A stretch of 47,276 nucleotides of DNA from contig NZ_AVPJ01000021.1 in NCBI RefSeq assembly GCF_000768705.1, forward strand, positions 1 to 47,276, read 5' to 3'. Source of the stretch: Knoellia sinensis KCTC 19936 (lineage in GTDB: Bacteria > Actinomycetota > Actinomycetes > Actinomycetales > Dermatophilaceae). Position 1 is the stretch's first letter. Each line of letters starts with the position of its first letter. A program made the position numbers and the translations under genes. Below, piece by piece: positions 1 through 47,276 of this stretch. The notes under the pieces are model-generated. The model saw only the letters and a list, made by a program, of their open reading frames with translations, was not told where the DNA came from and searched no databases.

Positions 1-10
1 CAGGAGAGCC

Positions 11-30
11 CGAATTCCTCGGTTGGGCAC
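11..30. repeat. Right part of a palindromic intergenic element (cut by window edge)
   Basis: The bases CGAATTCCTCG (11-21) followed by GTTGGGCAC match the loop end and right arm layout of the complete hairpin at 34035-34071 (loop ending CGAATTCCTCG, arm GTTCGGGAC). The matching left arm GTGCCCAAC would lie before base 1, so this assignment is an inference. It lies just past the stop codon of the minus-strand siderophore-interacting protein gene, where a terminator would be expected. Confidence 0.35.
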
Positions 31-53
31 AGACCCGCCCGTGTGCCGTCCGC

Positions 54-854
54 TCAGCTCGCGCTCTCGGCTGCGGCGAGCTCGGCCTTCCAGTCACGGA
101 AGCCCTCCTCGGTGCGGCCCTGGCGCCAGTAGCCCGAGATCGAGACCTGCTCCTTGGCCAGGCCTCGCTCACGAAGCAGGTGGGGACGGATGCCCTTCAT
201 CACCGCGCCACCCTCACCGTGGACGAAGGCGTGGACCCTGCCCGCCGGCCATTCGAGTGAGCGCACGGCCTCGACGAGGTCGCCACCGGCGTTGCGGTGA
301 ACGGCGATCAGCTGTGCCCCCGTCGGCAGCGGGAGCTCGGGCTCATGGCCGGGTCCGTCGATGAGGACGACGACCTTGACGATGGCATCCGGCTCCTGGC
401 TGGTGAGGTGGGCGAGGGCTGCGGTGATCGCCGGCACCGCCGACTCGTCACCGACGAGGAGGTGCCAGTCGGCGGTGAGGTCCGGCGCGTAGCCGCCGCC
501 GGGACCGTTGGCGATCAGCGTGTCACCGGGCTGGGCGGCCGCGGCCCAGGGACCGGCCACGCCCTCGTCGCCGTGAATGACGAAGTCGATGGCGACCGTT
601 CCGGCCGCGACGTCCGGGAAGAGCGCTGTGTAGGTACGCACGACGGGCATGTCCTCGGGCGGGATCGTTCCGCGCAGGGCTCGCATGTCGAGGGGCTGCG
701 GGTAGTCGACACCCGGCTTGGGGAAGACCAGCTTGACGTAGCGGTCGGTCTGGTCGCTGCCCTCGAAGGCCGTCAGGTCGTCACTGTGGAACCACACGCG
801 CTGGAGGCTCGGGGTCAACTGCTCGGTTCGGGTGACGGTCAGGTGCGTCGACAA
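54..854 (-). CDS. Siderophore-interacting protein, FAD/NAD(P)H ferric-siderophore reductase family
   Basis: A 266-residue protein of usual length for the ViuB/SIP family. These cytoplasmic flavoproteins reduce ferric siderophores with NAD(P)H to release iron. The N-terminal half is the FAD-binding barrel, with VRTYTALFP near residues 92-100 as the flavin-binding R-x-Y-T/S segment. The C-terminal half is the NAD-binding lobe, with LLVGDESAVPAI near 130 and the typical ending ISGYWRQGRTEEGFRDWK. The start is TTG at 854, chosen because AGGAG lies 7 nt upstream and MSTHLTVTRTE fits the family N-terminus. It is divergent from the ArsR gene, with no siderophore transport gene beside it in the window. 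Family assignment is firm; the substrate is unknown. Confidence 0.9.
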   Translation of the reverse strand: MSTHLTVTRTEQLTPSLQRVWFHSDDLTAFEGSDQTDRYVKLVFPKPGVDYPQPLDMRALRGTIPPEDMPVVRTYTALFPDVAAGTVAIDFVIHGDEGVAGPWAAAAQPGDTLIANGPGGGYAPDLTADWHLLVGDESAVPAITAALAHLTSQEPDAIVKVVVLIDGPGHEPELPLPTGAQLIAVHRNAGGDLVEAVRSLEWPAGRVHAFVHGEGGAVMKGIRPHLLRERGLAKEQVSISGYWRQGRTEEGFRDWKAELAAAESAS

Positions 855-985
855 CGTGGGGCTCCTCGGGGTGGGATTCTCTGCCGCCGCAACGCCTCAC
901 GTGGGATCCGCTATTCCCTTGGGGTCGGCAGTGGTTCCGGGTGAGCCCACCACATTGGCGACTTGCACGGTCCGCACTCGCGCCC

Positions 986-991
986 TACGAT
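986..991 (+). promoter_or_regulatory. -10 box of leaderless arsR-type transcript
   Basis: TACGAT ends 7 nt before the ATG at 999, so transcription should start at or next to the start codon. No ribosome binding site is visible. The last base of the box is also the first base of the operator-like palindrome at 991-1006. Confidence 0.5.
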
Positions 992-1006
992 AAACCACAT
1001 GGTTTA
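991..1006. promoter_or_regulatory. Probable ArsR operator overlapping the start codon
   Basis: TAAACCACATGGTTTA is a perfect 7-bp inverted repeat (TAAACCA/TGGTTTA) around a 2-nt centre, and it contains the ATG of the regulator gene. A dimeric ArsR protein bound here would cover the predicted transcription start, so autorepression is likely. The palindrome is seen directly; its binding partner is inferred. Confidence 0.6.
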
Positions 1007-1379
1007 TTCTCTCGTGCAGCGACGCCTCGACGAGGACGAGCTCGACGCCGTCTTCGCCGCGCTGGCGCACCAAGGTCGCCGAGCGGCATTACGGCACATC
1101 GCCGACGGCGACCGCGGCAGTCTGGCCATGAACCAGCTTGCCGAAGCAACAGGGATGTCGCCGCAGGCGCTGCAGAAGCACCTGGTGTCGCTCGAGCGCG
1201 CTGGGCTCATCGAGCGCAGCCGAGAAGGGCGAGTGACCCATGCAGTCGCCCAGCCCGAGGTGCTCGCAGCGGCGGGCGACTGGATCGCGGACATGAGTGC
1301 GTACTGGAACAACCAGTTGGACTCACTGTCCGACTACATCGCAACGCTCGGCCGCCGCGCCGAAGACAAGGAGTCCTGA
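999..1379 (+). CDS. ArsR-family winged-helix transcriptional regulator
   Basis: A 126-residue regulator. It has a winged helix at residues ~15-85 with a clear helix-turn-helix around LAEATGMSPQALQKHLVSL and the wing ERAGLIERSREGR, typical of ArsR proteins paired with SRPBCC genes. It lacks the CxC metal site of ArsR/SmtB sensors, so it probably does not sense metal. An in-frame TTG at 963 would add 12 residues, but the ATG at 999 is preferred because of the -10 box 7 nt upstream and the palindrome across the start codon. The SRPBCC gene begins 1 nt after its stop, so the two are co-transcribed. The signal sensed is unknown. Confidence 0.9.
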   Translation: MVYSLVQRRLDEDELDAVFAALAHQGRRAALRHIADGDRGSLAMNQLAEATGMSPQALQKHLVSLERAGLIERSREGRVTHAVAQPEVLAAAGDWIADMSAYWNNQLDSLSDYIATLGRRAEDKES

Positions 1380-1380
1380 C

Positions 1381-1806
1381 GTGTTCACCGCAGAGGTTGA
1401 CCGAACGTTCGACATCGACATCGACACGATGTGGACGCTCTGGACCGAGGCCGAGCACCTCGGCGCATGGCACCGCCCGTCAGCGGCGTTCGGACCGACC
1501 TACGCGACCGTCGACCTGCGTCCGGGCGGCAGCTACCGCATGGAGATGCTCGACCCAGCCGGCGAGCTGCACGCGACCTCGGGCACCTATGTCGAGCTCG
1601 ACCGCCCACACCGGCTGTCCTTCACCTGGCGCTGGGACGGCAGCGACCACGACACCCTCGTCGACGTGCGGCTGAGTGAAGACGGCGGACGGACGAGGGT
1701 CGCGATCACCCACACCAAGCTCGTCAGCCAGGCCGAGGCCGATCGGCACGCCGAGGGGTGGATCGGCTGCATGTCCACGCTGGCCGCGACCTACTCCACG
1801 GCCTGA
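1381..1806 (+). CDS. SRPBCC (AHSA1-like) domain protein
   Basis: A 141-residue single-domain START/Bet v 1-like protein. It opens with FTAEVDRTFDIDIDTMWTLWTE, the first strand and helix of the AHSA1 fold, and has the typical G-x-Y-R-M segment (GGSYRMEM) and a C-terminal helix (AEADRHAEGWIGCMSTLA). The start is GTG at 1381, one base after the ArsR stop, so translation is probably coupled. ArsR-SRPBCC pairs are very common in actinobacteria. The SRPBCC partner probably binds a small hydrophobic ligand, but none is established and none can be read from this sequence. Confidence 0.88.
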   Translation: MFTAEVDRTFDIDIDTMWTLWTEAEHLGAWHRPSAAFGPTYATVDLRPGGSYRMEMLDPAGELHATSGTYVELDRPHRLSFTWRWDGSDHDTLVDVRLSEDGGRTRVAITHTKLVSQAEADRHAEGWIGCMSTLAATYSTA

Positions 1807-1878
1807 CCCTCCCCCGCCACGACCAGACCAGTCACATCCACAGCGGCACACGCCGCGACTACCGAGAAAGACACAGCC

Positions 1879-2100
1879 ATGACCACCACCAGCACATCCA
1901 CCCCCACCGAGTTCGACGGCAAGTGCGCCTTCGCCATCAGTGTCGGCGCCGTCGACAGCGCGCCGGAGCACAAGCCAACCCACACCCTCACCCGCGACGG
2001 CCGCACCTATGGCTTCCTCGGGCCGGTGCCGAAGCTGCTCTTCCGGATCATCCCGGGCAGCGCCGCTCGGGCTCACCGCCGCTGGGACCTCACGCGCTGA
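1879..2100 (+). CDS. Small conserved hypothetical protein
   Basis: A 73-residue soluble protein. The first ten residues are Thr/Ser/Pro rich, followed by FDGKCAFAISVGA, a charged middle with HTLTRDGRTYGFLGPVPK, and a basic end. The compact beta pattern and single early Cys recall YHS-like mini domains, but the second metal-binding Cys is missing, so I do not assign it. It lies 72 nt after the SRPBCC gene, on the same strand, and ends before the strong hairpin at 2144-2187, so it is likely the last gene of that operon. There is only a weak ribosome binding site (GAGAAAG). Confidence 0.6.
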   Translation: MTTTSTSTPTEFDGKCAFAISVGAVDSAPEHKPTHTLTRDGRTYGFLGPVPKLLFRIIPGSAARAHRRWDLTR

Positions 2101-2143
2101 CACGCGGCGCGGCGTGTGACACAACCGCACCTCCAAGACCGAC

Positions 2144-2187
2144 GCGTATGCCGTGTGGTCCCGCATCCGGGACCACACGGCATACGC
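2144..2187. terminator. Perfect 20-bp hairpin with CATC loop, built from inverted GTATGCCG copies
   Basis: The arms 2144-2163 and 2168-2187 are perfectly complementary around a CATC tetraloop. Each arm contains one GTATGCCG octamer in opposite orientation. There is no T tract, as is usual for actinobacterial factor-independent terminators. It follows the ArsR/SRPBCC/hypothetical unit and is probably its terminator. The same layout, GTATGCCG facing its reverse complement, recurs after sdhB. Confidence 0.7.
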
Positions 2188-2305
2188 GCCTCGCTTCCGC
2201 CATCGGCACGATGCTTCTCGCCATGATGGTGTCGATTCCACCTGCGGTCGTTCGTCACTGAGGTGAGGGGCGGGCGCACGGTCCGTCGCGACGACAGGAG
2301 CAGCC

Positions 2306-2659
2306 ATGGCGCAGTACCTCATCTACTTCAACCAGCAGTGGGTGGGTGACCACCCCGAGGAGTGGTTCGTGTCGCGGGTCGAACCATCGATGGCCGTCAT
2401 TGAGGAGATGAAGGAGGCCGGGGTCTACGTCTTTGCCGGTGGGCTCGAGGAGCACGGGCCCGTGCATGCGGCTGACGCGACGAGCGGCACGATCACCATC
2501 ACCGACGGACCCTTCGCCGAGACGACCGAGGTCCTGGGTGGCTTCACCGTGATCGACGTGCCTGACATCGAGACCGCGAAGTACTGGGCCGGCAGGGTGG
2601 CCGAAGGGTGCGGCTGGCCCCAGGAACTCCGCCGCATCGGAGCGGTGCCGCAGACCTAG
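2306..2659 (+). CDS. YCII/DGPF-domain protein
   Basis: A 117-residue protein of the YCII-related (DGPF) family, a ferredoxin-like alpha/beta fold. The family motif is visible as TDGPFAETTEVLGGF near residues 70-84, and the opening MAQYLIYFNQQW matches the first strand. Members are often found near ECF sigma factors or as possible small-molecule enzymes, but no reaction is established. ATG at 2306 has AGGAG 5-9 nt upstream. It stands alone on the plus strand after the 2144 hairpin. A further hairpin at 2687-2730 follows it. Confidence 0.85.
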   Translation: MAQYLIYFNQQWVGDHPEEWFVSRVEPSMAVIEEMKEAGVYVFAGGLEEHGPVHAADATSGTITITDGPFAETTEVLGGFTVIDVPDIETAKYWAGRVAEGCGWPQELRRIGAVPQT

Positions 2660-2686
2660 GCCGCAGGTCGACCACGCGGTCGCACC

Positions 2687-2730
2687 ATGTCCAGTTGAAC
2701 GCGCGCTCTAGCCCGCGTCCAACTGGACAT
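2687..2730. repeat. Intergenic hairpin with TGAACG..CG.TCTAG centre
   Basis: The 11-bp perfect arms ATGTCCAGTTG and CAACTGGACAT enclose a 22-nt loop. Where arm meets loop the sequence reads TGAACGCGCGCTCTAG, matching the centre of the tandem palindromes at 33504-33519 (TGAACGGTCGTTCTAG), although the stems differ completely. It lies 27 nt after the DGPF gene and before the tail of a pseudogene on the other strand, so it may be a bidirectional terminator. Confidence 0.6.
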
Positions 2731-2878
2731 TGGAACCGCCCATCGCCGCAATCCACCTGGGCCGGACGGTGCAGAGCGTCAACATGCGACGGTGGCGCTT
2801 GGCGAAGGCCCAGCCCCCAAGGGCATCGACACCAAGGCCGACTGGGCCGCCGTCACCAGGCTGACTCCGCCGACGCAC

Positions 2879-3073
2879 TCAATGCTCTTGTTGCTCGGAT
2901 TTCCCGGTCGTGTCGAGCAGGCGCAGGAACTCCATGGGGATGGGGAAGGCGATCGTCGAGTTCTTCTCGGCCCCCAGCTCGAGCAACGTTCCAACACGCG
3001 CAACGGAAGTACTGCCGGGTGCTGTTCGAGGACGAGGGCGGCCTCGCCGAGGTTTGCGGCGGCTTCCAGGGTC
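2879..3073 (-). pseudogene. C-terminal remnant of a Band-7/SPFH membrane protease-associated protein
   Basis: Reading the minus strand gives EAAANLGEAALVLEQHP then LPLRVLE in one frame, then TLLELGAEKNSTIAFP and IPMEFLRLLDTTGK in the next frame, to a stop at 2881-2879. Joined, this is the recognisable C-terminus of SPFH/Band-7 (paraslipin-type) proteins, with the AEKNSTI signature. One base is missing around position 2987, and nothing upstream of about 3073 resembles the rest of the family. It is therefore a frameshifted, truncated relic of about 65 codons. Upstream it is bounded by a decayed hairpin containing GTATGCCG. The rest of the 2731-3222 gap shows no convincing gene. Confidence 0.75.
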
Positions 3074-3074
3074 G

Positions 3075-3114
3075 GTATACGGCGCGGACCCCATTCCGGG
3101 GCCACACGGCATAC
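3075..3114. repeat. Decayed copy of the GTATGCCG hairpin
   Basis: The right half, GGGGCCACACGGCATAC, closely matches the right arm of the 2144-2187 hairpin (GGGACCACACGGCATAC). The left half (from GTATAC at 3075) pairs only partly. It sits between the Band-7 relic and the DUF4126 gene and looks like the same element after mutation. Confidence 0.5.
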
Positions 3115-3209
3115 GGGCATTTCGGCCAGGGCACGCGCCGAAGGGAATGTCTGAGCCCTGTTTCGAGTAGACATGTCCTGAGACGGCGCGATGGGTGCGC
3201 CGCCGGACC

Positions 3210-3215
3210 AGGAGG
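3210..3215 (+). promoter_or_regulatory. Strong ribosome binding site fixing the GTG start at 3223
   Basis: AGGAGG lies 7 nt before GTG 3223. The frame is open much further upstream, so this site decides the start of the DUF4126 gene. Confidence 0.75.
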
Positions 3216-3222
3216 TCGACTC

Positions 3223-3840
3223 GTGATCGCCGCACTCACCGGTATGGGGCTGTCCGCCGCCGCGGGCCTCAATGCCTACATCCCGTTCATGATCGTTGCG
3301 CTCATCGCACGGTTCACCGACATCATCACGCTGCCCGAGACGTTCTCGTGGATCGAGTCGCCGTGGGCGATCGGCGTCGGCGCGATCCTGCTGCTCACCG
3401 AGGTCGTCCTCGACAAGATCCCCGCGGTCGACACGGTCAACGACGCGATCCAGACGTTCATCCGGCCGAGCATGGGGGGCCTGATCTTCGCGGCGACGAC
3501 CGCCGCCGAGGACCTCGACAAGTCGACGTGGATGGCCGAGAACCCGTGGATCGGTGTCGTGCTCGGCATCGTCGTCTCCGGCCTGGTCCACTCCGGCAAG
3601 ATGGCCGCCCGCCCGGCGATCAATGCCGGCACGCTCGGCGCCGGCGCACCGGTCGTGTCGACCGCCGAGGACGGCGCCTCCGTGGGTCTGTCGCTCGTCG
3701 CGATCTTCATCCCCATCCTCGTCATCGTCGCCCTGATCGCGCTGGCGTGGCTGCTCGTCTGGATGTGGCTCAAGGTCCGCAAGTGGCGCAAACGGCGAGA
3801 AGCGCGCATCGGTCCCGACACGGCATACCCGCGCGTCTGA
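3223..3840 (+). CDS. DUF4126-family membrane protein
   Basis: A 205-residue integral membrane protein. It matches DUF4126 from its first residues, with GMGLSAAAGLNAYIPFM, ARFTDIITLP, the helix-capping DKIPAVDTVNDAIQTFIRP, and GGLIF. There are about four hydrophobic segments: near residues 10-28, 48-65, 105-122, and a long one near 150-175 followed by a very basic tail (KVRKWRKRREAR). Members are widespread in actinobacteria and have no established function. The GTG start follows AGGAGG. The gene ends 48 nt before the next plus-strand membrane protein gene, which appears to have its own promoter. Confidence 0.85.
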   Translation: MIAALTGMGLSAAAGLNAYIPFMIVALIARFTDIITLPETFSWIESPWAIGVGAILLLTEVVLDKIPAVDTVNDAIQTFIRPSMGGLIFAATTAAEDLDKSTWMAENPWIGVVLGIVVSGLVHSGKMAARPAINAGTLGAGAPVVSTAEDGASVGLSLVAIFIPILVIVALIALAWLLVWMWLKVRKWRKRREARIGPDTAYPRV

Positions 3841-3875
3841 ACACCCGCTCCCAGCGCACGTCCACGTTCGCTGCA

Positions 3876-3881
3876 TAGGCT
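3876..3881 (+). promoter_or_regulatory. -10 box of leaderless CPBP gene transcript
   Basis: TAGGCT ends 7 nt before ATG 3889 and no ribosome binding site is present, which suggests a leaderless mRNA. Confidence 0.5.
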
Positions 3882-3888
3882 CCCCCGC

Positions 3889-4662
3889 ATGGAGGCACCC
3901 GTCGAGCAGCGCGCCCTGACCCGTCGCGACCTGCTGTGGGAGACGGCTCTGGTCCTCGGCGTCTCGCTCGGTGCCTCGGCGATCTGGAGCGCGCTGTCGC
4001 TCGTCCGCAAGCTCACCGCCGGGCAGCCGCTGGGATCCCAGACCACGGCGATGAACTCGTCGGTGACGCCGGACCGGCCGTGGCTCGACCTGACCTATCA
4101 GCTCGTCGGCATCGGATTGGCCCTCGTGCCAGTCGTTCTGGCGCTCCACCTGTTGTCACGCGGGGATGCTCGCGCTCGCTTCGCGATCGGCTGGGACTGG
4201 ACGCAGCCGGCGCGAGACCTCGTGCGCGGCCTCGGTCTCGCGGCTCTCGTCGGCATCCCCGGTCTGGGCCTGTATGCCGTCGCGCGGGCTCTCGATCTCA
4301 ACACCACCATCGCCGCGGCGAACCTTGGTGAAACCTGGTGGGCGGTGCCCGTGCTCGTGCTGGCTGCGACGCAGAACGCGGTGCTCGAAGAAGTCGTGAT
4401 GGTGGGCTACCTCTTCACGCGCTGGTCGAAGGCAGGGTGGTCGACGACGCGAATCATCGTGTCCTCAGCACTGATCCGGGGTTCGTATCACCTGTATCAG
4501 GGGTTTGGCGGCTTCGTCGGCAACGTCATCATGGGGTTGTTGTTCGGTTGGCTCTACACGAAGACCAAGCGCGTCGGGCCGCTCGTCGTGGCTCACACGG
4601 TGCTCGATGTCGTGGCGTTCGTCGGCTACGCGCTCCTCAAGGACCGCCTCACCTGGCTCTGA
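3889..4662 (+). CDS. CPBP-family intramembrane metalloprotease homologue
   Basis: A 257-residue polytopic membrane protein of the CPBP (CAAX protease and bacteriocin-processing) family. The conserved core is in the C-terminal third: a di-glutamate motif (VLEEVVMVGYLF, near residues 164-175), the second motif RGSYHLYQGFGG near 197-208, and the final HTVLD near 235. The usual EExxxR arginine is replaced by a hydrophobic residue, as in a common actinobacterial subgroup, so activity cannot be assumed. It probably has seven or eight helices. It converges on the minus-strand AbiEi-like gene, with the palindrome at 4676-4745 between them. Confidence 0.85.
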   Translation: MEAPVEQRALTRRDLLWETALVLGVSLGASAIWSALSLVRKLTAGQPLGSQTTAMNSSVTPDRPWLDLTYQLVGIGLALVPVVLALHLLSRGDARARFAIGWDWTQPARDLVRGLGLAALVGIPGLGLYAVARALDLNTTIAAANLGETWWAVPVLVLAATQNAVLEEVVMVGYLFTRWSKAGWSTTRIIVSSALIRGSYHLYQGFGGFVGNVIMGLLFGWLYTKTKRVGPLVVAHTVLDVVAFVGYALLKDRLTWL

Positions 4663-4675
4663 CCACTGCGGGACG

Positions 4676-4745
4676 GTCGGTCGGGGGTCGTGCGGTGAGT
4701 CGGGGGTCGTCAGAGCCCCGACCCATCACACTGGCCCCGACCGAC
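4676..4745. repeat. Nested GTCGGGG palindrome (copy 1 of 3)
   Basis: The outer arms GTCGGTCGGGG (4676-4686) and CCCCGACCGAC (4735-4745) are perfect. Inside them a second imperfect hairpin is built on GTCGGGG/CCCCGAC around a loop with TCGTCAGAG. It lies between convergent genes and encodes the last residues (GRRSGPV and stop) of the minus-strand gene. Relatives are at 5755-5820 and 10744-10805. A bidirectional terminator or REP-like element is likely. Confidence 0.65.
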
Positions 4746-5685
4746 GGCCCAGGTCGATCCAAGTTGAGTTCCGCTCCGGCACGATCCCCTTGTCGGCAAG
4801 GATCGCGAGCAACCGCTCGGGACGCTTGAGATCAGCCCACACCCAACGGGCCACCTCGGCGAGCCGGCGCAGCCGGTCCTCACGCTTCTTCTCCGCCCAC
4901 AACACCTTCCCGGCCTCCTCATGGCTGGCGCCGGGCGGGATGCGGTATTTGGTCTGCCCGTCGAACTCCCCCACCACGCCCTCCCACCAGAAGTCGGCAT
5001 CGCCCACGTGGCCGGCGTCGTCGGTGAACGTCATCTGGAGCCGTGGCTTCGGGATGCGATGGCGAAACATCAGCACGCGCGAGAAGCTCTCCCCCGGTGA
5101 CATGCTCAACCCGTCCGCCAACTCCACGACCGTGCGGGCGCGGGCACGTCCAGGCGCACCAGCGGGAACGAGTGCGAGCTCGGCGTTCAGCTCGACCGGG
5201 GTGCAGAGCACGTGCCGCAGGCAGTAGTCCGCGGCCGTGACCGCGTCCTCCAACGTGCCGTGCCGCGCGAGGTCGACGACGGTCCGCGCGGGAGTAGAGA
5301 CGCGCACGCCATTGACGACCAGGTATTCAGTCGGGCGGCCGAGGAGCGGTCGCAACACTGCCGACCCGCTCACACCGCGCCGGTTCACCAGGTGCCGCAC
5401 CACGGACGGCCACGCGGTGATGCGGGGCAGGCCGAGCACCGCCGCAGCCGAGTCGGCCACGAACACCAAGTGCTCACCCCGCCGGTGCGTCAGCGCGGTG
5501 GCGTGCACCAGCGCGGCGTGGCGATCCACGGGCAGCAGTTCGGTATGTGCGCTCGTCGGGACCCACACTCCGGTGCGCACCTGATGCCAGCCATCGCGTC
5601 CCGGGGTCGTCCCTTGTCTGACAAGGTCGCGGGTGCGGTGGAGCACGGCCGGGTCGAACGGTGGGTGGCGGGGAGGTCCGAGCAT
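4726..5685 (-). CDS. AbiEi-type N-terminal domain plus DUF559/Vsr-like nuclease-fold protein
   Basis: A 319-residue protein of a large actinobacterial family usually annotated as type IV antitoxin AbiEi-domain or DUF559 protein. The N-terminus (residues ~10-60, VLHRTRDLVRQG to VWVP) looks like the AbiEi winged helix. The C-terminus has a Vsr/PD-(D/E)XK-like core, with VGDADFWWEGVVGEFDGQTKY near 240-260 and EEAGKVLWAEKKREDRLRR, then a helix with RWVWADL. No AbiEii toxin partner is adjacent, so an antitoxin role is unproven. The start is ATG 5685; the upstream extension to 5805 runs through a palindromic repeat and is unlikely. The last codons lie inside another repeat. Confidence 0.75.
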   Translation of the reverse strand: MLGPPRHPPFDPAVLHRTRDLVRQGTTPGRDGWHQVRTGVWVPTSAHTELLPVDRHAALVHATALTHRRGEHLVFVADSAAAVLGLPRITAWPSVVRHLVNRRGVSGSAVLRPLLGRPTEYLVVNGVRVSTPARTVVDLARHGTLEDAVTAADYCLRHVLCTPVELNAELALVPAGAPGRARARTVVELADGLSMSPGESFSRVLMFRHRIPKPRLQMTFTDDAGHVGDADFWWEGVVGEFDGQTKYRIPPGASHEEAGKVLWAEKKREDRLRRLAEVARWVWADLKRPERLLAILADKGIVPERNSTWIDLGRRSGPV

Positions 5686-5754
5686 CACCCGAGAGTGGCA
5701 GGAACTGCCGATGTCGCCGCGGGGATATCCACAGGGCCACTGGCGGCCACCGTC

Positions 5755-5820
5755 GGTCGGGGGTCGTGTGGTGGGTCGGGCCTTGTAGAGACCCCGACTG
5801 ACCACAGAAGCCCCGACCGA
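5755..5820. repeat. Nested GTCGGGG palindrome (copy 2 of 3)
   Basis: The outer arms CGGTCGGGG (5755-5763) and CCCCGACCG (5812-5820) enclose a second hairpin on GTCGGG/CCCGAC with TTGTAGAG in its loop. Layout and sequence follow copy 1 at 4676-4745, including GTCGTG(C/T)GGTG(A/G)GTCGGG. It lies between sdhB and the AbiEi-like gene, both on the minus strand, upstream of the latter. Confidence 0.6.
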
Positions 5821-5846
5821 GGGGGCGGGCTACCCGGGAACGCGAG

Positions 5847-5880
5847 CGGGCGGCATACCGAAAAGTCGGTATGCCGCCCG
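5847..5880 (-). terminator. sdhCAB operon terminator made of inverted GTATGCCG copies
   Basis: A perfect 15-bp stem (5847-5861 with 5866-5880) with an AAAG loop, 17 nt after the sdhB stop on the minus strand. Both arms carry the octamer (CGGCATAC at 5851, GTATGCCG at 5869). Position and stability support a terminator. Confidence 0.75.
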
Positions 5881-5897
5881 GAAGCAGAGGTGCTGGG

Positions 5898-6646
5898 TCA
5901 GCGACCGTTCTTCATGGCCGTGCGCAGGTCCTTGTTGAGCTGGCTGATGACGTCCTGCGGGATGCCCTTGGGGCATGCCGTCGAGCACTCACCAATGTTG
6001 GTGCAGCCACCGAAGCCCTCGTGGTCGTGCTGGTTGACCATCGACACGACGCGGGCGTCGCGCTCCGGCTGGCCCTGGGGCAGCTCACCGAGGTGGGTGA
6101 TCTTGGCACCCATGAACAGCATGCCGCTGGCGTTGGGGCAGGCCGCGACGCACGCCCCACAGCCGATGCACTCGGCAGCCATGAACGCGCGGTCGGCCTT
6201 GTCCTTGGGGACGGGCGCGGCGTGGGCGTCGGGGGCCGCACCGGTGTTGGCGGAGATGAAGCCACCGGACTGGATGATGCGGTCGAACGCGCCACGGTCG
6301 ACGACGAGGTCGCGCACGATCGGGAACGCCTCGGCACGCCACGGCTCGACGGTGATCGTCTCGCCGTCCTTGAACGAGCGCATGTGCAGCTGGCACGTCG
6401 TCGTCTTCTCGGGACCGTGGGCGTGGCCGGAGATCATCAGGCCACACATGCCGCAGATGCCCTCGCGACAGTCGCTGTCGAAGGCGATCGGCTCCTCGCC
6501 CTTGGCGTTGAGCTCCTCGTTGAGGACGTCGAGCATCTCGAGGAAGGACATGTCGGGGCTGATGTCCGTCACCCGGTAGGTGACCAGCTGGCCCTTGTCC
6601 TGGGGTCCGGCCTGACGCCAGATCTTCAGGGTCAGATTCATGTTGC

Positions 6647-6650
<4 letters not shown>
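5898..6650 (-). CDS. sdhB: Succinate dehydrogenase iron-sulfur subunit
   Basis: A 250-residue electron-transfer subunit of complex II, carrying electrons from FAD in SdhA to menaquinone at SdhC. The plant-type ferredoxin domain holds the [2Fe-2S] ligands in [10 protein letters not shown] near residues 60-70 and a later Cys near CQLHM. The C-terminal domain holds the other clusters in [12 protein letters not shown] (near 162) and [14 protein letters not shown] (near 214). The start is GTG 6650, which overlaps the sdhA stop (GTGA) and has GGAG 6 nt upstream. An ATG at 6641 is a weaker alternative. It is the last gene of sdhC-sdhA-sdhB and is followed by the 5847-5880 hairpin. Confidence 0.97.
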
Positions 6651-8695
<2,045 letters not shown>

Positions 8696-8710
8696 GAGTC
8701 AGCGGCACTT

Positions 8711-9418
8711 TCAGTTGATCAGGCCGAAGGCGATGGACAGCGGCGGGATGAGGAACGCGACGACGATGAGCGCCGCGACACCCAGGCCGAGGGTCTTGGC
8801 CCGCGCGTTGGCCTTGGGCGACCCGGTCAGGCCGAGCGTCTGCTGGGCGCTGTAGAAGCCGTGCTTGAGGTGCATGAAGAGCGCGACCATCGCGAGGACG
8901 TAGATGATCACCATCCACCAGACCTCGAAGCTCGCCACGACGAGCTGGTAGGGGTTGGCGGTGATCTCGGCGCCCTGCTTGTCGGCGTTGGGCGAGATCT
9001 TCACGATCGTGAAGTGGAGCAGGTGCCACACGACGAAGACGAGGATGAAGACCCCGCCCCAGCGCATCCACTGCGACGTGGCAGCGGTCTTCACGGCGGC
9101 GTACTTGGTGCGGCGAGCACTGCCGGCGCGGCTCCAGAGGCGGAACGCGGCATACACGTGACCGATGAGCGAGAGGATCAGGATGATCCGGACCGCCCAC
9201 AGGAGCCCGCCGTAGGGGAGCATCGGCTCACCGAACGTGCGCAGGTGGTGTGCGTAGGTGTTGAACGCCTCCTCTCCCGCGAGCGCCTTGAGGTTTCCGT
9301 AGGCGTGGAGGATCAGGTATCCGACGAAGACCAGGCCGGTCACTGCCATGAGCAGCTTCAGCGCGATCGTCGTGCTCCGCGCCGTGTTCGTGCGCGGGGA
9401 GAGCGTCGTCGTGGGCAT
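8711..9418 (-). CDS. sdhC: Succinate dehydrogenase cytochrome b subunit (B-type, single anchor)
   Basis: A 235-residue membrane anchor with five predicted helices, of the cytochrome b558 type in which one protein replaces SdhC plus SdhD. Likely haem ligands are among the histidines in YLILHAYGN (helix 1), IGHVYAAF, VVWHLLHFT and LFMHLKHGFYSAQQ. B-type enzymes usually reduce menaquinone. The start is ATG 9418, giving MPTTTLSP; a longer reading from 9451 lacks support. A TACCTT box ends 6 nt before this ATG, so the operon mRNA is probably leaderless. Confidence 0.95.
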   Translation of the reverse strand: MPTTTLSPRTNTARSTTIALKLLMAVTGLVFVGYLILHAYGNLKALAGEEAFNTYAHHLRTFGEPMLPYGGLLWAVRIILILSLIGHVYAAFRLWSRAGSARRTKYAAVKTAATSQWMRWGGVFILVFVVWHLLHFTIVKISPNADKQGAEITANPYQLVVASFEVWWMVIIYVLAMVALFMHLKHGFYSAQQTLGLTGSPKANARAKTLGLGVAALIVVAFLIPPLSIAFGLIN

Positions 9419-9424
9419 GAGCGA

Positions 9425-9430
9425 AAGGTA
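9425..9430 (-). promoter_or_regulatory. -10 box of leaderless sdhCAB transcript
   Basis: On the minus strand TACCTT ends 6 nt before ATG 9418, and no ribosome binding site is present. It fits TANNNT with transcription starting at the ATG. Confidence 0.5.
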
Positions 9431-9516
9431 CCGCGCGTCGAGCCGCCACATGTGCTGAGGCTGGCCTAAGTGCTGTGTGACATATGCCCAATACTCGTCC
9501 GTAGTTCAACGATCCC

Positions 9517-9529
9517 GTATGCCGTCCGC
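9517..9529 (+). repeat. Intergenic GTATGCCGTCCGC copy
   Basis: An exact copy of the 13-base extended motif, in the divergent spacer between sdhC and the DksA-like gene. A second GCCGTCCGCTC follows directly. Other intergenic copies are at 33651-33663 (minus) and 41585-41597 (plus). Confidence 0.6.
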
Positions 9530-9547
9530 TCGCCGTCCGCTCAGCCT

Positions 9548-9591
9548 GCGTCCGCAAGTGTGGTCGCCATCGCGACCAGACGTGCGGACGC
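9548..9591. repeat. Long imperfect hairpin upstream of the DksA-like gene
   Basis: The 20-nt arms 9548-9567 and 9572-9591 pair with two mismatches around a CATC loop, the same loop as the 2144-2187 hairpin. It lies between divergent genes, 34 nt before GTG 9626, so it is more likely regulatory or a stray palindrome than a terminator. Confidence 0.5.
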
Positions 9592-9625
9592 TGGCCTTGT
9601 CGGTGCCCGGTGACACGATGCATTC

Positions 9626-9955
9626 GTGGACGACATGAGCGGCGTGCTCAAGCGAGAGCGGCTGGCGACCCTTGAGCGGCTGGCCAATCTCACGGACGAC
9701 TTCGACCGGTTCGTCGACGCGTCGAGGGACAGCAACGCCGACGACGAGCACGACCCCGAGGGCGCGACGATCGCCTTCGAGCGCTCCCAGGTCGATGCCC
9801 TGATCCAGCAGGCCCGAACCCAGCTCGTCGAGATCGATGCGGCCCTCGAGCGCCTGGCGACCGGCACCTATGGGATCTGCGAGCGGTGCGGCGCGCCCAT
9901 CCCGGCTGCCCGCCTCGAGGCCAGACCCACCGCAAGAACCTGCGTCACCTGCTGA
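9626..9955 (+). CDS. DksA/TraR-family C4 zinc-finger protein
   Basis: A 109-residue protein with an N-terminal helical hairpin (residues ~5-78, with the acidic stretch SNADDEHDPEGAT in the middle) and a C-terminal four-cysteine zinc finger, CERCGAPIPAARLEARPTAR then TCVTC at the very end. DksA-like proteins act in the RNA polymerase secondary channel. Actinobacterial short forms are poorly studied. GTG 9626 is preceded by CACGAT 6 nt upstream, so it may be leaderless; ATG 9635 is an alternative. A strong hairpin starts directly after its stop. A degenerate copy of the zinc-finger coding region lies at 10398-10486. Confidence 0.85.
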   Translation: MDDMSGVLKRERLATLERLANLTDDFDRFVDASRDSNADDEHDPEGATIAFERSQVDALIQQARTQLVEIDAALERLATGTYGICERCGAPIPAARLEARPTARTCVTC

Positions 9956-10020
9956 CGACTTTGTGCCCGGTTGGGACACTCGTCGCTGCGCTCCTCATGT
10001 CCCAATCGGGCACAAAGTCG
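9956..10020 (+). terminator. Strong hairpin after the DksA-like gene
   Basis: A 22-bp stem (9956-9977 with 9999-10020) with one G-U pair and a 21-nt loop begins one base after the stop codon. The core arm GTGCCCGGTTGGGAC resembles the GTGCCC/GTCCCGAAC-type arms of other intergenic palindromes here. Confidence 0.75.
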
Positions 10021-10075
10021 GGTATGGGAGTCAGCGCTTCTGTGCCGCGAGGGCGGCGTTTCGTACTACCTCGAC

Positions 10076-10315
10076 CTATGTCGGGTCGCTCGCGTCATGT
10101 CTCGACGCGTCGCGCTTCTTCGGCACGCCGGCTCCGGGCGGCGGACCCCACCACTCGTTCATCAAGGTCAGGACGAAGCCGATCCCTGCGCCCGAGAAAG
10201 CGCCCGATCCCATGCTGCTCGGGCTACCGAGCCACGTGGAGGACACCAAGCCCACCACGGCACCGATCACAACACCAAGGAGCGTTCCACCTGCCAGCCG
10301 GGAGACAAGACTCAT
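10076..10315 (-). CDS. Small glycine-rich two-helix membrane protein, hypothetical
   Basis: A 79-residue protein with two hydrophobic glycine-rich segments (LAGGTLLGVVIGAVVGLVSS and, later, GSGAFSGAGIGFVLTL), then NEWWGPPPG and a charged tail. The glycine-zipper pattern suggests a small inner-membrane protein. The start is taken as ATG 10315 (MSLVSRLAGG), four residues inside the longest reading. I do not recognise the family. Codon choice looks coding on this strand, but the plus-strand reading between 9957 and 10400 does not. No neighbour indicates its job. Confidence 0.5.
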   Translation of the reverse strand: MSLVSRLAGGTLLGVVIGAVVGLVSSTWLGSPSSMGSGAFSGAGIGFVLTLMNEWWGPPPGAGVPKKRDASRHDASDPT

Positions 10316-10397
10316 GGGCTCATCCAAGCATCAGCGTTGGGCAGCGACGGCTGCCTCGCACCGACTCGGCGTTGGGGCGTGAGGCACTCGCCCAGAC

Positions 10398-10486
10398 GAT
10401 GCGGCGCGCCCATCCCCGCGCCCATCCCCCGGCCCGCCTCGAGGCCCCGCCCACTGCAGGCACCTGCGTCATCTCAGTCGCCTGAC
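10398..10486 (+). pseudogene. Degenerate duplicate of the DksA-like zinc-finger tail
   Basis: The DNA repeats the 3' end of the 9626-9955 gene: blocks such as TGCGGCGCGCCCATCCC, CCCGCCTCGAGGCC and ACCTGCGTCA occur in the same order. Translated, it gives RCGAPIPA in one frame and then ARLEAPPTAGTCV in another, so a short internal duplication (GCGCCCATCCC twice) has shifted the frame. It lacks the helical domain and most cysteines. It looks like a relic of a partial tandem duplication. Confidence 0.75.
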
Positions 10487-10513
10487 CCACCCCGAACTGC
10501 GCCGAGAGAGCTG

Positions 10514-10717
10514 ATGCTGTGGTCGGATGACCACATGGCGAAGGTGCGCGACACGAGCTCGGTTCTCCTGTTGGTGCTTGCCACTGCAGTGCTCGCCATC
10601 CCCGTGGTGTTGGGGCTTCTGTCGCGAACCGTGACCGGTGTCGTCATCGCGCTCGTGTGCGTCGTCGCCCTCGTGCTCGGATTTCGCGAAGCCCGTCAAG
10701 GACGAGCGCCGAAGTAG
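10514..10717 (+). CDS. Small two-helix membrane protein, hypothetical
   Basis: A 67-residue protein with two hydrophobic segments (SSVLLLVLATAVLAIPVVLGLL and VTGVVIALVCVVALVLGF) joined by a short SRT turn, and a basic end REARQGRAPK. The start is ATG 10514 or ATG 10535 (MAKVRDTS); the former has GAGAGA nearby. The family is not recognised. It follows the DksA-tail relic and ends before the palindrome at 10744, facing rsmI. Confidence 0.5.
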   Translation: MLWSDDHMAKVRDTSSVLLLVLATAVLAIPVVLGLLSRTVTGVVIALVCVVALVLGFREARQGRAPK

Positions 10718-10743
10718 TCGCAAGCTCGGGTCAGTCACCGCCT

Positions 10744-10805
10744 GTCGGGGCCTACGCGATCAGTCGGGGGTCGCAGGCACCCCGACTCATCGCACAACCC
10801 CCGAC
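10744..10805. repeat. Nested GTCGGGG palindrome (copy 3 of 3)
   Basis: The outer arms GTCGGGG (10744-10750) and CCCCGAC (10799-10805) enclose an inner hairpin, GATCAGTCGGGG with CCCCGACTCATC (one mismatch), around GTCGCAGGCA. It lies between the convergent small membrane protein gene and rsmI, as expected for a bidirectional terminator. It shares layout, but not every base, with the copies at 4676 and 5755. Confidence 0.6.
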
Positions 10806-10838
10806 CCGTGAATCCCCACCTGGTTCCGACGCTCGGGC

Positions 10839-11699
10839 TCAGGGTTTCTGGGCAGCGAGGGCGGCGTCGTAGAGCGCCTTCTTGGAGAGGCCCGTTGCAG
10901 CGGACACGTCGGCGCACACGTCCTTGAGTCGCTCCCCCGCCGCGACCCGATCCAGAATGCCCGTGAGGTTGCTCTCGACATCCCCGGCGACAGCAGCCGC
11001 CCCGGCCACCACCACGGTGATCTCGCCCTTCACCCCATCGTCGGCCCACGCCACGAGCTCCACCAACGACCCGCGCCGCACCTCTTCGTAGGTCTTCGTC
11101 AGTTCCCGGCACACCGCTGCCCGCCGCTCGCCCCCGAACACCGACTCCATCGCAGCCAAGGACTGGGCGATCCGGTGCGGCGCCTCGAAGAAGACCATCG
11201 TCCGCTTCTCCGCCTCGAGCGCCTTCAGCGCCCGCAACCGCTCACCGCCCTTGCGTGGCAGGAACCCCTCGAAGCAGAACCGGTCCACCGGCAGCCCCGA
11301 CACGGCCAACGCCATCAACACGGCCGAAGGCCCGGGCACACACGTCACCCGCACGTCGATCCCGATCGCGGCACTGACCAGGCGATACCCGGGGTCGGAG
11401 ACGGACGGCATACCGGCATCAGTGACGACGAGAACGCGAGCGCCTTCGCGAAGTCTCTCGACGAGATCGGCGGTTCGGGACGCCTCGTTGTGCTCGTGGT
11501 AGCTGACCACCGACCCCACAGGGTTCACGTCGAGCGCCTGGCACAGCCGTCGAAGCCGCCGGGTGTCCTCGGCCGCGATGACGTCGGCACCAGCCAGTTC
11601 GTCGGCCAAGCGCGGTGCCGCGTCGCGTGGGTCACCGATCGGCGTCGCCGCCAGGACGAGCACTCCTTCGCCCGAACTCGACACCGACGCCTCAGCCAT
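10839..11699 (-). CDS. rsmI: 16S rRNA (cytidine-1402-2'-O)-methyltransferase
   Basis: A 286-residue SAM-dependent tetrapyrrole-methylase-fold enzyme that 2'-O-methylates C1402 in the 16S rRNA P site. Family marks are LVLAATPIGDPRDAAPR near residue 15, AAEDTRRLRRL near 43, VSYHEHNE near 65, VLVVTDAGMPSVSDPGYRLV near 90, and FEGFLPRKGGER near 147. The C-terminal part (KGEITVVV then LTGILDRVAAGERLKDV and LSKKALYDAAL) is the usual RsmI tail. ATG 11699 is preceded by GGAGG. It is divergent from the mannosyltransferase gene, a pairing common in actinobacteria. Confidence 0.95.
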   Translation of the reverse strand: MAEASVSSSGEGVLVLAATPIGDPRDAAPRLADELAGADVIAAEDTRRLRRLCQALDVNPVGSVVSYHEHNEASRTADLVERLREGARVLVVTDAGMPSVSDPGYRLVSAAIGIDVRVTCVPGPSAVLMALAVSGLPVDRFCFEGFLPRKGGERLRALKALEAEKRTMVFFEAPHRIAQSLAAMESVFGGERRAAVCRELTKTYEEVRRGSLVELVAWADDGVKGEITVVVAGAAAVAGDVESNLTGILDRVAAGERLKDVCADVSAATGLSKKALYDAALAAQKP

Positions 11700-11748
11700 G
11701 CCGCGATCCTCCCACGCACGTCACAGCGCCGACTCAGGCCGCGTTGCC

Positions 11749-11754
11749 TACGAT
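11749..11754 (+). promoter_or_regulatory. -10 box of leaderless mannosyltransferase transcript
   Basis: TACGAT ends 6 nt before GTG 11761; no ribosome binding site is visible. Confidence 0.5.
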
Positions 11755-11760
11755 GTGCCG

Positions 11761-13314
11761 GTGACCCGGACCGACGAGCTGCACGCGCGCCTCCTCGGGA
11801 CCCGACCCACCGACACCCTCTGGGGCTGGCTCGGCCCCCTCTTCATCGCCGCTGTCGGTGGCTTCCTTCGCTTCTGGCAGCTCGGCCGACCGGACTCCCT
11901 CGTCTTCGACGAGACGTACTACGTCAAGCAGGGCTGGTCGCTCATCGAGCACGGCGTCGAGATGCGCGTCGAGGGCAAGAACGAGGACGCCGACAAGCTC
12001 TGGAACGCCGGCAACGTCGACGTCTTCTCCAACCAGGGCGACATGGTCGTGCACCCGCCCGTGGGCAAGTGGCTCATCGGTGCCGGCGAATGGCTGTTCG
12101 GGCCGACGAGCTCGTTCGGGTGGCGCTTCGCCGTTGCGGCTCTCGGAACCCTGTCGATCCTCATCCTCGGTCGGGTGGCGCGCCGGATTTTCGGCTCCAC
12201 CATGCTCGGCTGCATCGCCGCCCTCCTCCTCGCCGTCGAGGGCACGCACTTCGTGATGTCCCGCACCGGCATCCTCGACATCATCGTGTCGTTCTTCGCG
12301 CTCGCCGGGTTTGCCGCCCTCGTGGCCGACCGCGACACAAGTCGGGCAACTTTGGCGAGGCGCGTCGCGAGGCGAGCACCCGGCATACCTCTGAAAACGA
12401 CGCCGTGGCTGGGAGTCCGGCCCTGGCGCTGGGTCGCGGGGCTCATGCTCGGGCTCTGCGTCTCGACGAAGTGGTCGGGCCTGTTCTTCCTCGCGGTCTT
12501 CGGACTCATGACGGTCTTCTGGGACATGGGGGCACGCCGCGCGGTGGGGTCGCCTTCCTGGCTCCGCGACGGACTCTTCAAGGACGGCCCGTATGCCGCA
12601 CTGCAGCTTGTCGGGACCGCTGCAGTCACCTACGTGGTCTCGTGGTCCGGCTGGTTCGCGTCGAGCAACGGCTACCACCGGCAGTGGAACACCTTCCACC
12701 CCGGCGAGGGCATCCAGTGGTTGCCGGCGGTGCTGCGCAACTGGGTGAAGTACCACCAGGACATGTGGCAGTTCAACACCACGCTGTCGACGCCGCACTC
12801 GTACCAGTCGAACCCGTGGGGCTGGATGATCCAGGCCCGGCCGACATCGTTCTTCTATCAGGGGACGAAGGACGGCGAGGGGTCCTGCACCGTCGAGTCG
12901 TGCGCGCAGGCCGTCCACACGGTCGGCACAGTCTCGGTGTGGTGGGCCGGGATCGTCGCGTTGCTCGTGTGCGCCTTCTATTGGGCGGTGCGACGGGACT
13001 GGCGCGCCGGTGCGGTGCTCGCCGGGATCGTGGCCGGCTATCTGCCGTGGTTCATGTATCAGCACCGCACGATCTACGCCTTCTACACCGTGGCGTTCGA
13101 GCCGTGGGTGGTGCTCGCCATCGTGTTCTGCATCGGGCTGGTGCTCGGTGGGCCGTCGGCGTCGCCGGAGCGACGGAGGCTCGCCGCGATCGGGGTCGGC
13201 GCCTATCTGTTGCTGACGATCGGGCTGTTCGCGTGGTTCTACCCGCTGTATGCCGGCGAGGTCGTGCCCTATGAGAACTGGCTGCGCCTCATGTGGTTCC
13301 CGTCCTGGATCTGA
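11761..13314 (+). CDS. pmt: Dolichyl-phosphate-mannose-type protein O-mannosyltransferase (GT39)
   Basis: A 517-residue polytopic membrane enzyme of the PMT family, homologous to mycobacterial Rv1002c. It transfers mannose from polyprenyl-phosphate-mannose to secreted proteins. The first external loop holds the catalytic Asp-Glu in PDSLVFDETYYVKQGWS (near residue 45), and HPPVGKWLIG follows near 98. Late features include NPWGWMIQARPTSFFY and YQHRTIYAFYT, then final membrane helices ending FPSWI. The start is GTG 11761, supported by the -10 box; the open frame upstream runs through rsmI in antisense. An Arg-rich loop near residues 190-215 containing GTATGCCG looks longer than usual. Confidence 0.93.
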   Translation: MTRTDELHARLLGTRPTDTLWGWLGPLFIAAVGGFLRFWQLGRPDSLVFDETYYVKQGWSLIEHGVEMRVEGKNEDADKLWNAGNVDVFSNQGDMVVHPPVGKWLIGAGEWLFGPTSSFGWRFAVAALGTLSILILGRVARRIFGSTMLGCIAALLLAVEGTHFVMSRTGILDIIVSFFALAGFAALVADRDTSRATLARRVARRAPGIPLKTTPWLGVRPWRWVAGLMLGLCVSTKWSGLFFLAVFGLMTVFWDMGARRAVGSPSWLRDGLFKDGPYAALQLVGTAAVTYVVSWSGWFASSNGYHRQWNTFHPGEGIQWLPAVLRNWVKYHQDMWQFNTTLSTPHSYQSNPWGWMIQARPTSFFYQGTKDGEGSCTVESCAQAVHTVGTVSVWWAGIVALLVCAFYWAVRRDWRAGAVLAGIVAGYLPWFMYQHRTIYAFYTVAFEPWVVLAIVFCIGLVLGGPSASPERRRLAAIGVGAYLLLTIGLFAWFYPLYAGEVVPYENWLRLMWFPSWI

Positions 13315-13437
13315 GCCGCGGCTCAACCTTCCCGCCGGAAGTGGGTTTCTCTCACCTCGCCCGGTCGCCGCGGTCACGCGTAGCGAGAACTTCTCGCGCG
13401 AACCCGCGATCCTCCCGGCGCTGTCGGTACCCACGCC

Positions 13438-13443
13438 TACGGT
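13438..13443 (+). promoter_or_regulatory. -10 box of leaderless nuclease-helicase transcript
   Basis: TACGGT ends 6 nt before GTG 13450; no ribosome binding site is visible. Confidence 0.45.
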
Positions 13444-13449
13444 GATGCT

Positions 13450-16400
13450 GTGTTCTTCTTCCCCGGTGACGACGCGATCGTCCTCAGCCCACACGACCTG
13501 CGCACGGCAGCGGAGTGCGAATTCCGTTTCGTCCGCGAGCTCGACGTGCTGCTGGGGCGCGCTCCCCGGCCCGAGGTCGAGGACAGCCCGATGCAACAGC
13601 GCATCATCGACCTCGGACTCGCCCACGAGAGCTTGGAACTCCGCCGCCTCAACGCGGACCACCCGGGTCAGGTTCGAGGGCTGAACCGACCGGCCGAACA
13701 CACGCGCGCGGGCTACGGCGCGGCGATGGACGAGACGCTCGCGGCGCTCGCGTCCGATGCCGAGGTCCTGTCCCAGCCCGTGATCTTCGACGGGCAGCTC
13801 TTCGGATACGCCGACTTCATCGAGCGCACACCCCAGGGATGGCTCGTCAGCGATACCAAGTTGGCCCGTTCTGCCAACGTGCCGGCTCTCCTACAGATCG
13901 CGGCGTACGCGGCGGTGCTTCAGGCCCACGACGTTCCCACCGCTCCGGTGGCCCGACTCGTCCTTGGCTCGGGACTGCGCCAGGACTACCCGCTCGGGGA
14001 GATCGTTCCCGTCTTCCACAGGCGCTGGTCTCGGCTGAATCGTCTGGTAGAGGACCACAGGGCCGACACGGGACCGGGCTCGTGGGGTGACGACCGGTGG
14101 ATGGCCTGCGGCCGATGCGAAGTCTGCGACGCCGAGGTGGCCGCCCACCGCGACCTGCTGCTCGTGGCGGGCATGCGTACGACGACTCGTCGTCGCCTCC
14201 TGGACTCGGATGTGCGGACCATCGACGAGCTCGCCGTCGCCGAGGGCCCCATCACCGACATCCAGACGAACCGCCTCGACAGGCTGCGCTCACAGGCCCG
14301 GCTGCAGTTGCGTGCCGAGGCCGAAGGGTCGGTGCCCCATGAGGTCATCGACGAACAGTCGATCCGACGACTCCCCCGACCCAGCGCCGGCGACATCTTC
14401 TTCGACTTCGAGGGCGATCCACTCTGGACCGAAGCGGGGTCGAGCGTTTGGGGGCTTGAGTACCTCTTCGGACTCGTCGAGGTCGACACCGAGACGCCAG
14501 TCTTTCGGGCGTTCTGGGCCCATGACCGCGCCCAGGAGAAGCAGGCGTTGATCGACTTCGTCGACTACGTCGAGAAGCGGCGCGCGAACTGGCCCGACCT
14601 GCACATCTACCACTACGCCCCCTACGAGACGGCAGCCCTGAAGCGACTGGCCGCGCGGCACTCCGTCTGTGAGGACGCCGTCGATCAGCTCCTGAGGGAC
14701 GGTGTGTTCGTCGACCTCTACGCCACCGTCCGCGCCGCGATCCGTGTGGGGCAGCGCTCCTACTCGATCAAGAAGCTCGAGCCGCTCTACATGGAGGCAC
14801 GCACCGCAGACCTGCAAAAGGGTGACGATTCGATCGTCGAGTACCACCGCTTCATCATGGCCAGGATCTTGGAGCGCGACAGCGACGCCGACGAGATCAT
14901 CCGCGGCATCGCGGCCTACAACGAGGAGGACTGCGTCTCGACATGGTTGCTGCGCGACTGGCTCATCCGGCAGCTCGACGACGGTGTCGTCGGCGCGCCG
15001 GGCGAGATGATCGAGCCGCGTGAGGTCAAAGCAGAGCGGCAAGCCGCGCTGTCTCTCGAGTCCGACCTCCGGTCGTTGGTGGATGAGATCACACCGGCGG
15101 ACCGCACTCCCGAGAACCACGCAGTCGCCCTCGTGGCCTCGGCCGTCCTGTTCCATGCACGAGAGGACAAACCGTTCTGGTGGGAGCACTACGACCGGAT
15201 CGCGCAGCCCGTCGACAACTGGCAGCGCGCCAGTGGTGTCGCCGTGGTCGAAGGTCCGGCCGAACTCATCGAGGGGTGGCACAAGCCGACGCCGCGTAGT
15301 GGCTCCAAGCGCCGCTTCACCGTGGTCGTCAACCCGGTCGGGGGAACGCTGTTGGAGTTGGGAAACGTCACTGCCCTGTATGCCGCTCCGCCTGCCTTCC
15401 CGCCGGCGAAGGACCACCAGGACACCAATGCCCACGCCAAGAGCCCCAGCGTTGCTGAGGTCATCGAGGCCGAGGAGGTCATCGCGGACAACGGCCAGGT
15501 CCGCCAGCGGCTCACGATCGTCGAGAACGCCCCCAACAAGACCGAGGTCCACACTTTCCCGCTGGCTCTCGTGCCGACGGGCACGATCGGCACCAAGTCG
15601 ATCGACGCCGCAATCGCCGAGATTGCGCAGGAAGTCAAGGAGTCGCACCCCGCACTTCCGCAGCGAAGCGGCATCGACGTGCTGCTGCGGAGGGCTCCGC
15701 GCCTCCGCGGTGGTGGGGCGCTTCCCTCCGTTGGTGTCGGTCACAGTCGCTTCGTCGATGCCATCACAGATGCCCTGCTCGGCATGGACGACTCCTACGT
15801 CGCGGTCCAGGGCCCGCCCGGCACGGGCAAGACCTACGTCGGCGCACGGGTCATCGCTCGGCTCGTCCGGGATCACGGCTGGAAGGTCGGTGTCTGTTCG
15901 CAGGGCCACGCGGCCATCGAGAACGTCCTGTCCGCAGTGGTCGCCGCTGGGCTCCCCTCCGATCAGGTTGGCAAGGTTCCCAAGCACACCGAAACGCCCT
16001 CGTGGACTCCGCTGGGCAAGTCCGACGACCTGGCGGGCTTCATCGCCGACCTCGCCCATGAGGGCAAGGGGTGCGTCGTCGGTGGCACCGCTTGGGACCT
16101 CACCAACACCAAGCGCGTCGAGCGTCTTGGACTCGACCTCGTCGTCATCGACGAGGCGGGCCAGTTCTCCCTCGCCAAGACTCTCGCCGTCTCGGCGGCG
16201 GGCTCGCGACTGCTGTTGCTGGGAGACCCCGCGCAACTCCCCCAGGTCTCCCAAGGAGTGCACCCGGACCCCGTCGACGAGTCGGCCCTCGGCTGGCTCG
16301 CGGACGGGGCCTCACTCGTCCCGCCAGAGCTCGGCTACTTCCTCGAGACGACGTGGCGCATGCATCCGCGACTCACCGAGGCGGTGTCACACCTCTCGTA

Positions 16401-16989
16401 TGCCGGTCAGCTCGCCTCCGAGGAGGAGATCACCGCTGCACGTTCGCTCGCGGGCGTGGAGCCGGGGGTCCATGTCGTGCAGGTTGAGCACCGAGACAAC
16501 CGCACCTACTCCCCCGAGGAAGCCGCGGCCGTCGTCGGGCTCGTCCGCGCACTGCTCGGCCGTGACTGGGTCGCGGCCGATGAGGACACCCCCTTGGGCC
16601 GTGAGCTCCGCGAGGCCGACTTCTGTGTGATCACCCCCTACAACAGCCAGGTCGGCGCGATCAAGGCCCAGTTGCGCGAGGCCCGTCTCGAGTCGGTGGC
16701 CGTCGGCACGGTCGACAAGTTCCAGGGGCAGGAGGCGCCGATCGCCATCCTGTCCTTGGCCGCCTCTTCGCACGGCGACGTGTCGCGCGGCATGGGATTC
16801 CTGCTGGACCGGCACCGACTCAACGTCGCCGTGTCGCGCGGCAAGCACGCGGCATACATCGTGCACTCCACCACTCTGACCGACTTCCCGCCGGGCAACG
16901 CGGACGAGCTCATCGCGCTCGGCGCATTCCTCGGCCTGTGTGAGCGCGCCGTGTCTACGACGCGTGCCGACCAGTCACCGCTGGCCTGA
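13450..16989 (+). CDS. RecB-like nuclease / RNase H-fold exonuclease / SF1 helicase fusion (TM0106 family)
   Basis: A 1179-residue three-part protein. Residues ~1-290 are a RecB-like PD-(D/E)XK domain (GYADFIE near 120, VSDTKL as the core Asp-x-Lys) with a small cysteine cluster, CGRCEVC, near 218. Residues ~310-510 are a YprB-type RNase H-like exonuclease (DIFFDFEGDP, YHYAPYE, YNEEDC). Residues ~770-1179 are a Dna2/Upf1-like SF1 helicase (GPPGTGKT near 787, VIDEAGQ, GDPAQLPQ, GTVDKFQGQE, RLNVAVSR). Homologues are annotated as TM0106 RecB-like putative nucleases. A role in DNA repair or foreign-DNA processing is inferred. Its last 15 nt overlap the convergent YihY gene. Confidence 0.9.
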   Translation: MFFFPGDDAIVLSPHDLRTAAECEFRFVRELDVLLGRAPRPEVEDSPMQQRIIDLGLAHESLELRRLNADHPGQVRGLNRPAEHTRAGYGAAMDETLAALASDAEVLSQPVIFDGQLFGYADFIERTPQGWLVSDTKLARSANVPALLQIAAYAAVLQAHDVPTAPVARLVLGSGLRQDYPLGEIVPVFHRRWSRLNRLVEDHRADTGPGSWGDDRWMACGRCEVCDAEVAAHRDLLLVAGMRTTTRRRLLDSDVRTIDELAVAEGPITDIQTNRLDRLRSQARLQLRAEAEGSVPHEVIDEQSIRRLPRPSAGDIFFDFEGDPLWTEAGSSVWGLEYLFGLVEVDTETPVFRAFWAHDRAQEKQALIDFVDYVEKRRANWPDLHIYHYAPYETAALKRLAARHSVCEDAVDQLLRDGVFVDLYATVRAAIRVGQRSYSIKKLEPLYMEARTADLQKGDDSIVEYHRFIMARILERDSDADEIIRGIAAYNEEDCVSTWLLRDWLIRQLDDGVVGAPGEMIEPREVKAERQAALSLESDLRSLVDEITPADRTPENHAVALVASAVLFHAREDKPFWWEHYDRIAQPVDNWQRASGVAVVEGPAELIEGWHKPTPRSGSKRRFTVVVNPVGGTLLELGNVTALYAAPPAFPPAKDHQDTNAHAKSPSVAEVIEAEEVIADNGQVRQRLTIVENAPNKTEVHTFPLALVPTGTIGTKSIDAAIAEIAQEVKESHPALPQRSGIDVLLRRAPRLRGGGALPSVGVGHSRFVDAITDALLGMDDSYVAVQGPPGTGKTYVGARVIARLVRDHGWKVGVCSQGHAAIENVLSAVVAAGLPSDQVGKVPKHTETPSWTPLGKSDDLAGFIADLAHEGKGCVVGGTAWDLTNTKRVERLGLDLVVIDEAGQFSLAKTLAVSAAGSRLLLLGDPAQLPQVSQGVHPDPVDESALGWLADGASLVPPELGYFLETTWRMHPRLTEAVSHLSYAGQLASEEEITAARSLAGVEPGVHVVQVEHRDNRTYSPEEAAAVVGLVRALLGRDWVAADEDTPLGRELREADFCVITPYNSQVGAIKAQLREARLESVAVGTVDKFQGQEAPIAILSLAASSHGDVSRGMGFLLDRHRLNVAVSRGKHAAYIVHSTTLTDFPPGNADELIALGAFLGLCERAVSTTRADQSPLA

Positions 16990-17991
16990 TCCCGTTCCGT
17001 TGCTGCCCGTCGGCGGCTGACTCGCCGGAGGCGGACGCTCGAAGTCGACGTCGATCTGTTGGTACTGCTTGAACCGACCGATCCGAGCCTGCTGGGCGTA
17101 GGCCCGGCGATCCCCATCGGTGAGATCCACATTGTCGGTGAACAGCGTGAGGAGCGCCCGAGGGTAAAGGTGGTTCGCACGCACGACATCGGCTTCGGCG
17201 AAGAACACCGTCCCAAAGGCCGCGAGGTGGAAGAACACGAAGAGTCCGATGACGAGGCCGAAGACGCTGTTGATCGCGGACGTCGCGTTGACCGCTCGCT
17301 CGACGAACCCGACGCCGAAGTACTGCAGACCCTGCCACGTGAGAGCAGCGCCGAACGCCCCGATGAGGACATCCCGGAGCCTCAGGTTCAGCGCAACGGC
17401 CCGGCGCATCCCGAGGGCGAAGACCAGGGCCGTACCGAGGAACGTCGCCACGACGACAGCGACACGAGTGGTCACCGGAAAACTGCCAATCGCCCGCGCG
17501 CTCACGATCGAGATCGTCGTCGTGATGATGACGAAGAGCAGGATGGTGAGGAGCAACAGGAAACTGCGTCCGCGGGATCGGAACGGGTTGGGGCGTGAGT
17601 TCCGCGGCACCCCCCACACGGTGTTCATCGCGTACTGGAAGGCCTGCCCGATGCCGAGCCCACCGTAGAGAGCAATGACGCCGCTGACGATGACACCGGT
17701 GATGCTCCCGCGCAGTGTCGCCGGCTCCCCCAACTGCGCTCCGATCACGGGGATCTCCGACAGGGCCGAGTCGATCATCCGTTCCTGGAGGTCCGGATAG
17801 TTCTGCAGCACGAGGCTGAGGGCCGTCGTGAAGATCAGGAGCAACGGGAGGAACGAGAGGAACGAGTAGTAGGCGATGAGCCCGACCAGGTAGCCCGCCT
17901 GGTCGTCGTAGAACTTGTAGACGACCGCGAGCGGGTACCCCAGCACGGGGTGCTTGCGCTGGAATCGGTCCAGCCAGTCGACGACGGCCAC
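16975..17991 (-). CDS. YihY/BrkB-family inner membrane protein
   Basis: A 338-residue membrane protein with about six helices. The family pattern is AYYSFLSFLPLLLIFTTALSL near residue 40, ALYGGLGIGQAFQYAMNTVWGVP near 105, and the late FVFFHLAAFGTVFFAEAD near 255. YihY proteins were once called RNase BN in error; their function is unknown, with envelope or transport roles proposed. The C-terminal tail is Pro/Gly rich and probably disordered. The start is GTG 17991. The gene lies 49 nt after the PLP enzyme gene on the same strand, so it may be in the same transcript. Its end overlaps the opposing helicase gene. Confidence 0.88.
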   Translation of the reverse strand: MAVVDWLDRFQRKHPVLGYPLAVVYKFYDDQAGYLVGLIAYYSFLSFLPLLLIFTTALSLVLQNYPDLQERMIDSALSEIPVIGAQLGEPATLRGSITGVIVSGVIALYGGLGIGQAFQYAMNTVWGVPRNSRPNPFRSRGRSFLLLLTILLFVIITTTISIVSARAIGSFPVTTRVAVVVATFLGTALVFALGMRRAVALNLRLRDVLIGAFGAALTWQGLQYFGVGFVERAVNATSAINSVFGLVIGLFVFFHLAAFGTVFFAEADVVRANHLYPRALLTLFTDNVDLTDGDRRAYAQQARIGRFKQYQQIDVDFERPPPASQPPTGSNGTGSGQR

Positions 17992-18040
17992 GCACGAATC
18001 TCACCACACAGCTCGGTGTGCGGAGTGCGGTCCGCCGGGT

Positions 18041-19225
18041 TCAGGGAGACGCGGTCGCCGCGATCGCCTGTCGGAGGTCGTCGACGAGGACGTCGGCACC
18101 CTCGAGTCCGACGGACAGCCGGAGGAGCCCCGGCGGGATTCCTGCGTCGAGTCTCTCTTGCGGCGTCATGTTGAAGTGGGACGAGTTGAACGGGACGCTG
18201 GCCAAGCTCTCCACCCCACCCAGGCTGGTGGCCTCGACCGCCACCTGGAGCCTCCTGAGCACCTGAAGCACTCGTTCGTCCCCGCCCGCCAGCACGAGGC
18301 TGACCATCGCCCCCTTCGGACCGGGCATGACGCGGTCGACGACGTCGCCCGCATCCGGGTGGTCGAGCCGCCCCGGATAGCGGACGTGCTCAACCTCCGG
18401 TTCGTCGGCCAACTTGGTCGCGATCACGTCCGCCGACCGACAGGCCTCGGCCAGTCGAACCCCGAACGTTCGCAGGCCACGCCACACGAGGAACGCAGCG
18501 TGTGGATCCAGACACCCACCGAAAGTGATCATGCGCCGTTGGGCCTCATCGGCGAGCGACAGGTCATTCATCGTCACGGCTCCCGCGACGACGTCCGAGT
18601 GTCCGGCGAGGAACTTCGTGGCCGACTCGACGACGACGTCGGCGCCGAGTTCGAGCGGCCTGGTGCAGAACGGGGTCGCGAAGGTGTTGTCCACGACGAG
18701 CCGAGCGCCGGCGCCGTGGGCGATCGCCGCGACAGCGGGGATGTTCAGCAGCCTCAGCTGCGGGTTCGACAGGGTTTCGCCAAAGAGGACGGCCGGACGG
18801 TGCTCGGCCGTTGCGCGTTCCCACGCAGCCGTGTCGAACGCGTCGACGCGGACGACATTGATCCCCAGGCCCGGGAGGTCTCGTTGCAGCAGGTCATCGG
18901 TGTCGCCGTAGACCTGCTTCGAGGCCACGATCGTGTCGCCACTGCGGAGCAGGGTGACCAGCGTCGTCGCGATGGCGGCCATACCGCTGGAGGTCATCTG
19001 GGTGCGGGCAGCGCCGTGGAGCCGGGCAACCTCGGCTCCGGCCGCATCGACGGTCGGGTTGTTGAACCGCGAGTACCACGTCTCGTGCAGGCCACCGGTC
19101 CCCTGGACGTCGGCGTAGGAGGTGTCGTCGAGTTCGAACGTCGTCGACTGGTAGATCGGTGGAATGACCGGAAAGGTCCGGGACGTGTGATCGCGCCCGG
19201 GGCGATAGGGATTCTCTGCTGTCAT
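18041..19225 (-). CDS. Cys/Met-metabolism PLP-dependent enzyme (cystathionine gamma-synthase/lyase family)
   Basis: A 394-residue fold-type I PLP enzyme. It shows YSRFNNPTVDA near residue 49 (the Tyr/Arg that contact phosphate of the partner subunit), SSGMAAIATTL near 75, the cofactor Asp in VVDNTFATPF near 174, and the Schiff-base Lys in ESATKFLAGHSDVVAG near 197. A C-terminal LRLSVGLEGADVLVDDL closes the fold. It could be a cystathionine synthase or lyase or a methionine gamma-lyase; the sequence alone does not decide. The start is ATG 19225 with AGGAG upstream; it overlaps the preceding M20 gene by ATGA, so the two are translationally coupled. Confidence 0.9.
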   Translation of the reverse strand: MTAENPYRPGRDHTSRTFPVIPPIYQSTTFELDDTSYADVQGTGGLHETWYSRFNNPTVDAAGAEVARLHGAARTQMTSSGMAAIATTLVTLLRSGDTIVASKQVYGDTDDLLQRDLPGLGINVVRVDAFDTAAWERATAEHRPAVLFGETLSNPQLRLLNIPAVAAIAHGAGARLVVDNTFATPFCTRPLELGADVVVESATKFLAGHSDVVAGAVTMNDLSLADEAQRRMITFGGCLDPHAAFLVWRGLRTFGVRLAEACRSADVIATKLADEPEVEHVRYPGRLDHPDAGDVVDRVMPGPKGAMVSLVLAGGDERVLQVLRRLQVAVEATSLGGVESLASVPFNSSHFNMTPQERLDAGIPPGLLRLSVGLEGADVLVDDLRQAIAATASP

Positions 19226-20379
19226 CGGGACTCCTGAGCCGTTTCGGTGTGGGGTCTGGTTGGTCGCCAGTCGTTCAGCACGTGGATCAAGGCGTCGGTG
19301 AACGCACTCACCTGACCGAGGGAAACCCACTCGTCCGCGGCATGCAACCCTCCCCCGGATGGACCGCAGATCACCGTGGGGCACACCTGCTGCCAGAGGG
19401 GAGCCTCCATCCAGTAGGGCGCATCGAACGTCGGGGCCGTACCCAACCGACCGCCCAGCGCTGCCGCGTAGTCGACAGCCGGGCCAGATTCGTCCATGCG
19501 CCACCCATCGCGCCCCGCCACAAGAGTGGCCTCAGCCTGCCATTCCGGCTCCAACAAGGAACGGACCTCGGCAAGCGCCTCACCGCAGGCCTGTTCAGGT
19601 GTCGTCCGCATCTCGACGAGGCACTCGGCCTCATCGGGTACGACGAACGGCGAGGACCCCCCACTCGCGACCGTCACCATGAGGTCACCACCCCGTGCCC
19701 GGACGTTCGGCGCATGTCGGTCGACGGCATACAAGAACTGCCCCAGGTGGGTGATCGCGTTGATGCCGAGTTCGGCCTGAGAACTGTGTGCCGCGCGTCC
19801 GCGGAACGTCACCCGGATGACGGCGAAGCCGCGCAGTGATCGAGCCAGGGCAAGATCCGTCGGCTCGGCGATGAGGCAGAGGTCCGGGTGCACACCCAGG
19901 TCCGGAAGCGTGGCGATCACCGACTCGCTGCCCGCGTTCAGGTCCTCCTCGTCGGCGACCAGCGCCAGCACCGGTCGGATGGGCGCCCCCGCTGCGACTA
20001 CGCGTTCAGCGGCCACGACAAGCGCCGCGACGCCACCCTTCATGTCTGCAGCACCCCGGCCATGGAGCCTGTCGCCGTCCACGCGAGGGGTGAACGGGTC
20101 AGCCATCCCCGCCACGCCGACCGTGTCGAGGTGCCCGTTCAGGATGATCGTCGGGACGTCGCCGTCACCGACAGCGGGCGGAACCGCCACCAGACTCGCA
20201 CGCCCCGGGCTGGCCGAGAGGGGCACGGAGGTGACGGTGAAGCCTGCCGCCGAAAGCCGCGATGACAGCCGCTCCAGGATGGCGCGTTCACCCGCAGCGC
20301 CCCGAACGAGCCCCGGATTCACACTGTCGATCGACACCAGTTCCGCCAGCAGCTCCACCGCGTCCTGGCGACCCGTCAT
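19222..20379 (-). CDS. M20-family metallopeptidase/deacylase (ArgE/DapE-like)
   Basis: A 385-residue two-domain dizinc hydrolase. Metal and catalytic residues are visible: GHLDTV near residue 83, GRGAADMKGG near 110, ADEEDLNAG near 145 (catalytic Glu and metal Glu), IAEPTD near 170, and a C-terminal His in GGGLHAADEW near 355. The inserted dimerisation domain has the usual GRAAHSSQAELGINAI. Typical substrates are N-acyl amino acids, succinyl-diaminopimelate or small peptides. Coupling to the PLP enzyme gene suggests it frees an amino acid that the latter uses, but this is inference. The start is ATG 20379; no clear ribosome binding site is present, and CATGAT lies 6 nt upstream. Confidence 0.88.
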   Translation of the reverse strand: MTGRQDAVELLAELVSIDSVNPGLVRGAAGERAILERLSSRLSAAGFTVTSVPLSASPGRASLVAVPPAVGDGDVPTIILNGHLDTVGVAGMADPFTPRVDGDRLHGRGAADMKGGVAALVVAAERVVAAGAPIRPVLALVADEEDLNAGSESVIATLPDLGVHPDLCLIAEPTDLALARSLRGFAVIRVTFRGRAAHSSQAELGINAITHLGQFLYAVDRHAPNVRARGGDLMVTVASGGSSPFVVPDEAECLVEMRTTPEQACGEALAEVRSLLEPEWQAEATLVAGRDGWRMDESGPAVDYAAALGGRLGTAPTFDAPYWMEAPLWQQVCPTVICGPSGGGLHAADEWVSLGQVSAFTDALIHVLNDWRPTRPHTETAQESR

Positions 20380-20534
20380 GCATCGATCATGCCTCCGGTG
20401 CGGGCACAGGAGGCGGCAAACGACGCACGTCCCGCGTGGCCTGAGCATGCCTGAGCCGGCCAGCGCGCCCTTTGCCGCTCCTGATGCTCACCGCTACGTG
20501 AGCCTCCACTGCGACGGCGAGTGCGCTATCCGTC

Positions 20535-21422
20535 TCACGGTGTGAGGGTGGGGGTGACCGGCCGGGTCAGTACGGGGCGGCCGCTCTCGTCCACGATCGG
20601 TCGGGTGCCGACCGGCCGAGTCGTGCGTACCTCGACTCGCCGGGGCAAGAGCGCAGCGATGCAGGCATCCACCTCTTGTGGTGACACGGAGACACCGACC
20701 ACGATCACGTCTGGGAACTCGCTGACAAGCCCCTGCGCGCCATTGCATGCGCCCATTTCGATGTCGAAGGCTATGGAGTTTCCGTGGCTTGATGCGAGCT
20801 GCTTCCTGGACACGACCCCACCGGGACCGGCGAAGCTTGACGGCTCGACCGGCAGGGACGTTGTCGCTGACGGGGCAACAGCGACCCGAAGCAGAGGCTG
20901 TGGCAGTCCGTCGACCGTGAAGGACCACGCGGGCACCTCGGCTGGGCCTCTTGACGTCTCGATCTGGACGGTGGACAGCCGTGCCTGAGTGATGGTCAGC
21001 CACGGGCAACCGGGCGGCTGACCATCCGCGGAGCACTCACCAGACCGCTGGGGCAGTTGGCCGTAGGCCGCCTTCGCCCCGACGAGCGGAACCGAGAGGG
21101 ACGAGCCGTCCCCGAACCGTATGACCCCGCGCCCGCCCACATCGGGCAGGGCAGCCGAGGTGCGGATCCAGCCGTTTCCAAAGGAGGCCTCGAGGAACCC
21201 ATTGGGGCGCCAGTCCGGCTCCACGACGAGCTCTTGCAGGGGGACGAAGCCGTTGGTCCAGGCCGCGGCGATCCCGCGCTCCTGCCACGCCGCTGCCACC
21301 TCCGTCGCCCGGTCATGGAACGCACCTTCGCTCATAGGGTCGGTGGTCGAACGTTGCGTACCGCAACCCGCGAGGAGGAGTCCGCACGCGACCAAGACCA
21401 CTAGGCGTTCTGTCATGTACAT
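20535..21422 (-). CDS. Putative lipoprotein, unknown function
   Basis: A 295-residue secreted protein with a short signal peptide ending in a clear lipobox (LVACGLLLAGCG, Cys near residue 18), so it is probably anchored to the outer face of the membrane. The mature part has FLEASFGNGWIRTSAALP and RGVIRFGDGSSLSVPL, plus four Cys that could form disulfides. I do not recognise a catalytic motif. The start is taken at ATG 21422, with a second ATG at 21416 and GAGG upstream. It stands alone between the M20 gene and tRNA-Ala, all on the minus strand. Confidence 0.8.
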   Translation of the reverse strand: MYMTERLVVLVACGLLLAGCGTQRSTTDPMSEGAFHDRATEVAAAWQERGIAAAWTNGFVPLQELVVEPDWRPNGFLEASFGNGWIRTSAALPDVGGRGVIRFGDGSSLSVPLVGAKAAYGQLPQRSGECSADGQPPGCPWLTITQARLSTVQIETSRGPAEVPAWSFTVDGLPQPLLRVAVAPSATTSLPVEPSSFAGPGGVVSRKQLASSHGNSIAFDIEMGACNGAQGLVSEFPDVIVVGVSVSPQEVDACIAALLPRRVEVRTTRPVGTRPIVDESGRPVLTRPVTPTLTP

Positions 21423-21585
21423 GCGACGCACCTCGCCCCGCGAAGGTTCCGGCCAGTCGCGATCGGCCTCGGCACCCCTGCCGACCGGGCAGGCGTTGAC
21501 CGTTCTCAACACGGATCCGAGTGACAACGACGAAACCCCGCCCGACTGAGCACATCAGTGCTGGTCGGACGGGGTCACCGTCAAG

Positions 21586-21658
21586 TGGAGCTGAGGGGAT
21601 TCGAACCCCTGGCCTTCTCATTGCGAACGAGACGCGCTACCAACTGCGCCACAGCCCC
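21586..21658 (-). tRNA. tRNA-Ala(CGC)
   Basis: A 73-nt cloverleaf: acceptor GGGGCTG pairs with CAGCTCC (one G-U), D arm GCGCAGTTGGTAGCGC, anticodon stem TCTCG/TGAGA with loop TTCGCAA (anticodon CGC), and T loop GTTCGAA. CCA is not encoded after the discriminator A. It decodes the alanine codon GCG. Confidence 0.93.
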
Positions 21659-21671
21659 TTGAGCGGGGATC

Positions 21672-21677
21672 ACGATA
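21672..21677 (-). promoter_or_regulatory. Possible -10 box for tRNA-Ala
   Basis: On the minus strand TATCGT lies about 13 nt before the tRNA 5' end. The -35 region is not distinct. Confidence 0.35.
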
Positions 21678-21712
21678 ACACCGGGTGAGGCTGCCCACGA
21701 AACCGGACCACC

Positions 21713-21748
21713 CGGCATACGCTCGTTTTCATGCGCCTCCGTATGCCG
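21713..21748. repeat. Inverted GTATGCCG pair spanning a start codon
   Basis: CGGCATACG (21713-21721) and CGTATGCCG (21740-21748) face each other across 18 nt that include the ATG at 21731. The left copy overlaps the TACGCT -10 box. A hairpin here could affect transcription or early translation of the transporter gene. Confidence 0.5.
21718..21723 (+). promoter_or_regulatory. -10 box of leaderless transporter transcript
   Basis: TACGCT ends 7 nt before ATG 21731 and supports that start over later in-frame ATGs. It overlaps a CGGCATAC motif. Confidence 0.45.
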
Positions 21749-22960
21749 TCCGCCCGCCTCGCGCGCGCCGACCCCGCAGCCCTCCCCCGCCTTGGCGCCG
21801 CAGCCCCCCGTTCCGAGTCCGCGCCCGCCCCCACGCACCCCCCGATCGACACGGATCCGTCGCACCAGCCGGCCGCGTGGCAGGTCCCCATGGGCGTGCG
21901 CACCGCGAGCGAGTGGGCGTGGCGGCTCATCATCATCGCGGCGGCGATCCTCGGGGCGCTGTGGGTCTTCGCCTACCTCTCCGCGGTGACCGTCCCGCTC
22001 ATCGTGGCACTCCTGCTCGCCGCCCTGCTCAACCCGGTGACGCGCTCCCTCTGCCGCGCCCTCCCGCGGGGCGCCGCCGCCGGCATCACCGTGCTCGGCA
22101 CGCTGGCCTTCATCGTTGGCGCCCTGAGCTTCGTCGGGTCGCAGTTCACCTCGCAGTTCAGCGACATCAGCGATCAGGTCGGTCAGGGCATCGACGAGAT
22201 TCGCGTGTGGTTCCGCGACACGTTCGGCATCACCGACACCCAGGTGGAGGAGTGGGTCGACCGTGCTCGTGAGGCTGTGGGCTCCAGCGGGGGCACGCTC
22301 GGCGCGACCGCCGCCCAGGCCGGGCTCACGGTCACGCACCTCGTCGCCGGGTTCTTCATCGCCCTGTTCGCTCTGTTCTTCTTCCTCTACCAGGGCGAGC
22401 AGATCTGGGCCTGGGCCGTCCGGCTCTTCCCCCGGAACTCGCGCGACCGGGTCCACTCGTCCGGCGTCATCGCGTGGGGTCAGCTGTCGGCCTTCACTCG
22501 CGCGACGATCCTCGTCGCGGCTGCGGATGCCCTCGGCATCGGGCTCGTGGCAGGCCTGCTCGGCGTCCCCTTCGCCTCCGGGATCGCGGTGCTCGTCTTC
22601 TTCGGTGCCTTCGTGCCGATCATCGGCGCCACCATCTCGGGCTCGGTCGCGGTGCTGCTGGCGCTTGTGGCCCTCGGCCCGTTCCAGGCGCTCCTCATGC
22701 TCGGTGGTGTCATCGCCGTGCAGCAGCTCGAGTCGCATGTGCTCCAGCCGTTGCTCCTCGGCCGGGCCGTGCGTGTGCACCCGCTCGCAGTCATCCTCGG
22801 TATCGCCGGTGGCGTCGTCGTGGCCGGCATCCTCGGCGCCCTGATCGCGGTCCCCCTCGTCGCGGTCCTCAACGCTGTCGGCCACCACCTGCTCGACGGC
22901 AAGGAAGTCCCGGAGGACCTCGAGGAGGAACTCGTCGAGGCCGAACAGGCCGACGACTAG
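21731..22960 (+). CDS. AI-2E family transporter (PerM/TqsA-like membrane protein)
   Basis: A 409-residue protein. A Pro/Ala-rich cytoplasmic N-terminus (~60 residues) is followed by about eight helices. The typical pattern is two early helices (WRLIIIAAAILGALWVFAYL and VPLIVALLLAALLNPVTR), a soluble middle section (residues ~135-195), and a C-terminal half with GQLSAFTRATILVAAADALGIG, FVPIIGATISG and the conserved QQLESHVLQPLLLGRAVRVHPL near 330. Family members export AI-2 or act as Na+/H+ antiporters; no substrate can be assigned. The first codons are built on GTATGCCGTCCGCC. A perfect hairpin follows at 22971. Confidence 0.9.
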   Translation: MRLRMPSARLARADPAALPRLGAAAPRSESAPAPTHPPIDTDPSHQPAAWQVPMGVRTASEWAWRLIIIAAAILGALWVFAYLSAVTVPLIVALLLAALLNPVTRSLCRALPRGAAAGITVLGTLAFIVGALSFVGSQFTSQFSDISDQVGQGIDEIRVWFRDTFGITDTQVEEWVDRAREAVGSSGGTLGATAAQAGLTVTHLVAGFFIALFALFFFLYQGEQIWAWAVRLFPRNSRDRVHSSGVIAWGQLSAFTRATILVAAADALGIGLVAGLLGVPFASGIAVLVFFGAFVPIIGATISGSVAVLLALVALGPFQALLMLGGVIAVQQLESHVLQPLLLGRAVRVHPLAVILGIAGGVVVAGILGALIAVPLVAVLNAVGHHLLDGKEVPEDLEEELVEAEQADD

Positions 22961-22970
22961 CCACCCGGAT

Positions 22971-23008
22971 GACCGAACGCCCCGCGAGGATTCGCGGGGC
23001 GTTCGGTC
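22971..23008. terminator. Perfect 17-bp hairpin between convergent genes
   Basis: The arms 22971-22987 and 22992-23008 pair perfectly around a GGAT loop, between the convergent transporter and sepX-like genes. The stem is GC-rich with no T tract. It is a likely bidirectional terminator. Confidence 0.8.
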
Positions 23009-23035
23009 GTGTGAGCGGGGGGCGAGGCTCGTGCC

Positions 23036-24055
23036 TCAGCCACCGACGATGCGGCGTTCCGGAACTTCGTCGTATGCCGGCCACTCGGCTTCGGCCGCCG
23101 GCTCCGGCTGGGCGGTCGGCGCCGGACGATCCGCGGCCTTGGCCTTCATCGTGTAGGTGGGACGCGGCACCGGACGAGGATCCCAGGTGAGTGGGATGTC
23201 GTCCTCGTCCACCTCGGGAAGGGCGAACTGCTGAACGGCTTCGACCGGGGCCTCGACGTGGGCAGCGGCGGTGCCGTGCTCCGCTGACGCTGCTTCGCGA
23301 GCCTCGACCGCGGCGGTCGCCGGGACAGCGGGCGCGGACACATCGAAGGGTGCGTCCTCGGGAACCGAGGCTGCCAGGACCTCCTGGGCGAGTTCGAACT
23401 CACGGGCCGAGACCCTTGAGGCCGGTGCGGGCGCAGGGGCTGCGTGGTCGATCCGCTCGGCGACCTCGTCGTCCCCGGCAGCCGTCTCGCGGACAGGCTC
23501 AGCGACGGGGACGCGGCGCACGGGACGTCGGACGGCCCGCCGAGCCGAGATCTCCGCCTGGACTCCGGCGCGCAGCCACACCAGGCCGCCGACGGCCATC
23601 GCGAGCGGGACGGCGAAGGACCACCAGAGCAGGACGCCGAAGGCGGCGAGCACGGCGAAGACGAGGGTGCCGACGAGCCCGACGAGGACCACGGTCCCGC
23701 GGGTGGCACGGCTGGGATGCATCGTGGCGACCTCCGGCTCGACGACATCGTCGGCGATGTCATCGCGAGATGACGGATTCACCGAGGCCGCGACGTGGGC
23801 CTCGGCGCGCTTGACGGTGACCTGGGGGCGCACGGCGCGCGCGGGGCTCACCGCGTAGGTCCGAGGGGACTGCCCGGAGCCTTCGACCGACGGCAAGGGG
23901 GCTCGTCGTTCGAGGACCCTCATGGTCTCGGAGAAGGCGTCGACCGACCGGATCGTGGCGAGGTGCTCGCGGCGACGGACCCAGTACTGAACGAAGTAGG
24001 CAGCCCAGATCCCGATGATCACCAGGAAGATGAGGCTGCTCGGCTGCACGAACAC
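23036..24055 (-). CDS. sepX: SepX/GLPR-like actinobacterial division membrane protein
   Basis: A 339-residue protein. An N-terminal helix (SSLIFLVIIGIWAAYFVQYW, near residues 6-25) is followed by RRREHLATIRSVDAFSETMRVLER, matching my memory of the N-terminus of Streptomyces SepX and Corynebacterium GLPR. A second hydrophobic pair lies near 120-160, then a long Ala/Pro/Glu-rich disordered tail. SepX stabilises Z-rings in Streptomyces; GLPR is the membrane receptor of the gephyrin-like protein Glp. Here it is the last gene of the operon that also encodes a Glp/MoeA homologue, which supports the assignment. The symbol is by homology and context, not proof. Confidence 0.75.
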   Translation of the reverse strand: MFVQPSSLIFLVIIGIWAAYFVQYWVRRREHLATIRSVDAFSETMRVLERRAPLPSVEGSGQSPRTYAVSPARAVRPQVTVKRAEAHVAASVNPSSRDDIADDVVEPEVATMHPSRATRGTVVLVGLVGTLVFAVLAAFGVLLWWSFAVPLAMAVGGLVWLRAGVQAEISARRAVRRPVRRVPVAEPVRETAAGDDEVAERIDHAAPAPAPASRVSAREFELAQEVLAASVPEDAPFDVSAPAVPATAAVEAREAASAEHGTAAAHVEAPVEAVQQFALPEVDEDDIPLTWDPRPVPRPTYTMKAKAADRPAPTAQPEPAAEAEWPAYDEVPERRIVGG

Positions 24056-24075
24056 GACGTTAGGCGTGCGGAGCG

Positions 24076-24741
24076 TCAGGCAGTCGGACCCTCAGCGGTG
24101 TGTCGCCCAAGTGACTGTTGTGACGAGTGGGTCAGACGATCCATGAACGTGGCGCCCTCGAGGTCCTCCGTCGTGAGCGCGAACGAGCGGTGGTCGCGCC
24201 AGTCCCCGTCGATGTGGAGCATCCGGGGGCGTAGGCCCTCGTCACGGAAGCCGAGCTTGCGCACCACCGCCAAACTGGCAGTGTTCTCGGGTCGGATGTT
24301 GACTTCGATCCGGTGCAGACCCAGCTCGGTGAACGCATGGTCGGCGACGAGGGCGAGCGCCGTGGGCACGATGCCCTTGCCTGCGTTGGCCTGCGCGACC
24401 CAGTAGCCCACGGTGCACGAGCGGAAGGATCCGAGGACGATGTTGCTCACGTTGAGCTGCCCCACGAGCCGCCCGCTGGTCTCGATGACGAAGGGCAGCA
24501 TGCGTCCAGCCAAGGCCTCTGACTGATAGAAGTCGACGAGGTCCTCGATGGTTCGCGGAGCAGTGGCGGGTACCGGCGAGGTGGCGTCCCAACGACCCAG
24601 CCAGTGGCGGTTGAGGGCGCGGAGGGAGGAGTATTCGTCACCGTCCTCGGGGCGTAGCGGTCGCAGGAGAATGGGCACACCTTGAGGGGTGGTCGCGGTG
24701 AGCACGAGAGACCAGTGCTCCCGCTGCCGCCCCCATCGCAT
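24076..24741 (-). CDS. GNAT-family N-acetyltransferase, RimJ-like
   Basis: A 221-residue acetyltransferase with the GNAT core: LRPLRPEDGDEYSSLRALN near residue 27, FVIETSGRLVGQLNVSNIV near 85, the acetyl-CoA site around ANAGKGIVPTALALVADHAF near 118, and IRPENTASLAVVRKLGF near 148. The RimJ/RimL subfamily acetylates protein N-termini; the target here is unknown. The ATG shares its A with the final base of the mogA stop (TGATG), so translation is coupled. In related actinobacteria the same gene sits between the molybdopterin genes and sepX/glpR. Confidence 0.88.
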   Translation of the reverse strand: MRWGRQREHWSLVLTATTPQGVPILLRPLRPEDGDEYSSLRALNRHWLGRWDATSPVPATAPRTIEDLVDFYQSEALAGRMLPFVIETSGRLVGQLNVSNIVLGSFRSCTVGYWVAQANAGKGIVPTALALVADHAFTELGLHRIEVNIRPENTASLAVVRKLGFRDEGLRPRMLHIDGDWRDHRSFALTTEDLEGATFMDRLTHSSQQSLGRHTAEGPTA

Positions 24742-25235
24742 CAGTGATCACCACCGGCGAGCTGACTCAGGGCGTGACCCAGCACCGGTTCGAGGACTGC
24801 AAGCGCGTCGCGCACGCCACCTGCCGACCCCGGCAGGTTGACGACCAGCGTCCGTCCGGCGACTCCCGCGAGGCCGCGCGACAGCATCGCCGTGGGCACC
24901 CCGGCAGCGACTCCGGCGGCCCGAATCGCCTCTGCCACACCGGGAATCTCACGTTCGAGCAGCGGCGCGGTGGCCTCGGGCGTCGCGTCCGTGGGGCTGA
25001 TTCCCGTGCCCCCGGTCGTGAGCACGAGGTCAGGCGCTGTCGCCACCGCGGCCGCCAGGGCTGACGCCACGTCCGCGTCCGCAACGACACTCGCATCGGC
25101 CACCTCGGCGCCCCAGGCGCGCAGCGCCTCGACGATGAGGGCCCCGCCCTTGTCCGGATAGACCCCCTGCGACGCGCGCGTCGAGGCGGTCACGACGACT
25201 GCGCGCCGTCCCTCGAGGGGCCGCTCGCCGCTCAC
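24741..25235 (-). CDS. mogA: Molybdopterin adenylyltransferase family protein (MogA/MoaB)
   Basis: A 164-residue single-domain protein of the MogA/MoaB family, which adenylylates molybdopterin before metal insertion. Key motifs are VVTASTRASQGVYPDKGG near residue 15, the nucleotide/MPT loop LVLTTGGTGISPTDATPEA near 72, and LPGSAGGVRDAL near 134. MoaB-type proteins in some bacteria are inactive paralogues, so activity is probable rather than certain. The start is GTG 25235, overlapping the moaC stop (GTGA). Confidence 0.9.
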   Translation of the reverse strand: MSGERPLEGRRAVVVTASTRASQGVYPDKGGALIVEALRAWGAEVADASVVADADVASALAAAVATAPDLVLTTGGTGISPTDATPEATAPLLEREIPGVAEAIRAAGVAAGVPTAMLSRGLAGVAGRTLVVNLPGSAGGVRDALAVLEPVLGHALSQLAGGDH

Positions 25236-25732
25236 GGTTCGACCCAGTCGCCGGATCGTCCGCCGGACTTGGCGGTGACCCGGACGTCGGTGATGCGGGC
25301 GTGCTTGTCGACGGCCTTGACCATGTCGATGAGCGCCAGCGCGGCGACGCTCACGGCGGTGAGGGCCTCCATCTCGATGCCCGTCCGGTCCGCCGTGCGC
25401 ACGGTGGCGGCGATGTCGACGCCGTCGTCCGTGACCTCGAGGTCCACCGAGGCGGCGTGCACCGCGACCGGGTGCGCGAGCGGAATCAGTTCCGGAGTCC
25501 TTTTCACCGCCTGTATGCCGGCCAGTCGCGCGACCGCGAGCGCGTCACCCTTGGGGACCGTCCCGTCCCGAAGGGCGGAGACCGCCTCGCCCGACAGGAG
25601 GACGCGGCCCCGGGCACTGGCCTCGCGAGCCGTGATCGCCTTGGCCGAGACGTCAACCATGTGCGCCGTGCCGTCGGCGCGCACGTGCGTCAGCCCGCTC
25701 GCCTTCTGGCCGTCACCCTGATCGCCCGTCAC
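25232..25732 (-). CDS. moaC: Cyclic pyranopterin monophosphate synthase
   Basis: A 166-residue hexameric enzyme that, with the radical-SAM protein MoaA, makes cPMP from GTP. Signatures are LTHVRADGTAHMVDVSAK at the start, the active-site KRTPELIPLAHPV near residue 79, and GIEMEALTAVSVAALALIDM near 120 with the catalytic Lys in VKAVDK. The start is taken as GTG 25732 because GAGG lies 6 nt upstream; GTG 25744 would add four residues. A tandem array of hairpins separates it from glp/moeA (25756-25944). No moaA is in this window. Confidence 0.93.
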   Translation of the reverse strand: MTGDQGDGQKASGLTHVRADGTAHMVDVSAKAITAREASARGRVLLSGEAVSALRDGTVPKGDALAVARLAGIQAVKRTPELIPLAHPVAVHAASVDLEVTDDGVDIAATVRTADRTGIEMEALTAVSVAALALIDMVKAVDKHARITDVRVTAKSGGRSGDWVEP

Positions 25733-25755
25733 GTCGTTCCTCACTCACCAAAGTC

Positions 25756-25944
25756 GTCCCAAAGTCACCCAATTGGACGCTTGGGGACGTTGAAGGTTGC
25801 ACGTCCCGAACCGTCCAATTGGGTGAGTTCGGAACGTTGAAGATTGCCGATTGCTCGTCCCCAACTGTCCTATTGGGTGAGTTCGGAACGTTGAAGTTTG
25901 CAGGATGGCACGTCCCGAACCGTCCAATTGGGTGAGTTCGGGAC
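25756..25944. repeat. Tandem array of four hairpins with conserved 15-nt loops
   Basis: The units lie at 25756-25788, 25803-25835, 25857-25889 and 25912-25944. Each has 9-nt arms (GTCCCGAAC/GTTCGGGAC or variants such as GTCCCAAAG/CTTGGGGAC) around a 15-nt loop: CGTCCAATTGGGTGA in units 2-4 (one with three changes) and its reverse complement in unit 1. Spacers share GTTGAAG followed by TTGC. The period is about 54 nt. The array lies wholly between the glp/moeA stop and the moaC start, so it would be transcribed within the operon. Confidence 0.8.
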
Positions 25945-25947
25945 AGG

Positions 25948-27153
25948 TCAATCCTGCCCCACGAGTGGGAGGAGGTGGACGGGGTCCCCCGGGCGGATCT
26001 CGGTCGTGTCCTCACCGATGACCGCGAGATGCGTTGCTTCCGCAAGGGCGCCCAGCATGTGCGAACCCTGGCCACCGGACAGGCGGACCCCAGCGTCATC
26101 CGAGACGACGCGCGCGAACTCGACCTTGCCCGCCACGGACGACCACGACTGCGCTGCGACACCCTCGACGAGCGGGACCTGCGGGTCGAGCCCTGCGAGT
26201 GCCCGCAGCACAGGCAGGACGAACACGTGGAAGGACACGAACGAACTCACCGGGTTGCCGGGCAGCGTGATGATCGGCGTCCGGGACTCCCCCACGACTC
26301 CGGCGCCCTGCGGCATTCCGGGCCTCATCGCCACCTTGACGAAGTCCACGGTGCCGGTCTCCGTCAGGACCTCCTTGACGGTGTCATAGGCGCCCATCGA
26401 GACGCCGCCGGTCGTGAGGATCAGGTCGGGCTGCCCGGGCATGCGTTCCAGGAGTGTCGTCCAGGCGGCCACGTCGTCCGCCAGGTGCCCCACGCCGACC
26501 AGGTCCGCCCCGGCAGCCCGGATCAGTGCCGCCAGCATCGAACCGTTCGAGTCGACGATCTGTCCATGCTCCAGGTCCAGGCCGACCGGGACGAGCTCAT
26601 CGCCGGTGGAGAACACCACGACGCGGGGCCGAGGTGCCACTGCCACGTCGGGCACGTTGGCCGCCGCGACGAGGGCGAGCCGGCCGGGAGTCACCGTGGC
26701 CCCTGCTCGCAGCACAACGTCGCCCACGCGGACGTCCTCTCCCTGGCGGCGCACATGACGACCCACGTCCGGTGCGAGTGTCAGCGCAGCACGCTGCACA
26801 CCCCCGTCACTGTCCTCGACAGGCACCACGGCGTCCGCCCCGGCCGGCATCGGTGCGCCAGTCATGATCCGCATCGCTGCACCCGCCCTCAGCTCGTGGG
26901 GCCGCGTGTCCCCCGCCCGGATGTCACCGTGGACATCGAGGAAGACCGGCGACCCCGGAGCGGCGCCGGCAACGTCAGCCGCGCGGACGGCATACCCGTC
27001 CATGGCGCTGTTCTCGAAGCCCGGAAGGTCCACGGCCGCAACCACATCGGCAGCCAGGACGCGCCCCAACGATTCGGACAACGGGACCGTGACTGGAGGA
27101 AGGGCTGAGACGAGCGAGAGAACTGCGGCGCGGTGTTCCTCGACGGTCCTCAC
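25948..27153 (-). CDS. moeA: Gephyrin-like protein, MoeA family (molybdenum insertase / Glp)
   Basis: A 401-residue four-domain protein. It has LPGFENSAMDGYAVRA near residue 43, MRIMTGAPMPAGADAVVPVED near 93, domain III with STGDELVP near 186 and LILTTGGVSMGAYDTVKE near 245, FVKVAMRPGMPQG near 270, and LPGNPVSSFVSF near 296. MoeA inserts molybdate into adenylylated molybdopterin. In Corynebacterium the paralogue Glp in this syntenic position has been recruited to the divisome through SepF and GLPR. Which role applies here cannot be read from sequence. The start is GTG 27153, overlapping the UGPase stop (GTGA). Confidence 0.9.
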   Translation of the reverse strand: MRTVEEHRAAVLSLVSALPPVTVPLSESLGRVLAADVVAAVDLPGFENSAMDGYAVRAADVAGAAPGSPVFLDVHGDIRAGDTRPHELRAGAAMRIMTGAPMPAGADAVVPVEDSDGGVQRAALTLAPDVGRHVRRQGEDVRVGDVVLRAGATVTPGRLALVAAANVPDVAVAPRPRVVVFSTGDELVPVGLDLEHGQIVDSNGSMLAALIRAAGADLVGVGHLADDVAAWTTLLERMPGQPDLILTTGGVSMGAYDTVKEVLTETGTVDFVKVAMRPGMPQGAGVVGESRTPIITLPGNPVSSFVSFHVFVLPVLRALAGLDPQVPLVEGVAAQSWSSVAGKVEFARVVSDDAGVRLSGGQGSHMLGALAEATHLAVIGEDTTEIRPGDPVHLLPLVGQD

Positions 27154-28535
27154 GCGTCGCCCTCGAGGCGGGTGCCGTCGGCGATCACCCGGGGAGACTC
27201 GGCGCGCACCGTCACGTCACCGACGCACGTGACGTCGCCCCCGAACGTCACGTCACCCTCGACGACGAGTGACCGTGCCTCACGGATCGACGGGACACCC
27301 CGTGGGAAGCGCGCGTCGAAATCATCCACGAACCTGAACTCGCTCGACAGGTCGACGTAGGGCTCCTCGTGGTCGATTCGCGACACGACGCGACTGGCCG
27401 CGTCGAGCTCGTAGAGGTCCGAGCGCACGAGCAACAGTTCGTTGGTGGTCTTGACCGGGCGGAACCGATCACGCGGGACGAAGAGTGCCTGCGAGCCCTC
27501 GAAGACCTCGATCGCCGTCCCCATGGAGGACTCGATCTGGATCACCGGCGTCGAGTCCTTGCGGGTCGGGTCGACGGTCTTGCGATTGACGATGATCGGC
27601 AGCTCCAGCACTCCGGCCCGCTGGGCGAGCCGCTCGGCGAGCACGTCGAGGTCGATCCACAGGTTGTTGACGTGGAAGTACTCGTGGAGTTCGTTGTCGG
27701 CGAAGAACTCCTCCTCCCCCGGAGCGACCTGCGCGGAGTCACGGAGGATGAGCCGACCGTCCTCGCGGCGACGGGCCAGGTGCCCACCCTTGCGGTCGTT
27801 GCGGGTCCGCTCGCACACCTCGGCGACGTAGGGAACGCCGTCGCGAGCCATCCATGCCGGGATCCGCGGGTCGAACGTCGCGCCGAGGTTGTCTCCGTTG
27901 GAGAGGAAGAGGTAGCGGAAACCCTTGTCGCGCAGGGTGTCCAGCAGCCCACTGGACTGGAGCGCGATGTAGACGTCGCCATGGCCCGGCGGACACCACT
28001 CCAGCTCAGGGTCCTCCGGCCATGAGACGGGAGTGAGGTCATCGGCTCTCAGCTTGGGTTCGGCACTCTGGAGGAAGGAGAGCGGCAGCCCGTCGACCTC
28101 GAGACCAGCATGCTTCGTGAGGTGCTGCAGGGTCTCGACCTGGGTGCGGAACGAGTCCATGAAGACGATGGGCAGCGCAGCGTCATATCGCCGGCGCAGC
28201 ACGAGGATCTGCCGGGCGATGATGTCGAGGAAGGTCAGCCCGTCGCGCACCGGGAGTGCGGTCTTGGGTCCACTGATGCCCATCGACGTGCCGAGCCCGC
28301 CGTTCAGCTTGAGCACGACCGACACGGCCGCGGCAGCCTGCAACTCCGCCTCGTCGACCTCGAGATCGGCGAGCGAGTGCACCCGCCCCAGGGGTTCGAT
28401 GGTGTCCTCGAGGATGTGGCCGGTCGCCTCCGCCTCGAGCATGCCGTAGAAGCGGGTGAACGCCCCGACCGCCCGCTCGTCGACCCCCCGCGCGCGCATC
28501 AGCTCAGTGGCCTGCCGCAGTCCGTCCACACCCAT
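27150..28535 (-). CDS. UTP-glucose-1-phosphate uridylyltransferase, eukaryote-type (UDPGP family)
   Basis: A 461-residue enzyme making UDP-glucose from UTP and glucose-1-phosphate. It belongs to the UDPGP family typical of eukaryotes, not the GalU nucleotidyltransferase family. The nucleotide loop is VLKLNGGLGTSMG near residue 75; the uridine-site segment is EWCPPGHGDVY near 180, followed by FLSNGDNLGA near 212. A left-handed helix end (EGDVTFGGDVTCVGDVTV) follows. The start is ATG 28535, with a -10 box 7 nt upstream. It heads the operon with glp, moaC, mogA, rimJ-like and sepX genes, each step overlapping or close. Confidence 0.92.
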   Translation of the reverse strand: MGVDGLRQATELMRARGVDERAVGAFTRFYGMLEAEATGHILEDTIEPLGRVHSLADLEVDEAELQAAAAVSVVLKLNGGLGTSMGISGPKTALPVRDGLTFLDIIARQILVLRRRYDAALPIVFMDSFRTQVETLQHLTKHAGLEVDGLPLSFLQSAEPKLRADDLTPVSWPEDPELEWCPPGHGDVYIALQSSGLLDTLRDKGFRYLFLSNGDNLGATFDPRIPAWMARDGVPYVAEVCERTRNDRKGGHLARRREDGRLILRDSAQVAPGEEEFFADNELHEYFHVNNLWIDLDVLAERLAQRAGVLELPIIVNRKTVDPTRKDSTPVIQIESSMGTAIEVFEGSQALFVPRDRFRPVKTTNELLLVRSDLYELDAASRVVSRIDHEEPYVDLSSEFRFVDDFDARFPRGVPSIREARSLVVEGDVTFGGDVTCVGDVTVRAESPRVIADGTRLEGDA

Positions 28536-28542
28536 GACCGCA

Positions 28543-28548
28543 ACCCTA
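28543..28548 (-). promoter_or_regulatory. -10 box of leaderless UGPase-glp-moa operon
   Basis: On the minus strand TAGGGT ends 7 nt before ATG 28535; there is no ribosome binding site. Confidence 0.5.
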
Positions 28549-28600
28549 GGTGAGCCGCTCGGATGCGCAGGGTCGAACCGCGGCAGGCGACACTGGTCAC

Positions 28601-29161
28601 ATGGACGAGACGGCTGCCCGCAGCACGAAGACCTCTCTGCGTTCGGACCTGCTGGCGGCCCGACGCGAGATCGTCGCCGGCCGCGACCGACTCGCTGACG
28701 ACAGGGCCCTCGCCGATCATGTCCTCGACGTCGTGCGCACGCGAGGTCTCGGCGAAGGCGACACGATCGCGGCCTTCGAGGCCATGCGCAGCGAGCCACC
28801 CACGATTGCGACCATCGAAGCGCTGGTGCGTCACGGCATACGCGTGCTTGTTCCAATCACGTTGCCGGACAACGATCTTGACTGGTGCGACGCAAAGGAC
28901 GATCGACGTATGCCGCTCGGTCCGGCCGCGATCTCGGCTGCGGTACTCGTTCTGGCGCCGGGCTTGGCCGTCGACTCGTCGGGCACACGACTGGGGCGGG
29001 GCGGCGGCAGCTATGACCGGGCGCTCCCCCGGCGTCGGCCTGACGCGCCAGTGCTTGTCGTCCTGCACCCGGGCGAGATCCACCCGACCGCGTTGCCCGC
29101 CGACGACCACGACGAACCCGTTGACGGTGTCCTCACCGCCGACGGGATCACGTGGCTCTGA
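28601..29161 (+). CDS. 5-formyltetrahydrofolate cyclo-ligase
   Basis: A 186-residue enzyme that converts 5-formyl-THF to 5,10-methenyl-THF with ATP. Family marks are TKTSLRSDLLAARREI at the start, VLVPITLPDNDLDW near residue 79, and the ATP-site loop LGRGGGSYDRAL near 130, followed by DEPVDGVLTADGI at the end. The start is ATG 28601 (MDETAARS); the open frame extends upstream but overlaps the opposite promoter region. It is divergent from the UGPase operon, an arrangement common in actinobacteria, and ends 3 nt before the convergent acylase gene. Confidence 0.93.
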   Translation: MDETAARSTKTSLRSDLLAARREIVAGRDRLADDRALADHVLDVVRTRGLGEGDTIAAFEAMRSEPPTIATIEALVRHGIRVLVPITLPDNDLDWCDAKDDRRMPLGPAAISAAVLVLAPGLAVDSSGTRLGRGGGSYDRALPRRRPDAPVLVVLHPGEIHPTALPADDHDEPVDGVLTADGITWL

Positions 29162-29164
29162 GCG

Positions 29165-31843
29165 TCAGCCCGCGCCCTCGGGCACGAGGGTGAGTTCGTC
29201 CTCGGTCGCCTCGCGCACGGCCTTCTCGGTGAACGGCCACGGGTCCTGACGCCCCTCGACCCAATCCTCCGTCTGGTCGTCGTAGTGACCATTGAAGGCG
29301 TGACCACTCGCGCCGGTCAGGTTGATCCAAGTCGAGCGGTCCAGGTTGCCCAGGTCGACGACCATCCGCATCGACGGTCCCCAGGTGACGCCATATCCGA
29401 CGCTGATGTCGCCGCCGTTCGCGTTGACGATCGATGACCCGCCCGGCAACTCGAAGCCGCCGCGGTTGAACACGCTGCGCACGACACCGGGAAGGGTGTC
29501 CGAGCCCAGTGGCCGATGCTCGAGATCCACCCTGTGCAGCGCGCCCCAGCGCCAGTCGTCGGGGTCCTTGCCGAGTGTGCGGGTCAGCTCGAGGCGCGCC
29601 TCGACCTGGGCCTGGCGCAGGATCTCGTCCCGGCCTTCGGTGATTCCGGCCGTCTGCCGGTTGTCCCACCAGGCGCTCTTGGGGTTGTCGAGCAGACGCC
29701 CCACGACCGCCATGTAGCGGTCCCCGCCGTCTGCTCGCAGGTCCTCCGGGACTTCGTCGTCGAAGAGCAGGGTGAGCAGGTTGGCCCACACGGCGTTGTA
29801 GTAGGCGGCGGCCGCACCCGAGGTCGAGTCGTCCGCTGGCGTCGTGAAGTCCCAGTCACGCAGCAGGTCCTGCGCCTCCCGGGTGAAGGCCACCTCGACC
29901 TCGGAGTCATCTGGCCCCTCGAGCGGGACGGCCAGGAGCGCCTCGACGAGTTTGGGGGCGAACTCGTTGCGCGAGTCCATCTGGATGTCGGCCATCTGCT
30001 GTGCCGTGATCTTGCCGCCACCCTCCGTCGCCCGCTCGATGAGGGTGCGGATGCGCTGGGACCGGTAGCCGTAGTCCCACTCGGACGTGAGGAACGGCGT
30101 GGGGCTCGCCGTCACGGCCTGGTTCGCCGCGACGATGAAGCCCTCCGCAGGATCGAGGGTCGTCGGCATGGCCTCGAACGGCACGTAGCCCTTCCAGTCA
30201 TAGGCCTCGTCCCACCCCGGCGCCGGCCAGAATCCCGGCGGAGTGTCCGGGAAGGCCGAGGTGCGCACCGGCACCTGTCCCGGCGCCTGGTAGCCGATAT
30301 GCCCGTCGACGTCGGCATAGATGAGGTTCTGGGACGGCACGGCGAAGTCCCGGGCCGCCTCACGGAACTCGCCGAAACTCTGCGCCGTGTTCATCCCGAA
30401 GATCGCGTCGGCGGTCTTGCTCGGCTGCAGCCCGGTCCAGGCAAGGGACACGCCGTAGTCCTGACCGACCGGCTGGGGCCCTTCGGTCGAGGGGACGGGT
30501 GAATGCTCACCTGCATCGTCCAGGGGCCCAAGCACGTCGGACAGGAGTGGTCCGTGCCGCGTCGCGCGGACGGTGATCGTCTCGTCCTCGCCACCTGCGA
30601 CCTTGATGACCTCTTGGCGAGTCGTGAGCGGCTCGTAGGCCGCTCCACGAAGGACCGTGTTGCCGTCGAGCTTCTCGAGATAGAAGTCGCTCACGTCCGG
30701 CCCGAGGTTGGTCATCCCCCACGCGACCTTGTTGTTGTGGCCGATGACGACGCCGGGAACGCCCGACAGCGAGAAGCCAGCGACGTCGAGCGGACACTGC
30801 TCCGACACCGCACGGCAGTGCAGGCCGACCTGGTACCAGACGCTGGGGATGCCGAGACCCAGGTGCGGGTCGTTGGCCAGGAGTGGCTTGCCCGTCGCGG
30901 ACTTGGCGCTGCCGATGACCCAGGAGTTCGAGCCGACCCCGTCGCCCCGGCCGATGAGCTGCGGGACGGCCGAGAGGGCACGACCCACCGCGGCGTAGGC
31001 CTGCTGCGCTGCGGGTGTTGCGAGGGCGTCGGCTGCCTCGCGGGCCGAGGCTCGGGTTGCGGTCGATCGGAGCGAAGCCCGCATGGCCGCAGTCGACGGC
31101 ACGGCGGACGCCTGCTGACCCGCCACCGCCGGCGGGGACCAGTCCTGACCGGAGAGGATGGGCTTGTTGGCGTGGTCGTAGGGCGGGTAGAGCTCGTTGA
31201 TCTGGGCCGCCGAGACCCGGGTGGAGAGTCGCGCGCGCCCCAGCTCGTCGGCGTAGTCACCGCGCAGGTCCCACGCCATTGCCTTGAGCCAGGCGATCGA
31301 GTCCGCGGGTGTCCACTTCTCGATCGTGTAGTCCGAGACGCGGGCTCCGAGGATGACGTACTCGAGCGAGGCCTGCGACGGTGAGCGCCCGCGGAGGTAG
31401 GCGTTGACCCCGTCCGCGTAGGCCTGGAGGTAGGTGCGGGTCGCGGGCTCGAGCGTCGGCAACTCGGCCTCGGCGACCCTGCGCCAGCCCATGGTGCGGA
31501 CGGCCCTGTCGGCCTCCAGTCCGGCCTCCCCGACGAGCTCGGACACGCGGCCGGCGGTGACGTGACGACGGAAGTCCATCTCGAAGAAGCGATCCTGCGC
31601 GTGGACGAACCCCTGCGCCTTGGCGATGTCGGTGACGCTGTCGCCATAGATCTGCGGCACCCCACGCTGATCGCGCAGGACGCTCACGTTGGCCTCGAGG
31701 CCCCGGAGGGCCACCTCACCCTCGGTCTGCGGGAAGGAGCGGCGCACCAGCGAGATCCCGACGACGGACAGGACAAGAGCAGCCACGACGATGACGCCGA
31801 GCAGGCCCAGCGCCACGCGGCGGGCAACACGTTGGGGAGTCAC
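29165..31843 (-). CDS. Penicillin-acylase-family Ntn-hydrolase (S45)
   Basis: An 892-residue precursor of the penicillin amidase / acyl-homoserine-lactone acylase family. An N-terminal hydrophobic helix (VALGLLGVIVVAALVLSVVGIS, residues ~10-31) exports or anchors it. GVPQIYGDSVTDIAKAQGF near 62 and the calcium-site region mark the alpha chain. The autoproteolysis site is G-SNSWVIG with the nucleophile Ser305, and LANDPHLGLGIP follows. The oxyanion Asn and substrate Arg regions lie further on. Substrates could be acylated antibiotics, lipopeptides or quorum signals; none is implied by neighbours. The start is GTG 31843, with TAGTCT 6 nt upstream (leaderless). Confidence 0.9.
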   Translation of the reverse strand: MTPQRVARRVALGLLGVIVVAALVLSVVGISLVRRSFPQTEGEVALRGLEANVSVLRDQRGVPQIYGDSVTDIAKAQGFVHAQDRFFEMDFRRHVTAGRVSELVGEAGLEADRAVRTMGWRRVAEAELPTLEPATRTYLQAYADGVNAYLRGRSPSQASLEYVILGARVSDYTIEKWTPADSIAWLKAMAWDLRGDYADELGRARLSTRVSAAQINELYPPYDHANKPILSGQDWSPPAVAGQQASAVPSTAAMRASLRSTATRASAREAADALATPAAQQAYAAVGRALSAVPQLIGRGDGVGSNSWVIGSAKSATGKPLLANDPHLGLGIPSVWYQVGLHCRAVSEQCPLDVAGFSLSGVPGVVIGHNNKVAWGMTNLGPDVSDFYLEKLDGNTVLRGAAYEPLTTRQEVIKVAGGEDETITVRATRHGPLLSDVLGPLDDAGEHSPVPSTEGPQPVGQDYGVSLAWTGLQPSKTADAIFGMNTAQSFGEFREAARDFAVPSQNLIYADVDGHIGYQAPGQVPVRTSAFPDTPPGFWPAPGWDEAYDWKGYVPFEAMPTTLDPAEGFIVAANQAVTASPTPFLTSEWDYGYRSQRIRTLIERATEGGGKITAQQMADIQMDSRNEFAPKLVEALLAVPLEGPDDSEVEVAFTREAQDLLRDWDFTTPADDSTSGAAAAYYNAVWANLLTLLFDDEVPEDLRADGGDRYMAVVGRLLDNPKSAWWDNRQTAGITEGRDEILRQAQVEARLELTRTLGKDPDDWRWGALHRVDLEHRPLGSDTLPGVVRSVFNRGGFELPGGSSIVNANGGDISVGYGVTWGPSMRMVVDLGNLDRSTWINLTGASGHAFNGHYDDQTEDWVEGRQDPWPFTEKAVREATEDELTLVPEGAG

Positions 31844-31849
31844 CCTGCG

Positions 31850-31855
31850 AGACTA
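31850..31855 (-). promoter_or_regulatory. -10 box of leaderless acylase transcript
   Basis: On the minus strand TAGTCT ends 6 nt before GTG 31843. Confidence 0.5.
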
Positions 31856-31890
31856 GGCGAGACCGTCGAGCCACCACGCGAGGACCTACC

Positions 31891-33450
31891 GTGATCACGA
31901 CCCTGGGTATGCCGCATGCCGATTTCGGCGCCCGGGTCACCTTTGCGTCGGCCGAGGCCGACAACCTCCACGCCCTGTCGATCGCGCTTCTCATCGGTGC
32001 CGCGGTCCTCATCATCTCGATCGCGGCGGTGCGCCTGTCGACGCGTTCCGGGCTGCCCTCCCTCCTGCTCTACCTCGGGTTCGGACTCCTCCTCGGCAAC
32101 CGCGGGCTGGGGATCGACTTCTCCGACGAAGAACTCACCCAGGTGCTCGGCTACGCCGCACTCGTCCTCATCCTCACCGAGGGCGGTGTGACGACGAAGT
32201 GGGACTCCATCAGGGGCGCGCTGGCACCCGCGGCGGCCCTCGCGACCGTCGGCGTGCTGGTCTCGATCGGCGTCGTCGCGGTGGCCGCGCGATTCGTCCT
32301 CGACATGTCGTGGAACCACGCTCTCCTCATCGGCGCGATCCTCGCCTCCACCGATGCCGCCGCGGTGTTCGCGGTGCTCCGCAAGGTGCCGCTCCCGCGA
32401 CGGGTCAGCGGCATGCTCGAGGCGGAGTCGGGGTTCAACGACGCGCCCGTCGTCCTCCTCGTCACGGCGTTCGCCGCACAGACCGCACGCACGGGCGACG
32501 GCTCCTGGTCGGGACTGGCCGTCACCGTCATCGTCGAACTGATCGTTGGCTCCCTCGTCGGGCTGGCCGTCGGCTGGCTCGGCGGTCGGCTCATGGCTCG
32601 GGTCGCCGGAGGTTCGTCGGCCCTGTTCGCGATCGGTGTCGTGGCGGTGTCGGTGCTCGCCTACGCGGCCGCTGACGTGGTGCACGCGTCGGGCTTCATC
32701 GCCTGCTACCTCGCCTCGCTCGTCCTCGGCAACATGGCCCTCCCGCACCGCGCGGCGGTGGCCGGCTTCGCGACCGCGTTGGGCTGGCTCGCGCAGATCG
32801 GTCTGTTCGTCCTGCTGGGGCTCCTCGCCGACCCTGCCGGCTTCCCGTCGCAGATCATCCCCGCCATCGTCCTGGGCCTCGTCCTGCTGCTCGTCGCGCG
32901 ACCGTTGTCCGTCTTCGCGTCGTGTGCGCCCTTCGGGCTGGACTGGCGAACCCAGGCGTTCCTGTCCTGGGCCGGCCTGCGTGGCGCCGTCCCCGTCGTC
33001 CTCGCCACCGTGCCCGTGACGGCGGGCGCGGCGGGGGTCGAGGGCATCTTCGACCTGGTCTTCGTCCTCGTCATCATCTTCACGATCGTGCAGGCACCCA
33101 CGCTCCCGTGGGTGGCCCACCGGCTCGGGCTGGACCGTGGGCACCACTCCTTCGACCTCGCCCTCGAGGCGACGCCGTTCGACGACATCGGCGCCCACCT
33201 TCTCGAGGTGACCGTCGGCCCCCTGTCCCGCATCGCGGGGGTGCAGGTCTATGAACTCCGACTACCTCAGGGCGCCAACGTCGCGCTCGTGGTGCGCGAC
33301 GGCACGTCATTCGTGCCCAAGGAGACGACGCCACTCCGGCGAGGCGACCAACTGCTCGTCGTCACCCCTGCCGCCGTCCGAACCGCCGTCGAGAAGCGCC
33401 TGTATGCCGTGAGTCGCGACGGGCGGCTGGCCGGCTGGGCCACCGACTGA
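31891..33450 (+). CDS. Potassium/proton antiporter, CPA1 family with TrkA-C domain (NhaP2-like)
   Basis: A 519-residue cation/proton antiporter. Around twelve helices occupy residues ~25-405, with the ion-binding ASTDAAAVFAVLRKVPLPRR near 152 and ESGFNDAPVVLL near 180, and FLSWAGLRGAVPVVLAT near 360. The cytoplasmic end (~430-510) is a TrkA-C-like regulatory domain (GVQVYELRLPQGANVALVVRDG, LRRGDQLLVVTP). It probably exports K+ or Na+ in exchange for protons. The start is GTG 31891, with GAGG 7 nt upstream. It is divergent from the acylase gene. A C-rich tract and two palindromes follow. Confidence 0.92.
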   Translation: MITTLGMPHADFGARVTFASAEADNLHALSIALLIGAAVLIISIAAVRLSTRSGLPSLLLYLGFGLLLGNRGLGIDFSDEELTQVLGYAALVLILTEGGVTTKWDSIRGALAPAAALATVGVLVSIGVVAVAARFVLDMSWNHALLIGAILASTDAAAVFAVLRKVPLPRRVSGMLEAESGFNDAPVVLLVTAFAAQTARTGDGSWSGLAVTVIVELIVGSLVGLAVGWLGGRLMARVAGGSSALFAIGVVAVSVLAYAAADVVHASGFIACYLASLVLGNMALPHRAAVAGFATALGWLAQIGLFVLLGLLADPAGFPSQIIPAIVLGLVLLLVARPLSVFASCAPFGLDWRTQAFLSWAGLRGAVPVVLATVPVTAGAAGVEGIFDLVFVLVIIFTIVQAPTLPWVAHRLGLDRGHHSFDLALEATPFDDIGAHLLEVTVGPLSRIAGVQVYELRLPQGANVALVVRDGTSFVPKETTPLRRGDQLLVVTPAAVRTAVEKRLYAVSRDGRLAGWATD

Positions 33451-33453
33451 GTA

Positions 33454-33491
33454 CCCCACCCCCTTCCCCCTTACCCCTTCCCCCCTCCCCC
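33454..33491. repeat. Six C-runs (minus-strand G-quadruplex-capable tract)
   Basis: C-runs of 4, 5, 5, 4, 6 and 5 bases are separated by linkers of 1-3 nt. The minus strand can form a G-quadruplex and the plus strand an i-motif. The tract starts 4 nt after the antiporter stop and directly precedes the tandem palindromes. Confidence 0.7.
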
Positions 33492-33492
33492 G

Positions 33493-33604
33493 CAACGTCA
33501 GCGTGAACGGTCGTTCTAGGTGCCGCTGACGCTGACGTTGCGGATATGCCGTCCGCTGACGTCAGCGTGAACGGTCGTTCTAGGTGCCGCTGACGCTGAC
33601 GTTG
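33493..33604. repeat. Two tandem 48-bp palindromic repeats with TGAACGGTCGTTC centres
   Basis: A 48-bp sequence is repeated exactly at 33495-33542 and 33559-33606 (period 64). Each copy is a hairpin with arms such as CAACGTCAGCG/CGCTGACGTTG around a loop containing TGAACGGTCGTTCTAG, itself palindromic (GAACG/CGTTC). The spacer holds ATATGCCGTCCGC. The centre resembles a TetR-type operator and also the 2687-2730 element. No TetR gene is adjacent. Confidence 0.75.
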
Positions 33605-33650
33605 CGATCGCGGCCGGCCAGGCACGGAGGTGTGGTGAACGCAACGGTGG

Positions 33651-33663
33651 GCGGACGGCATAC
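33651..33663 (-). repeat. Intergenic GTATGCCGTCCGC copy (minus strand)
   Basis: GCGGACGGCATAC is an exact reverse-complement copy of the 13-base extended motif, 65 nt before the fmdB start. Confidence 0.6.
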
Positions 33664-33716
33664 AGGAGCATCCCCGAACGTTCCGTATCCTTGAAGCCGC
33701 TCATCCCGCAGTACCC

Positions 33717-33722
33717 AGGAGG
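33717..33722 (+). promoter_or_regulatory. Strong ribosome binding site for the FmdB-like gene
   Basis: An AGGAGG-type purine run (CAGGAGGAA) lies about 6-10 nt before GTG 33728, deciding this start. A TATCCT -10-like box lies about 40 nt further upstream. Confidence 0.7.
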
Positions 33723-33727
33723 AATCC

Positions 33728-34006
33728 GTGCCCACGTACGCCTACGCGTGCCGCGACTGTGACCACCGTTTCGAGGCGGTCCAGTCCTTCAGCGACGACT
33801 CGCTCTCGATCTGCCCCGAGTGCGACGGGTCCCTCCGCAAGGTCTTCAACTCCGTCGGTGTCGTCTTCAAGGGCGGCGGCTTCTATCGCACCGACTCCCG
33901 CTCGGCGTCGAGCAGCTCGACCCCGGCCAGTCCGTCATCCGACTCGAGCAGCAGCTCGTCGACGACGTCGAGCAGCACGACCTCCACCGCCGCGGCTTCC
34001 GCCTGA
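33728..34006 (+). CDS. FmdB-family zinc-ribbon protein
   Basis: A 92-residue protein. The N-terminal zinc ribbon (CRDCDHRFE near residue 8 and CPECDGSLRKVFNSVGVVFKG near 29-49) ends with GGGFYRTDSR, the standard FmdB pattern. The remaining ~35 residues are almost entirely Ser/Thr/Ala/Pro and must be disordered. FmdB-type proteins are common small regulators; the function of this actinobacterial form is not established. It stands alone. Its upstream region holds the most structured intergenic DNA of the window, and a palindrome follows at 34035. Confidence 0.88.
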   Translation: MPTYAYACRDCDHRFEAVQSFSDDSLSICPECDGSLRKVFNSVGVVFKGGGFYRTDSRSASSSSTPASPSSDSSSSSSTTSSSTTSTAAASA

Positions 34007-34034
34007 CCAACCCGCCGCGCGCCTCATCTGAGCC

Positions 34035-34071
34035 GTGTCCCGAACTCACCGAATTCCTCGGTTCGGGACAC
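34035..34071. terminator. Hairpin between fmdB-like and DEAD-box genes, TCACCGAATTCCTCG loop
   Basis: Perfect 11-bp arms GTGTCCCGAAC and GTTCGGGACAC enclose a 15-nt loop. The arm core GTCCCGAAC and the loop length equal those of the 25756-25944 array, whose loop in the same orientation reads TCACCCAATTGGACG. It sits between convergent genes. Confidence 0.7.
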
Positions 34072-34116
34072 CTGACCGCACCGCGGGCCGCGGGCGATCA
34101 GGCGCGGCGCTGCCCA

Positions 34117-35907
34117 TCAGTCGCGGCGTGGTCCCTTGCGGTGCGGCTTCTTGTCCGGTCGCCCGCCGCGCTCACGTGACTCGCTGAGCTTGATGAGCTG
34201 GCCCGAGATGCGGGTGGCGCGCAGCTTGTCCCAGGTGCCCGAGGGCAGGGTGGCGGGCAGTTCGACCAGTGAGTGGTCCGGGCGGATGTCGATGTGCCCG
34301 AAGTCCTGCCGGCCGAGCCCACCTTCATTGGCCAGCGCGCCCACGATCTGTCGTGGCTCGACGCGGTGGCGCCGCCCCACCTCGATCCGGTAGGTCGCCA
34401 TGGGGCCGGACGTGCCACGACGTGGCCCCCGGTCGGCGCGGGCACCACGGTCGTCCCGCTCGCGGCGCGGACCGCGGTCGCCCTGGTCCCTGTCGCGCTC
34501 GCGGTCACGACGCGGCGGTCGCACAGGATCGGGATCCATGAGCATCGGCTCGTCGCCCTGCAGCACCACGGCCAGCGCGGCCGCCACATCTGCCTCGGGC
34601 ACGTTGTGCTCGCGCACATAGTGGGCGACGACGTCACGGAACGCATCCAGGTCACTCGATGACAGGGCCGTCGTGATCCTGTCGTCGAATCGACCCAGTC
34701 GCGTCGCGTTGATGTCCTCGACGGAGGGCAGCGGCATCTCGGTCAGGGTGGTGCGGGTGGCCTTCTCGATCGCCTTGAGGAGGTAGCGCTCCCGCGGGGT
34801 CACGAACGAGATGGCGTCGCCCGTGCGACCGGCCCGCCCCGTGCGACCGATGCGGTGCACGTAGGACTCGGTGTCGGTCGGGATGTCGTAGTTGACGACA
34901 TGGCTGATGCGCTCGACGTCGAGTCCTCGGGCGGCGACATCGGTCGCGACGAGGATGTCGAGCTTGCCGGACTTGAGCTGGGCAACGGTGCGCTCGCGCT
35001 GCACCTGGGCGACATCGCCGTTGATCGCCGCCGCCGAGAAGCCGCGGGCCCGGAGCTTCTCCGCGAGCATCTCGGTCTCGTTCTTGGTGCGAACGAAGAC
35101 GATCATCCCCTCGAAGTTCTCGACCTCGAGGATCCGGGTGAGGGCGTCGATCTTCTGCGGGTAGGACACGAAGAGGTAGCGCTGGGTGATGTTCGGCGAG
35201 GTCGTGGTCTTGCGCTCGACCGTGATCTCAAGGGCGTCGGTGAGGTACTTCTTGGAGATGCGCCGGATCTGAGCCGGCATCGTCGCGGAGAAGAGCGCGA
35301 CGTGCTTCTCCTCGGGCGTGTCCGCGAGGATCGTCTCGACGTCCTCGGCGAAGCCCATTTTGAGCATCTCGTCGGCCTCGTCCAGGACGAGGAAGCGCAG
35401 CTCGGAGAGGTCGAGCGTCCCCTTCTCGAGGTGGTCCATGATTCGGCCGGGGGTGCCGACGACGATGTGGACGCCGCGGCGCAACGCGCTCAGCTGCACG
35501 CCATAACCCTGTCCGCCATAGACGGGCAGCACGTGGACGCCGGGCATCCGTGAGGCGTACTTCTCGAAGGCCTCGCAGACCTGGAGGGCGAGCTCTCTGG
35601 TCGGTGCGAGGACCAGGGCCTGCGGCGTCTTCTGCTTGAGATCGAGCCTGCTGAGGATCGGCAGCGCGAACGCCGCCGTCTTGCCGGTGCCGGTCTGCGC
35701 CAGTCCGACGACGTGCCGACCCTCGAGGAGTGCCGGGATCGTCGCGGCCTGGATGGGCGACGGGGTCTCGTAGCCGATGTCCCGGAGGGCTCGCACCACC
35801 CGGTCGTCGAGCCCGAGGTCGGCGAAGGTGGGCTGCTCCGGGGCTTCAGCCTGCGCAGCCTGCTCAGCCTGCCCGGGCTCGTCGTGGGTCACGCTGTCAT
35901 CGGTCAC
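34117..35907 (-). CDS. deaD: DEAD-box RNA helicase with DbpA-type RNA-binding end (DeaD/CsdA-like)
   Basis: A 596-residue RNA helicase. It shows the Q motif (TFADLGLD to PSPIQ), AQTGTGKT, LAPTRELALQ, the DEAD box in LVLDEADEMLKMG, the SAT motif, and HRIGRTGRAGRTGDAI. After the helicase core and an Arg/Asp-rich linker, residues ~510-575 match the DbpA RNA-binding domain (TYRIEVGRRHRVEPRQIVGALANEGGLG), and the tail is basic. This architecture fits DeaD/CsdA-like helicases in ribosome assembly and cold adaptation. The start is GTG 35907, with TACGGT 6 nt upstream; the longer reading to 36000 lacks support. Confidence 0.93.
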   Translation of the reverse strand: MTDDSVTHDEPGQAEQAAQAEAPEQPTFADLGLDDRVVRALRDIGYETPSPIQAATIPALLEGRHVVGLAQTGTGKTAAFALPILSRLDLKQKTPQALVLAPTRELALQVCEAFEKYASRMPGVHVLPVYGGQGYGVQLSALRRGVHIVVGTPGRIMDHLEKGTLDLSELRFLVLDEADEMLKMGFAEDVETILADTPEEKHVALFSATMPAQIRRISKKYLTDALEITVERKTTTSPNITQRYLFVSYPQKIDALTRILEVENFEGMIVFVRTKNETEMLAEKLRARGFSAAAINGDVAQVQRERTVAQLKSGKLDILVATDVAARGLDVERISHVVNYDIPTDTESYVHRIGRTGRAGRTGDAISFVTPRERYLLKAIEKATRTTLTEMPLPSVEDINATRLGRFDDRITTALSSSDLDAFRDVVAHYVREHNVPEADVAAALAVVLQGDEPMLMDPDPVRPPRRDRERDRDQGDRGPRRERDDRGARADRGPRRGTSGPMATYRIEVGRRHRVEPRQIVGALANEGGLGRQDFGHIDIRPDHSLVELPATLPSGTWDKLRATRISGQLIKLSESRERGGRPDKKPHRKGPRRD

Positions 35908-35913
35908 GGGTCG

Positions 35914-35919
35914 ACCGTA
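35914..35919 (-). promoter_or_regulatory. -10 box of leaderless DEAD-box helicase transcript
   Basis: On the minus strand TACGGT ends 6 nt before GTG 35907. Confidence 0.5.
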
Positions 35920-36040
35920 GTCGCGCGCACCCCATCGGGGCGAGTAAGGCAGTGCTCGGGACTTGTCCACAGGGGTCCGTCGGCGCGTGGATCCGTCCAC
36001 AGATCCACCTTCGGGGCATGACCGGCGCCACGGGCATATC

Positions 36041-36046
36041 TAGCGT
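36041..36046 (+). promoter_or_regulatory. -10 box of leaderless SAF-protein transcript
   Basis: TAGCGT ends 7 nt before ATG 36054 and favours it over ATG 36018. Confidence 0.45.
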
Positions 36047-36053
36047 CAGCAGC

Positions 36054-36731
36054 ATGCGTCGATCACCTCTGCCGGGACTGCAGCGTCCACACCTCTTCGG
36101 CACCTCCCGCCGAGCAAGGTGGCGCCGCTGGGCCCTGCGACGCCTCGCGTCCGTGGCCTGTGCCGCGGCTGCCATCGTGCTCTTGGTGGCGCTGGTGCGG
36201 CCGCCCGAGGCGCCGACCACACCCGTCGTCGTGGCCGCCAGAGCCCTGCCAGCGGGCGTCGACCTCGCCGCCGCCGACCTGCACGTCGTGCGGGTCGCCG
36301 CTCACCCGGCCCCGGCCGGTGCCGTGGCGTCGCCGGGCACCCTCCTCGGTCGTCGGCTCGCGACCCGGGTCGAGCCCGGCGAACCGATCACCCTCACCCG
36401 GCTGATGCCGCGCTCACCCGCGGACGGCCTCGCGCCGGGCACGGTCGCGGCGCACCTCACGGTGGGCGACGTGGGAGCCCTCGACCTCGTCGAGCCCGGG
36501 AGTCGGGTGGATCTCTTCGCCGACGTCGGAGGTCCTGCCTTGGCTCAAGATGTCCTCGTCCTGGCCGTCGACACGCCCGGATCAGCATCGTTGACCGGAT
36601 CGTTGCCCGGTGCGGAAACGGTTCCACCCGGACTGTTCGTGGCCCTCGACAGAGCCGGCGTCACCCGCATCTTCGCAGGTCAGAGGCCAGATGGCGCCGC
36701 ACCGAGAGTGCTCCCCGTCGTCAGTGGCTGA
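36054..36731 (+). CDS. SAF-domain protein, CpaB/RcpC-like
   Basis: A 225-residue protein. A basic N-terminus (RRARWRRWALRRL) precedes one membrane helix (SVACAAAAIVLLVALV, near residues 31-47), then an external SAF domain (VVVAARALPAGVDLAAADLHVVRV near 60-85, VEPGEPITLTRLM near 105). This matches the first part of CpaB, the periplasmic protein of Flp/Tad pilus assembly. It is shorter than full CpaB and no other tad genes are beside it, so a pilus role is possible but unproven. It ends 16 nt before a small hairpin, and mscL follows. Confidence 0.78.
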   Translation: MRRSPLPGLQRPHLFGTSRRARWRRWALRRLASVACAAAAIVLLVALVRPPEAPTTPVVVAARALPAGVDLAAADLHVVRVAAHPAPAGAVASPGTLLGRRLATRVEPGEPITLTRLMPRSPADGLAPGTVAAHLTVGDVGALDLVEPGSRVDLFADVGGPALAQDVLVLAVDTPGSASLTGSLPGAETVPPGLFVALDRAGVTRIFAGQRPDGAAPRVLPVVSG

Positions 36732-36748
36732 GTGATGAGGATCTCACT

Positions 36749-36781
36749 TGACAAATGCCCGCGAGCTGCGCCCCTTTGTCA
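36749..36781 (+). terminator. Hairpin after the SAF-domain gene
   Basis: TGACAAA (36749-36755) pairs with TTTGTCA (36775-36781) across an 18-nt loop, 17 nt after the stop codon. A weak terminator is possible; it also starts the structured mscL leader. Confidence 0.4.
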
Positions 36782-36847
36782 TGTCGGACAACTTGTACTG
36801 TTGTCGCGCTTCGGCGATTTGCACGTCGGGCAGCAACTTTTCCGACA
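36782..36847 (+). promoter_or_regulatory. Structured mscL leader, possible RNA regulatory element
   Basis: TGTCGGA (36782-36788) pairs with TCCGACA (36841-36847), closing a region with two inner hairpins: CAAC/GTTG around TTGTACT, and CGC/GCG around GCTTCG. The closing stem ends a few bases before the AAAGGACA ribosome binding site of mscL. I cannot match it to a known riboswitch. Confidence 0.35.
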
Positions 36848-36862
36848 GAAAGGACAGAAACC

Positions 36863-37231
36863 ATGAGCGGGTTCAAGGACTTCGTGCTGAAGGGGAACGT
36901 CGTCGACCTGGCCGTCGCGGTCGTCATCGCCACGGCCTTCGGCAAGGTCGTCGAGGCGATGGTCAAGATCATCATGGAGCTCGTCGGCAAGCTCGTCGGG
37001 ACGCCGGACTTCTCCAACTGGAAGCCGGCCGAGCTCTCGATCGGCGCCTTCCTCACCGTCCTCATCTCCTTCCTGATCCTCGCCGCGGTCGTCTACTTCG
37101 GTGTCGTCAAGCCCTACACCGCGGCCAAGGAGCGCTTCTTCCCGGACGAGCCCGAGGCTGACACCGAGGACCCCAACACGGAACTCCTCAAGGAGATCCG
37201 CGACAGCCTCCGCGCCCGCCCGGGCCTCTGA
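36863..37231 (+). CDS. mscL: Large-conductance mechanosensitive channel
   Basis: A 122-residue channel subunit that opens under membrane tension to release osmolytes. The conserved start MSGFKDFVLKGNVVDLAVAV and first helix (VVIATAFGKVVEAMVKIIM) line the pore. The second helix is LTVLISFLILAAVVYFGVV, near residues 53-71, and is followed by KPYTAAKERFF and an acidic cytoplasmic helix. The length is slightly short of E. coli MscL (136). ATG 36863 is preceded by AAAGGACA. A strong terminator follows at 37266. Confidence 0.95.
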   Translation: MSGFKDFVLKGNVVDLAVAVVIATAFGKVVEAMVKIIMELVGKLVGTPDFSNWKPAELSIGAFLTVLISFLILAAVVYFGVVKPYTAAKERFFPDEPEADTEDPNTELLKEIRDSLRARPGL

Positions 37232-37265
37232 GGGGACTGATCGCCAGGATCATCTGATCCACTGC

Positions 37266-37306
37266 CACGGGGCGGGAGCCAGCACCACGCTGGTTCCCGC
37301 CCCGTG
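37266..37306 (+). terminator. mscL terminator
   Basis: An 18-bp stem (37266-37283 with 37289-37306, one G-U pair) with an ACCAC loop, 34 nt after the mscL stop. Confidence 0.8.
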
Positions 37307-37350
37307 CTGTGTCCGCCGATCGTGTCGCGTGGGCGCCGTCGCCGAACCTC

Positions 37351-37380
37351 GCACTATTCGTCCCATTGGCCGAATAGTGC
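37351..37380. terminator. Perfect 10-bp hairpin, GCACTATTCG arms
   Basis: GCACTATTCG and CGAATAGTGC enclose the 10-nt loop TCCCATTGGC, 9 nt beyond the stop of the minus-strand gene 37390-37719. Its AT-rich arms differ from the other hairpins, but the CCCATTGG loop recalls the CCCAATTGG loops of the 25756 array. Confidence 0.6.
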
Positions 37381-37389
37381 GGGCCGGGC

Positions 37390-37719
37390 TCAGTCCCAGT
37401 GGGGCGGACGATTCTCGCGCAGCCAGCGGGCCGACGCCTCGCGGTCGCGTTGTTCGCCCCAACCCTCGTCCGTGTCGTCCGTGGTCTGATCCACCCGGCG
37501 TTTCGGCCGGGGCTTTCCTCCCGTATGCCGTCCGCCCGCCTCTGACGCGGCGCGCGCCGTCGCTTCGGCCGCGTCCCCCTTGGCACTGTCAGCCTCGGAG
37601 GGCGCTGCCTCGCTCGGGTCGGGGTCGGGGCGCTTCACACTTGGGCGGCTGGAGGTCAGGCCCTCGTCCGAGCCGACCCGCTGGGGAACGCTCGATGCGC
37701 GACGAGAACGTCGCGTCAT
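37390..37719 (-). CDS. Small disordered conserved protein coupled to the DUF4011 helicase
   Basis: A 109-residue hydrophilic protein rich in Arg, Asp, Glu and Ala, with no hydrophobic core until the end, which reads ASARWLRENRPPHWD. That closing motif recurs in small actinobacterial proteins as I recall them, so the gene is probably real. Its ATG overlaps the stop of the 1280-aa helicase gene (ATGA), so translation is coupled and a joint role is likely. Part of the coding sequence is a GTATGCCGTCCGCCC repeat (from 37523). Function unknown. Confidence 0.65.
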   Translation of the reverse strand: MTRRSRRASSVPQRVGSDEGLTSSRPSVKRPDPDPSEAAPSEADSAKGDAAEATARAASEAGGRHTGGKPRPKRRVDQTTDDTDEGWGEQRDREASARWLRENRPPHWD

Positions 37720-40700
37720 GACCCGCCGCCACCCCGCTCGGCCAGGGCTCGGATCCGGGCGACATCGCGCGCCGGGTCCCGGAACGCGTCACGAGTCCAG
37801 ACCCGCACGTGCTGCCAGCCCAGGCGGCCGAGGTGCTCGGCACGCAGGCGGTCGCGGTCCCGGGAGTGGGGCATCGCGGCATACTCCGGGCCGTCTGACT
37901 CGACGGCCACTGCGAGACGTCCACGGTGGTTCGGGTCCTCCACGGCAAGGTCGATGGGGTCGGCAGACGCTCCGTAGCGCTCGTGCACGACGAGGCCGCC
38001 GGCTCGCAGGCGACGCGCGAACTCGGCCATGACGACCGAGTGCCCCGCGGAGTCCGAGGCGGCTGGCCCAGGCGCCGCAGCCCCCGCCGCCCCAGCACCC
38101 GGCACCCCAGCGCTCGACTCAGCCTCGCTCGCCGCTGCAGCGGCGGTCGGCTTCCCGGCCGTGTGGGCCTCGGCAGTGCCTGCTGCCGCGTGGGCGAGGT
38201 AGTCGCGCAGCATGAGCGCACCACGCGCCTTGAGTCGTTGTGGGTCCAGTTCGTCCGCGCTGATCGACGACACGACCGTCATCCGCTTCTTGGCCCGGGT
38301 GATGGCGACGTTGAGGCGCCGCTCACCGCCGTCCATGTTGAGCGGCCCGAAACGATGGAGCACGCGGCCGTGCGCCGTCTTGCCGTAGCCGACCGAGAGG
38401 ATGATGGCGTCCCGCTCGTCGCCCTGGACGCGCTCGAGGTTCTTGATGAAGAAGCGCTCGTGCACGTCCTCGGCGAAGAAGGCCGCCGTCGGGGCGTCGA
38501 CATTCACGAGGGCGCGGCGCAGGGCGTCGTCGAGGCGTTGGGTGTGGGCCAACCCGAGGGCAATCACGCCGAGGGTCTCGCCTGGGCGGACGCGCGCGTG
38601 CTCGAGGACCAGTTCGATGACTCGATCCACCTCGGCCTGCGTCGTCTCCACGCTGCCAGCGCCGTCGGTGACCACACCTGCCCCGTCGACGAGTTCGTGT
38701 CGCAGGACCGACGCCCGGCCCGTCCCTGGGAAGGTCACGAGAGACCCGTCATAGACCTGCTGGTTGGCGAACGAGATGAGGCGCTCGTCCTGCGACCGGT
38801 AGTGCCACGAGAGTCGCCGGCTCGGCAGCGTGGCGGCAAGGACGTCGAGGATGGATTCGACGCCCTCGGTGAGGGCGTCGTCGGGCGAGGCATCCCCCTC
38901 GTCGTGGGCGGTCGTGAAGAACGACGTCGGCGGCAACTGGCGAGAGTCGCCTGCCAGGACGACCTGACGGGCCCGCGAGATGGCAGACACAGCTTCGGCG
39001 GGCGGGATCTGCGAGGCCTCGTCGAAGACGACGACGTCGAACCACACCCCGGGAGGTAGCACGGACGCGACGACGAGAGGGCTCATCACCCAGCACGGGC
39101 GGGTCGCCGTGAGCAGTTCCCCGGCAGCGGGCAGGAGGTCCCGCAGCGGCCGGTGCCGACGCGACTTGGCGCCCTCGGCGCGCAGCAGGCTCTCGAGCTC
39201 CGGCGAGTCTCCGAGCACCCGGTCGACGTTGGCGCGGACGGCGGCGCGCACGCGAGATGCGTTCTGTCGCAGCACTTCTCGATCGGCCGCGGCGAACTCG
39301 CTCACCGTCCGCCGCAGGTCTTCACCGTCATGGGCACCCACCCGAGCGTCACGCAGGGCGATGTCGTCGAGGACCGAACTCCACCACACGAAGTCGGCTT
39401 CGCTGGCGACGTCCTCCGCCGGGACCCCACGGGACGCCAGGTCCTCGATGAGGGCACCCAGTCCGGCCTCATGCATGGACTCGACCGGCCCGATGATCGA
39501 GGGCACCACCGCCAGCCGATCGGGTGCGTCGGCGAGATCCTGAAGCCGGGCACTGAGTTCGTCCCGTGGCACGTCGAGGAGAGAGACGCGCTCGGACGAG
39601 GACGACGGCACGCGCTCGTCGAGCCATTCGAGATCGCTGGCGAGCCCGGCATACGTGTCCGCAGCGCGGTCGAGTTCGGCCGGCATCTCGGGTCGCCCTC
39701 CGGCACCGGCCATCTGCTTCCAGGCGCTGCGCTGCTCGTTGGCCTCGACCAGTGCGGCGTGCAGGTCGGCAGGTGGCCGGCCGGGGCGCACCAGGCGCCG
39801 AACCTGCCGCTTGAGGCTCAGCCGCTCCCACCATCCGAGGTTCGATCCCACCGACGAGCGATAGGCGGTCGTTCCGGTGGCGGCGACGAAGTCACCGAGT
39901 GGGACATCGAAGATCTCGGGACGGAAGGTCTCGAGGGTGTCGCGCACTCGGCCAACCGTGTCGAGGATGCGTCCCCAGTCCCGCACGGTTCGGGCCTGTG
40001 GAAGCCGCAGCCCGGAGAAGACGTCCGCGATCGAGGACCCGACCTCGTCGACCCGCGAACCGGACCACCGCTCCACGAGTTCGCGCGCCCGCACGGCATC
40101 GTCGGGGGTGCGCACGGTCGCGCCGTACCACGGGTCGGAGCCGTGGTCGGTGCGCCAGGCCCCCAAGGAGGCGACTCGCGTCAACTCGCGCGTGAGGTCC
40201 TCGTAGCGGTCCCGCGGCAGCGACTGGAGCGCTTCCCCGCGGATGCGGACGCGCGAGTGGGGCGGGTGCTCGACGGACCCGAGGGCACTGATGGCCTCCT
40301 GGATGTCGTGGACCGACACACCCCAGGGGCGGCGGGGCTCGTGCATGGCGTCGCGGTGCTCACGCAGCGTGGCGGCCGCTGCGCGCAGCCGGTCGATGTC
40401 GCGGCTCGGCGGATCGGCGGGCTTCGGGGTCCTGCCGGGAAGCGCGTCAGCGAACTCCGACGCAATGCGTCGACGTCCCCGCGCACCGTCGTGAAGGTCG
40501 AGGACGAGGTCGCCGAGACCGATCCGATCGAGCCGTCCGACGACGGCGTCGATGGCGGCACGCTTCTCGGCGACGAAGAGCACGCGTTTGCCGTCGGCGG
40601 CGAGCGCCGAGACGAGATTGGCGATGGTCTGTGACTTGCCCGTCCCGGGGGGACCGTGGATCACGAGGTGCGCACCGGACCGGGCAGCCTCGATGGCCTC

Positions 40701-41558
40701 CTGCTGTGACGAGTCGGCGTCGAGCACGAGGAGGCCTTGGGCCGGGTCGGGAATCGAGTCGGCCGGTCGGGGTTCGAGCTCGTGACGCACGGACCGGAGA
40801 GCTGTGGGGTCACCGGCGAGGGCGGCGATGACGTCGTGGTCGGCGAGCGCATCGCCGTGCGCGGCGAGATCGGCGACCATCGGCAACTTGGCGTAGGAGA
40901 ACGTGCCGAGGACGATCCGCGGTGCGATTTCGAAAGCGGGAACGGAGGCGCAGGCCTCGACGAGGGCGTGATAAGTCGGGTAGGGGTCGAACCCGTTGGA
41001 CGTGTGGGCCAGGCCCTCGAGTTGCTCGGAGTCGAGGACGATTCCCTGCTCGGACGCGAGGTAGTGCTCGAGCACGGGGTTGAACTCGATCTCGTCCCCG
41101 AGGTCGAGCTCGTAGTCGTCGTGCTGCGGGGTCGTCGGCCGGAGGGTGCAGCTCCGGAGGAGCACCGGCGCCGCCGGCTGGCGGGCGGCGGTGGCGGTCC
41201 TCCCCCGGCCCAGGCTCCACGTCGCCATGCCGACCGCGACGAAGCCGGTGTCGATGCCCCGCTCCTCGCGCAGTTCGCGGGACTTGCCGGCGATGGTCCG
41301 GGCGCGCCGACGGGCCTCATCGAAGGCGGCCGGCTCACGCACCAGGTCACTCAGTCGGGTGGGGCGGCCGGCGAGGAGCATGGCCACTCCACCGGGATGA
41401 GCGGTGCTCAGGTCGAGGGTTCCGCTGGGCAGGTCGCGATACCAGAGGAGCGTGTTGCGTCCGCCCAGGTCGACGAGGTGCTTGGTCCAGCCCTCGACGG
41501 CGTGGCGGACTCGCTCGGTCCGCGAGTCGATCTCTGACTGCGGTCCGGTCTCACTCAC
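37716..41558 (-). CDS. DUF4011 / SF1 helicase / Vsr-like nuclease (MTES_1575) fusion
   Basis: A 1280-residue protein. Residues ~15-270 match DUF4011 (RVRHAVEGWTKHLVDLGGRNTLLWYRD). The helicase core has HGPPGTGKSQTIANLV near 300, DEASQIPPAEAVSAISRARQ near 846, GDSRQLPP, WHYRSQDERLI, and RLNVAITRAKKRM near 1090. The last ~110 residues form a PD-(D/E)XK-like nuclease of the MTES_1575/Vsr type (DLAVEDP, AVESDGPEYAAMPHSRDRDRLRAEHLGRLGW, WTRDAF). Related fusions have been proposed to act in DNA conflict or repair; this is not demonstrated for this one. The start is GTG 41558, with TAGCCT 6 nt upstream. Confidence 0.9.
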   Translation of the reverse strand: MSETGPQSEIDSRTERVRHAVEGWTKHLVDLGGRNTLLWYRDLPSGTLDLSTAHPGGVAMLLAGRPTRLSDLVREPAAFDEARRRARTIAGKSRELREERGIDTGFVAVGMATWSLGRGRTATAARQPAAPVLLRSCTLRPTTPQHDDYELDLGDEIEFNPVLEHYLASEQGIVLDSEQLEGLAHTSNGFDPYPTYHALVEACASVPAFEIAPRIVLGTFSYAKLPMVADLAAHGDALADHDVIAALAGDPTALRSVRHELEPRPADSIPDPAQGLLVLDADSSQQEAIEAARSGAHLVIHGPPGTGKSQTIANLVSALAADGKRVLFVAEKRAAIDAVVGRLDRIGLGDLVLDLHDGARGRRRIASEFADALPGRTPKPADPPSRDIDRLRAAAATLREHRDAMHEPRRPWGVSVHDIQEAISALGSVEHPPHSRVRIRGEALQSLPRDRYEDLTRELTRVASLGAWRTDHGSDPWYGATVRTPDDAVRARELVERWSGSRVDEVGSSIADVFSGLRLPQARTVRDWGRILDTVGRVRDTLETFRPEIFDVPLGDFVAATGTTAYRSSVGSNLGWWERLSLKRQVRRLVRPGRPPADLHAALVEANEQRSAWKQMAGAGGRPEMPAELDRAADTYAGLASDLEWLDERVPSSSSERVSLLDVPRDELSARLQDLADAPDRLAVVPSIIGPVESMHEAGLGALIEDLASRGVPAEDVASEADFVWWSSVLDDIALRDARVGAHDGEDLRRTVSEFAAADREVLRQNASRVRAAVRANVDRVLGDSPELESLLRAEGAKSRRHRPLRDLLPAAGELLTATRPCWVMSPLVVASVLPPGVWFDVVVFDEASQIPPAEAVSAISRARQVVLAGDSRQLPPTSFFTTAHDEGDASPDDALTEGVESILDVLAATLPSRRLSWHYRSQDERLISFANQQVYDGSLVTFPGTGRASVLRHELVDGAGVVTDGAGSVETTQAEVDRVIELVLEHARVRPGETLGVIALGLAHTQRLDDALRRALVNVDAPTAAFFAEDVHERFFIKNLERVQGDERDAIILSVGYGKTAHGRVLHRFGPLNMDGGERRLNVAITRAKKRMTVVSSISADELDPQRLKARGALMLRDYLAHAAAGTAEAHTAGKPTAAAAASEAESSAGVPGAGAAGAAAPGPAASDSAGHSVVMAEFARRLRAGGLVVHERYGASADPIDLAVEDPNHRGRLAVAVESDGPEYAAMPHSRDRDRLRAEHLGRLGWQHVRVWTRDAFRDPARDVARIRALAERGGGGS

Positions 41559-41564
41559 CTCCGC

Positions 41565-41570
41565 AGGCTA
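41565..41570 (-). promoter_or_regulatory. -10 box of leaderless DUF4011-helicase transcript
   Basis: On the minus strand TAGCCT ends 6 nt before GTG 41558. Confidence 0.5.
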
Positions 41571-41584
41571 ACAACGACGAGCCG

Positions 41585-41597
41585 GTATGCCGTCCGC
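41585..41597 (+). repeat. Intergenic GTATGCCGTCCGC copy
   Basis: An exact copy of the 13-base motif, just upstream of the DUF4011-helicase promoter and between two minus-strand genes. Confidence 0.6.
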
Positions 41598-41655
41598 CGC
41601 GCTCGGTTCGTGTCCTCCCGTCCCGCGGTCCGGACCTTCCCCGCCCTGTCACGCT

Positions 41656-41687
41656 GTGCACTGCTGCGCTGGGTCGCAGCAATGCAC
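41656..41687 (-). terminator. Hairpin after the MFS gene
   Basis: The 13-nt arms GTGCACTGCTGCG and CGCAGCAATGCAC (one mismatch) enclose CTGGGT, 5 nt beyond the MFS stop on the minus strand. Confidence 0.6.
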
Positions 41688-41692
41688 TTGGG

Positions 41693-42967
41693 CTACGCAG
41701 GCACCTTGTCGCGCTCACGCAGGAGCACCGCGGATGCGCCGATCGACCCGGCGACGACGAGCGCGCCGAGCGCCAGCACGTTGAAGCTCGCGAAGTCGAC
41801 GATCACGCCTGCGAGCGCCCCACCGAGGCCGGCCGCGAGCCCCATGACGAGGTCGCTCGCACCCTGCGCGCCGGGGCGCTCCGCCGGTGGGACGGCACCG
41901 GTGAGCAGAGTCGAACCGGACACGAGCGTGCAGGACCATCCGAGCCCGAGCAGGAACAGCGCGATGAGCAGGCGGTTGGAGTGACCCATGGGTGCCGTGG
42001 ACGCCAGCAGGGTGGCCGTGACGAGGATGCCCGAGCCGATCATGGCCACGACACGACCACCGAGTCGGTCGACCGCCATGCCGGTCAGTGGCGAGAAGGC
42101 GAACATCCCGAGGATGTGCATGCTGATGACGAAGCCGATCACGGTGAGGTCCGCGTGACCGTGACGCATGTGCAGCGGCGTCATGACCATGACACTCACC
42201 ATCGTCACGTGGCCCAGCGCGAGCGTGATGACCCCGAGCAGCGCGACGGGTCGGGCGGCGATGACCCGCAGACCACGCCTCACGCTTCCGTGGATGACGT
42301 GTGCGCCCCCATCGCCGGCAGCGACAGCGCGCCGCCGCGACTCGAGGAGCGGGTCCGGCCGCAGGCGCACCAGGAGCACCACGATCGCCAGGCTCAGCCC
42401 GATCAGGGAGAAGACGAAGGGACCGGTGAGACGCGGGATCCCGAGGAGGTCGGAAACGGGCTCGCTGGGGCCGACGAGGTTGGGCCCCAGGACACTGCCG
42501 ATCGTCGTCGCCCACACGACGAGACTCAGGTCGCGCCCACGGTGCGACGGATCGGCAAGGTCGGCAGCGGCATACCTCGCTTGGTTGTTGGAGGCGGTGG
42601 AACCGCCGAACAGGAGGCTCGCGACGAGCAACAGCGCAAAGCTGCCGACGATCCCGGACGCGATGAGGCCCAGAGCCCCGATGAAGGACAGGACATAACC
42701 CAGGGCCAGCCCCGGGCGACGACCGCGGGCGGCGCTCAGCCGGGCCATGGGGACGGCGATGAGCGCGGAGCCGATGACCTGGAACGTCGATCCGAGCCCG
42801 GCGTAGGTCGGCGAGCCGGAGACCTCCTCGGCAAGCAACGCACCCACCGCCACACCACTCGCGAGCGAGATGCCGCCGAGGATCTGCGACATCGACAGGG
42901 TCGCCACTGTGCGCCGCTGCACGGGATCACGTGGCGTGGTCACCTCGGGCGCTTCGGCTGCAGTCAC
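41693..42967 (-). CDS. Major facilitator superfamily transporter
   Basis: A 424-residue, twelve-helix MFS protein. The first half has GAALLAEE-type helix 1 following SMSQILGGISLASGVAVG, then the MFS loop PMARLSAARGRRPGLALGY near residue 72, and NNQARYAAADLADPSHRGRDLSL near 130. The second half repeats this with FSPLTGMAVDRLGGRVVAM. It resembles drug/metabolite exporters; the substrate is unknown. The start is given as GTG 42967 (VTAAEAPEV) because CATACT lies 7 nt upstream; ATG 42997 would add ten residues encoded by a GTATGCCGTCCGCC repeat and lacks a ribosome binding site. Confidence 0.85.
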   Translation of the reverse strand: MTAAEAPEVTTPRDPVQRRTVATLSMSQILGGISLASGVAVGALLAEEVSGSPTYAGLGSTFQVIGSALIAVPMARLSAARGRRPGLALGYVLSFIGALGLIASGIVGSFALLLVASLLFGGSTASNNQARYAAADLADPSHRGRDLSLVVWATTIGSVLGPNLVGPSEPVSDLLGIPRLTGPFVFSLIGLSLAIVVLLVRLRPDPLLESRRRAVAAGDGGAHVIHGSVRRGLRVIAARPVALLGVITLALGHVTMVSVMVMTPLHMRHGHADLTVIGFVISMHILGMFAFSPLTGMAVDRLGGRVVAMIGSGILVTATLLASTAPMGHSNRLLIALFLLGLGWSCTLVSGSTLLTGAVPPAERPGAQGASDLVMGLAAGLGGALAGVIVDFASFNVLALGALVVAGSIGASAVLLRERDKVPA

Positions 42968-43025
42968 CCGACCGAGTATGCCGTCCGCCCCCGACATCGA
43001 TTCGAGCGCCCGCAGCGCTGTCCTC

Positions 43026-43031
43026 TAGGCT
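43026..43031 (+). promoter_or_regulatory. Probable -10 box for tRNA-Arg
   Basis: TAGGCT lies about 25 nt before the tRNA-Arg 5' end. The -35 region is not distinct. Confidence 0.4.
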
Positions 43032-43056
43032 GGCCTGCGGCCTTCGGGTCCTTCCC

Positions 43057-43128
43057 GCCCTCGTAGCTCAGGGGAAGAGCACTTCTCTCCTAAAGAAGGT
43101 GTCGGCAGTTCGAATCTGCCCGAGGGCA
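43057..43128 (+). tRNA. tRNA-Arg(CCT), probable integration site
   Basis: A 72-nt cloverleaf: acceptor GCCCTCG/CGAGGGC, D arm GCTCAGGGGAAGAGC, anticodon stem CTTCT/AGAAG with loop CTCCTAA (anticodon CCT), and T arm GGCAG/CTGCC with loop TTCGAAT. CCA is not encoded. It reads AGG. The integrase gene ends 83 nt downstream on the other strand, as in elements integrated at the 3' end of a tRNA gene. Confidence 0.94.
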
Positions 43129-43211
43129 CCCTGTCTGACCTGCGAAAACGCGACAGTGCGTCCGTCCGACCCCCCGCTGGAGGCCCGAAATGGGCACCAA
43201 ATGGGCACATC

Positions 43212-44297
43212 TCAGATCTCCCGCGCCGCTTCGCCGGCCGTGTAGAGGCCGTCCAGCGCGGCCGCGATGGTGTCGAGCTCGTCGTCGTAGAGGTGGGCGT
43301 AGATGCGCGCCGTGGTGGTGATGGACTCGTGGCCCATCGCCTTCTGGATGAAGCGCAAGTCGGCGCCGGCCATCCGCGCCAGGCTTCCGAACGTGCGCCG
43401 CAGGTCGTGCGGAGTGGCGGCCATGCCGAGCTGCTCGAGGGCCCTGTCGAAGCCGGCTCGGCGACGCCAGTTCCGCACCCGCAGGTAGTCCCCCTCCGGT
43501 GAGGCGAAGACGAGTGCATCCCGCGGCCGGCCGGCCAGCCTCACCGTCAGTGCCGGGACAAGGAGTTGAGGAATCGGGACGTAGCGATGCCCTGCTCGGC
43601 TCTTGGGCTGGTCGACGTCGATCCGACCATCGACCTCGGTGGCGCGCTGCACGACGTGGACTCGTCTGCGCGTGAGGTTGACGTCCTCGACCCGGAGAGC
43701 CGCCAGCTCGGACCACCGCAGCCCCATATAGGCCAGAGACAGCACGATGTCGCGGTCCTGCGGCATGGCCTCAGCGAGGGCGTGGACCTCCTCCACGGTG
43801 AGAATGCGTTCACGGATGGGCGCGCGTTTGGGCAGACGGACGCCCCGCGCGACGTTGACCGGCACCCGACGGGTCGCGGCCGCGTAGTCGAGCACCCTCG
43901 ACAGGACTCCATGCGCCTTGCGGACCGTGTCCGTCCCGAGCCGGGCGCTCAAGGCGGTCACCCACTCCGCCACGTCGGCGTGCTCGATCTTGGCGACGGG
44001 CCAAGCGCCGAAGGTGGGCTCGATGTGTTTCCACGCGTGGCGGTAGCCGGCCTGGGTGGTCGCCCTGAGATGGCTGATCCCTCCGCTCTGGTACTCCGCC
44101 CAGACGGCACCGAGCGTCGCTCTGCCCCGTTGCGGATCGACCCAGTCGCCGCGGCGCCGCTGCGAGAGCACCTGCCTCTCGTAGTCCGCCGCTTCCGACC
44201 GTCGGGCGAAGGAGCGGGAGCGGAACCGGCCGTCGGGCGTGCGGTAGCGCACCCGGTAGGAGTAGGTCCCGTCCCGCCGCTCGCGACGCTCGATCAT
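43212..44297 (-). CDS. int: Phage-type tyrosine recombinase (integrase)
   Basis: A 361-residue integrase. Residues ~1-60 form an arm-binding N-terminus (RRDGTYSYRVRYRTPDGRFRSRSF), ~65-145 a SAM-like core-binding domain, and ~165-350 the catalytic domain. Catalytic residues are visible: Arg in YMGLRWSELAAL, a Lys in DQPKSRAGH, HDLRRTFGSLA, GHESITTTARIYAHLY with the final Tyr. The start is ATG 44297, overlapping the excisionase stop (ATGA). It lies next to tRNA-Arg(CCT), its likely target, and would catalyse integration and, with the excisionase, excision. Confidence 0.93.
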   Translation of the reverse strand: MIERRERRDGTYSYRVRYRTPDGRFRSRSFARRSEAADYERQVLSQRRRGDWVDPQRGRATLGAVWAEYQSGGISHLRATTQAGYRHAWKHIEPTFGAWPVAKIEHADVAEWVTALSARLGTDTVRKAHGVLSRVLDYAAATRRVPVNVARGVRLPKRAPIRERILTVEEVHALAEAMPQDRDIVLSLAYMGLRWSELAALRVEDVNLTRRRVHVVQRATEVDGRIDVDQPKSRAGHRYVPIPQLLVPALTVRLAGRPRDALVFASPEGDYLRVRNWRRRAGFDRALEQLGMAATPHDLRRTFGSLARMAGADLRFIQKAMGHESITTTARIYAHLYDDELDTIAAALDGLYTAGEAAREI

Positions 44298-44512
44298 CTC
44301 GACCGAGCTCCAGCCGCCCTGGACGCGTTGATCCACGCCAGGACTTCCTCGGCGTCGAACCGTCGATGCTTGCCGAGCTTGAACGACGGCGGGCCGCCGC
44401 CCCTTACTGCCCAGTGGTGCACGGTCGAGACCGGCACTCCGCACACCTCGGCGACATCCCGCACGGTCATCAGGGAGGGGAACTCCCTCACGGTCTTTCG
44501 CACTGCCCTCAC
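44294..44512 (-). CDS. xis: Excisionase-family helix-turn-helix protein
   Basis: A 72-residue MerR-like/excisionase DNA-binding protein. The winged helix is LMTVRDVAEVCGVPVSTVHHWAVRGGGPPSFKLGKHRRFDAEEVLAWI, the common pattern of recombination directionality factors and small helix_turn_helix_17 proteins. The GTG start overlaps the rep stop (GTGA) and the stop overlaps the int start (ATGA), so all three genes are translated as a chain. ATG 44470 would give a shorter protein beginning MTVRDVAEV. Confidence 0.85.
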   Translation of the reverse strand: MRAVRKTVREFPSLMTVRDVAEVCGVPVSTVHHWAVRGGGPPSFKLGKHRRFDAEEVLAWINASRAAGARSR

Positions 44513-45939
44513 TTCCTTTCTGCTGGCTGGCTCTTCGCTTCTCTGCTGACGAATTGCGTTGGGAGAGAGCGGATGCGAGAGAGGGCTGCTGATCGGACGG
44601 CCTCCGCCGCCTCTGCCGTCGAGAGGTACCCGCGACCGACGTACCTGAAGGCGGAGACGTGGACGAAGCCCTCCGGCGGCTCGTCCTCGTCGAGGACGCG
44701 TCGGACATCCGCGTCCGGGTCGAGGCGTGCAGGGCGTCGGTGGTGCAGCCGTCGCAGTCGTCGCAGCTGGCCGAAGGTCACCGAGTACGCCCGTGACTTC
44801 GTGATCGGGTGACCCCGATAGCCCAATGTCGCATGTCGGTCAGCGATCCGGGCGAGGTTGTCCACAGACCCCGCGAGCTGCTCGGCCGCCGCGATGATGC
44901 GGACGACGTGGGGGCTGGCACCGAGCAGACGTGCATGTTCCGAAGACCGGACTCTGCCGCTCAGGCCGAAGTCCTCGGTGCTCTTCGTCAGGTACTTCGC
45001 GAGGTAGGCCGCCACCTGCTCCGGATGGGCGGCGGATCGCGAACGGTCGTCGCGTGCCGTGGCTCCACTGATCGTGCGTGTGTCCACCTGCCTCCCCCAC
45101 CGGAGTTCGTATGCCGTCCCCTCGAGACCGGGTTCGGTGAGAGTCACGCTCGCCGCGGCGTCGCGGATGGCGTCCTCAAGATCGGCCACAGTGAGCGGCA
45201 ACGATGACGGCCCGCCGTCGGGGCCGTCTGGACCGTCCAGCCGGAACGGCGCATGGACATGGATCAGCCCGCGCGACTGGAACTCGACCACCTTCGAGTA
45301 GGAGATCCGGCACGTCGCGCGGAACGTTGTGAGGTCGACCTCCGCCTTCTTGGCGAGTGCGCGCTGCAGCGCGATGGTGAACCGACGCCAGAGCTCGGGA
45401 GCGTGCCACTGCCACAGGACATGGCCGACGTAGTCGTAGCACTGCCCGCACAGCGGCTGCCCGACTTGCGGGTCGCTCTCCTCGTGACGCTTCGAGCACC
45501 ACAGCGGGCGCCCGTGCGGACAGAGGGGATGGTCGCGCCGTGGGCGACACAGCCCTGTTCGGCGTTTGCCGTGGACCGCGCCGAAGGATGGTGCGGTGAG
45601 GGTGACGAAGGTGCACGGGTGGTCCGCGACGTTCGCAGGCACGCCCTTGCCGCCGGCCAACCCGCACATGAGCAGGTGCCACGCATCGCCCTTGTACTCA
45701 TGGCTGCACGACGGGCAGACGCTCGCCCGACGGTTGCCGCATCGCACGTAGGTGCGGCCGTCCAGCTCTTGGTCGGACGAGTAGACCGTGGTGATCTCAC
45801 CGGTGGCGGTGTTCACCGACTGGCGCGAGCCGACGAGCCTGATCGGACGGGAGCAGCCGCGGGCACGGCTTTCGGCGTCGCCCACTCCGGCCGCGCCGAG
45901 GACGGCATCCGAAGGTCCGACGTCGAGCATCTTCGACAC
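44509..45939 (-). CDS. rep: Replication initiator, RepSA/HUH rolling-circle type
   Basis: A 476-residue initiator like those of actinomycete integrative elements. The N-terminal half has a zinc-binding region (VRCGNRRASVCPSCSHEYKGDAW near 65-87 and further Cys pairs such as CGQCYDYVGH). The HUH metal motif is in RGLIHVHAPFRLDG near 245, and the downstream AAYLAKYLTKS near 335 is the expected catalytic Tyr region. It would nick one strand to start rolling-circle replication of the excised element. The start is given as GTG 45939, 6 nt from GGGAG; other starts at 45930, 45942 or 46002 are possible. One GTATGCCG lies at 45109. Confidence 0.88.
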   Translation of the reverse strand: MSKMLDVGPSDAVLGAAGVGDAESRARGCSRPIRLVGSRQSVNTATGEITTVYSSDQELDGRTYVRCGNRRASVCPSCSHEYKGDAWHLLMCGLAGGKGVPANVADHPCTFVTLTAPSFGAVHGKRRTGLCRPRRDHPLCPHGRPLWCSKRHEESDPQVGQPLCGQCYDYVGHVLWQWHAPELWRRFTIALQRALAKKAEVDLTTFRATCRISYSKVVEFQSRGLIHVHAPFRLDGPDGPDGGPSSLPLTVADLEDAIRDAAASVTLTEPGLEGTAYELRWGRQVDTRTISGATARDDRSRSAAHPEQVAAYLAKYLTKSTEDFGLSGRVRSSEHARLLGASPHVVRIIAAAEQLAGSVDNLARIADRHATLGYRGHPITKSRAYSVTFGQLRRLRRLHHRRPARLDPDADVRRVLDEDEPPEGFVHVSAFRYVGRGYLSTAEAAEAVRSAALSRIRSLPTQFVSREAKSQPAERK

Positions 45940-45964
45940 CACGCGCTCCCAACAGAGGGTGTGC

Positions 45965-45996
45965 CACGCGGATCGCTGCGGTCCTGGATCCGCGTG
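45965..45996. promoter_or_regulatory. Inverted repeat upstream of rep
   Basis: CACGCGGATC (45965-45974) and GATCCGCGTG (45987-45996) pair perfectly across 12 nt, about 25 nt before the rep start. It could be an operator or part of the nick region. The rest of the 45997-46432 gap is less GC-rich in places (GGGAATATCCC near 46164; a GGGGAAAAACTTC stretch near 46245) and shows no gene, so an origin or promoters may lie here. Confidence 0.45.
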
Positions 45997-46420
45997 ACAC
46001 ACCCGGTCTGTGGGTCGGTGGATGCTGAGGGTCGCCGACGCTCAGGACCGCTCGCACGCCGGGTCGCGCCCCATCGAGGCGCCGCGCGGGTCAACGAGTC
46101 TGCGTGTGTAGCGGCTGTCCATGAGTGCGACCGTTACGGCCAAGGGTGGGGAGCCGACCCCCTGGGAATATCCCGTCTGAGTTATGTGGTGCTGATCCCG
46201 CACGGTCCACCGAACCGCGCCAACGGCGCCCGATCAAGGTGGAGCGGGGAAAAACTTCTACAGGCGGTGCCTGAGCTCGGTTCCGGCACGTCTCCTTGGG
46301 GCGTCCCCACCCATGAGCCTTGCTGGTCAAAACGGTGGTCGCAAACGTCCGGAACTGCCGATGAGCGGGCGCGTGACGATTCGGCTCCACAGAGCCAACC
46401 TCACCCAATCGACCTTCGGA

Positions 46421-46426
46421 TAGCCT
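46421..46426 (+). promoter_or_regulatory. -10 box of leaderless transcript for the 46433 gene
   Basis: TAGCCT ends 6 nt before ATG 46433. Confidence 0.45.
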
Positions 46427-46432
46427 CTCGTC

Positions 46433-46813
46433 ATGGATGACACGAGAGGTTGGACCAGCCCCGACGCGTGGATCCTGGCTTCGATTGCCGACTCGCGGCG
46501 AGGCTCCACGCTGAGCCACGTGATCGGCACTGCAGACGCGTTCAACCACGACATCCCGAGCCGTGACCAACTGGCTTCCAGCATCGGCGCACTCATTGAT
46601 GCGGGGCTCGTGGACTCAGTCAATGGGCGTCTTCGCTTGACCCGCGAGGGCCAGCAGATTCAAAGGACTTGGCGCGGTGGCGCCTTCGAGTGGGGCGAGA
46701 TGTTGCCGCATCTGCAGCGCATGCCTCGGAGCGGTCGGGCTTACCCGCTTAGTGGCGAAGAGTGGCAGCGTGCTTATGACGAGTACTACCCGCCTGAGCG
46801 CCGGCCGCGATAG
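46433..46813 (+). CDS. Conserved hypothetical winged-helix-like protein
   Basis: A 126-residue protein. Its opening MDDTRGWTSPDAWILASIADS and the following LSHVIGTADAFNHDIPSRDQLASSIGALIDAGLVDSVNGRLRLTREG read as a winged-helix fold with a recognition helix and a wing, ending in an Arg/Tyr/Pro-rich tail (YDEYYPPERRPR). It looks like a DNA-binding protein, but I cannot name a family. The -10 box 6 nt upstream supports this start. If it belongs to the element, it could regulate element genes; this is speculation. Confidence 0.7.
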   Translation: MDDTRGWTSPDAWILASIADSRRGSTLSHVIGTADAFNHDIPSRDQLASSIGALIDAGLVDSVNGRLRLTREGQQIQRTWRGGAFEWGEMLPHLQRMPRSGRAYPLSGEEWQRAYDEYYPPERRPR

Positions 46814-47016
46814 CCAGCACGCTCATGTAGCCGCGTGGAGGACGGCTACGCTCGTCCGACTTTGCCGCAGATAGGACTGAGCGATCCTACTGAATTCCGG
46901 TAACCGCTGAGCGGCGAGCCAAAAATCTGAACTGCAGACGGGCAAGTGCTTGGTGGACTCCGTGTGGCCCCAGTGATAGAGCTCAGTCGTGTCCGGGTCC
47001 GTGGCACCATGCTCCG

Positions 47017-47253
47017 GTGCGAAGGGACGAGTTCTGGCGACGATGTCTGGTTCTCGCATTGCCAACCTCGGTCTTGGCCGTGCTGACACGTCCCGGAGCG
47101 GAACCCGGGGACGCGACTATCGCGCTCGCCGGGCTTGCCGCCGTCCTGCCGGTGTTCTGGGTGAGCTACCCCATCTTCTCGCGCTTCGCCCAAATCGAGC
47201 CCACTCGCATGACCAGAAGCGAATTCGCCGTCGACGTCGCATCCTTGGTATGA
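47017..47253 (+). CDS. Small two-helix membrane protein, hypothetical
   Basis: A 78-residue protein beginning at GTG 47017, with a basic start (RRDEFWRRC), a hydrophobic segment (LVLALPTSVLAVL), a second one (ATIALAGLAAVLPVFWVSYPIF), and a short polar end. It stops 23 nt before the window edge. No ribosome binding site is clear and I do not recognise it. The 203-nt spacer before it holds no convincing gene; a minus-strand frame (46823-47089) overlaps it but lacks coding character. Confidence 0.45.
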   Translation: MRRDEFWRRCLVLALPTSVLAVLTRPGAEPGDATIALAGLAAVLPVFWVSYPIFSRFAQIEPTRMTRSEFAVDVASLV

Positions 47254-47276
47254 GTCCCGTGGAGTGGTGGGCTTTG

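What the first reader, a model, noticed from the sequence alone, without database searches (positions are those of the whole stretch)
2146..45116. GTATGCCG is strongly over-represented: a candidate uptake, HIP1-like or modification signal
By eye I find 34 copies. Plus strand: 2146, 4272, 5869, 9517, 12591, 13248, 15378, 16398, 21741, 23072, 25513, 28908, 31907, 33402, 37523, 41585, 42976, 45109. Minus strand (CGGCATAC): 2178, 3107, 3821, 5851, 9148, 11406, 12381, 16850, 19725, 21713, 26988, 28834, 33656, 37877, 39647, 42568. At about 70% GC, base composition predicts roughly two. In genes it is read in several frames (Tyr-Ala, Ala-Tyr, Met-Pro, Gly-Ile), so protein sequence does not explain it. 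The even strand split argues against a polarised signal such as KOPS. Neisseria/Haemophilus uptake sequences and cyanobacterial HIP1 behave this way; I know of no equivalent described for actinobacteria.
Basis: partly seen in the sequence, partly recalled or inferred. Interest (0 to 1): 0.85.

Follow-up and report, generated by a model that had tools for sequence, protein, structure and literature searches.

The report
Genome-wide DNA uptake-like tag in Knoellia
A short DNA word, GTATGCCG, is written about every 1,600 letters through the genomes of Knoellia and many related soil actinobacteria, is conserved where it stands, and is replaced by sister words in some relatives, much like the self-labels that a few Gram-negative bacteria use to choose which loose DNA to take up.

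Summary
Genome-wide there are 2,485 copies in 3.99 Mb, 1,251/1,234 by strand; the reversed word occurs 68 times. In 400 kb of a complete genome of the same genus it is the most enriched 8-mer, without replication polarity. Codon choice, sites more conserved than flanks, inverted close pairs and scarcity in foreign-looking DNA show selection on the word itself. The organism is a Knoellia (inferred). The word is abundant in 108 of 186 genomes of its family and in none of 273 from other families of the order. Many relatives without it carry another word: GTACGCCG, GGATGCCG, GTATGCGG or the unrelated CGAAGGGGG. These are hallmarks of Neisseria DNA uptake sequences and their dialects. I propose a DNA-uptake self-label, perhaps read by an Flp/Tad-pilus competence machine. 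Uptake was not tested, no receptor was found, and competence genes also occur where no word was found. RecBCD-Chi, KOPS and HIP1 fit poorly. Nine paper searches found no report of such a signal in actinobacteria.

The parts
2146..2153 (+). GTATGCCG copy; with 2178 forms an inverted repeat (long hairpin)
2178..2185 (-). GTATGCCG copy, partner of 2146
3107..3114 (-). GTATGCCG copy
3821..3828 (-). GTATGCCG copy
4272..4279 (+). GTATGCCG copy
5851..5858 (-). GTATGCCG copy; with 5869 forms a hairpin, intergenic by the crude gene calls
5869..5876 (+). GTATGCCG copy, partner of 5851
9148..9155 (-). GTATGCCG copy
9517..9524 (+). GTATGCCG copy
11406..11413 (-). GTATGCCG copy
12381..12388 (-). GTATGCCG copy
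12591..12598 (+). GTATGCCG copy
13248..13255 (+). GTATGCCG copy
15378..15385 (+). GTATGCCG copy
16398..16405 (+). GTATGCCG copy; conserved in K. locipacati, the only one aligned here
16850..16857 (-). GTATGCCG copy; conserved in K. locipacati, the only one aligned here
19725..19732 (-). GTATGCCG copy
21713..21720 (-). GTATGCCG copy, inverted pair with 21741; conserved in 4 of 4 aligned Knoellia
21741..21748 (+). GTATGCCG copy, partner of 21713; conserved in 4 of 4 aligned Knoellia
23072..23079 (+). GTATGCCG copy; conserved in 3 of 3 aligned Knoellia
25513..25520 (+). GTATGCCG copy; conserved in 4 of 5 aligned Knoellia
26988..26995 (-). GTATGCCG copy; conserved in 5 of 5 aligned Knoellia
28834..28841 (-). 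GTATGCCG copy, inverted pair with 28908; conserved in 5 of 5 aligned Knoellia
28908..28915 (+). GTATGCCG copy, partner of 28834; conserved in 2 of 5 aligned Knoellia
31907..31914 (+). GTATGCCG copy; conserved in 2 of 5 aligned Knoellia
33402..33409 (+). GTATGCCG copy; conserved in 2 of 5 aligned Knoellia
33656..33663 (-). GTATGCCG copy; conserved in 4 of 4 aligned Knoellia
37523..37530 (+). GTATGCCG copy; conserved in 1 of 3 aligned Knoellia
37877..37884 (-). GTATGCCG copy; conserved in 4 of 5 aligned Knoellia
39647..39654 (-). GTATGCCG copy; conserved in 1 of 2 aligned Knoellia
41585..41592 (+). GTATGCCG copy
42568..42575 (-). GTATGCCG copy
42976..42983 (+). GTATGCCG copy
45109..45116 (+). 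GTATGCCG copy, inside the RepSA-like gene of a presumed integrative element

Best explanation
GTATGCCG is a DNA-uptake self-label: a DUS/USS-like signal of a Gram-positive lineage. During natural transformation a cell-surface receptor would bind DNA carrying the word, so DNA of the own kind is taken up preferentially and recombined by homology. Repeated uptake spreads and maintains copies, which are therefore conserved, equal on both strands, scarce in newly acquired DNA and often paired as hairpins. Related genera carry variants (GTACGCCG, GGATGCCG, GTATGCGG), as expected if receptor and word co-evolve as dialects. Shown here: the over-representation, absence of replication polarity, site conservation, nucleotide-level codon choice, inverted pairing, scarcity in foreign-looking DNA, dialects and restriction to one family within the order sampled. 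Inferred: that uptake is the cause, and that the receptor belongs to an Flp/Tad-type competence pilus acting with ComEA and ComEC.
For: Genome-wide excess. Strand split not significant in 107 of 108 high genomes, pooled 101,176 vs 101,512; leading-strand share 115 of 230. 24 of 26 neighbour pairs within 100 bp are inverted, p = 1e-5. 43 of 57 site-by-species comparisons exactly conserved, against 0.18 to 0.22 for other 8-mers in four of the five species and 0.11 in K. koreensis; core identity 422/456 against flanks 1,956/2,676. Codon choice. The 17 least native-looking 4-kb tiles hold 1.1 copies on average against 2.8 in the other 94, p = 7e-5; poor stretches hold integrase, transposase and resolvase genes. 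Dialects. ComEC in 180 of 186 genomes, DprA in 80 of 80 tested, the T2SSE ATPase family, which includes TadA, in 185 of 186; ComEA, ComFC and Flp/Tad genes in the own genome, named from sequence by eye. Similar traits are reported for Neisseria DUS: 71% exactly conserved, inverted-repeat terminators, absence from recently acquired genes (PMC2397512, abstract and passages), dialects (PMC3630211, passages). Flp-pilus transformation is known in the actinobacterium Micrococcus luteus (PMC6370729, passages).
Against: No uptake experiment. ComEC, DprA and T2SSE ATPases are also in genomes where no word was found (g37, g53 and most of g46), so they do not explain presence or absence. No receptor identified. 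One-mismatch copies are not in excess overall (290 against 276 expected at order 3), although molecular drive might leave decay intermediates. In some high genomes the reversed word is raised too: the ratio to it is 2.5 to 70, median 11.6. Terrabacter Root85 vs Ter38 conserve only 7 of 11 sites, no better than background 0.65 at 94% identity. A presumed integrative element in the window carries a copy, at 45109. Conserved sites alone would fit any selected signal.
Confidence: 0.7

Rival explanations
1. A Chi-like recombination signal: a helicase-nuclease (RecBCD, AddAB or AdnAB) stops degrading and starts recombination at GTATGCCG.
For: Chi sites are also over-represented, asymmetric, short and different between species (recalled). 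AdnAB and AddAB were not examined here, so this rival is only tested for RecBCD.
Against: RecC (PF04257) is not found in any of the 9 genomes of the own genus; it is present both in word-poor genomes (15 of 16 g27, all g35 and g37, G008, G083) and in word-rich g14, g40 and most g41. No leading-strand bias: 115 of 230; E. coli Chi is strongly skewed (recalled). Inverted pairing is not a Chi trait (recalled).
Confidence: 0.1
2. A HIP1-like or modification signal: a DNA methyltransferase or a methylation-dependent repair system creates and keeps the word.
For: HIP1 is an over-represented octamer with lineage-specific alternates tied to methylases (PMC4390886, abstract).
Against: HIP1 and its alternates are palindromic; GTATGCCG and the variants found are asymmetric. 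Inverted pairing and scarcity in foreign-looking DNA are not explained. No methylase was searched for, so the link itself is untested.
Confidence: 0.08
3. A chromosome-organisation signal (KOPS-like translocation guide, nucleoid or segregation protein site).
For: Spread over the chromosome: mean spacing 1,569 bp, near-exponential.
Against: No polarity about the assumed origin and terminus. Changing words between sister genera and low copy numbers within otherwise rich genera (G008, G083, G113) fit a housekeeping site poorly.
Confidence: 0.06
4. A by-product of composition, codon pairs or a dispersed repeat family.
For: Coding copies prefer the Tyr-Ala and Ala-Tyr frames.
Against: 251 vs 11.5 at order 3; TAT share 102/112 in context vs 522/2,021 elsewhere; flanks of copies share little sequence; core more conserved than flanks; other families of the order at background.
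Confidence: 0.01

Closest known systems
Neisseriaceae DNA uptake sequence (DUS) and its dialects
   Same: Asymmetric short word, thousands of copies, inverted pairs, highly conserved sites in more variable flanks, scarce in new DNA, variants sharing a core between relatives, and relatives without any (PMC3630211 passages; PMC2397512 abstract and passages).
   Different: Different phylum and cell envelope, unrelated word, 8 bp not 10-12, no sign of a type IVa pilus in the genus (PilM_2 PF11104 over cut-off in only 6 of 186 genomes, none of them of the own genus g1), no receptor known here, uptake not shown. The string ATGCCG shared with the neisserial AT-DUS (recalled) is likely chance.
Pasteurellaceae uptake signal sequence (USS)
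   Same: Over-represented asymmetric word tied to competence; flanking A/T preference (recalled for USS; here only a weak excess of A at -10 to -7).
   Different: Word and phylum differ; uptake not tested here. The USS receptor is only predicted (ComN, PMC12616744, title and abstract in the listing).
Cyanobacterial HIP1
   Same: Over-represented octamer with alternates in relatives.
   Different: Palindromic and linked to methylases (PMC4390886 abstract).
Flp-pilus natural transformation of Micrococcus luteus
   Same: Actinobacterium with ComEA, ComEC and Flp/Tad pili (PMC6370729 passages); the own genome has all three, its Flp/Tad locus beside comFC.
   Different: The term uptake sequence does not occur in PMC4322843 (term search only); M. 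luteus was not examined for a word here by name.

Membership tests
DNA uptake sequence (DUS/USS) | Genome-wide over-representation far above a Markov expectation | tested here: met
DNA uptake sequence (DUS/USS) | Asymmetric word on both strands without replication polarity | tested here: met
   (115 of 230 leading)
DNA uptake sequence (DUS/USS) | Frequent close inverted pairs forming hairpins | tested here: met
   24 of 26 pairs within 100 bp
DNA uptake sequence (DUS/USS) | Sites conserved more than flanks | tested here: met
   exception one Terrabacter pair
DNA uptake sequence (DUS/USS) | Scarce in recently acquired DNA | tested here: met
   small sample, and one copy lies in a presumed mobile element of the window
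DNA uptake sequence (DUS/USS) | Dialects in relatives with shared core | tested here: met
   CGAAGGGGG does not share the core
DNA uptake sequence (DUS/USS) | Presence tracks competence genes | tested here: inconclusive
   ComEC 180 of 186, T2SSE 185 of 186, DprA 80 of 80, with or without the word
DNA uptake sequence (DUS/USS) | Word raises DNA uptake or transformation | not testable with these tools
   needs experiment
DNA uptake sequence (DUS/USS) | Specific surface receptor | not tested
   no candidate found
RecBCD Chi | RecBCD present | tested here: not met
   RecC not found in 9 of 9 genomes of the genus; AdnAB and AddAB not examined
RecBCD Chi | Leading-strand bias | tested here: not met
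HIP1 | Palindromic octamer | tested here: not met
   the word is asymmetric (sequence itself)
HIP1 | Cognate methylase | not tested
   no methylase search or kinetics
KOPS | Polarity from origin to terminus | tested here: not met

The most novel reading that the evidence does not exclude
The first DNA uptake sequences outside Gram-negative bacteria: a whole actinobacterial family marks its genomes with lineage-specific uptake words, in at least five dialects including the unrelated CGAAGGGGG, read by an Flp/Tad-type competence pilus rather than a type IVa pilus. Word and receptor would set mating groups for transformation among soil actinobacteria, and the uptake-label strategy would have arisen independently of Neisseria and Haemophilus.
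Probability: 0.55. Interest if true: 0.93.

Novelty: new variant of a known kind. Interest (0 to 1): 0.86.

Why it matters
Uptake sequences are known, as far as I recall, mainly from two Gram-negative families, and whether the strategy is a rare accident is open. A family-wide set of words with several dialects and within-genus switches in actinobacteria would give an independent case, imply widespread natural transformation in environmental actinobacteria that are hard to manipulate, give a practical handle for their genetics (add the word to DNA), and allow word-receptor co-evolution to be tested in a new machine.

Tried and rejected
ComEC presence as the switch: near-universal, 180 of 186. 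Type IVa pilus: PilM_2 found in 7 of 186, 6 over cut-off, none in the own genus. T2SSE ATPase: 185 of 186, and its copy counts are limited by the tool's first look (10 candidates scored per genome), so counts were not used. RecC/Chi: wrong distribution. DprA: 80 of 80. Conversion of sites in place between dialects: of 10, 8 and 8 aligned GTATGCCG sites of H. xanthopallidus and two Terrabacter, none reads GTATGCCG in Humibacillus sp. DSM 29435 and none of those listed reads GGATGCCG. Dialect search in 20 genomes low in GTATGCCG gave no clear word at 40 kb in G001, G008, G011, G021, G022, G038, G095, G098, G184, G019, nor in G160 at 140 kb; part of the printed output was cut and the missing genomes were reprinted in shorter form. 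CGGGCAGTT in G053 turned out to be mostly short tandem arrays. Scans of pooled named genera outside the family pool orthologous loci and can be inflated by relatedness. The paper search for the reverse complement found 2,606 papers, 20 listed; the listed ones look like primer and adapter text.

Limits: gene calls were made with a crude codon-score script, not a standard gene finder. Conservation counts repeat 15 window sites over five species and are not independent. The origin and terminus are assumed from the contig start and GC skew.


Full report
Observation. In the window it is the most over-represented 8-mer at Markov order 2, 34 against 0.96. In the whole assembly (3,987,063 bp in 61 contigs) there are 1,251 forward and 1,234 reverse copies, while the same letters read backwards occur 35 and 33 times.

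Organism. The UDP-glucose pyrophosphorylase-like protein of the window (Pfam UDPGP) matches Knoellia flava and K. locipacati at 85% identity. I infer a Knoellia species; the nine genomes labelled g1 would be that genus. The family is the one holding Knoellia, Janibacter, Terrabacter, Phycicoccus and Intrasporangium (Dermatophilaceae/Intrasporangiaceae, name recalled).

Not composition, codons or a repeat. In 20 evenly spaced 20-kb stretches of G078, a complete genome of the same genus, there are 251 copies against 11.5 at order 3, far above the other 8-mers. The flanks of the copies share little, so it is not a dispersed repeat element; weak preferences are against A at +8 and for A at -10 to -7. 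One-mismatch variants are at 290 against 276 expected. In genes called by a crude script, 225 of 285 copies are coding, 55 intergenic and 5 at edges, with 84% of the DNA coding. Tyr is spelled TAT in 102 of 112 cases where the spelling completes the word, and in 522 of 2,021 elsewhere; for the reverse strand, GCA is used in 72 of 103 against 3 of 154. The protein allows the word; something acting on DNA chooses it.

Geometry. Spacing is near-exponential with mean 1,569 bp over 285 copies in the window and G078 stretches. There is no replication polarity: 115 of 230 copies lie on the presumed leading strand, leaving out the block at position 1. Of 26 neighbouring pairs within 100 bp, 24 are inverted (p = 1e-5), some as long hairpins such as window 2146/2178 and 5851/5869.

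Conservation. Between the window and five named Knoellia, 43 of 57 aligned site-by-species comparisons keep the word exactly (9/12, 9/13, 12/14, 10/11, 3/7), while other 8-mers are kept at 0.11 to 0.22. Core identity is 422/456, flanks 1,956/2,676. In 12 further comparisons of named loci that both carry the word, 50 to 92% of aligned sites are kept, above background except for Terrabacter Root85 vs Ter38, which keep 7 of 11, equal to background at 94% identity. Where the partner lacks the word, none is kept in five comparisons: 0 of 10, 0 of 8 and 0 of 8 against Humibacillus sp. DSM 29435, which uses GGATGCCG, at 78% identity (background about 0.2), and 0 of 6 and 0 of 7 for Phycicoccus Soil802 against two Phycicoccus loci without it. 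The GGATGCCG sites of that Humibacillus are kept in 5, 6 and 7 of 14 alignments with the three partners, and in the other direction in 4 of 4, 5 of 5 and 6 of 6. This also fits an ancestor that used GGATGCCG and a later gain of GTATGCCG.

Foreign-looking DNA. In 111 tiles of 4 kb, the 17 with the least native codon score hold 1.1 copies on average, the other 94 hold 2.8 (p = 7e-5); over all tiles the rank correlation is weak (0.23, p = 0.014). Poor stretches include L129, with phage integrase and IS110-type and rve transposase genes, and L132, with a resolvase-type integrase. Against this, the presumed integrative element at the right end of the window carries a copy at 45109.

Distribution and dialects. 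Of 186 genomes of the family, 108 (31 genera) carry at least 100 copies per Mb, 13 carry 40 to 100 and 65 (22 genera) fewer than 40; three genera contain both high and low members. In the high genomes the ratio to the reversed word is 2.5 to 70, median 11.6. Of 297 genomes drawn from the order, 24 are of the own family; by reading the list, none of the other 273 reaches 100 per Mb, the highest being about 80 with a similar count of the reversed word. An unbiased k-mer search in 40-140 kb from 20 genomes low in the word found sister words. Family-wide counts then gave: GGATGCCG at 2,099 or more in 7 of 186 genomes (g9, g15, g51), two of which also carry about 1,200 GTATGCCG, an apparent mixed state, with weaker excess in G153 and G158; GTACGCCG at 1,125 or more in 10 of 186 (g3, g5, g6, g7, g32, g34), with intermediate counts in some others; GTATGCGG in 4 of 51 genomes tested, the four of g13; and CGAAGGGGG in all 16 g27 and all 3 g35, 797 to 1,939 copies, at most 80 elsewhere. 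g27 is probably Janibacter, because three of four named Janibacter loci also show that word. CGATGCGG in g31 (G082, 36 vs 6 in 40 kb) was not counted family-wide. By these thresholds 146 of 186 genomes carry one of the five counted words. In g35 (G092) CGAAGGGGG also sits in hairpins (9 of 13 close pairs inverted); in g27 (G053) this is weaker (4 of 7), and its site conservation between named Janibacter loci is modest, and zero against J. massiliensis, whose locus lacks it. Whether it is the same kind of signal is open.

Machinery. ComEC is found in 180 of 186 genomes, DprA in 80 of 80 tested, the T2SSE ATPase family in 185 of 186. The own genome has ComEA-ComEC and an Flp/Tad locus between lpqB-mtrBA and comFC-hpf-secA (ComEC, the T2SSE ATPase, the other names assigned from sequence by eye). 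The Tad cluster lies beside mtrAB-lpqB in 3 of the 9 other genomes from which a pilus stretch was taken (G083, G138, G160). None of these genes separates genomes with the word from those without, so they permit but do not prove an uptake role. RecC is not found in the genus and occurs in both word-poor and word-rich genera.

Comparison. Passages of PMC2397512 report for Neisseria DUS: 71% exactly conserved sites, 97% identity against about 85%, inverted-repeat terminators and absence from recently acquired genes. Passages of PMC3630211 report eight dialects with a shared CTG core and genomes in the family with none. The match in kind is close; the lineage, word and pilus type differ. Nine searches for a report in actinobacteria found none in what was listed (the library lacks most subscription journals and preprints).

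Verdict. A real, selected, genome-wide signal (near certain). Best reading: a DNA-uptake self-label with dialects, 0.7.

Noticed in passing
window 43212-46002: Phage-type integrase beside a RepSA-like replication initiator (pSAM2 family), so probably an integrated actinomycete conjugative element near the window's right end.
   Followed up: no
genera g27 and g35, e.g. L190-L194 (G053) and L200-L204 (G092): CGAAGGGGG is over-represented about 15-fold at order 2, on both strands, and in G092 often sits in hairpins; no sequence kinship with GTATGCCG.
   Followed up: partly
G053 stretches L168, L169, L190-L194: CGGGCAGTT occurs in short arrays, often at 32-bp steps, 23 copies in 140 kb.
   Followed up: no
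L067, L083, L091, L092, L102, L113 (Demequina): GGCCGATGC 48 against 5 expected in pooled orthologous loci; possibly another genome-wide word, or relatedness.
   Followed up: no
G010:C17:129291-130273 and G011:C1:31851-32101: GTATGCGG repeats at about 61-bp and 81-bp steps, local tandem arrays.
   Followed up: no
L210-L211 (own genome, contig C60): An Flp/Tad pilus locus sits between lpqB-mtrBA and comFC-hpf-secA; only one GTATGCCG lies in the called pilus genes.
   Followed up: partly
L172, L173, L205-L209 (G083): Besides GTACGCCG (42 vs 16), GTACGGCG (69 vs 16) and GTACGACG (75 vs 17) are raised in 140 kb: perhaps a degenerate GTACGNCG word.
   Followed up: no
window 37716-41558: Large helicase with an MTES_1575-type endonuclease domain, of a kind seen in defence genes (recalled).
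   Followed up: no
family-wide: RecC is patchy: 89 of 186 genomes; not found in four g4 genomes but found in G008, the g4 member poor in GTATGCCG.
   Followed up: no
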